Virus record (IMG/VR): IMGVR_UViG_3300042887_000043 | Location: 1 to 25,948 of that record | DNA from: a virus | Length of the DNA stretch: 25,948 nt | Reading direction: 5' to 3' (one strand) | In this document: positions 1 through 25,948 of the stretch, piece by piece | How the letters are laid out: the number at the start of each line of letters is the position of its first letter | Position numbering within the stretch: the stretch's first letter is position 1 | The notes under the pieces: model-generated | Databases searched by the model: none | What the model was told of the DNA's origin: nothing | The model's input: the letters and a program-made list of their open reading frames with translations, nothing else | Program-made: the position numbers and the translations under genes

Positions 1-528
1 AGCGAGGACAAGGGCATGAGCGTCATGCTGATCGACTGCTGGAGCGAGCGCATCCAGTACCCCGAGCTGCGCCCCAAGGTGATCTCGGAGAGCGAGGAGA
101 TCTACGGCGACGAGAACGAGTTCGGCAACGGCAAGAAGGTCGACCTGATCCTGATCGAGGACAAGTCGGCCGGCATCGTGCTGCTGCAGGACTTACAGCG
201 CGCCGGGCTGCCTGTGCGCAGCTACAACCCGGGCAACGCCGACAAGACCATGCGGCTAAACATCGTGAGCCCGCTGATTGCTCGCGGCCGCGTCTACCTG
301 CCCGAGTCGACGATCAACCCGGGCTGCGCGCGTGACTGGTGCGACGCGTTCCTCAGTCAGGTCTGCAGCTTCCCGGACAGCAAGCACGACGACTACGTCG
401 ACGCGCTCAGTCAGGCGCTCAGGGTGCTGCGCGACATGGGCTTCGTAAACATTGACCCGGTCGCCGACCCTGACCTATACTACGCCGACGACGACCGCCC
501 CAAGCGCGACAACCCCTATGCAGCATAG
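1..528 (+). CDS. Terminase large subunit, C-terminal nuclease part (5' end outside window)
   Basis: The reading frame is open from base 1, so the gene begins upstream; an internal ATG at 16 is not the true start. Visible are about 175 residues of the RNase H-like nuclease half of a phage large terminase. The segment around DLILIEDKSAG carries the acidic cluster of a beta strand, and the late KHDDYVDAL segment matches the D-D-x-x-D signature that closes terminase nuclease sites. Family knowledge: this subunit is the ATP-driven packaging motor; its nuclease cuts concatemeric DNA during head filling and docks on the portal. The ATPase domain with its Walker motifs must lie upstream. The stop lies 7 bases before the next gene, so the two are probably co-transcribed. 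Confident as to family; the packaging strategy (headful or cohesive end) cannot be told. Confidence 0.9.
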   Translation, partial: SEDKGMSVMLIDCWSERIQYPELRPKVISESEEIYGDENEFGNGKKVDLILIEDKSAGIVLLQDLQRAGLPVRSYNPGNADKTMRLNIVSPLIARGRVYLPESTINPGCARDWCDAFLSQVCSFPDSKHDDYVDALSQALRVLRDMGFVNIDPVADPDLYYADDDRPKRDNPYAA

Positions 529-535
529 GTAAACC

Positions 536-3500
536 ATGAGCCGTATTAAACGAGCAGTCAAGGGTTTTATCGATCCCATTACCACGAAGGTGGAAGACTG
601 GAAGTGGCGGGCGCTTGCTGACGTCGACAAGGAGCTCAAGCTCAAGGAAGTACCCGACTACATTCAAGGCGGCTACGGCGGCTTCATGGCCGACCAGCTC
701 AAGCGCGCAGAGGCCGGCGACCTTAACGCCCGCGACCTCATCAAGGCCTACACCATCACCCAGTCATCGATCGGGCGCGGTGGCCTGTCGCACGCGACGG
801 CAACCAAGCGCGGCTTGAAGCTGCCCAACACCGGCGGCGAAGTGCGCCCCGAGGGTGCCTTTGCCGAGTGGCTGGGCTCGCCCTTAGGGCAGCGCTACCT
901 CGACATGGCCGAGCGCGGCGAGCTCGATTCCAAGGCGCTCAAAGAAATCCAAGCGGCGTTCGCGCCCTTTGGCAAGCAGAACGATCAGGTGGCCAAGATG
1001 GAGTGGGCGGCGCAGAACCTGCCCGGCATGGCCACCGACCTCAATACCCGCGTGACCGGTTCGCTCGGCGACTGGCGCAACTACACCGACGAATTGCGCG
1101 GCATCGCGGCCGCCAAGTCAGGCTTCGTTGGCTCGCTGCTCGGCCGCGGCGACGTGCCCACGCTGGACGCGCGTCAGCTCAACCTGCACGGCACCACGCC
1201 CCCAGTCGGGCTGGGCTCGATTCAGAACCGCGGGGGCGGTGCAGGTGGGCGCGAGCTCGTCGATCGCCTGAGCGCACGCCAAGAGGCGCTTGGTCTTAAG
1301 CTTGACCCAAGCCTCAACCCCTTCTACCAGCACCTCGGCCACCACGCCGTCTGGGACAAGATCGGCAACACAGAAACCACACATGCGGACTTGGTGCGAG
1401 CGATGCGCGACTACAACAAGGGCGGTGCCGTACACATGGCTGGCGGCAGCTTAGTCAAGAAGGCTGCCAAGGCCGCCACCAGCCGCATTGACATGAACTA
1501 CAAGGACGTGACTCAGCGCACGCCTGAGCTGCAAGATGCGGCCAACAAGCTCATCGGTGGCGAGCTCTCGGCGGCCGAGTACGACGCGCTGGTCAACCAA
1601 TACAAACCCGTCACGCCCTACGCCACGGTGCCCACACCCGCCACGCGCGAGGAGGCCACCGGCGCACTCACGGCCGATAAGCGCGAGCGCTACGGCCTGC
1701 CATCGCAGACGCTGGAGCAAGGCCACCCGGTCGGACTGCGCCTTGACATCCCGTCGTACAGCAACCACGGCGTCTGGGTGCCCACCGTGCACGAGCAGGA
1801 ACCCGGCTTTGGGGCTGGCAAGAGCATCGGGCACGAGAGCGTGGCAAGCGTGCTTAACCCGCAGTTTGGCATGTCCGAGAAGGCCGCGCTGGCCATCGCG
1901 AGCGGTAAGCCCAAGGGCACGATCGCAACGATCAAGGGCGACTGGAATAAGCTGAGTGAGCAGGAGGCCGTCGAGCGCGCAAAGGAGTACCTGAAGAGCC
2001 CCGAGTGGCGTCAGGTGGGCATGGATCCCGAGCGGCACTCGTACTTCTACGACCGCGCGACTATGCAGCCCGTCACGAGCGCCGACGAGGCGCTGCAGAT
2101 CGGTCCGCTCGTGCTGGTGAAGAACCCCGTGTATGGCAAGAAGGAGGACTTTAAGTACGCCGCGGGCGGGATGGTTGACTCGGTGCCCGAGGAGGCGATC
2201 AAGAACATGGTTAAAGACCCACAGGCAGCACGACTGCTCGACCTTGATCTCGCCAAGTACGCGCTGATGAACCAGCCGCAGAAGATGGCCGCGGGCGGTA
2301 TCGCGCGCATGGCCGGCGGTGGTGCGCGCAAAGTAGCTAGGGACGCCTCAAGTTCAATTTTGAACAAAGGGTTTGAAGCACTGGAAGCGCAAGCAGCGCA
2401 AGCAGCCGCAGCCAACACGATTAAAGCCGCCGACCGGGCAGCAGCCGGGCGCGCAGCGGCAGCACAGATTGAAGCCCAGCCTGAAGTACCAATGTCAGAG
2501 GCGCTGGGCAATCTGAACACCGAGGGCAAACGGATAGTTGGCACCCAAGCCGATCGTACCCGCGTTGGGGGCGGCAACATTGGTGGTGCTCCCTTTTCCG
2601 CAATATCGCTGGCCGATCCTAACTACCAAGGTAAGGTCTGGGGCGTGGGTAGCCAAAGCGCTGCAAGTACGCTCACTAATCAAAACGACCCACGCACAAT
2701 TTGGACAACACTGCTGGGTTCAAAATTCCAGCTTAAGACCAATCCGATTGTGTTTGCCAAGCTTGAAAAAGAATTTAGACAAGCAATGAAAGACGGGAAA
2801 CTAAGCCCCGAGCTCGAAGCCAAGATCAATCACAACTTAGCGCTTAACTTTGGCGAGGGCGCTGACATCCGCGATCCGAACATTTGGAAGGCAGCCGACA
2901 GCTTTGATCGCCGCGCGGCATTGTCCGATATCATGATCGGCGAAGGCATCCCTCCTAGCAAGGGCGGCGTAGCGTTGGGCGGCGCGAAGAGCGGCAAGGG
3001 GGTTATTTTTGATCCGCTTAGCATCCTCACTCGTGAGACGGAGCCCAGCCTTCGCGGCGATGTACCCACCTTTTCGCTCGGCCCGCGTCTGTTCACGATG
3101 AGTGGCGAGACGTCGTTTCGCCCTGACTTACATCCCGGCTTTCCAATGCTGCTTCACGGCGAAGACCTTGGGTTTAACGTGCGTCCGGTGCCCAACGAGA
3201 TTGCGCTGCCTGATTATCGTACCGAGTTTGCACGACGTAATCCTACGCGCGATCCCAGCTACTACGATCTGACCAAAGGCTTTAAGGGTGAAGGCCTGCC
3301 CAGCCAGATGATCACTGAAGAGTGGTTGAGTCATTTGCAAAAGCACGGCCATAAGGACGGCGGCGCGGTGCATATGAAGGACGGCGGCAAGGCCGACGAG
3401 GACCTCTTCGCGCTCAAGCCCCAGCCCAAGCCGGCCATCCCGACGGTGCGAGAGCTCGTTGCTGAGATCGGCAAGAACCCTGCGCGCTACGAAGCACCAT

Positions 3501-6500
3501 ACCCGCCCAAGGACGCGACACCGGCTCAGATGCAGGCGTACCGACTGATGCAGGCCGCAAAGACGACGCCCGACGCCAACCGCTACCTCGAGTCGCTGAA
3601 CCCGTACTTTGACTCGCAGCTCCGCTTTGACATCGGCGCGGGCAACGAGGCAGGGTACGTCAAGTTCAAGGAGCCAAACATCGCGGTGATGCAGAAGCTC
3701 GAGGACGTGAAGAACACGATCCCCCACGAGCTCACGCACACGCTGCAGCTCGGCAAGGGCGCAGGCGTTGAGCTCGAGCGCGACCGCCAAGTCATGCAGC
3801 GCGCGCAGGCGCTACCTGCTGCAATGCAACAAAGCGTGCTGCCCTCTGATAATCGTTTTGAGAACATGAAGGAAGTCTGGGCGAACGTCAACGCCCGAGC
3901 ACACGAGGTCAACGCCGCAGGTGGTGACTTCATCAACTCGCCCGAGGGGCGTGCGTTGTTCCCCACGCCCGAGATGCAGCGCGAGTACTACACGAAGTCG
4001 ATGCCGGGCGTGAACAGCATGACGCCCAGCACCGGCACGTTTGTGCCGAATCGCAGGTACGCAGACGGCGGTGGCGTATTTAACCCACAGGGTTCTGACT
4101 ATGACTACCAGACGGCTCGCGCTTACGGTATGGGGCAAGGTGACGGCAACTGGGGCTCAGTCGCACCGGCGTCAGAAGGAGAGCGCAAGCTGCATGGCCT
4201 GCCCGAGGACAGCTACCTCATGCTTAAAGGTGCACAACATCCTACATGGGGTAAGGCTGTTGAGGCAGAAGAGTCTCGTGGCTCAAAGGTCGTCAAGTAT
4301 GGCGATCGTTACTACTCTGTGCCCAAGAAGGCCAACGGCGGTCAAGTGCAGCGTTTTGATGACGGCGGCGAAGTCAGCCAGTCAGAGCTTGATCGCATGC
4401 GCTTTGAGATTGCGCAATCCCAGAACCCGACTAGCCCCGTGATGCAGGCGACACCGCGCAGTGCGATGCAAGACGCGATCGGCACGTTCGGTGGCTACAT
4501 GGATCGTGCCGGCAAGTTCGTGAGCGAGGCGATTGCGCCGACCGCCGAAAAGCACCCGGTCAAGCACTTCCTCGCGGATCTGATTCTGGCTGAGTCGCTC
4601 AAGAGCGCCGGCACCGCGTTGCAGGACTACACGGGCACCGCACGCGAGGCAGACGAAGACAACCCCGTGCGCGGCGTTATCAGTAAGGACTGGCGCAATC
4701 TGACTACGAGCCGGGAGCCCCTACTTGACCCGCGCGCGTTGGACATCGCGGGCTTTGCAACACCAGTCGTCAGGGGTGCAACGAAGCTTGCCCGAGTGGG
4801 TGCGAAAGCTGTTGCCCCGTTTGCAACGAGGGTCGACGACATGGTGCGTGAACTCAGCGCGTCAGGCGCGATCCCGCAGCCGGGTCTGTCAATCAAGGAT
4901 GTCACACCCAAGGCTCTTGCCCCCGCCAACGCGCAGGGCTTCTACTCGCCCACCGAGGCTGCTGCATTGAACCTGCAGCGCAAGTCTGGCAGCGGGCAGG
5001 CGCTCTTGAACGACGTCTTGAAGGGCGAGAACGTGCGCGCGGAAGAGGTCAGCAGGATGGGGCTCGATACGTTCCTGAAAGATAATCCCAACGTCACGGC
5101 CGCCGAGGTGCAGGACTACATCGCCAAGAATAAACTACAACTGGGCGACAGGACCTACAAAAAAGAAAACGTGAAGTGGGGTGAGAATGAGAACGGTGAG
5201 ATAGTCACTGAGAACTTGCCGAACCCGTACACGATTTCAAGCGAGTACGGTAAGACGTACATCACCAATTCCAAAAACAATACGTTAGGCATAACGTTTA
5301 AAAACGAGGCAGAAGCTAAGAAGTACATCGAGGACTTGGTCGTCGATGACGCCCTGCTGCCCAACGACCTGAAGTGGGCGCAGTGGTCGCTACCCGGTGG
5401 CGAGAACCACCGCGAGGTCACCCTGAACCTGCCAAGCGGCAAGCGCGAGGACATGGTGTACAAGGAGCAGAGCCTTGAGTCGCTCAAAAGAGGGGCGCTA
5501 GACTACGCGGCAATGGGCGACCTCAGCAGCGCCAAGCAGCTCTCAACAAGAGCCGAGAAGCTCGAGCGCGAGATCGAGCAGTTAAAGCGTCAACCACAGA
5601 ACCGCACGCCCGAGTTTCCCAAGCAAGCCGAGATTGATGACTTAGACGCGCGCATGGCGCAGCTAAAGGCCGAGGGTAATCGTGAAGAATTTGGCAAGCT
5701 ACAGAGTGAAAGAACCGAGCTGCGTGCTGAGCGCAGTGCGTACTTAGCGCGCGAAGAAGCGCGGCTTCAAAAGGAAGCATACACAAATCAATTCCGCGAA
5801 TCGCACTGGGAGGACCCCAACGTGCTTGCCCACCTGCGCATGAGCGACCGGGTCACCGACGGCAAGAAGACGCTGTTAGTTGACGAGGTGCAGTCTGACT
5901 GGCACCAGAAGGGTCGTGAGCGCGGCTACAAGGGCGACGAGATTGACACCACTGGCTGGGAGGTGGAACACCTCTACGCCACCCGGCCTGACGAGGTTGC
6001 CGTGTATGACGCCCGCGGCAAGGAAATCTGGGCGGGTAAGGTAAAAGGCGACGATGCGCAGGCAATAGAAAAGGTTGTCGAGGAGCTTAAGAAGAAGCAG
6101 GTGCCACAAGCCCCATACAAGGACGACTGGTATCAGCTTGTACTGCGCCGCGCAATCAAAGAGGCAGTTGATGGTGGGTACGACCGCGTGGCGTTACCCA
6201 CTGGCAGCGAAGTGGCGCAGCGGTTTGGTATGGGCAATCTCATCGATCGTATTGACTACCACAAGAACTCCGACGGCACTTACGGACTATCAGCCATCAA
6301 AAACGGTCGCGAAGTCGTTGCGAGGGAGTACCTTAAGCAAAACGAGCTTTTTGATATTGTTGGCAAAGAAATGGGGGAGAAAATGGCTAAGGGTCAGGGT
6401 AAGGACTCGGTTCCAATTGATCCTGACTTGGCAGAAGAGTACGGGTTTGATTCTTATAAATCACTCACAGGTCTTGATCTTGTTGTTGGCGGCAAGGGTA

Positions 6501-6742
6501 TGAAGAAGTACTACGACGAGGTCTACCCTAACTACCTTAAAAAGTTTGGCAAGAAGTACGGCGCAACTATTGGCGAGACGACCGTTGACGCGGACGGTGT
6601 AGCCAAGCCACTGCGCTACATGGATATCACACCAGCAATGCGTGAAGAGTTTAAGACTGGTATTCACATGAAGCGTGGCGGCAAGGTGTCGTTCGCCTCA
6701 AACGTTGACGCAATGCGTCATGAATTAACACAAAGGCAATAA
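536..6742 (+). CDS. Giant modular polyvalent-type phage protein (2068 aa) with HExxH metallopeptidase module
   Basis: A single uninterrupted frame lies between terminase and portal. Modules I can separate: (1) about residues 1-220, helical, ending in GFVGSLLGRGDVPTLDARQ; (2) about 398-535, with RQVGMDPERHSYFYDR, resembling a large-polyvalent-protein-associated (LPD) domain; (3) about 660-935, beginning GTQADRTRVGGG; (4) about 955-1175, a zinc-peptidase-like module with HELTH at 1064-1068; (5) about 1185-1262, with YDYQTARAYGMG and a late HPTW; (6) about 1280-1460, helical; (7) about 1468-1540, starting GFYSPTEAAALNLQ; (8) a coiled coil at about 1650-1750; (9) about 1774-1900, with DEVQSDWHQKGRERGY and GGYDRVALPTG, a segment widespread in phage and plasmid polyvalent proteins. 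GG-x-V motifs (G296, G544, G942, G1179, G1268, G1277, G2048) fall mainly between modules. Iyer, Burroughs and Aravind proposed that polyvalent proteins are carried into the host with the DNA to counter defences; applying this here is inference. Activity of the peptidase is unproven. Confidence 0.8.
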   Translation: MSRIKRAVKGFIDPITTKVEDWKWRALADVDKELKLKEVPDYIQGGYGGFMADQLKRAEAGDLNARDLIKAYTITQSSIGRGGLSHATATKRGLKLPNTGGEVRPEGAFAEWLGSPLGQRYLDMAERGELDSKALKEIQAAFAPFGKQNDQVAKMEWAAQNLPGMATDLNTRVTGSLGDWRNYTDELRGIAAAKSGFVGSLLGRGDVPTLDARQLNLHGTTPPVGLGSIQNRGGGAGGRELVDRLSARQEALGLKLDPSLNPFYQHLGHHAVWDKIGNTETTHADLVRAMRDYNKGGAVHMAGGSLVKKAAKAATSRIDMNYKDVTQRTPELQDAANKLIGGELSAAEYDALVNQYKPVTPYATVPTPATREEATGALTADKRERYGLPSQTLEQGHPVGLRLDIPSYSNHGVWVPTVHEQEPGFGAGKSIGHESVASVLNPQFGMSEKAALAIASGKPKGTIATIKGDWNKLSEQEAVERAKEYLKSPEWRQVGMDPERHSYFYDRATMQPVTSADEALQIGPLVLVKNPVYGKKEDFKYAAGGMVDSVPEEAIKNMVKDPQAARLLDLDLAKYALMNQPQKMAAGGIARMAGGGARKVARDASSSILNKGFEALEAQAAQAAAANTIKAADRAAAGRAAAAQIEAQPEVPMSEALGNLNTEGKRIVGTQADRTRVGGGNIGGAPFSAISLADPNYQGKVWGVGSQSAASTLTNQNDPRTIWTTLLGSKFQLKTNPIVFAKLEKEFRQAMKDGKLSPELEAKINHNLALNFGEGADIRDPNIWKAADSFDRRAALSDIMIGEGIPPSKGGVALGGAKSGKGVIFDPLSILTRETEPSLRGDVPTFSLGPRLFTMSGETSFRPDLHPGFPMLLHGEDLGFNVRPVPNEIALPDYRTEFARRNPTRDPSYYDLTKGFKGEGLPSQMITEEWLSHLQKHGHKDGGAVHMKDGGKADEDLFALKPQPKPAIPTVRELVAEIGKNPARYEAPYPPKDATPAQMQAYRLMQAAKTTPDANRYLESLNPYFDSQLRFDIGAGNEAGYVKFKEPNIAVMQKLEDVKNTIPHELTHTLQLGKGAGVELERDRQVMQRAQALPAAMQQSVLPSDNRFENMKEVWANVNARAHEVNAAGGDFINSPEGRALFPTPEMQREYYTKSMPGVNSMTPSTGTFVPNRRYADGGGVFNPQGSDYDYQTARAYGMGQGDGNWGSVAPASEGERKLHGLPEDSYLMLKGAQHPTWGKAVEAEESRGSKVVKYGDRYYSVPKKANGGQVQRFDDGGEVSQSELDRMRFEIAQSQNPTSPVMQATPRSAMQDAIGTFGGYMDRAGKFVSEAIAPTAEKHPVKHFLADLILAESLKSAGTALQDYTGTAREADEDNPVRGVISKDWRNLTTSREPLLDPRALDIAGFATPVVRGATKLARVGAKAVAPFATRVDDMVRELSASGAIPQPGLSIKDVTPKALAPANAQGFYSPTEAAALNLQRKSGSGQALLNDVLKGENVRAEEVSRMGLDTFLKDNPNVTAAEVQDYIAKNKLQLGDRTYKKENVKWGENENGEIVTENLPNPYTISSEYGKTYITNSKNNTLGITFKNEAEAKKYIEDLVVDDALLPNDLKWAQWSLPGGENHREVTLNLPSGKREDMVYKEQSLESLKRGALDYAAMGDLSSAKQLSTRAEKLEREIEQLKRQPQNRTPEFPKQAEIDDLDARMAQLKAEGNREEFGKLQSERTELRAERSAYLAREEARLQKEAYTNQFRESHWEDPNVLAHLRMSDRVTDGKKTLLVDEVQSDWHQKGRERGYKGDEIDTTGWEVEHLYATRPDEVAVYDARGKEIWAGKVKGDDAQAIEKVVEELKKKQVPQAPYKDDWYQLVLRRAIKEAVDGGYDRVALPTGSEVAQRFGMGNLIDRIDYHKNSDGTYGLSAIKNGREVVAREYLKQNELFDIVGKEMGEKMAKGQGKDSVPIDPDLAEEYGFDSYKSLTGLDLVVGGKGMKKYYDEVYPNYLKKFGKKYGATIGETTVDADGVAKPLRYMDITPAMREEFKTGIHMKRGGKVSFASNVDAMRHELTQRQ

Positions 6743-6744
6743 CT

Positions 6745-9297
6745 ATGGCCACTGAAATGCCAATCCCTCAGGACTTCGGTCGCTTTATCCCGCCCGCGGC
6801 GCAGGGTGACAACGAGTTCGCAAGCAGCGAGTTCGGCGACGTTGCCGAGGTCGACCTGTTCAAGCAGCCTGAGGTTGAGGAGCAGGACGACGGCTCAGCG
6901 ATTGTGCGTCTAGATGATGACACGCTGGGGCCAGAAGACTCACCGGACTTCTACGAGAACTTAGCCGAAAGCATCCGTGCGTATGACTTATCGGGCATCG
7001 CGTCTAAGTACATCGAGCTCGTTGAGAAGGACAAGGACGCCCGCGAAGGTCGCGACAAGCAGTACGAGGAAGGATTGCGTCGCACAGGACTTGGGCAAGA
7101 CGCCCCCGGTGGCGCATCTTTTATGGGTGCCAGTAAGGTCGTGCACCCCATCATGGCCGAGGGCTGCGTGGACTTCGCAGCGCGCGCCATCAAGGAGTTG
7201 TTTCCACCAGACGGGCCAGTGCGCTCAAAGATTCTGGGCGAGGTGACTGAGCAGAAGACGATGATCGCCGAGCGCAAGCGCGATTACATGAACTACCAGT
7301 TGACCGAGAAGATCGAGGAGTACCGTGACGAGGAAGAGCAGCTCTTAACCCAGTTGCCGCTCGGTGGCTCGCAGTACATGAAGATCTGGTACGACGAGAG
7401 CAAGCGCCGTCCGTGCGCCGAGTTCCTGCCGATCGATAACGTGTACTTGCCCTTTGCCGCGGCGAACTTTTACACCGCGAGCCGTGTGACCGAGGTCAAC
7501 GACATCACGCAAGACGACTTTGAGGCTCGCGTCTCATCAGGTCTGTACATCGATCTTGACATCTACCGTGCGAGCCAAGAGCCTGAGGAGAGTAAGCCTG
7601 AGAAGGCGAACAACAAGATTGAGGGTCGCAAGTCAGAGTCTGACAACATTGACGGCGTGCGCCGCGTGTTCCACATCTACACGTGGATGGAGCTCGAGGA
7701 CGATCAGAAGTCCAAGGGCGAGCGTGCGCCCTACATCCTGATGATCGATGACCTGTCGTCCGAGGTCGTGGGTCTGTACCGTAACTGGGAAGACGGCGAC
7801 GAGCTCATGACTAAGCTCGACTGGATCGTTGAGTTTAAATTCATCCCTTGGCGAGGTGCGTATGCCGTTGGTTTGCCCCATCTTATTGGCGGTCTGTCTG
7901 CTGCTCTTACTGGTGCTTTGCGGGCTCTGCTTGATTCTGCTCATATAAACAACGCCCCCACGATGCTCAAGCTCAAGGGTGGCAAGGTGTCTGGCCAGAG
8001 CATTGTTGTCGAGCCCACGCAGGTCACGGAGATTGAGGGTGCACCGGGCGTGGACGACGTGAGAAAGATCGCGATGCCGATGCCGTTTAACCAACCCTCT
8101 GCGGTGTTGTTTCAGCTTTTAGGCTGGCTTACATCGGCGGCTAAGGGTGTAGTGACTACCGCCGAAGAGAAGATCGCTAACGTCACCTCTAACGCCCCCG
8201 TAGGCACCACGCAGGCGCTGATCGAGCAGGGTGCTGCGGTGTTCTCATCCATCCACGCGCGGCTGCACACAAGCCAAGCACGGGTGCTCAAGATCATCGG
8301 GCGCTTGAATCGCTGGTACTTGGATGACAACCCTGACGAGATGAGTCAAGAGTTAGGCGTCACCTCAAAGGACTTTGAGAAGAACTCTGACGTTGTACCA
8401 GTGTCGGATCCCCACATCTTTGCGGAGTCACAACGCTATGCACAAGTACAGGCTCTCGCCGCACGCGCGCAGGCGAATCCAGACCTATACAATCGACTGG
8501 CTGTTGAGAAGCGAATTCTTAAGCAGATCAAGCTTCCTGATATCAATGAAGTGCTACCTGATCCGCAAGACGTTAAGGAAATGAACCCCGCGCTTGAGAA
8601 CGTCGCCATGACGCTTGGTAAGCCCGTTGGCGCGTTTCCCAACCAAGAGCACTTAGCGCACATGCAAGTTCACTTGGACTACGCCAAGGACCCTATGTAC
8701 GGCGCAAGCCCCATCATGGCCCCGGTGTTTATCCCCGCGATGCTTGAGCACTTAAAGCAGCACTTAACGCTCTGGTACCTGAACTCGATGGACCGGTACG
8801 CGTCTGACGCGCTAGGCGAGCAGTTTGATATCTTGAAGGTGCAACCCATCATTCAGGAGGCGCAGAAATTGCTTGCAGCGAGCTCGCAGCACGTGCACCA
8901 AGACACGCAGCAGCAGTTTGCGGGTGTGGTGCCGATCATGCAGCAGATGATCCAGACCATCCAGCAACTTAAAGCGCAGCAACAGCCTACTGATCCGTCA
9001 GTGCAGGCGCTTGTTCAGACCCAGATGGCCGAGACTAACCGTAAGGCGGCAGAGGATCAGGCTCGTTTACAGCTTGATGGCGCAAAACTCGCGGCAGATA
9101 CGAAGGCCAAGCAGGAGAAGAACGTTGCCGACCAGCAGATTAAGGCGGCAGAGCTCACGCACGACATCAACTTACTCACGCTTGAGCAGCAGCACGAAGC
9201 ACAGCGTCAACAACTCGCAGCACAACAGCAGCAACAATTAGCAGCACAACAAGCAGCACAACAATCCCAACCTGAAGCACCACCCCAAGGAGTTTAA
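6745..9297 (+). CDS. Portal (head-tail connector) protein
   Basis: The 850-residue product has the length and block pattern of large podovirus portals. Recognisable segments are VHPIMAEGCVDFAARAIKELFPP (about residues 130-155), the acidic YRDEEEQLLTQLPLGGSQYMK region, the GLPHLIGGLSAALTGALRALLDSA helix-rich crown/wing segment, and PSAVLFQLLGWLTSAAKGV before the long helical C-terminus. The last ~150 residues are Gln-rich and predicted helical or coiled coil, ending in a low-complexity AAQQ run. Role by family: a dodecameric ring at one head vertex, the channel through which terminase pumps DNA and the platform for the adaptor. AAAGG about 10 bases upstream of ATG 6745 serves as ribosome site; the gene starts 2 bases after the giant gene stops. 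Near the N-terminus DGSAI (49-53) is shared with the scaffold. Confidence 0.88.
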   Translation: MATEMPIPQDFGRFIPPAAQGDNEFASSEFGDVAEVDLFKQPEVEEQDDGSAIVRLDDDTLGPEDSPDFYENLAESIRAYDLSGIASKYIELVEKDKDAREGRDKQYEEGLRRTGLGQDAPGGASFMGASKVVHPIMAEGCVDFAARAIKELFPPDGPVRSKILGEVTEQKTMIAERKRDYMNYQLTEKIEEYRDEEEQLLTQLPLGGSQYMKIWYDESKRRPCAEFLPIDNVYLPFAAANFYTASRVTEVNDITQDDFEARVSSGLYIDLDIYRASQEPEESKPEKANNKIEGRKSESDNIDGVRRVFHIYTWMELEDDQKSKGERAPYILMIDDLSSEVVGLYRNWEDGDELMTKLDWIVEFKFIPWRGAYAVGLPHLIGGLSAALTGALRALLDSAHINNAPTMLKLKGGKVSGQSIVVEPTQVTEIEGAPGVDDVRKIAMPMPFNQPSAVLFQLLGWLTSAAKGVVTTAEEKIANVTSNAPVGTTQALIEQGAAVFSSIHARLHTSQARVLKIIGRLNRWYLDDNPDEMSQELGVTSKDFEKNSDVVPVSDPHIFAESQRYAQVQALAARAQANPDLYNRLAVEKRILKQIKLPDINEVLPDPQDVKEMNPALENVAMTLGKPVGAFPNQEHLAHMQVHLDYAKDPMYGASPIMAPVFIPAMLEHLKQHLTLWYLNSMDRYASDALGEQFDILKVQPIIQEAQKLLAASSQHVHQDTQQQFAGVVPIMQQMIQTIQQLKAQQQPTDPSVQALVQTQMAETNRKAAEDQARLQLDGAKLAADTKAKQEKNVADQQIKAAELTHDINLLTLEQQHEAQRQQLAAQQQQQLAAQQAAQQSQPEAPPQGV
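9217..9264 (+). repeat. Gln/Ala-coding low-complexity repeat at the portal C-terminus
   Basis: The 11-base unit gcagcacaaca occurs at 9217, 9241 and 9253, surrounded by further CAA/CAG codons, giving an AAQQ-rich tail on the portal. Such simple repeats can change length by slippage. The portal barrel of P22-type portals is also C-terminal and helical, so the tail may extend a barrel, but this is inference. Confidence 0.7.
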
Positions 9298-9299
9298 TC

Positions 9300-9581
9300 A
9301 TGTCAGACGCAATTTCACAACACAAACGCATGGCAATGGGCGAGTCTGTGCCTATGGCTAAGGGCAAGTCAGTCATTCAAAAGTACGCCAAGGGCGGCGC
9401 AGTCATGGCAGAGGGCGGCGCAGCTAATCTGCCAGCAAGAGGCGGCGTTCTAGAGCCAATGAAATCAACGGGCGCAAAGATTGCCAGCCTTAAAAAAGGC
9501 GGCGCAGTGCCTAAGAAGGGCATGGGCTTGACGATCGCCATTGGCATCCCAGTGCGCAAAGCGGCCGGCCGTGGTCGTTAA
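9300..9581 (+). CDS. Small Lys/Gly-rich protein with repeated GG-x-V motifs
   Basis: The 93-residue basic protein is rich in Lys, Gly, Ala and Met, with no obvious hydrophobic segment. It carries KYAKGGAVM, MAEGGAANL, ARGGVLEP and KKGGAVPKK, the same double-glycine motif that punctuates the giant protein and two later small proteins. AAGGAG lies about 9 bases upstream of the ATG, inside the end of the portal gene, so translation initiation should be efficient. It begins 2 bases after the portal stop. No catalytic motif is visible, and function is unknown to me. Position and composition suggest a virion-associated or head-internal protein, perhaps DNA- or scaffold-contacting because of its positive charge; that is inference. 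Confidence 0.7.
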   Translation: MSDAISQHKRMAMGESVPMAKGKSVIQKYAKGGAVMAEGGAANLPARGGVLEPMKSTGAKIASLKKGGAVPKKGMGLTIAIGIPVRKAAGRGR

Positions 9582-9762
9582 CCCAGTCAGCGACCTGATC
9601 GGCAAGATAAAGGAGCGGCGCTTAGAGTTGGCGCTGTCGCTTGCTGACGGCTACGCGATCAACATTGAGTCCTACCATCGCATGGTCGGCACATATCAGG
9701 GCTTAGGTGAAGCTCTAGACATACTTGACGAGATTTTGACAGAGAAAGACGAAGATTTATAA
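9571..9762 (+). CDS. Small acidic helical protein of unknown function
   Basis: I prefer the GTG at 9571, giving 63 residues (starting MVVNPVSDLIGKIKERR), which overlaps the preceding gene by 11 bases. The frame could also be entered at TTG 9541, but that would overlap by 41 bases and add a segment out of character with the rest. The product is predicted almost all helical: a basic stretch (KIKERRLELA), a middle with YHRMVGTYQGLGEALDI, and a strongly acidic tail (EILTEKDEDL). It resembles small uncharacterised genes found beside portals in related phages, but I cannot name the family. The ribosome site is weak, so translation may depend on coupling to the upstream gene. A strong promoter-like sequence overlaps its 3' end. 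Confidence 0.6.
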   Translation: MVVNPVSDLIGKIKERRLELALSLADGYAINIESYHRMVGTYQGLGEALDILDEILTEKDEDL

Positions 9763-9763
9763 C
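9736..9763 (+). promoter_or_regulatory. Candidate sigma70-type promoter upstream of the co-chaperonin operon
   Basis: TTGACA (9736-9741), a perfect -35 consensus, is followed after 16 bases by TATAAC (9758-9763), matching 5 of 6 bases of the -10 consensus. It overlaps the stop codon of the small upstream gene and precedes the largest non-coding gap so far (9763-9906), as expected for a real transcription start near 9770. It would drive co-chaperonin, scaffold and the 175-residue gene. The -35 element lies in coding sequence, so chance cannot be excluded. Confidence 0.55.
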
Positions 9764-9778
9764 GCCTTTAGCAAGCGG

Positions 9779-9894
9779 GGTCGGGCTTTTGATAAGGGTC
9801 ACCGACCTAACCACTCGGCTTTAGAGTTGACGCCTCGGAAAGACGAGGATAACCGCGCCGAATGGCGCTTTTAACCAAGTGCCGCATGGCGCTT
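9779..9894 (+). promoter_or_regulatory. Leader of the co-chaperonin gene with several short inverted repeats
   Basis: Four possible stems occur in this non-coding stretch: GGTCGG/CCGACC (9779-9784 with 9802-9807, 17-base loop), CCTCG/CGAGG (9833-9837 with 9844-9848), GCGCC/GGCGC (9855-9859 with 9864-9868) and AAGTGCC/GGCGCTT (9877-9883 with 9888-9894). The last ends 3 bases before the AGGAG ribosome site at 9897-9901. A 12-base direct repeat (atggcgctttta at 9862 and 9886) lies in the same stretch. Individually the stems are short and could arise by chance; their clustering next to a promoter and a ribosome site makes a regulatory leader plausible. Confidence 0.35.
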
Positions 9895-9906
9895 TTAGGA
9901 GTGAGT

Positions 9907-10317
9907 ATGAAGGACTTTGAGACCCTCGACGAGGCGTTCCCGCAGTGTGTGCACGGCATCACCCCTCTTGGCGCTCGAGTGTTGTTACAGCTCAAAAGCG
10001 TCAAAAAAGCAAGTAAAGGCGGCATCATCCTCGTTGAAGAAACACGCGAAACTGAGCGTGCGCAGTCAATGATCGGCAAGGTCTTGGCACTCGGTCCGAT
10101 CGCATTTAAAAACCGTGACACTTTATCCGAATGGGGCGAAGGAATTTGGTGCTCAGTCGGCGACTACGTGCGCGTACCGCGCTGGTCAGGCGACCGGTTC
10201 ACGGTGCCCAACCCGAACGACGCAGAAGACCAAGTTTCACTGCAAATCCTGAACGATTTTGAGTTGTGGGCGAAGGTTGACCCTGACCAAGTCTTGACCA
10301 TGAGGCAATTCGTATGA
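9907..10317 (+). CDS. GroES-like co-chaperonin
   Basis: I start at ATG 9907 because AGGAG ends 5 bases before it; two further in-frame ATGs upstream (9862, 9886) lie in a repeat without ribosome sites. The 136-residue product follows the GroES plan: GITPLGARVLLQL (first strand), a mobile-loop-like KKASKGGIILVEE whose IIL matches the GroEL-binding hydrophobic anchor, SMIGKVLALGP, then CSVGDYVRVPRW, and a final SLQILNDFELWAKV strand. It is longer than host GroES (about 97 residues) and T4 gp31 (about 111), the extra length lying between the strands (GPIAFKNRDTLSEWGEG) and at the C-terminus. Phage co-chaperonins pair with host GroEL, in T4 to fold the capsid protein. The location next to scaffold and upstream of the capsid gene fits that. 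The stop overlaps the scaffold start (ATGA). Confidence 0.85.
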   Translation: MKDFETLDEAFPQCVHGITPLGARVLLQLKSVKKASKGGIILVEETRETERAQSMIGKVLALGPIAFKNRDTLSEWGEGIWCSVGDYVRVPRWSGDRFTVPNPNDAEDQVSLQILNDFELWAKVDPDQVLTMRQFV

Positions 10318-11267
10318 ACCCGACAGAAAAAATGGAAATGCAGGTCGACGAGGAGCAAGACGGCTCCGCGATCGCCCAGTTACCCGAGGGCGAAGCGCCC
10401 GAAAACGACGAAAAGGTTGAACTTGCCGAGGGCGGTGACGTTGATGCCAACGACGGGCTTGATAAAGACCCCGATCGTGAGGCAATTCGCGCTGCCCGAC
10501 GCGAAGAGCGTCGACTCAAGAAGTCTATTCACCGTGAAAAGACAAAAGAGTCCAGCCACCTGATCAATAACCTGCGCACACAGAACCAGCAGCTCTCGGA
10601 GCGCTTGGCGCACCTTGAAAAACGCACCTCTGGGGCTGAATTAGCCCGTGTTGACAAGGCGATTGACGACACCGAGGTGCAGATCGAGTACGCAAAGATG
10701 AAAATGCGTGAGGCGGTCGCAAATCAGGACGGTGACGCAGTCGTCAAGGCTCAGGAGCTGATGTACGAGTCGCAGCGCAAGCACGAATCCTTGAAAAACA
10801 TCAAGGATCAGGCAACACGCCAGATGTCGCAGCCACCCAAGCCCACGATGAACGTGCCCGACCCGTCCGTTCAGCGCAACGCCGCCGAGTGGATGGAGCG
10901 CAACCCGTGGTACGACCCACAGGCCAAGGACATGGACTCGGAAATCGCCCAGCGTTTGGACAAAAAGCTCACCGACGAGGGTTATGACCCATCTTCGCCC
11001 GATTACTGGGAAGAGCTTGATGATCGCGTGTCAAAGTACTTGCCTCACCGCACCGGTACTGCAGCACCTGCCCGTGCAGCCCAACGCCCACGCATGACAG
11101 GCTCTGGGCGCGAGTCTGCGCCGACTGGGCGTGGTAACGAGTTCAGGCTCTCTGCTGACCGCGTGCAGGCAATCAAGGACATGGGCGCGTGGGATAACCC
11201 CGATCAACGCGCCAAGATGATCAAATCCTACGCAAAATATGACCGTGAAAACAAAAGGAATACATAA
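10314..11267 (+). CDS. Capsid scaffolding protein
   Basis: The 317-residue, very charged protein starts by a 4-base ATGA overlap with the co-chaperonin. The N-terminus is acidic (DEEQDGSAI, EGEAPENDEKVELAEGGDV), followed by a long basic then heptad-like coiled coil (about residues 55-165, including RREERRLKKSIHREKTKESS and NNLRTQNQQLSERLAHLEKR), and a C-terminal part with NPWYDPQAKDMDSEIAQRL and a basic tail (SYAKYDRENKRN). This profile and the position just before the capsid genes are those of podovirus scaffolds, which fill the procapsid and leave before or during packaging. Basic C-terminal helices contact the capsid protein in P22-like systems. It shares DGSAI with the portal N-terminus and contains one GG-x-V motif (residues 40-43). 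No prohead protease gene is seen. Confidence 0.8.
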   Translation: MNPTEKMEMQVDEEQDGSAIAQLPEGEAPENDEKVELAEGGDVDANDGLDKDPDREAIRAARREERRLKKSIHREKTKESSHLINNLRTQNQQLSERLAHLEKRTSGAELARVDKAIDDTEVQIEYAKMKMREAVANQDGDAVVKAQELMYESQRKHESLKNIKDQATRQMSQPPKPTMNVPDPSVQRNAAEWMERNPWYDPQAKDMDSEIAQRLDKKLTDEGYDPSSPDYWEELDDRVSKYLPHRTGTAAPARAAQRPRMTGSGRESAPTGRGNEFRLSADRVQAIKDMGAWDNPDQRAKMIKSYAKYDRENKRNT

Positions 11268-11794
11268 TGGATAGCCGCTTAAAACGAAGTGCTGGCGAGA
11301 GCCGCAACAACCGTACCGAGCAAGACGCATCGCGTGCAGCGCCCGAGGAGAACTTTCCGATCGTGCGTGAGCGTCGTCGTGCGCGTAACGAGTTTCAGCA
11401 GACCGTGTTGCCAAACATCCCCGAGATCCCCGGCTTTCACCTCTGCTGGCTCGCCACAAACAGCCAGTACGACCCAATTCATCGTCGTTTCTCGCTAGGC
11501 TACACGCCTGTGCGAGCCGACGAGATGCCCGGCTACGACATGTACAAGGTCAAGGAAGGCGACCAGTCTGGCCACATCATGTGCAACGAGATGCTGCTTT
11601 GCAAGATGCCGATGGATATTTATCAGGACATCATGCTCGAGCACCACCACTTCCAGCCGATGGACGAGGCAGATAAGATCCGCGTCGATCAGGAGCAGCT
11701 CGTAAGTCAGCGCGACCGCTCAGGTAAGGCCGCGGGCAGCATTGAGGGCAGCTTGCCAGATGAAAGTAACGTGAAATTGCCACACTTTAGTTAA
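11267..11794 (+). CDS. Conserved-type head-region protein of unknown function
   Basis: The 175-residue product starts by a one-base overlap of scaffold TAA and its ATG, with AAAAGGA about 8 bases upstream. The N-terminal 50 residues are basic and probably disordered (RRRARNEF). The core has IPGFHLCWLATNSQYDPIHRRFSLGYTPV and GDQSGHIMCNEMLLCKMPMDIYQDIMLEHHH, followed by a charged helical tail. I recognise this pattern from genes placed between scaffold and capsid in related uncultured podoviruses, but know no function. The Cys and His residues (C in HLCWL, C in IMCNEM, C in LLCKMP, EHHH) are suggestive of metal binding but not arranged as a standard motif. A minor head or completion protein is plausible. 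The coding region ends before the AT-rich leader, which may mark the end of this transcription unit, although no terminator is seen. Confidence 0.65.
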   Translation: MDSRLKRSAGESRNNRTEQDASRAAPEENFPIVRERRRARNEFQQTVLPNIPEIPGFHLCWLATNSQYDPIHRRFSLGYTPVRADEMPGYDMYKVKEGDQSGHIMCNEMLLCKMPMDIYQDIMLEHHHFQPMDEADKIRVDQEQLVSQRDRSGKAAGSIEGSLPDESNVKLPHFS

Positions 11795-11799
11795 CTTGC

Positions 11800-11827
11800 T
11801 TTACTTTTAAAAAATTAGTATTAAAAT
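11800..11827 (+). promoter_or_regulatory. Candidate promoter for the decoration/capsid genes
   Basis: TTTACT (11800-11805) is followed after 16 bases by TAAAAT (11822-11827), giving 4/6 and 5/6 matches to sigma70 consensus in the most AT-rich stretch of the window. An alternative pairing is TTGCTT (11796-11801), 17 bases, TATTAA (11819-11824). Location just after a gene end and 140 bases before the decoration gene supports a dedicated promoter for the most abundant virion proteins. Confidence 0.5.
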
Positions 11828-11837
11828 ATGCTGCATA

Positions 11838-11930
11838 TGGATGCCCGCTTTGTAAAAAGCAGGTATCCACACCAAATTTAGTCCTAAAAATCATGTTTCA
11901 GATGATTTTGCCTGTAGCTTTGAAGAAAGC
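11838..11930 (+). promoter_or_regulatory. Structured leader with three consecutive hairpins before the decoration/capsid genes
   Basis: Hairpin 1 pairs 11838-11851 with 11856-11869: about 13 pairs with one C-A mismatch and one G-U pair, closed by the four-base loop GTAA, a GNRA-type tetraloop in RNA. Hairpin 2 pairs AAAATCAT (11887-11894) perfectly with ATGATTTT (11902-11909), 7-base loop. Hairpin 3 pairs GCTTT (11917-11921) with AAAGC (11926-11930), 4-base loop. They lie between the candidate promoter and the ribosome site AGGAG (11959-11963). None is followed by a proper T-run after a GC stem, so termination is not the obvious role; mRNA stabilisation, processing or translational control are possible. 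I do not recognise a known riboswitch. Confidence 0.6.
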
Positions 11931-11969
11931 GAAAACATTATCCCTTTAACTGTTTTTTAGGAGCATCCT

Positions 11970-12557
11970 ATGAGTGCAACCTCTGCACCTTTTGGCCTGC
12001 GACCTGCGTATTTCCCAACAGGGTTGGAACGCGCACAAGCTCTGGCTAATGGCATCACCTCGGGCTACGGCACCTCGATCTTAAAAGGTCAGGCTGTTCA
12101 GTACTCGCCAAACGCTGGCGTCATCTTGCCAGTTCTGGACACAACAACCAACAGCGGCTTAGTCTCTGGTGCCTTCGCAGGCGTCGAGTGGACTGACACA
12201 ACTGGTCGTCGCCGTGTCTCTAACTACTGGCCTGCAAGCACTACTGCAATCGCCGGTAGCGTCGTCGCCTATTTCTACAACGACCAACAAATCGTCTACG
12301 AAATTCAGACTGACGCAACTATGGCTCAAACTTCGATCGGTAACGAAGCGAACTTGAGCAACTTCACTGCAGGTTCTACCACCACTGGTCTGTCACAGAT
12401 GACTCTGTCGGCATCGCTTGTTGGTTCAGGCAGCACTGGTCAGTTCCGTATTGTTGATATTGCACCATACCCAGATAACAACTGGGGCGATCCTTTTGTG
12501 ATCGTTCGTGTACAGGTCAGCAACCCTCAATTTGTGGCTGCTAAAGCCGCTATCTAA
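11970..12557 (+). CDS. Probable capsid decoration (head-stabilising) protein
   Basis: The 195-residue product is beta-rich and starts PFGLRPAYFPTG, with GYGTSILKGQAVQYSPNAGVI, FAGVEWTDTTGRRRVSNYWPA and a C-terminal WGDPFVIVRVQVSNPQFVAAKAAI. Short beta-barrel proteins of this kind sit directly upstream of the capsid gene in many podoviruses and are generally taken as decoration or head-stabilising proteins; family assignment here is by pattern recollection, not by search. AGGAG at 11959-11963 gives a good ribosome site, and 11 bases separate the stop from the capsid gene, so the pair is translated from one mRNA. The gene is preceded by the three-hairpin leader. A head fibre subunit would be the alternative reading. 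Codon use is relaxed compared with the GC-richer scaffold. Confidence 0.62.
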   Translation: MSATSAPFGLRPAYFPTGLERAQALANGITSGYGTSILKGQAVQYSPNAGVILPVLDTTTNSGLVSGAFAGVEWTDTTGRRRVSNYWPASTTAIAGSVVAYFYNDQQIVYEIQTDATMAQTSIGNEANLSNFTAGSTTTGLSQMTLSASLVGSGSTGQFRIVDIAPYPDNNWGDPFVIVRVQVSNPQFVAAKAAI

Positions 12558-12568
12558 GGAGAACTGAT

Positions 12569-13483
12569 ATGGCAGCTCCAATGCGCAGTACGGACTTCCG
12601 ATCGATTGTTGAGCCAATCCTCAACGAATGCTTCGACGGAATCTATGACCAACGAGCCGATGAGTGGAGCACAGTGTTCCGCGAGCAAATGGGCATCCCA
12701 CGTAACTACCACGAAGAACCCGTCCTGTACGGATTCGGCGCAGCACCTCAGTTACCTGACGGCACCCCCGTCTCGTACCAGCAGGGCGGCGTGCTGTTCC
12801 TCCAGCGCTATGTGTACAACGTCTACGGCTTAGCCTTCGCGTTGACCAAAGTTCTGGTTGAGGACGGCGACCACATCCGTATCGGTCAGGTCTACGCTAA
12901 ACACTTAGCGCAGTCGTTGATTGAGACAAAAGAACTGCTCGCAGCTAACGTATTGAACCGTGCGTTCAATAGCAGCTACGTCGGCGGCGACGGCGTTTCA
13001 CTCACCAACACCTCGCACCCGATCGTCAACGGCGTGTTCAGCAACCAGCTCACGACCGCAGCTAACTTGTCGCAAACTTCGCTTGAGCAGATGCTCATCC
13101 AAGTGCGTCAAGCTGTGGACAACAACGGCAAGAAGATCCGTCTTCAGCCGCTGAAGCTGATTGTTGCACCCGGCAACGTCTTCCAAGCAGAAGTCCTGCT
13201 CAAGTCTGTGCTCCGCACCGGCACCGCCAACAACGACATCAACCCAGTCAAGTCGATTGGTCTGATGCCCGAGGGCGCTTCGGTACTGAGCCGTTTGACT
13301 TCAGCCACCAACTGGTGGGTGCAGACTGACGCGCCAGAAGGTCTGAAGTTGATGATGCGCCGTGGTCTTGAGAAAACGATGGAGGGCGACTTCGAAACTG
13401 ACTCAATGCGCTACAAGGCAACAGAGCGGTACACGATTTCGTGGACTGATCCTCGCGCAGTGTACGGCACGCCCGGCGTGTAA
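12569..13483 (+). CDS. Major capsid protein
   Basis: The 304-residue product fits a HK97-fold major capsid protein. Visible elements are an N-terminal arm (FRSIVEPILNECFDGIYDQRADEW), an extended loop region (QMGIPRNYHEEPVLYGFGAAPQLPDG), a long spine-type helix region (YAKHLAQSLIETKELLAANVLNRAF), SNQLTTAANLSQTSLEQMLIQVRQ, then PLKLIVAPGNVFQAEVLLKSVL, typical for the P-domain of this group, and a C-terminal W-V-Q-T-D segment followed by YTISWTDPRAVYGTPG. AAGGAG lies 8-10 bases before the ATG. There is no N-terminal scaffold/delta domain or protease gene, in agreement with a separate scaffold gene. The short intergenic gap to the decoration gene and a terminator right after its stop define a two-gene unit likely expressed at very high level. 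Confidence 0.88.
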   Translation: MAAPMRSTDFRSIVEPILNECFDGIYDQRADEWSTVFREQMGIPRNYHEEPVLYGFGAAPQLPDGTPVSYQQGGVLFLQRYVYNVYGLAFALTKVLVEDGDHIRIGQVYAKHLAQSLIETKELLAANVLNRAFNSSYVGGDGVSLTNTSHPIVNGVFSNQLTTAANLSQTSLEQMLIQVRQAVDNNGKKIRLQPLKLIVAPGNVFQAEVLLKSVLRTGTANNDINPVKSIGLMPEGASVLSRLTSATNWWVQTDAPEGLKLMMRRGLEKTMEGDFETDSMRYKATERYTISWTDPRAVYGTPGV

Positions 13484-13490
13484 AGCAACA

Positions 13491-13522
13491 GGGGCTAGTC
13501 CAAAAGATTAGCCCCTTTTTTT
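13491..13522 (+). terminator. Strong intrinsic terminator after the major capsid gene
   Basis: A 10-base stem GGGGCTAGTC (13491-13500) pairs with GATTAGCCCC (13506-13515) around loop CAAAA, with one G-T pair, and is followed at once by seven T residues (13516-13522). This is the textbook layout of a Rho-independent terminator and the clearest one in the window. It begins 8 bases after the capsid stop codon. Confidence 0.92.
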
Positions 13523-13559
13523 CTATCAACCGAGTGGTTCAAGCCACAGGAGATTTAAA

Positions 13560-14537
13560 ATGCCCCAATTTTCAGACGACCTATTCTTAGGTTCAGCCAT
13601 TACCGTTCAGGGTGCGGATACTTACCCTACTGTCTCAACCTTTACTGGTTCAATTGCTACAACCACATTGACTGTCACCGCAATGCTCTCTGGTGATCCA
13701 ATTACTGTTGGTATGTTTATTGACAGCTCAACGTCACTTACCAATGGAACTTACATTACCGCTTTTGGTACAGGTGCAGGCGGCACAGGAACTTACACCG
13801 TAAGCGCCTCACAAACTGTAGCAAGTGCCACAATCATTGGTTCTGGTAATGCGTTATTGCAAAACCCATCCTCAATGAGCGTAGGCGTCGGGCCGTTAGG
13901 TCGCATCTACGTTTGGGATGCTGTCCCACAGGCAAAGCTTACAACCAACATTGTTGCTGCTGTCATCACAACTGCCACCACGCTTACGCTTGCCGCAGGT
14001 GCAGGTGTGACATCCGCCACGATCACAGGCGGTGCCACAGGCTTGCAACTTGACTGCCCTCGTGCTGTTTCTACAACCACAGGCGCAGGTACTCCGACTT
14101 CTGTCAACATTACCATTTCGGGTTACGACTATTACGGTCAAGCCATGAGCGAAGTGATCGCAACTGGTACAGTCGCATCAACAACGGTCAACGGTAAAAA
14201 AGCCTTTTACCAAATCTCTAGCGTTACCGCTTCAGGCGGCAGCGTGGTGACTGTTGCTGTGGGTACAACTGACATCTTGGGTTCGCCATTGCGCATTACC
14301 GACAGAGGTTACGTTGCCCGTGCAGGTTGGGATAACACCTTGGCTGAAGATGCAGGCACAATGACTGTTGCCGCTACTTTGACGGCTACTACAACCACAG
14401 GCGATGTGAGGGGTACATATTTACCCTCATCTGCTTGTGACGGTATTAAACGTCTTGTAATGGGAATAGCCCTGCCAGCAATTGCGGCAGGCCCGAACGC
14501 AACTCGTACTGGCGCTCTCGGCGTCACACAAGCCTAA
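13560..14537 (+). CDS. Beta-rich accessory virion protein with an inserted [13 protein letters not shown] domain
   Basis: The 325-residue product is Thr/Gly/Ala/Val-rich and predicted nearly all beta. The N-terminus [24 protein letters not shown] appears interrupted by a compact module (about residues 28-98; [13 protein letters not shown], then [21 protein letters not shown]) that is a common inserted domain in phage virion proteins, after which the host fold seems to resume at [23 protein letters not shown]. The rest has further strands ([40 protein letters not shown]). I take it for a head- or neck-associated structural or fibre-like protein, because it lies between capsid and adaptor genes. 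CAGGAG is the ribosome site. It sits 37 bases after the terminator, with no clear own promoter, so it depends on readthrough or an unrecognised start. Confidence 0.6.
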
Positions 14538-14547
14538 GGGGTAGATC

Positions 14548-15093
14548 ATGGGTTTCAAAGAGATGAAGATGATGAAATCTACCGAGCCCTCAGTTGACGA
14601 GGCCGGTAAGGGCATGAAGAAAGGCGGCAAGACAAAGATGCAAATGGGCGGTGCAATGCCTACTGCTCCTCTAGCCGCTGCAGCCCAACCTATGGGTCGT
14701 CGTCCCATGCCCTCGCGCCCAGCAATGGGTCGCCCAGCAATGGGTCGCAAGCCTGATCCTCGCGCAGCAATGCTCGAGGCCGCGATGGCTCAGCGTGCAG
14801 GAGCCCCGATGATGCGCAAGAAAGGCGGCGAAGTTGAAGGCAAAGCAATGCACATGAAAGAAGAGCGCCAGATCAAGGGAATCAAGAAAGAGTTGATGTC
14901 TCATGAAGGCAAGCCAGCATCTAAGGCTCACAAGGGTCTTAAAACTGGCGGCATGCCTAAGTACGCAACTGGTGGCGTTGTGCAGAAGTACGCAACCGGC
15001 GGTGTCGTGCAGAAGTACAAAGACGGCGGTCATGCTGTGATGGCTTGCAAAGACGGTGGCGGCTTTAAGGCGATGAAAAAAGGCGGTTGCTAG
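14548..15093 (+). CDS. Lys/Met/Gly-rich protein with tandem GG-x-V motifs
   Basis: The 181-residue, strongly basic product has almost no hydrophobic core and is probably disordered or peptide-like. It contains PAMGRPAMGRK repeats (about residues 56-66) and many double-glycine motifs: KKGGKTK, QMGGAMP, RKKGGEVEG, KTGGMPKY, then two tandem copies of KYATGGVVQ, KYKDGGHAV, CKDGGGFKA and KKGGC at the extreme C-terminus. The two Cys residues lie in the last 15 residues, the last one being the C-terminal residue. AAGGGG lies 7-12 bases before ATG 14548. Function unknown; the charge fits packaging near DNA, and the shared motif links it with the giant protein and with genes at 9300 and 15926. An arginine/lysine-rich internal head protein is one possibility (inference). 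Confidence 0.65.
   Translation: MGFKEMKMMKSTEPSVDEAGKGMKKGGKTKMQMGGAMPTAPLAAAAQPMGRRPMPSRPAMGRPAMGRKPDPRAAMLEAAMAQRAGAPMMRKKGGEVEGKAMHMKEERQIKGIKKELMSHEGKPASKAHKGLKTGGMPKYATGGVVQKYATGGVVQKYKDGGHAVMACKDGGGFKAMKKGGC
14961..15017 (+). repeat. Tandem in-frame repeat coding the KYATGGVVQ motif
   Basis: Two imperfect copies of a 27-base unit (about 14961-14987 and 14988-15014) differ only at synonymous positions (for example act/acc, ggc/ggt) and lead into a third divergent copy coding KYKDGGHAV. Retention of the protein motif with drift at third positions points to selection on the peptide rather than a fresh duplication. Confidence 0.7.
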
Positions 15094-15103
15094 TAATAAA
15101 TCG

Positions 15104-15123
15104 GGGGCGGCTTCGGTCGCCTC
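15104..15123 (+). promoter_or_regulatory. Hairpin with a C(UUCG)G tetraloop in the gap between genes
   Basis: Eight consecutive pairs (15104-15111 with 15116-15123, two of them G-T) close the loop TTCG, flanked by C and G, the exceptionally stable cUUCGg tetraloop in RNA. It lies in the 50-base gap 11 bases after one stop and 10 bases before the ribosome site AAGGAA of the next gene. No T-run follows, so it is not a standard terminator; RNA processing, 3' end protection or attenuation are possible. Confidence 0.6.
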
Positions 15124-15143
15124 AACTCAGCCAAGGAATAGCA

Positions 15144-15923
15144 ATGGGTACATATTCGTCAGCAACTCGTCAGGGTGCGTACGAGCCGTTTGAATTGCAA
15201 GTCGCTCGTAATCAAGTTGATGGTCACAAAACTTTGTTTAAATTTGGCATCAACGGCGATGTCGGCACATCCGTAGAAACAGTTTGGGCGCAAGGCGGGA
15301 CATATGTGTACCCCGCTTCTGCCACGGTAATGAAAATTTCTAGTTCAAGCGCAGACGACACTTCTGCTGGAACTGGAGCAAGAACAATTGCTATTTTTGG
15401 TCTTGATGCAGATTACAACGAAATTAGCGAGTCTGTCCTTTTAGATGGGCAAACAGCAGTCAACACTGGCAACAGTTATTTGCGTATTTCTCGTATTTAT
15501 GTGACCACAGCGGGTTCTGGTGCAACTGCCGTAGGAACTATTTACGCTGGCACTGGCACTGTTACTTCTGGCGTCCCTGCAAACATATACGGCATGGTTG
15601 CTATTGGTGCAAACCAAACGCAAATGGCATTTTGGACTGTACCTGCTGGGTACACCTTGTATTTGATGGGAGTTTTCTACACATCTGGAAACGCAACCGC
15701 AAATACTTGGACAAACTTTCAAATGAATCAGCGTCCATTGGGCGGAGTTTTTAGACAACAAACTTCGGCTAGGGTTGCTGGTAATGGTGACTTCATTCTT
15801 GATTTGCACACCCCTCTTGTTTTTGCTGAAAAGACAGACATTGAAATTAGAGCAATTGCTTCAGCAGGGGCTTCTAATGTGTCTGCTGAATTTGAAGGCA
15901 TCTACATCAAGAACCCAGACTAA
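15144..15923 (+). CDS. Beta-rich virion structural protein
   Basis: I choose ATG 15144, since AAGGAA lies 6-11 bases before it and the frame extension to 15087 would cross a stable hairpin and overlap the previous gene. The 259-residue product has GAYEPFELQVARNQVDGHKTLFKFG at the N-terminus, VWAQGGTYVYP, the strand-turn pattern TGARTIAIFGLDADYNEISESVLL followed by AVNTGNSYLRISRIYVTTAGSG, and a C-terminal LDLHTPLVFAEKTDIEIRAIASAG. This GLDxxYNEISExVxLxG pattern is widespread in podovirus virion proteins of unknown exact place, often annotated as structural or head-fibre proteins. Base use is visibly more AT-rich, with more T-ending codons, than in the neighbouring genes, suggesting separate acquisition. 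No catalytic residues recognised. Confidence 0.6.
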   Translation: MGTYSSATRQGAYEPFELQVARNQVDGHKTLFKFGINGDVGTSVETVWAQGGTYVYPASATVMKISSSSADDTSAGTGARTIAIFGLDADYNEISESVLLDGQTAVNTGNSYLRISRIYVTTAGSGATAVGTIYAGTGTVTSGVPANIYGMVAIGANQTQMAFWTVPAGYTLYLMGVFYTSGNATANTWTNFQMNQRPLGGVFRQQTSARVAGNGDFILDLHTPLVFAEKTDIEIRAIASAGASNVSAEFEGIYIKNPD

Positions 15924-15925
15924 TC

Positions 15926-16438
15926 ATGCCGAGCAAATCACCTGCCCAAAAACGTTTAATGCAAGCCGCTGCGCACACTAAGGGTGGGTTCGGCGGTGTG
16001 CCTCAGAAGGTCGGCAAAGAGTTTGCGGCGGCTGATAAGATGAAAAGCGGTGGGCTATACGCCAACATCCACAAAAAACAGGAACGTATTGCTGCGGGCT
16101 CGGGCGAGCGTATGCGCAAGGTAGGCAGCGCAGGAGCACCGACCGCAGCAGCTTTTAAGCAGTCTGCAAAGACTGCAAAGATGAAAGACGGCGGTGATGT
16201 CTCTTTAGCAGTCGGTCGGGGCGAGAAATTGCCAACAGATCAAGGGGCAGGGCTGACCGCCAAAGGTCGTGCGAAGTACAATGCAGCAACAGGGTCGAAC
16301 CTGAAAGCCCCTCAGCCAGAGGGTGGTAGCCGTAAAAATTCATTTTGCGCCAGAATGTCTGGTGTAGTCAAGCACGCAAGCGGTGATGCGCCACGCGCAA
16401 AAGCCTCCTTAAAACGCTGGAAATGTCCGGGGTGGTAG
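15926..16438 (+). CDS. Small basic protein with SPAQKRLMQAAAH, YANIHKKQERIAAGSGE and C-terminal DUF6321-like segments
   Basis: The 170-residue product shows three blocks. The N-terminal SPAQKRLMQAAAHTKGGFGGVPQKVGKEF and the middle YANIHKKQERIAAGSGERMRKVGSAGAPTA are short modules common in small phage proteins. The C-terminal GRGEKLPTDQGAGLTAKGRAKYN plus KNSFCARMSGVVKHASGDAPRAKASLKRWKCPGW looks like the domain I remember as DUF6321; without a search this name is tentative. One clear GG-x-V motif (KMKDGGDVSLAV) joins middle and last block. Two Cys (in FCARM and WKCPGW) bracket the last block. The gene stops directly before the adaptor ATG with no gap. Function unknown; basic charge and context suggest a virion or DNA-associated role. 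The start has only a weak ribosome site, so coupling to the upstream gene is likely. Confidence 0.65.
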   Translation: MPSKSPAQKRLMQAAAHTKGGFGGVPQKVGKEFAAADKMKSGGLYANIHKKQERIAAGSGERMRKVGSAGAPTAAAFKQSAKTAKMKDGGDVSLAVGRGEKLPTDQGAGLTAKGRAKYNAATGSNLKAPQPEGGSRKNSFCARMSGVVKHASGDAPRAKASLKRWKCPGW

Positions 16439-17497
16439 ATGTCAACTAGCGGCACAGTCTCTCAGACCACAATCTCGGTGCAGCAGCTCATCGACCACGG
16501 CGCACGCCGTGCGGGTAAGCTCGCCGAGGAGCTGACTGTCGAGCAGGTGCAAGCCGCTAAGGAGAGCCTGTACTACCTGCTCTCAAGCCTGAGCAATTAC
16601 GGCGTCAACTACTGGGCGATCAACAAAGTCATCGTTGGTCTGCAACCAAACAAGTACGAGTACTTCCTGCCCGTGGGCACGGTTGACGTGCTCAACGCCA
16701 ACTACCGCACGCTCACCAACATCAGTACGGGTGCCAACAGCACGTCAGGCACCACCCTGAACGCATTTAACGGCGTGGGTGACCTGATATGCCAACTGAG
16801 CAACAACACGGGCGCGATCGGCATTGCCAACGGCACGAGCAGCCCTGTCTACATCAGCACGATTGGCATCCTGCCCGCGGTGTCAGGCTCAGTGACAGTA
16901 AATCTGCAGTACTCAATGGACGGCACGACTTGGGTGACGGTTTACGCACCCGGCGCGGTGACGTGGGAATCTGGCACTTGGATTTATTACGACCTTGACC
17001 CCTCTGAGACAGCGCCTTTTTGGCGTATTCAGCAGACTGCGGGTGTCAATATGGGCTTCTATCAGGTTGTATTTGGCACCATGCCAATGTCAATTAACAT
17101 GTCGCGCATGAACCGTGACGATTACAGCTCGCTGCCTAATCGCTCATTCACAGCGCTGCGACCTTTGCAGTACTGGTTTAACCGCACGATTCCGCAGCCG
17201 AACATGGAAGTCTGGCCAGTGCCTGACAACATCAGCCCTCAGCTCGAGCTCTGGCTGAACAGGTACATCCAAGACGTGGGTGACTTGAGCGGTGAGATTG
17301 AGATCCCCCAGTACTTTTACATGGCGATTCAAAACGGCTTGGCGCACCAGATGGCGTTGGAGTTGCCGCAAGTTGATGCCGCGCGTATAACCTACCTTGA
17401 GCAGCAGTACGAGAAGCACTTCATGCTGGCGCAGAACGAGAACCGCGACAAGTCGCCGATTATGATCAGCCCGAATATCAGCATGTACACTCGGTAA
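16439..17497 (+). CDS. Head-tail adaptor (P22 gp4-like) with an inserted beta-sandwich domain
   Basis: The 352-residue product begins with a helical block (LIDHGARRAGKLAEELTVEQVQAAKESLYYLLSSLSNYGVNYW) characteristic of P22 gp4-type adaptors, which bind under the portal and close the filled head. After PVGTVDVLNANYR the family fold is broken by about 120 residues (roughly 95-216: beta-rich with YSMDGTTWVTVYAPG and FWRIQQTAGVNMGFYQVVFG) that look like a discoidin/carbohydrate-binding-type sandwich. It then resumes with NMSRMNRDDYSSLPNRSFTA, PNMEVWPVPDNI and the C-terminal helices (IPQYFYMAIQNGLAHQMALEL). The ATG directly follows the upstream stop. Adaptor assignment is good; the insert as surface-exposed binding domain on the neck is inference. 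Confidence 0.78.
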   Translation: MSTSGTVSQTTISVQQLIDHGARRAGKLAEELTVEQVQAAKESLYYLLSSLSNYGVNYWAINKVIVGLQPNKYEYFLPVGTVDVLNANYRTLTNISTGANSTSGTTLNAFNGVGDLICQLSNNTGAIGIANGTSSPVYISTIGILPAVSGSVTVNLQYSMDGTTWVTVYAPGAVTWESGTWIYYDLDPSETAPFWRIQQTAGVNMGFYQVVFGTMPMSINMSRMNRDDYSSLPNRSFTALRPLQYWFNRTIPQPNMEVWPVPDNISPQLELWLNRYIQDVGDLSGEIEIPQYFYMAIQNGLAHQMALELPQVDAARITYLEQQYEKHFMLAQNENRDKSPIMISPNISMYTR

Positions 17498-17508
17498 GGG
17501 GGTATAAA

Positions 17509-17850
17509 ATGCCCCGCTTCCTTGATACAATTGGCAACAGTAGTTTGAGTGTTTTCATATGCGACCGTTGCAAGATGAAAAGAGCTTATAGCGACATGCG
17601 TGCAGACGGCAACATCCCCGCTATCAAGGTTTGCTCTGAGTCGTGTAGCGATCAGTTTGACCCATATAGGTTGCCGGCAAGGCAGTCTGAAAAGATTACG
17701 ATACGGTTTCCGCGTCCAGATACCGATGTTGCTGAGAATCACGATAACATCATCACTGATCCGGGAATCCAAAATCAAAACGATATTGGCATTGCGACTG
17801 AGCAGGCTAATACGCCGAATGACGGCAATTTAGATGTGCTTTCACCGTAG
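17509..17850 (+). CDS. Small conserved-type virion-region protein with paired cysteines
   Basis: The 113-residue product has FICDRCKMKRAYSDMRADG followed by KVCSESCSDQFDPYRLPARQSEKITIRFPRPDTD. The C-x2-C and later C-x3-C pairs, about 22 residues apart, could form a zinc ribbon-like knuckle. The FDPYRLPAR-x-x-E-x-I-x-x-RFPRPD block is one I recognise from small genes following the adaptor in many podoviruses, with no function known to me. The C-terminal 40 residues are acidic and Asn/Asp-rich, probably disordered. AAGGGGG lies close before ATG 17509. Position between adaptor and fibres suggests a role in tail or fibre attachment; this rests on context only. Confidence 0.65.
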   Translation: MPRFLDTIGNSSLSVFICDRCKMKRAYSDMRADGNIPAIKVCSESCSDQFDPYRLPARQSEKITIRFPRPDTDVAENHDNIITDPGIQNQNDIGIATEQANTPNDGNLDVLSP

Positions 17851-17859
17851 AGATTAAAT

Positions 17860-20031
17860 ATGGCTGATGTTCGGATAACTGGATTACCTGCCGCTGGCAC
17901 AATTACTGGTGCTGAATTAGTTCCTGTCGTCCAAGGTGGACTCACAGTTCAGACGACTGTCTCCGCAATCACCTCTAGCCCATCGCTCACACAGACATTC
18001 CTGACCGCTGGCTTGCAGACTGGATTGCCTAATAGCCGATACTTCTCGACTGGCACAGGCATTGGTATTACTGACGGCGGTGCGCAAGGTTCGTACACGA
18101 TTGCCCTGAATGGAACATCCGCTTCACTGGAAACGGTTTCCAATGGCGTGATCGTTAAGAGCGCCCCCAACACTATTTCGGCACGCACGCTTAGTACAAG
18201 CGGCAATGGCATTGGCGTGACGAATGGTACTGGTATAAGTGGTGACCCAACTTTTGCGTTAACTGGGTTGGCGCAAGCCCTTGCAAACGCATCGGGCACA
18301 GGCATATTGGCATTAGGCTCGTCCTCTACTATTTCACCCGTGACGATCACAGGTACCGGCAATCAGATCGGCGTGACAGGTGGTGATGGTTCATCGACAC
18401 CCACAATCAGCTTAGCGGCGAACTTTATCGCCCCCGGTACCGCTGGTATCACGCTGCCTAACGGCACGACCGCACAGCGTGGGGCTACCACTGGTCAGAT
18501 CCGCTACAACACTGACACGGCTCGTTTTGAGGGCTACTACGCAGGTTCTTGGCAATCATTTGGGGTCGGTGATGGCACGATTACATCCATATCTGGCACA
18601 ACGAATGAGATTAGTGTGTCAAATGTCGGGTCGATCTCCACGATTGCGTTATCGTCTAATCCGATTGTTCCGGGCAATAGCGGTGTAGTTGTCCCAACAG
18701 GAACTACAGGACAAAGAGCCGTTTCGCCAATTAATGGCACGCTTCGGTATAACAGCACTCTTGGTCTGTTTGAGGGATATGCAAACGGCGCATGGGGAGC
18801 AATTACTACTGGTTCTGGTGTTACTTCAATTGCCACGGGAACGGGTCTGACTGGCGGTCCTATCACCTCCACTGGTACGATTTCTATCGCTAACACGGCT
18901 GTTACGGCGGCATCTTACGGATCAGCGACCCAAGTACCTACCTACACAGTCAATGCACAGGGTCAATTAACTGCGGCGGCAAACATCTCTATTGCAATCC
19001 CCTCCTCTGCAATCACCGACAAGGGTCTTCCAAACGGCATTGCCACGCTTGATTCTGGCGGCAAGGTTCCTATTTCTGAGCTTCCTGCGGCTGTCTTGGG
19101 GGCGCTAAGCTATCAAGGCACATGGAACGCATCAACTAACACGCCAACGCTTGCTTCTGGTGTCGGCACAAAAGGCTATTACTATGTTGTGAGCGTTGCA
19201 GGGTCTACAAACCTTGATGGGATTACGAGCTGGTTGGTTGGCGATTGGGCGGTATACAACGGCACAGCTTGGCAAAAGGTCGATAACACAGACGCAGTTA
19301 CAAGCGTCAACGGATACACAGGCACGGTTGTTCTAGCGGCTTCGGATGTCGGCGCACCAACCACAAGTGGCACTGGCGCTTCTGGGACTTGGGCGATTGG
19401 CATTTCTGGTAATGCGGCTACCGCTACGACCTCGACTAACATCGCAGGTGGTGCATCTGGATCGTTGCCATACCAGTCCGCCGCTAGTACGACGGCGATG
19501 ATCGCTGCTGGTACAAACGGTTACTTACTGACAATGAGCGCAGGGATACCGTCATGGCAACCAGCTCCTGCGACGGGCGTTACAACGATCAGCTTTGACA
19601 CCACAGGGCTAACTCCTGCGACCGCAACAAGCGGTGCTATTACCGTTGGCGGGACACTTGTCGCTGCAAACGGCGGCACGGGTCAGTCTTCATACACCGC
19701 TGGTGACTTGCTTTACGCAAGCGGATCGACGGCGCTCTCTAAGCTGGCTCTTGGCACATCTACATATGTATTGGCGGCTGGTGCAAGTTCACCAGAATAT
19801 GTTGCGCAATCTACTCTATCAGTCGGATCGGCAACAAATGCAACAAATGCAACGAACGCAACAAATACTGCAATCACGGATGACGCAGCAACAGCGGTCG
19901 CTGTGTACCCAACTTGGGTTACTGCTAACACTGGCAACTTGCCACAAAAAGTCACATCAACTAAATTATCATTTGTTCCATCTACGGGCGCACTGACTGC
20001 TACGGGTGGTATCTCAGGAGGGACGTTCTAA
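17860..20031 (+). CDS. Long tail fibre protein
   Basis: The 723-residue product is rich in Gly, Thr, Ser, Ala and almost free of Cys and charged clusters, as in trimeric fibres. The start MADVRITGLPAAGTITGAELVPVVQGG is typical of fibre N-termini. Repeating modules follow: two copies of the P-x-GTT-x-QR ... GxLRYN ... FEGYYxGxW unit (about residues 205-237 and 277-310), TGTGLTGGPITSTGTISIANT, PSSAITDKGLPNGIATLDSGGKVPISELP (fibre repeat like those in many phages), and the NGGTGQSSYTAGDLLYASG unit near residue 605. NATNATNAT lies near residues 655-670. The C-terminus is not an enzyme or chaperone domain. The stop overlaps the next ATG (TAATG), so fibre chain or assembly partner production is coupled. 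Confidence 0.78.
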   Translation: MADVRITGLPAAGTITGAELVPVVQGGLTVQTTVSAITSSPSLTQTFLTAGLQTGLPNSRYFSTGTGIGITDGGAQGSYTIALNGTSASLETVSNGVIVKSAPNTISARTLSTSGNGIGVTNGTGISGDPTFALTGLAQALANASGTGILALGSSSTISPVTITGTGNQIGVTGGDGSSTPTISLAANFIAPGTAGITLPNGTTAQRGATTGQIRYNTDTARFEGYYAGSWQSFGVGDGTITSISGTTNEISVSNVGSISTIALSSNPIVPGNSGVVVPTGTTGQRAVSPINGTLRYNSTLGLFEGYANGAWGAITTGSGVTSIATGTGLTGGPITSTGTISIANTAVTAASYGSATQVPTYTVNAQGQLTAAANISIAIPSSAITDKGLPNGIATLDSGGKVPISELPAAVLGALSYQGTWNASTNTPTLASGVGTKGYYYVVSVAGSTNLDGITSWLVGDWAVYNGTAWQKVDNTDAVTSVNGYTGTVVLAASDVGAPTTSGTGASGTWAIGISGNAATATTSTNIAGGASGSLPYQSAASTTAMIAAGTNGYLLTMSAGIPSWQPAPATGVTTISFDTTGLTPATATSGAITVGGTLVAANGGTGQSSYTAGDLLYASGSTALSKLALGTSTYVLAAGASSPEYVAQSTLSVGSATNATNATNATNTAITDDAATAVAVYPTWVTANTGNLPQKVTSTKLSFVPSTGALTATGGISGGTF
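19831..19866 (+). repeat. 9-base tandem repeat, four copies, in the fibre gene
   Basis: The unit gcaacaaat is repeated four times (third copy with two changes, gcaacgaac), coding Ala-Thr-Asn units. Such short-period in-frame repeats in fibre shafts can gain or lose copies and vary shaft length. Confidence 0.8.
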
Positions 20032-20747
20032 TGGCTCAAAGCGGCTTTACCCCAATCAAACTTTACCTCTCGACGACCGCGGCGGCTGTGCCTACGGCGG
20101 CCAACTTAGAGCCCGGCGAGTTAGCGCTCAACAACAACGACGGCAAGCTCTACTACGAAGACAGCGCAGGCGTGGTGCAGGTCATTGCCACAAAGGCATC
20201 TGCCGCCAACTCCTTCTCTGCCGGCACCACGGGTCTTACGCCAAACACTGCGACTACTGGCGCGGTGACTCTTGCGGGTATCTTAGCTCTAGCCAACGGC
20301 GGCACGAACGCTGCACTAACGGCTGTAGCTGGCGCAGTTCCTTACTCTTCGGCATCTGCTCTGGCTTTAACGGCGGCGGGTACTGCAGGTCAGGTCTTAA
20401 CGTCAAACGGCGCAAGCGCACCTACATGGTCTACCCCGGCGGGCGGCGTAACACTTGCTAACGACACAGCATCTTCTTCTAATCTTTACCCAACGTTTGC
20501 CGCTGCAACCTCTGGCTCTGTGTCTACCATTTACACAGGCAATGCAAACCTACTATACAAGCCAAGCACGGGTGAGTTGCAGTCAACGGCGATGGTATCA
20601 AGCAACGGTATCACGGTGAACTCTTCAATTGTTGCGGCTAACTACACCATTGGCACAAACTACAATGCTGTCTCGGCGGGTCCAATCACAATCAACTCCG
20701 GCATTGTGGTCACGGTTAGTTCGGGTTCGGTCTGGGTGGTTGTGTAA
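20031..20747 (+). CDS. Second fibre protein with fibre-type N-terminal module
   Basis: The 238-residue product starts by a one-base overlap with the previous stop. The N-terminal GFTPIKLYLSTTAAAVPTAANLEPGELALNNNDGKLYYEDSAGVVQVI is the common phage fibre unit in which the 'ELALN-x-x-DGKLY' strand hairpin repeats. It continues with LANGGTNAALTAVAGAVPYSSASALAL and GQVLTSNGASAPTWSTP, variants of the NGGTG fibre unit seen in the preceding gene, and ends in a beta-rich, Ser/Val-rich tail (GPITINSGIVVTVSSGSVWVVV). It is probably a fibre component assembled with the first fibre, or the distal half of a split fibre. No Gly-rich adhesin domain is present, unlike the next genes. The stop overlaps the next ATG (TAATG). 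Confidence 0.72.
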   Translation: MAQSGFTPIKLYLSTTAAAVPTAANLEPGELALNNNDGKLYYEDSAGVVQVIATKASAANSFSAGTTGLTPNTATTGAVTLAGILALANGGTNAALTAVAGAVPYSSASALALTAAGTAGQVLTSNGASAPTWSTPAGGVTLANDTASSSNLYPTFAAATSGSVSTIYTGNANLLYKPSTGELQSTAMVSSNGITVNSSIVAANYTIGTNYNAVSAGPITINSGIVVTVSSGSVWVVV

Positions 20748-21793
20748 TGGGACTGCGCCTCAAAGCCTTCGCTCTAGGTACGGTTGAGGTCAACCCTGTT
20801 GACACGGCATCTAACGTGTCTGTGAACGTGCAGGCTGCGAACGGTGTGTTGTCGTATGCAGACTCGGCGACTGGTGGTTTGTACTTGCCATCGGGTACTA
20901 CGGCACAACGCCCTGCGAGTCCTGCGACAGGGCAGATGAGATTCAATACCACGCTTGGCTACGCTGAGTTTTATGCGCTAGGTAACTGGTTTGCTGTGGG
21001 TGCTACACCTACTTATTCTGTAAGTTATTTGGTTGTGGCGGGTGGTGGCGGAGGTGCAACTGCAAATGCGGGAATTGCAAATGGTGGCGGTGGCGGTGCT
21101 GGTGGATTTTTAACAAGTACGGCTACATTAACTCCTACCACGGTTTACACAGTTACAGTCGGTGCAGGTGGTGCTACATCTACAAACGGTGTAGATTCAT
21201 CGTTAAGCGGATCAAATCTTACAACCATCACTTCAACTGGCGGCGGCACGGGTAGTAGAACGTCAGCAAGCGGCTCAACTGGTGGTTCAGGAGGAGGCGG
21301 TTCAGGCGGTGTAACCAGTTCGGGCGGCGCAGGAACTTCAGGACAAGGAAGCGCGGGCGGCGCGGGTTCGGGTAGCGCAGGCACAGGAACAGCAGGAGGC
21401 GGTGGCGGTGCAAGTGCTGTCGGTGGAACTGCCTCAGGCGGTGTTGCCGGAAACGGTGGTGCGGGTACTGCGTCAAGCATTACGGGTTCTAGCGTTACCT
21501 ATGCGGGCGGTGGAGGCGGTGCAGCTAACCCAACTTACACATTAGGCTCTGGCGGTGCGGGTGGCGGCGGTGCGGGCGGTTTTAATGCTGGCACAGCAGG
21601 AACTGTTAATACAGGCGGTGGCGGCGGCGGCGGTGGGCTTACATCAAACGGTGGCTCAGGCGGCTCAGGCGTAGTTATTCTGTCTGTACCAACAGTGGCA
21701 TACTCAGGCACAACCACAGGCTCACCAACTATCACTACCTCTGGCTCAAATACGATATTACAATTTACCTCGTCGGGTTCTTACACGGCATAA
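20747..21793 (+). CDS. Glycine-rich adhesin-type fibre protein 1
   Basis: The 348-residue product has a short N-terminal part (AFALGTVEVNPVDTASNVSVNV), the module LPSGTTAQRPASPATGQMRFNTTLGYAEFY, and from about residue 90 a glycine-rich domain opening SYLVVAGGGGGATANAG and TVYTVTVGAGGA. Runs of GGGGG spaced by short loops alternate over some 200 residues, with SSITGSSVTYAGGGGGAAN and a C-terminal beta segment ending FTSSGSYTA. This layout matches the Gly-rich phage fibre domain (Pfam Gly_rich_2 type, named from memory); polyglycine-II sandwiches with variable loops form the receptor-binding tip of phage S16 gp38. It is therefore a likely receptor-binding protein. It starts by stop/start overlap with the preceding fibre gene. 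Confidence 0.75.
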   Translation: MGLRLKAFALGTVEVNPVDTASNVSVNVQAANGVLSYADSATGGLYLPSGTTAQRPASPATGQMRFNTTLGYAEFYALGNWFAVGATPTYSVSYLVVAGGGGGATANAGIANGGGGGAGGFLTSTATLTPTTVYTVTVGAGGATSTNGVDSSLSGSNLTTITSTGGGTGSRTSASGSTGGSGGGGSGGVTSSGGAGTSGQGSAGGAGSGSAGTGTAGGGGGASAVGGTASGGVAGNGGAGTASSITGSSVTYAGGGGGAANPTYTLGSGGAGGGGAGGFNAGTAGTVNTGGGGGGGGLTSNGGSGGSGVVILSVPTVAYSGTTTGSPTITTSGSNTILQFTSSGSYTA

Positions 21794-21802
21794 GGAATAG
21801 AT

Positions 21803-22855
21803 ATGGCAGGCTCAATTAAGTTGAACGCACCATTAGGCGGAAGTGTCACACTGAACGCAGTGGACACCGCATCGAACTTTGTAATGACCGTACCTGCTGC
21901 GGCTGGCATCTTAATTAACGCTGACTCTACTACTGGTGCGGCACAACTTCCTGTTGGTACTACGGGGCAGAGACCTGCTAGTCCTGTTACGGGACAAACT
22001 AGGTTTAACACTACAACAAGCACTCTTGAGGTTTATAACGGGACTGCGTGGGCTAAAACAAGCGGTGGTTACTACGCAAATTATTTAGCGGTTGCAGGGG
22101 GCGGTTCTGGAGGTGGGGTATACGGCGGCGGCGGCGGTGCAGGTGGATTACTGCTGTCGTTTGGGGCTGTTACTCCCGGTACTGCGTATACGGTCACTGT
22201 AGGCGCTGGTGGTACAGCAGTAGCAGGTAGCTTAGGTACTTCTGGCTCAAATTCTGTTTTTGGGGCGTTTACAGCCGCAGTTGGCGGTGGCGGTGGCGGT
22301 ACTAATGCTACTGCGCCATTATCCGGTGGTTCTGGCGGTGGTGGTGCTGGGTCAGGCTCATCTTTTGCTGGTGCAGCAGGAACAGCAAGTCAAGGTAACG
22401 CTGGCGGAGCTAACAATATAGCATCACCATATCCTTCTGGCGGCGGTGGCGGTGCGGGCGCTGTAGGAGCAGCGGGTTCTGGCAGTCAGTGCGGTGCGGG
22501 CGGTGCAGGTTTGGCTTCATCTGTCTCTGGCTCATCGGTCACATATGCTGGTGGCGGCGGCGGCGGGTCTAACACTATAGCGAGTCCAACTGCTGGTGCT
22601 GGTGGTAGTGGTGGTGGTGGCGCGGGCGGCGCTCCAAGTGCTAATGGTACTGCTGGCACAGCAAATACGGGTGGTGGTGGTGGTGGCGGAGGTGCTACGG
22701 GCACAACTGGTGGAAACGGTGGCTCTGGAACTGTAGTTATTTATTACGCCAGCCCAAGTCAGTTAGGATCAGGAGGAACTGTAACTTCTTACGTTTCTAG
22801 CGGATTAACATACTGGGTTCACACCTTCACCACATCTGGTACTTATACGGCGTAA
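21803..22855 (+). CDS. Glycine-rich adhesin-type fibre protein 2
   Basis: The 350-residue paralogue of the preceding gene keeps the N-terminal block (SIKLNAPLGGSVTLNAVDTASNFVMTV), the LPVGTTGQRPASPVTGQTRFNTTTSTLEVYNGTAW module, then NYLAVAGGGSGGGVYGGGGGAGGLL and PGTAYTVTVGAGGTAV. Variable loops between Gly runs differ from the other copies, while SGSSVTYAGGGGG and the C-terminal HTFTTSGTYTA are kept. AAGGA lies 6 bases before the ATG. One loop holds a Cys (GSQCGAGGAG), unusual in this array. Conserved frame plus variable loops is what one expects of receptor-binding tips under selection for altered host range. Confidence 0.74.
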   Translation: MAGSIKLNAPLGGSVTLNAVDTASNFVMTVPAAAGILINADSTTGAAQLPVGTTGQRPASPVTGQTRFNTTTSTLEVYNGTAWAKTSGGYYANYLAVAGGGSGGGVYGGGGGAGGLLLSFGAVTPGTAYTVTVGAGGTAVAGSLGTSGSNSVFGAFTAAVGGGGGGTNATAPLSGGSGGGGAGSGSSFAGAAGTASQGNAGGANNIASPYPSGGGGGAGAVGAAGSGSQCGAGGAGLASSVSGSSVTYAGGGGGGSNTIASPTAGAGGSGGGGAGGAPSANGTAGTANTGGGGGGGGATGTTGGNGGSGTVVIYYASPSQLGSGGTVTSYVSSGLTYWVHTFTTSGTYTA

Positions 22856-22865
22856 AGGAAAGAAC

Positions 22866-23813
22866 ATGACTTCTTACATAGGCGGCACTACAGGCGTAGC
22901 ACCAGCACAATGGACAACAGCGGGTAGACCATCAAGCCCATTAGACGGGCAATTGGGGTGGAACACTACGCTTGGTCAATTGGAAAGCTGGACAGGCTCG
23001 GCTTGGCAGCAGATTACTTCGTTGCTGTACTCGGCTAGTTACCTCGTTGTTGCTGGGGGTGGCGGCGGTGGTAGTGGGGGTGGTGGAGGCGGAGGCGCAG
23101 GTGGGTTGTTAGCGTCTACAACATCTTTTTCTACCGGTGCGGCATATACCATTACCGTTGGCGCAGGCGGCGTTGGATCATCTTCTAATTCAACAACTGG
23201 CGCAAATGGTTCAAATTCTTTATTGGGTGGCGCTATTACCGCAATTGGCGGCGGTGGTGGTGGAACTGGTATTGGAACGGCTGGGTCAGGAGTTACTGCC
23301 GCATCAGGTGGCTCAGGAGGAGGGGCAGGCGCAAACTCCAATAGAGCAGGTGCTAGTGGCACTAGCGGTCAAGGTTTTGCAGGCGGGTTAAGCCCAGCGG
23401 CGTCAGGCTCTATGGGTGGCGGAGGCGGAGGCACTTCTGCGGTTGGAGGCAACGGCGGCGGCTCAGATGTTGCGGGTAACGGCGGTGCTGGAACATCTAA
23501 TTCAATTAGTGGTTCGGCTGTAACGTATGGCGGCGGTGGCGGTGCTGGTAATAATGTAAGCACAATTGGAACAGGTGGTGCAGGTGGGGGCGGAAACGGT
23601 GGTAATAATACAATCGCCGCAACATCTGCAACTGCCAATCTTGGGGGAGGCGGTGGCGGTTCATATTACGCAAATAGCGTTTCTGGAGCAGGTGGCAGTG
23701 GCATTGTTATCATCAGCTACGCTGGCGCACAAAGAGGCACAGGCGGAACAGTCACATCAGTCGGTGGCAACACCATTCACACATTCACATCTAGCGGTAC
23801 ATTTACAGCTTAA
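22866..23813 (+). CDS. Glycine-rich adhesin-type fibre protein 3
   Basis: The 315-residue paralogue has a shorter N-terminus (MTSYIGGTTGVAPAQWTTAGRPSSPLDGQLGWNTTLGQLESWTGSAWQQ), a diverged version of the GTTAQR-type module, before SYLVVAGGGGGGSGGGGGGGAGGLL. Gly runs alternate with Ser/Thr/Asn-rich loops; ISGSAVTYGGGGG marks the same internal landmark as in the other copies. The C-terminus IVIISYAGAQRGTGGTVTSVGGNTIHTFTSSGTFTA is nearly identical in pattern to that of the copy at 24690, suggesting these two are the closest pair. AAAGGAAAG precedes the ATG. Role as alternative receptor-binding tip is inferred from family. Confidence 0.74.
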   Translation: MTSYIGGTTGVAPAQWTTAGRPSSPLDGQLGWNTTLGQLESWTGSAWQQITSLLYSASYLVVAGGGGGGSGGGGGGGAGGLLASTTSFSTGAAYTITVGAGGVGSSSNSTTGANGSNSLLGGAITAIGGGGGGTGIGTAGSGVTAASGGSGGGAGANSNRAGASGTSGQGFAGGLSPAASGSMGGGGGGTSAVGGNGGGSDVAGNGGAGTSNSISGSAVTYGGGGGAGNNVSTIGTGGAGGGGNGGNNTIAATSATANLGGGGGGSYYANSVSGAGGSGIVIISYAGAQRGTGGTVTSVGGNTIHTFTSSGTFTA

Positions 23814-23827
23814 TTAAGGAGACCATC

Positions 23828-24178
23828 ATGGGTCATTTTGCAAAGGTAGTTGATTCAAAAGTGGTTCAAGTCATCGTTGCTGAACCAGAATTTTTCACGA
23901 CATTCGTTGACAGCAGCCCCGGTCAATGGATTCAAACGTCATACCGCACACACGGTAATCAGCATCCCGAAGGTCGCCCATTGCGTGGCAACTACGCAGG
24001 CATTGGTTATCACTACGACCCCGTAGCAGACGTTTTCTACGCACCACAACCCTACGCATCATGGGTACTCAGCCCATTGACGTTTTTGTGGGAAGCGCCT
24101 GTTGCTATGCCTACTGACGGTAAATCGTATGAGTGGAATGAAGCCACGACTTCGTGGAAAGAATTGGTTACGGCATAA
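23828..24178 (+). CDS. Small conserved-type phage protein (MGHFAKV ... GIGYHYDPVADVFYAPQPY)
   Basis: The 116-residue product matches a protein type very common in aquatic phages, including cyanophages: an N-terminal HFAKVVDSKVVQVIVAEPEFF strand block, a central RGNYAGIGYHYDPVADVFYAPQPYASW block and an aromatic C-terminus (FLWEAPVAMPTDGKSYEWNEATTSWKE). It is usually found among fibre genes and is generally taken as virion component or fibre-associated protein; exact role unknown to me. AAGGAG 7 bases upstream of the ATG is the best ribosome site among the fibre genes, so it may be made in larger amounts. Its stop overlaps the ATG of the HNH endonuclease (TAATG). Confidence 0.72.
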   Translation: MGHFAKVVDSKVVQVIVAEPEFFTTFVDSSPGQWIQTSYRTHGNQHPEGRPLRGNYAGIGYHYDPVADVFYAPQPYASWVLSPLTFLWEAPVAMPTDGKSYEWNEATTSWKELVTA

Positions 24179-24687
24179 TGCCAAAGCCACTGCCACCGCT
24201 TGATTACTTGCGCTCTGTACTTGAGTTCAGGGATGGGGTCTTGTTCAACAAGGTCTTCAGGAGTAGTCACGCCGTGGCAGGCAAGCGTTCGGCATCACCG
24301 TGGGTCAACGGCTACATGGCTGTATCCATCAAGGGTGTTAAGTATCTTGAGCATCGAATCGTCTTTTACATGGCTCATGAATACTTCCCAAAAACGGTTG
24401 ACCACATCAACGGTGACAAGACTGACAACCGCATTGAGAATCTCAGGGCTGCAACTTATTCTGAGAACCAATGCAACGTGCCGCTGGCGTCGAATAATGT
24501 GTCAGGTCACAAAGGCGTTACGTTTCATAAGCGTGTTCACAAGTGGCGAGCGCAGATTGCATTTAAGAAAGTAGTCAAACATTTAGGCTACTTTGAAACA
24601 AAAGAATTGGCGGCGGAGTTTGTTGAGCTTGCCAGAGATATGCTTCATAATAATTTTGCGAACCACGGTGTTCATAGGAGTATCTAA
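24178..24687 (+). CDS. HNH homing endonuclease with AP2-like DNA-binding domain
   Basis: I start at ATG 24178, which overlaps the preceding stop; a GTG at 24154 in the same frame lies inside the upstream gene and is less likely. The 169-residue product has an N-terminal block (LDYLRSVLEFRDGVLFNKV), the HNH fold with YLEHRIVFYMAHEYFPKTVDHINGDKTDNRIENLRAAT (catalytic-type H-x, DH and N residues present), then an AP2-like segment GHKGVTFHKRVHKWRAQI and HLGYFETKELAAEF. Family role: free-standing HNH-AP2 proteins nick or cut DNA near their own site and spread by gene conversion. Domains look intact, so activity is plausible. It lies between a small virion-type gene and a fourth adhesin gene, separated from the latter by only 2 bases. 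Confidence 0.88.
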   Translation: MPKPLPPLDYLRSVLEFRDGVLFNKVFRSSHAVAGKRSASPWVNGYMAVSIKGVKYLEHRIVFYMAHEYFPKTVDHINGDKTDNRIENLRAATYSENQCNVPLASNNVSGHKGVTFHKRVHKWRAQIAFKKVVKHLGYFETKELAAEFVELARDMLHNNFANHGVHRSI

Positions 24688-24689
24688 TC

Positions 24690-25646
24690 ATGGCGTTGGA
24701 TGTGCAAGGAACCGATTATCTAAAAATGCCTGTTGGTACAACAGCCCAAAGACCGACCGTGCCAGCTACAGGTATGGTTAGAATGAACAGCACTACCTCA
24801 AATCCTGAGTGGTATGACGCTACGACTTCTTCTTGGCTGCAATTTAGTCAACCTGCTGGGTACACGGTTAATTACCTTGTCGTAGCTGGCGGCGGCGGTG
24901 GTTCTGTTAACTCAGGTGGCGGCGGCGGTGCGGGAGGTTTGCTTTCAGCATCAACTTCACTTTCATCAGGTGTTGCATACACGATTACCGTTGGTGCTGG
25001 TGGCGCTGGTGCTGTGTCACCTACTGGTGGTAGTCAAGGTAATGGAACATCTGGGGTAAATTCATCTATTTCTGTTTTGGCTATTACTGCAACTGGTGGC
25101 GGGTTTGGTGCGTCAACTTCTGCGGGCGGTAGTGGCGGTTCTGGAGGTGGCGGCGGCAACCCTTTTTCTGGTGGCGCAGGAACAGCAGGTCAAGGTTTTG
25201 CTGGTGGCACTGGTCCGGGCGGCGGCGGTGGTGGCGCTAGTGCCGTTGGTGGTAACGCTTCGGGAGGATTTCCTACCACTGGTACGTCTGGAGCGGGAGG
25301 TGCAGGTTCGGCAAATAGCATAACTGGCAGTAGCGTAACGTATGCTGGCGGTGGTGGTGGTAACGGAGATTCTCGTGGTACAGCAGGTGGTGCTGGCGGG
25401 GCGGGTGGCGGCGGTGCGGGGGTTTCTACCGGCGGTGCAAATGGCGTATCTGGCACAGCAAATACTGGTGGTGGAGGAGGTGGAAGTGCATATTTTGCCA
25501 GCACACAAGGTAATGGCGGCGCAGGCGGCTCAGGCATCGTAATCATCAGCTACTTAGGCTCACAACGTGGCACAGGCGGTACGGTGACTAGCTCAGGTGG
25601 CTACACAATCCATACGTTTACAAGTAGTTCGACATACAACGCTTAA
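24690..25646 (+). CDS. Glycine-rich adhesin-type fibre protein 4
   Basis: The 318-residue fourth paralogue begins MALDVQGTDYLKMPVGTTAQRPTVPATGMVRMNSTTSNPEWYD, then NYLVVAGGGGGSVNSGGGGGAGGLL and VAYTITVGAGGAGAV. Gly runs and loops continue to ITGSSVTYAGGGGGNGDS and a C-terminal IVIISYLGSQRGTGGTVTSSGGYTIHTFTSSSTYNA. AGGAG at 24676-24680 lies within the end of the HNH gene. It is separated from the other three copies by the small virion-type gene and the HNH gene. The array could offer alternative or jointly used receptor-binding tips. Whether all four are built into one virion cannot be told from sequence. Confidence 0.74.
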   Translation: MALDVQGTDYLKMPVGTTAQRPTVPATGMVRMNSTTSNPEWYDATTSSWLQFSQPAGYTVNYLVVAGGGGGSVNSGGGGGAGGLLSASTSLSSGVAYTITVGAGGAGAVSPTGGSQGNGTSGVNSSISVLAITATGGGFGASTSAGGSGGSGGGGGNPFSGGAGTAGQGFAGGTGPGGGGGGASAVGGNASGGFPTTGTSGAGGAGSANSITGSSVTYAGGGGGNGDSRGTAGGAGGAGGGGAGVSTGGANGVSGTANTGGGGGGSAYFASTQGNGGAGGSGIVIISYLGSQRGTGGTVTSSGGYTIHTFTSSSTYNA

Positions 25647-25658
25647 TAACTTGTCTTG

Positions 25659-25690
25659 CAGCGGTGCTACTTTTACCAGTAGTGCTGCTG
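25659..25690 (+). promoter_or_regulatory. Long hairpin after the last fibre gene (terminator-like without T-run)
   Basis: Thirteen consecutive pairs (25659-25671 with 25678-25690, three of them G-T) close a 6-base loop, 12 bases after the fibre stop. The downstream sequence (tgtagtttgtgg) is T/G-rich but is not a clean T-run, so it would be a weak terminator or a 3' protective or attenuating hairpin at the boundary of the fibre block. Confidence 0.5.
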
Positions 25691-25759
25691 TGTAGTTTGT
25701 GGTTAATACCGTGGGCAATCTACGCAATTTTTAAGGACGTTCGATGGACTGGCAAATAA
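25664..25759 (+). CDS. Possible tiny membrane peptide (31 aa, GTG start)
   Basis: An open frame from GTG 25664 to TAA 25757-25759 would code MLLLPVVLLCSLWLIPWAI followed by YAIFKDVRWTGK: one strong transmembrane helix and a short basic tail, as in small holin- or holin-regulator-like peptides. It overlaps the next gene by 16 bases in another frame. Against it: no good ribosome site, and the GTG lies inside a stable hairpin whose CTG/GTG repeats could by themselves produce the Leu/Val string. No other gene fits this gap. Low confidence. Confidence 0.3.
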   Translation: MLLLPVVLLCSLWLIPWAIYAIFKDVRWTGK

Positions 25760-25948
25760 TCATCAATATCGGTGCAGGGTCATTACTGACAGTCGGTGGT
25801 TGGTTTGCCCGTCAGTTATGGGATTCTGTCAAAGAACTCAAGAAAGAGATTGCTGATCTGCGCCTGCACGTTTCAGAAACGTATACCAAAAAATCAGAAG
25901 TTGACACCCTGCGTAGTGAGATGGATAAACGCTTTGACCGCCTTGAGC
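25744..25948 (+). CDS. Membrane-anchored coiled-coil protein, N-terminal part (runs off window)
   Basis: The ATG at 25744 has AAGGA at 25733-25737. The visible 68 residues begin MDWQIIINIGAGSLLTVGGWFARQLW, a single N-terminal transmembrane helix, then a charged helical coiled coil (DSVKELKKEIADLRLHVSETY, KKSEVDTLRSEMDKRFDRL). Small proteins of this build are common beside the lysis genes of podoviruses and are variously left unnamed or called holin/spanin-like; the visible part does not decide it. The gene continues beyond the window. Its position after the fibre block with a hairpin in between suggests the beginning of a lysis or accessory cassette. Confidence 0.6.
   Translation, partial: MDWQIIINIGAGSLLTVGGWFARQLWDSVKELKKEIADLRLHVSETYTKKSEVDTLRSEMDKRFDRLE

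Follow-up and report, generated by a model that had tools for sequence, protein, structure and literature searches.

The 25,948-base virus record IMGVR_UViG_3300042887_000043 (positions 1 to 25,948, here called the window) raises the question of why a short double-glycine motif of the GG-x-V type should recur in a giant protein, in several small basic proteins and in a scaffold-like protein that are otherwise unrelated. The initial annotation of this DNA proposed that the motif is recognized by one partner, serving either as a tag that takes cargo into the head through scaffold or portal, or as a processing site.

Carriers of the motif in the window

Open reading frames were called with a simple script rather than a gene finder, and in the window they run in the order terminase end, 2068-aa protein, portal, small proteins, GroES-like protein, scaffold-like protein, capsid and tail genes. 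The portal name is backed by a PHROG match and the capsid name by a weak NCBIfam match; genes without a match of their own were named from gene order and from annotated relatives. No database match names a scaffold for the scaffold-like protein, and this label reflects gene position and composition. The carriers and their sites are as follows.

536..6742, + strand: putative 2068-aa multidomain cargo protein (polyvalent-type) in the terminase-portal interval, with the most motif copies; assigned from gene order and its mosaic of modules
1412..1438, + strand: GGxV site YNKGGAVHM in the giant protein, from the sequence
2156..2179, + strand: GGxV site YAAGGMVD in the giant protein, from the sequence
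2285..2311, + strand: GGxV-like site MAAGGIARM in the giant protein, from the sequence
3350..3388, + strand: double site HKDGGAVHMKDGG in the giant protein, in a low-confidence and probably disordered linker, from the sequence and an AlphaFold model
4058..4078, + strand: GGxV site YADGGGV in the giant protein, in a low-confidence linker, from the sequence and an AlphaFold model
4328..4417, + strand: internal full tag KANGGQVQRFDDGGEVSQSELDRMRFEIAQ in the giant protein, GGxV plus predicted helix, from pattern and model
6668..6739, + strand: C-terminal full tag MKRGGKVSFASNVDAMRHELTQRQ, followed by the stop codon of the giant protein, from pattern and model
9300..9581, + strand: 93-aa basic protein directly 3' of the portal, with GGxV sites at 9381-9419 and 9489-9509
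10314..11267, + strand: scaffold-like protein, whose variable acidic N-terminal tail contains the GGxV site AEGGDV at 10425-10442
14548..15093, + strand: 181-aa basic low-complexity protein, with the array KYATGGVVQ-KYATGGVVQ-KYKDGGHAV at 14959-15039 and RKKGGEV at 14815-14835
15926..16438, + strand: 170-aa basic protein, made up of a GLYANIH module, MKDGGDV (16181-16201) and DUF6321

The giant protein gave no Pfam match above the cut-off and no NCBIfam match, and its residues 1757-2047 matched phrog_7348, annotated as an endolysin, at an E value of 3e-13. In gene context it corresponds to a polyvalent protein, being giant, multidomain, encoded by the portal and terminase genes and composed of shuffled domains. 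A cargo fragment compared with the PDB yielded no fold match with E <= 0.001 and no sequence match, and a tblastn search of phage records with the 26-aa tag returned no match.

All 14 motif strings listed in the initial annotation were recovered in the proteins named for them, with KYATGGVVQ present twice in tandem. Measured against shuffles of the same protein, the pattern [YMFKR]x[polar]GGx[VIAM] occurs nine times in the giant protein (0.50 expected), four times in the 181-aa protein (0.27 expected) and twice in the 93-aa protein (0.14 expected). The 170-aa protein and the portal each carry a single copy (0.14 and 0.07 expected), neither of which is significant alone. As the window patterns were set after the sites were known, the weight of evidence rests on other genomes.

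Enrichment of the motif in related genomes

Related loci were collected in three sets, through the window portal (the best 80 of 307), through the 170-aa protein (the best 80 of at least 599) and through the portal of a distant relative (the best 80 of 114); because these loci are related, counts taken across them are not independent events. In the best 80 of 307 portal loci, the motif was detected 186 times in homologues of the giant protein (11.7 expected), 129 times in 93-aa homologues (6.4 expected), 122 times in 181-aa homologues (7.9 expected), 21 times in 170-aa homologues (2.8 expected) and 48 times in portal homologues (4.8 expected), with a further 104 occurrences in ORFs that have no homologue in the window (14.5 expected). 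The capsid, the GroES-like protein and seven other structural gene families in the same loci contained no motif at all, and one motif each was found in terminase homologues (2.5 expected) and in one tail gene (2.4 expected). The motif is also directional, with forward and reversed counts of 126 and 0 in 181-aa-like proteins, 51 and 0 in 93-aa-like proteins, 243 and 11 in large ORFs upstream of the portal, and 94 and 2 in other downstream ORFs.

The pattern [YMFKRHL]-x-polar-G-G-x-[VIA] was sought in five contigs (55-75 kb) of related phages, where the head region was taken to run from 9 kb before the portal to 10 kb after it. The head regions held 67 motifs against 6.74 expected, a ten-fold excess, and the remainder of the same contigs showed no enrichment (15 against 15.38 expected). 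Loci reached through the 170-aa protein that lack this portal in the available stretch (L117-L166) carried 210 motifs on the same strand (38.8 expected) and 2 on the other strand (1.6 expected). The recurrent features of the motif are Y, F, M or K at -3 and V at +2, followed by a helix. In codon usage the motif glycines look like other glycines, so selection acts on the protein, and a DNA-level repeat was rejected because the motif glycine codons track background usage closely.

The scaffold-like protein, which the initial annotation had named as a carrier, holds that place in its wider family, as GG-x-[VIA] is present within the N-terminal 90 residues of 61 of 127 distinct homologues (4.1 expected). 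The motif occurs in all 17 members of the window's clade, in 36 of 51 in clade C, in none of 30 in clade B (one site appears when 100 residues are read) and in 8 of the 29 others; as clade B scaffold-like proteins do without it, the scaffold-like copy is dispensable for tagged cargo. The family had appeared unenriched under the first pattern (2 against 1.2 expected) because that pattern excluded L at -3. In clade C, K stands at -3 in 21 of 30 scaffold-like sites and in 97 of 265 cargo sites, compared with 19 of 123 cargo sites in clade A and 13 of 92 in clade B, and the 181-aa family of clade C stays mostly Y or F at this position. This joint shift to K, a single event, is weak evidence in favour of a common partner for scaffold-like and cargo proteins. 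The portal was rejected as a carrier, since its 48 matches stem from one inherited site, KLKGGKV, which lies inside the portal fold and is not conserved in the family, the majority sequence in nine diverse portals being KLKGAKI.

A motif-rich protein of the 181-aa type is present in 48 of 50 loci with enough flanking sequence, and the strict tag was found in 38 of those 48 loci and in both of the others, leaving 10 without it. A PSSM built from the GG sites of cargo gave AUCs of 0.777 for the 181-aa family (reversed windows 0.757) and 0.855 for the 93-aa family (reversed windows 0.756); with reversed windows scoring nearly as well, this was a weak test of shared flanks and was set aside.

The full tag and its modular placement

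The motif sites reported in the giant protein by the initial annotation stand, but the helix that follows GGxV there had been missed. In large cargo proteins the full tag consists of GG-x-V, a short spacer and the helix D-x-M-[RK]-x-[EA]-L. ORFs just 5' of the portal have bodies that differ and C-termini that are alike (GGKVSFASNVDAMRHELTQRQ, GGIVQQNPTTDQMRYALMMRRK, GGHVSLDNMRYELLQRH and GGNVNIDAMRLALMKG), and the full-tag pattern, written after inspection of these pre-portal C-termini, matched 151 times in 4,408 ORFs from 249 sequences, compared with 2.4 matches in shuffled and none in reversed sequences.

Cargo tails were taken from 153 portal loci, 10 of which have no adjacent ORF of at least 250 aa, the rest giving 100 distinct 40-residue tails. 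These were searched for the helix pattern D-x-M-[RK]-x-[EANT]-[LIM], with E, N, Q or S also allowed at the first position. The helix was present in 71 of the 100 tails, 59 of which also carry GG, and inspection by eye of the 29 tails without a match assigned 22 to near variants (such as MDTMLLEL and GTMRYEM), one as doubtful and six as unlike. Control tails from other ORFs carried the helix in 8 of 1,088 cases, and shuffled tails gave 0.56. All eight of these control tails also bear GG and by eye resemble second cargo ORFs, which suggests that the tag is independent of position beside the portal gene. Exceptions were observed: among 80 portal loci with at least 3 kb of upstream sequence, that sequence lacks the full tag in 17 and GGxV in 3; in one locus (L064) the cargo has no motif and the small proteins retain it.

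In order to describe the proteins that bear the tag, 159 distinct large ORFs, picked for having the tag or two motifs, were grouped into 131 clusters, 79 of which contain the tag. One or more of the 131 clusters consist of long 181-aa-type proteins. The tag does not belong to the end of any single domain: the 30 aa in front of it form 92 distinct contexts, which fall into 48 clusters. A QSDWH-type domain occurs in 34 of the 79 tagged clusters. An N-terminal position is not the rule, as 102 tags in the 131 clusters comprise 58 C-terminal and 44 internal copies, although copies do occur at residue 23 in L060 and L061.

The ends of pairwise alignments, 3,813 in total, were used as breakpoints and compared with 300 circular shifts. 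GGxV lies within 10 aa of a breakpoint 604 times against 203 expected, a three-fold excess over a highest circular shift of 261. The full tag alone gave a weaker signal (99 against 56 within 10 aa), and its count within 40 aa, 289, did no more than match the highest shift. Residues 880-2068 of the giant protein were modelled with AlphaFold from 36 sequences, and the model was poor overall (mean pLDDT 57.6). All six hand-placed GG motif sites fell in segments with pLDDT below 50, to which 43 percent of the modelled residues belong, and helices were predicted with low confidence at both tags of the giant protein.

A second sample of 27 contigs from bacterial genome bins, searched with the same patterns and not used for setting them, contained 86 GGxV motifs (20.5 expected) and 4 tags (0.10 expected, none reversed), the tags being confined to 3 of the 27 contigs. 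This sample is not fully independent, as two of its contigs are close to loci from which the patterns were set; L287 shows 94 percent identity to the window portal, and the L281 tail equals the L175 tail. Of 15 portal-adjacent tails from this sample, six by eye have the DxM helix, two have another shared tail and seven have neither. The proteins of L293 and L294 share their last 18 residues at 89 percent identity, with GGSVEFQNLYNKYIG at the end, and an internal module that sits at different places, with no significant alignment between; this tail could possibly represent a second helix dialect or, in these two cases, a recombination junction beside the portal. The annotated genome of an uncultured phage, ctpbd312, carries the tag. 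In five distant relatives with this portal family (KcrB, CRP-901, HTVC027P, Alcaligenes phage QDWS535 and Pag-Yong1), the stretches read lacked the tag, and none of their ORFs had more than two motifs.

A candidate capsid-targeting signal and its relation to known systems

On balance, we lean toward reading the motif as a modular capsid-targeting (cargo-loading) signal. In its full form this signal would be bipartite, a GG-x-V turn or strand in a disordered linker and, after it, D-x-M-R-x-E-L as a short amphipathic helix; the terminase-portal cargo proteins bear this pair at their C-terminus and between their modules. The short form, GG-x-V only, would be used once in the acidic scaffold-like tail and in several copies in the small basic proteins encoded 3' of the portal and 3' of the major capsid protein. 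During procapsid assembly the motif would attach every carrier to the same surface on the inside of the shell, and a module gaining the tag would be co-packaged and later ejected. Gene position points to the carriers being inside the head. The scaffold-like protein, the small basic proteins and the cargo may share one docking site, and because the scaffold-like protein bears the motif itself, it is as likely to be a fellow ligand as the receptor. The recognized cargo tag of the initial annotation is the best reading of the motif, but the proposed route through scaffold or portal is conjectural, given a scaffold-like protein that carries the motif and a portal site that is not conserved. A broader version, which we put forward only tentatively, is an address code in which one docking motif is placed on the scaffold-like protein, the giant cargo and the small core proteins, such that any tagged module would become injected cargo, with clade-specific helix dialects (DxMRxEL in most, EFQNLYNKYIG in L293 and L294) and with EExxDGSAIVxL as a second shared motif linking the portal and scaffold-like tails.

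The clustering of breakpoints at GGxV and the low-confidence segments around all six sites of the modelled fragment would also be expected if the motif were no more than a flexible hinge or linker at which domains can be shuffled: GG breaks secondary structure, cargo modules recombine there, and the motif would build up at junctions with no partner to recognize it. We regard this as unlikely, as the sequence is asymmetric (243 forward against 11 reversed), the D-x-M-R-x-E-L helix needs more than a hinge, extreme C-terminal copies have nothing to link, and copies occur in tandem arrays in small proteins and in the scaffold-like protein. A protease cutting at or near GG, separating cargo modules or trimming C-termini during head maturation, would agree with sites that lie between modules, with the sequence HELTH at residues 1064-1068 of the giant protein, and with the processing of phage P1 DdrB before packaging and the zincin-like peptidases of polyvalent proteins described in the available part of PMC5512222. 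This processing alternative from the initial annotation gained no support and appears rather improbable, since tags stand at the very C-terminal ends of proteins, cleavage would remove a helix that is in fact conserved behind GG, tandem copies in small proteins suit binding better, and the HExxH pattern is found in just 8 of the 79 tagged clusters. Four peptidase families also had no match in seven records: PF04586; PF10123 and PF03420, which carry little weight as their controls were also silent; and PF03412, the peptidase of the C39 double-glycine leader, whose control matched 8 of 14 and for which the records may be incomplete.

RGG/KGG-like boxes bind nucleic acid, and the basic character of the small carriers, together with the frequent Lys ahead of GG, could suggest that the motif does so too and keeps basic proteins on packaged DNA. 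This is very unlikely, because acidic or neutral sites are numerous in the cargo and also found in the scaffold-like protein (ELAEGGDV, FDDGGEV and YADGGGV), and what recurs is instead Y, F, M or K at -3, the V at +2 and the following helix. The GroES mobile loop has the form GG-I-I/V-L, and the phage's own GroES-like protein contains SKGGIILV and is encoded next to the scaffold-like gene, and in six relatives the head cluster includes an annotated GroES gene, so that carriers mimicking this loop as GroEL ligands were considered. Contact with GroEL requires hydrophobic residues at +1 and +3, however, and these are present at both positions in only 12 of 768 motif sites, on which grounds mimicry was rejected as having next to no probability.

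The tape measure proteins lambda gpH and N15 gp16 contain GYATGGYV, which is close to KYATGGVV. A tape measure link was rejected, as the motif is present in two of six classical tape measures and in none of those of HK97, Mu, TP901-1 and P2 (the P2 start being incomplete). A separate lead is a C-terminal domain found in distal ejection/tape-measure-like proteins, for which 11 phage records gave matches, 4 of them carrying a tape measure annotation.

Titles and abstract openings in the literature on tags, polyvalent proteins and tape measure proteins, with subscription journals mostly outside the scope, do not describe the motif, and searches on DUF6321 and HVA1 returned nothing. Polyvalent proteins are giant mosaics of phages and conjugative elements, with up to 35 percent in phages, and are likely packaged, according to the accessible portion of Iyer et al. 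2017 (PMC5512222); the words double-glycine, GG motif and linker are absent from its main text. The tag would bear on how such proteins enter virions. Sequence-level knowledge of how proteins are chosen for packing into the head and injection covers few systems, here T4 and P1. If the capsid-targeting reading is true, a transplantable C-terminal tag on mosaic proteins would make the injected proteins of environmental phages predictable from sequence and would offer a new handle to load chosen proteins into phage heads.

Encapsulin cargo-loading peptides are likewise short and C-terminal and dock cargo to the interior of an HK97-fold shell, but their sequence differs from that of the tag, and shell docking is a proposal here. 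In the available text of PMC9026906, the T4 internal proteins IPI-IPIII share a short N-terminal CTS, 10 residues of IPIII being sufficient, and the CTS carries foreign proteins into the head. The likeness is a short peptide common to otherwise different proteins, with the head location suggested here by gene position. The T4 CTS is N-terminal, about 10 residues long and removed by the gp21 protease, whereas the GGxV tag is C-terminal, internal or tandem, has another sequence and has no known protease in the searched records. The 250 kDa P1 DarB is targeted to the capsid through its N-terminus, 30 residues of which suffice for a reporter (PMC9024508, as far as its available text goes). It is likewise a giant internal protein targeted to the capsid, packaging in the present case being a proposal. 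The DarB signal is N-terminal and demonstrated for one protein, whereas the tag described here is repeated, bipartite and present on many putative cargos. If the capsid-targeting reading is right, the tag would work like the T4 and P1 signals with an unrelated sequence.

Motif common to the portal and scaffold-like protein

A second motif, EExxDGSA[IV]xxL, is common to the acidic N-terminal parts of the portal and the scaffold-like protein, the latter named from gene position and composition.

6877-6912 of the window, copy in the portal
10347-10382 of the window, copy in the scaffold-like protein

DGSA[IV] was present in 129 of 137 distinct portals and 68 of 127 distinct scaffold-like proteins. 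Among the 3,544 other ORFs it occurred in 17, a few of which had the same flanks as well. Through EExxDGSA[IV]xxL, the portal and scaffold-like protein may have a common docking partner. A GroES-like co-chaperonin gene (window 9862-10317) adjoins the scaffold-like gene, and six relatives have a head cluster with an annotated GroES.

Domains of cargo, ejection and tail-side proteins

The giant, a 2068-aa multidomain cargo protein, contains the sequence QSDWH (window 5891-5905) within a conserved domain at residues of about 1740-2050. Many cargo proteins have this domain, at positions varying between proteins, and sequence and fold searches against the PDB yielded no match for it. A C-terminal domain with DGEYV is common to the distal ejection/tape-measure-like proteins of four loci:

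L249, 7085-8926
L254, 195-4949
L260, 7431-10196
L263, 16123-19863

All four end in a helix, LD-x-[ML]-R-E-x-I-R-x-HKR, similar to the cargo tag (GGxV, a spacer, then the helix D-x-M-[RK]-x-[EA]-L), with GGxV ahead of the closing helix in two (L254 and L263). On the tail side (window 20747-25646), four proteins rich in glycine and 315-350 aa long contain 45-50 GG each, and none has the GGxV motif except for RGTGGTVTS, in two.

Modules joined in the 170-aa protein

The 170-aa protein (window 15926-16438), matched by 217 phage records, joins GLYANIH and DUF6321 modules. In translated Synechococcus phage S-RIP2, these are separate adjacent ORFs between the connector and capsid genes; in Pelagibacter phage HTVC168P, the match spans short ORFs between the scaffolding and capsid genes.

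Follow-up and report, generated by a model that had tools for sequence, protein, structure and literature searches.

The window, i.e., the whole stretch of DNA that was analysed, is a virus record of 25,948 bases that includes a head module. Here, the gene for the portal (6745-9297) is followed by those for a GroES-like co-chaperonin (Cpn10, 9862-10317) and two proteins of unknown function, after which a gap precedes the first gene of an operon and the major capsid gene. The Cpn10 gene lies between the portal and capsid genes; Caulobacter phage RW and MW202545 have it as well. The region at 536-6742 encodes a protein of 2068 aa, which was matched only distantly, by phrog_7348, a very large phage protein with an endolysin annotation.

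The gap of 175 bases, which the original prediction placed in front of the decoration and capsid genes, is located exactly at 11795-11969, from the stop codon of the open reading frame at 11267-11794 to the ATG at 11970. It is followed on the plus strand, where all features described below are also found, by a gene at 11970-12557 (phrog_37556, unknown function, no Pfam match) and by the major capsid protein gene at 12569-13483 (PF25209, phrog_4523). The protein model of the first gene has a pLDDT of 84 and its best fold matches, which are weak, are capsid chains of Sf11, Pam3 and TW1; the modelled product is a probable decoration or cement protein. A strong intrinsic terminator (13490-13522) immediately after the capsid gene ends this two-gene unit. 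A terminator-like hairpin 3' of the capsid gene was found in 38 of 47 relatives that carry the element discussed below, in 78 of 114 relatives that do not and in 3 of 154 shuffled sequences. The Shine-Dalgarno (SD) sequence AGGAG (11959-11963) is located 6 nt 5' of the ATG and is invariant in the leader alignment. In the window's clade only, the SD sequence could also pair with a UCCU that adjoins the start codon (AGGAGCATCCT, 11959-11969).

The gap folds at -42.5 kcal/mol, compared to -28.2 +/- 3.7 kcal/mol for dinucleotide shuffles (z -3.9, 0/200). No family reached the gathering cut-off of Rfam 15, the best permissive match being 20 bits against a cut-off of 48, which is in line with the proposal that the gap may hold an undescribed RNA element. 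A search of the gap for an intrinsic terminator or attenuator, i.e., a GC-rich stem with a U run, found none.

The three hairpins and their occurrence among relatives

Three hairpins are found in the gap. Hairpin 1 (11838-11869, or 11839-11868 when delimited more narrowly) has the loop GUAA (11852-11855) and a stem with one G-U pair and one mismatch, which is a C.A mismatch (11846/11861). Hairpin 2 (P2) at 11887-11909 is a perfect helix of eight pairs (11887-11894 with 11902-11909), while hairpin 3 (P3) at 11917-11930 has five pairs (11917-11921 with 11926-11930) in the arrangement GCUUU-GAAG-AAAGC, where the loop is of the type GNAN. All three stems had been anticipated in this form and at these places by the original prediction, where they were taken to stand simply in series, but part of the 5' arm of hairpin 2 lies in an SD-complementary stretch. 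The minimum-free-energy (MFE) structure of the window is without hairpin 2, and the stretch overlapping its 5' arm pairs with the ribosome site instead.

IMG/VR was scanned with three kinds of query, i.e., the capsid protein, decoration proteins from three clades and a DNA pattern for the motif. These scans yielded 64 unique leaders with the motif, of which 62 were complete enough for use, and a further 130 unique spacers that lack it. Because the pattern fixes P3 and a part of U1, the strand that pairs with A1 in P2 (see below), the protein-based loci were also used to judge invariance, and the two agree. All element-like matches of the gene-independent pattern scan were found directly 5' of the same gene, which encodes M-S-x-x-S-A-P-F-G, and the remaining matches lie inside unrelated sequence. 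A covariance model (87 sources) also gave matches only in front of this gene, and the element was found as well in one contig of a metagenome-assembled genome (MAG) labelled as a beta-proteobacterium (L435). Related head genes are found in a series of such contigs (L435-L444) assigned to widely differing bacteria, i.e., beta-proteobacteria, Cellvibrio, Akkermansia, Opitutae and others, which are probably binned phage contigs.

The element is patchy on the gene tree, where 58 loci have it and 108 do not, with at least 8 changes compared to 48 for shuffled labels; these trees and the clade assignments are based on one gene. The closest pair with and without the element (L115 and L286) is separated by a decoration-protein distance of 0.04. 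In phages without the element, the gene usually starts 14-45 bases after the upstream gene. In many of these relatives (L081 5000, L255, L262 and others), a small hairpin, e.g., CCCGTATTTTCGGGTAA, is found at the end of the upstream gene, where it overlaps with the stop codon; it lies about 10-20 bases 5' of the next SD sequence and is possibly linked to translational coupling.

Conservation of promoter and hairpins

A promoter-like motif, TTTACT-16-TAAAAT (11800-11827), is located directly 5' of hairpin 1. Taken alone, this originally predicted candidate promoter does not exceed the chance level, i.e., two such motifs were found in the region where 2.4 are expected, but a -10-like hexamer recurs in the relatives. 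Among 43 leaders from outside clade B, 41 have a best -10 hexamer that ends 46-59 nt 5' of A1 and is often an exact TATAAT.

Among 22 relatives from the window's clade, 94.3% of the cells in the stem of hairpin 1 are paired and double compensatory changes are seen in 6 of the 12 pairs, with 28 double-changed cells compared to 7.9 in shuffled data. The loop sequences are GCAU (9), GUAA (5) and GUAU (4), also GUAC, GUAG and GAAC, i.e., they follow GNAN, and the special GNRA loop that had been assigned to this hairpin is not retained. The hairpin top in this clade, UUUGNANAA, is the same as that of P3. Other clades harbor a different hairpin of other sequence at the same place, 3' of the -10 hexamer. 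Hairpin 1 probably forms the 5' end of a presumed mRNA that has its own promoter.

When RNAalifold was applied to 41 leaders, exactly two hairpins were predicted, P2 and P3. In P2, double changes are found in three pairs (19 cells compared to 3.0 in shuffled data), and across the 62 leaders the helix contains 34 G-U pairs whereas A-C mismatches are absent, from which it follows that P2 acts as plus-strand RNA. The P3 sequence (GCUUUGNNNAAAGC) is almost invariant over the same 62 leaders, the only variants noted at the protein-based loci being L204 and L292, and covariation can therefore not speak for this hairpin. Its invariance suggests that the sequence itself is recognised, likely as a protein-binding site. 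Feedback by the coat protein, one of the roles originally considered for the first stem, may occur, and from conservation the nearly invariant P3 would be a more likely site for it. All three hairpins are real and have been maintained by selection as RNA; the compensatory changes found for hairpins 1 and 2 bear out the view of a selected RNA fold rather than a terminator.

A helix predicted to close the ribosome site

The stretch named A1 (CCUAAAAA, 11883-11890) is complementary to the SD region, and its 3' part is also part of the 5' arm of P2. In the MFE structure of the window, A1 is paired with U2 (UUUUUAGG, 11954-11961) to form a helix, P1, in which the start of the SD sequence is included. 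Because P1 and P2 use common A1 bases, they cannot both form in full. The central feature of the leader is this pair of mutually exclusive folds, which was absent from the original prediction. P2 belongs to the SD-open state, P1 to the SD-closed state, and P3 is present in both predicted states.

Both pairings were evaluated in an alignment-free strand-swap test, in which strands are exchanged between leaders. For A1 and the SD strand, i.e., P1, the native combinations gave -7.34 kcal/mol compared to -5.90 kcal/mol for permuted combinations (0/2000), and for A1 and U1, i.e., P2, the corresponding values were -7.38 and -6.01 kcal/mol (0/2000). A control with U1 and U2 gave no signal. Since relatedness alone can give rise to such a signal, the test was repeated on the gene tree with a null model in which A1, or the SD strand, evolves freely. 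For P1, the outcome was 15/1000 with A1 evolving and 0/1000 with the SD strand evolving (control 868/1000); for P2, it was 0/1000. In phylogenetically independent pairs, P1 was better in 6, worse in 1 and tied in 8, and P2 was better in 6 and worse in none. The exchanges in P1 include CCUA/UAGG vs CUUA/UAAG, A and U tracts that are both shorter in L008 and L179, and a G-C pair in L290. A fixed-column alignment shows double changes in just one P1 pair.

In clade B (the L036-L047 group) the leader is only 100-120 bases long, and the closing helix continues over the linker between the SD sequence and the AUG, where it covaries outside the SD sequence (5/5000; 0/1000 on the tree). Inside clade B alone, the covariation of P1 was not significant (302/1000). 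The leader L041 has an extra CGCAA 5' of the SD sequence that is complementary to its own UUGCG and lengthens the pairing.

The total pairing of the SD sequence, 0.868, does not exceed the value for shuffled leaders in which the SD sequence and start were kept (0.856), because AU-rich RNA and the gene start pair with the SD sequence in any case; the value for relatives without the element is 0.784. Closure itself is thus not distinctive, only the specific P1 helix is. In the closed state, the AAC of a conserved UUAAC (11946-11950) can pair with the GUU (11895-11897) of the P2 loop. This pairing (P1b) gave 4/3000 in the swap test over all leaders, and in independent pairs the outcome was a weak 10 vs 8. 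No covariation was seen for the pairing Px (GAUUUUG with CAAAAUU), and the inner pairs of the rod (P1b and Px) are accordingly weak or unsupported. An A2-U2 pairing was also rejected on lack of covariation.

The energies of the two states were compared by forbidding the A1-U1 pairs in one calculation and the A1-SD pairs in the other. At 20 C, the SD-closed state comes out as the more stable one in 59 of the 62 leaders, with a mean predicted difference of 5.9 kcal/mol, while the exceptions (L005, L310-type and L078) are near parity or favour P2. When the transcript of the window is allowed to grow, with equilibrium calculated at each length, the probability of P2 is 0.97-0.99 up to position 11956 and that of P1 is 0.97 at 11964.

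Several other candidates were considered for parts of the leader and rejected. A short open reading frame at 11892-11947 (ATG TTT CAG ATG ATT TTG CCT GTA GCT TTG AAG AAA GCG AAA ACA TTA TCC CTT TAA) was rejected as coding, because the relatives differ in the frame from U1 to P3 (distances modulo 3 of 29/18/15) and stop codons are found after 4-22 codons or not at all. A U.A-U triplex of the A tract and both U tracts was discarded; the exchanges CCUA/UAGG vs CUUA/UAAG fit antiparallel Watson-Crick pairing. A palindrome, origin or other element at the DNA level is contradicted by the G-U pairs, which are found for the plus strand only, and by the fixed position relative to the SD sequence. The sequence GCUUUGAAGAAAGC, which we take to be similar to lambda boxB, was not retained as a boxB-like antitermination site; its loop has four bases.

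A proposed control of head-protein synthesis

Comparison of the relatives shows that P2, P1 and hairpin 1 are maintained, that selection acts on the RNA strand and that the element has a fixed position on the SD sequence of one gene. Beyond this comparison, we infer a folding order in vivo, an effect on translation and the binding of a protein. The gap would be the 5' untranslated leader of the decoration-capsid mRNA, probably transcribed from its own promoter. In one state (I), P2 and P3 would be formed and the ribosome site would be free of A1. In the other state (II), A1 would leave P2 and pair with U2, such that a long rod is formed, with P3 at its tip and the closed SD sequence at its base. 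P2 would be an early metastable state, which can form during transcription about 50 nt before the SD sequence emerges, while the rod would be the stable end state. New transcripts would then load ribosomes as long as P2 holds A1, and molecules that are not kept open by ribosomes would close later, which would result in a timer or limiter of head-protein synthesis. P3 would probably be bound by a phage or host protein that tips the choice of state. In clade B, the upstream stop codon is found about 17-28 bases 5' of A1, so a terminating ribosome could also keep the closing strand open.

The 5' arm of P2 overlaps the SD-complementary stretch, which makes translational control preferable to stabilisation of the mRNA or its processing alone, both among the originally suggested roles. 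Because a conserved local hairpin together with an exclusive, more stable SD-closing helix is what delayed folding needs, we propose that the leader, together with a promoter and a 5' hairpin of its own, switches or times translation by delayed folding, and consider this reading reasonably probable.

Leaders that hide the SD sequence in one of two states are already known from an RNA phage and from lambda cIII. In the leader of the MS2 maturation gene, as described in PMC6582335 (where Poot 1997 and van Meerten 2001 are cited), an upstream sequence complementary to the SD sequence closes the ribosome site, and an early local hairpin delays this closure. Similarly, an upstream SD complement pairs in the stable fold of the leader studied here, as indicated by comparison and prediction, and the local hairpin P2 is predicted to trap A1 first (at equilibrium per length). 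In contrast to the RNA phage MS2, the element is here found in a DNA phage, on a head operon with a probable promoter of its own, and there is no sequence relation; the invariant hairpin P3 and the covarying 5' hairpin go beyond the MS2 leader as outlined in that source. The lambda cIII mRNA adopts two mutually exclusive folds, of which one occludes the ribosome-binding site, and shifts between them with temperature (PMC4166951). The likeness is that of a DNA phage mRNA with two exclusive folds around the ribosome-binding site, but the gene and the anatomy differ and little temperature effect is predicted here. The candidate structured RNAs manA and wcaG, identified by comparative genomics in cyanophages (PMC2864571), are also conserved, found mainly in metagenomic phages and located 5' of one kind of gene; unlike these RNAs, the element described here is linked to phage head genes rather than to host-metabolism genes and has no Rfam match. 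It is a separate conserved RNA family on DNA phage head genes that is not in Rfam. In the literature searched, mostly outside subscription papers, no description of a phage capsid leader switch was found.

The near-invariance of P3, although a plain stem could covary, is what an autogenous operator would explain, i.e., the binding of P3 by the decoration protein, the capsid protein or some other protein from phage or host, which would lock the SD-closed rod and thereby match supply to assembly. Hairpin 1 would be an additional site where it is topped by UUUGNANAA, as in the window's clade, and the restriction of the element to head genes also fits. However, a near-identical decoration protein is found without the element (L115 vs L286), head genes work in its absence, and the decoration model weakly resembles capsid cement proteins rather than RNA-binding proteins; we regard an operator of this kind as unlikely, if the least so of the alternatives. 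A similarly doubtful option, given slightly less weight, is a plain strong leader with an mRNA-stabilising 5' hairpin, an AU-rich standby site and a strong SD sequence, in which the complementarity of A1 and the SD sequence is incidental. The finding that total SD pairing does not exceed that of shuffled leaders is consistent with this option, as is the region before the SD sequence (UUUAAC...UUUUAAGGAG), which resembles the T7 gene 10 leader (V01146). The site g10RBS of T7 is a known combination of an SD sequence and an enhancer site (PMC8748333), and in both cases a UUUAAC and a U/A-rich stretch precede the strong SD sequence of a major head gene, although no homology is claimed. The P2/P1 exchange and P3 set the present leader apart from that of T7, and a plain leader leaves the covariation of A1 with the SD sequence, the extension over the linker in clade B and the conservation of P2 and P3 unexplained.

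An RNA thermometer, in which temperature would shift the equilibrium between P2 and P1, would share with lambda cIII (PMC4166951) the design of an open or closed ribosome-binding site in two exclusive conformations, but the predicted occupancy of P1 is nearly flat, with mean values of 0.86 at 10 C and 0.81 at 37 C, which makes a thermometer very improbable. The specific FourU type was rejected; the SD sequence pairs with CCU/CUU of A1, and the U tract with the A tract of A1. At least as improbable is a processing site, where RNase III would cut the long rod and thereby remove or free the ribosome site. The rod is long, and in L041 it is a near-continuous helix, but there is no conserved cut motif and the inner pairs of the rod are without covariation support.

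To our knowledge, little is known about post-transcriptional control of the dose or timing of head proteins in tailed DNA phages. A bistable capsid mRNA leader whose two folds are both backed by evolutionary evidence is a concrete system that can be tested with reporters, and relatives with and without the element on nearly identical head genes offer natural controls. The timer that we propose would bring delayed-folding control, known from an RNA phage, to the structural genes of DNA phages. More speculatively, and with low confidence, the promoter, 5' hairpin and bistable leader may constitute a modular cassette, acquired and lost 5' of the head genes of freshwater DNA phages, in which a head protein bound to P3 tips the delayed-folding switch. 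If true, this would be a new family of phage regulatory RNAs that couples capsid translation to assembly.
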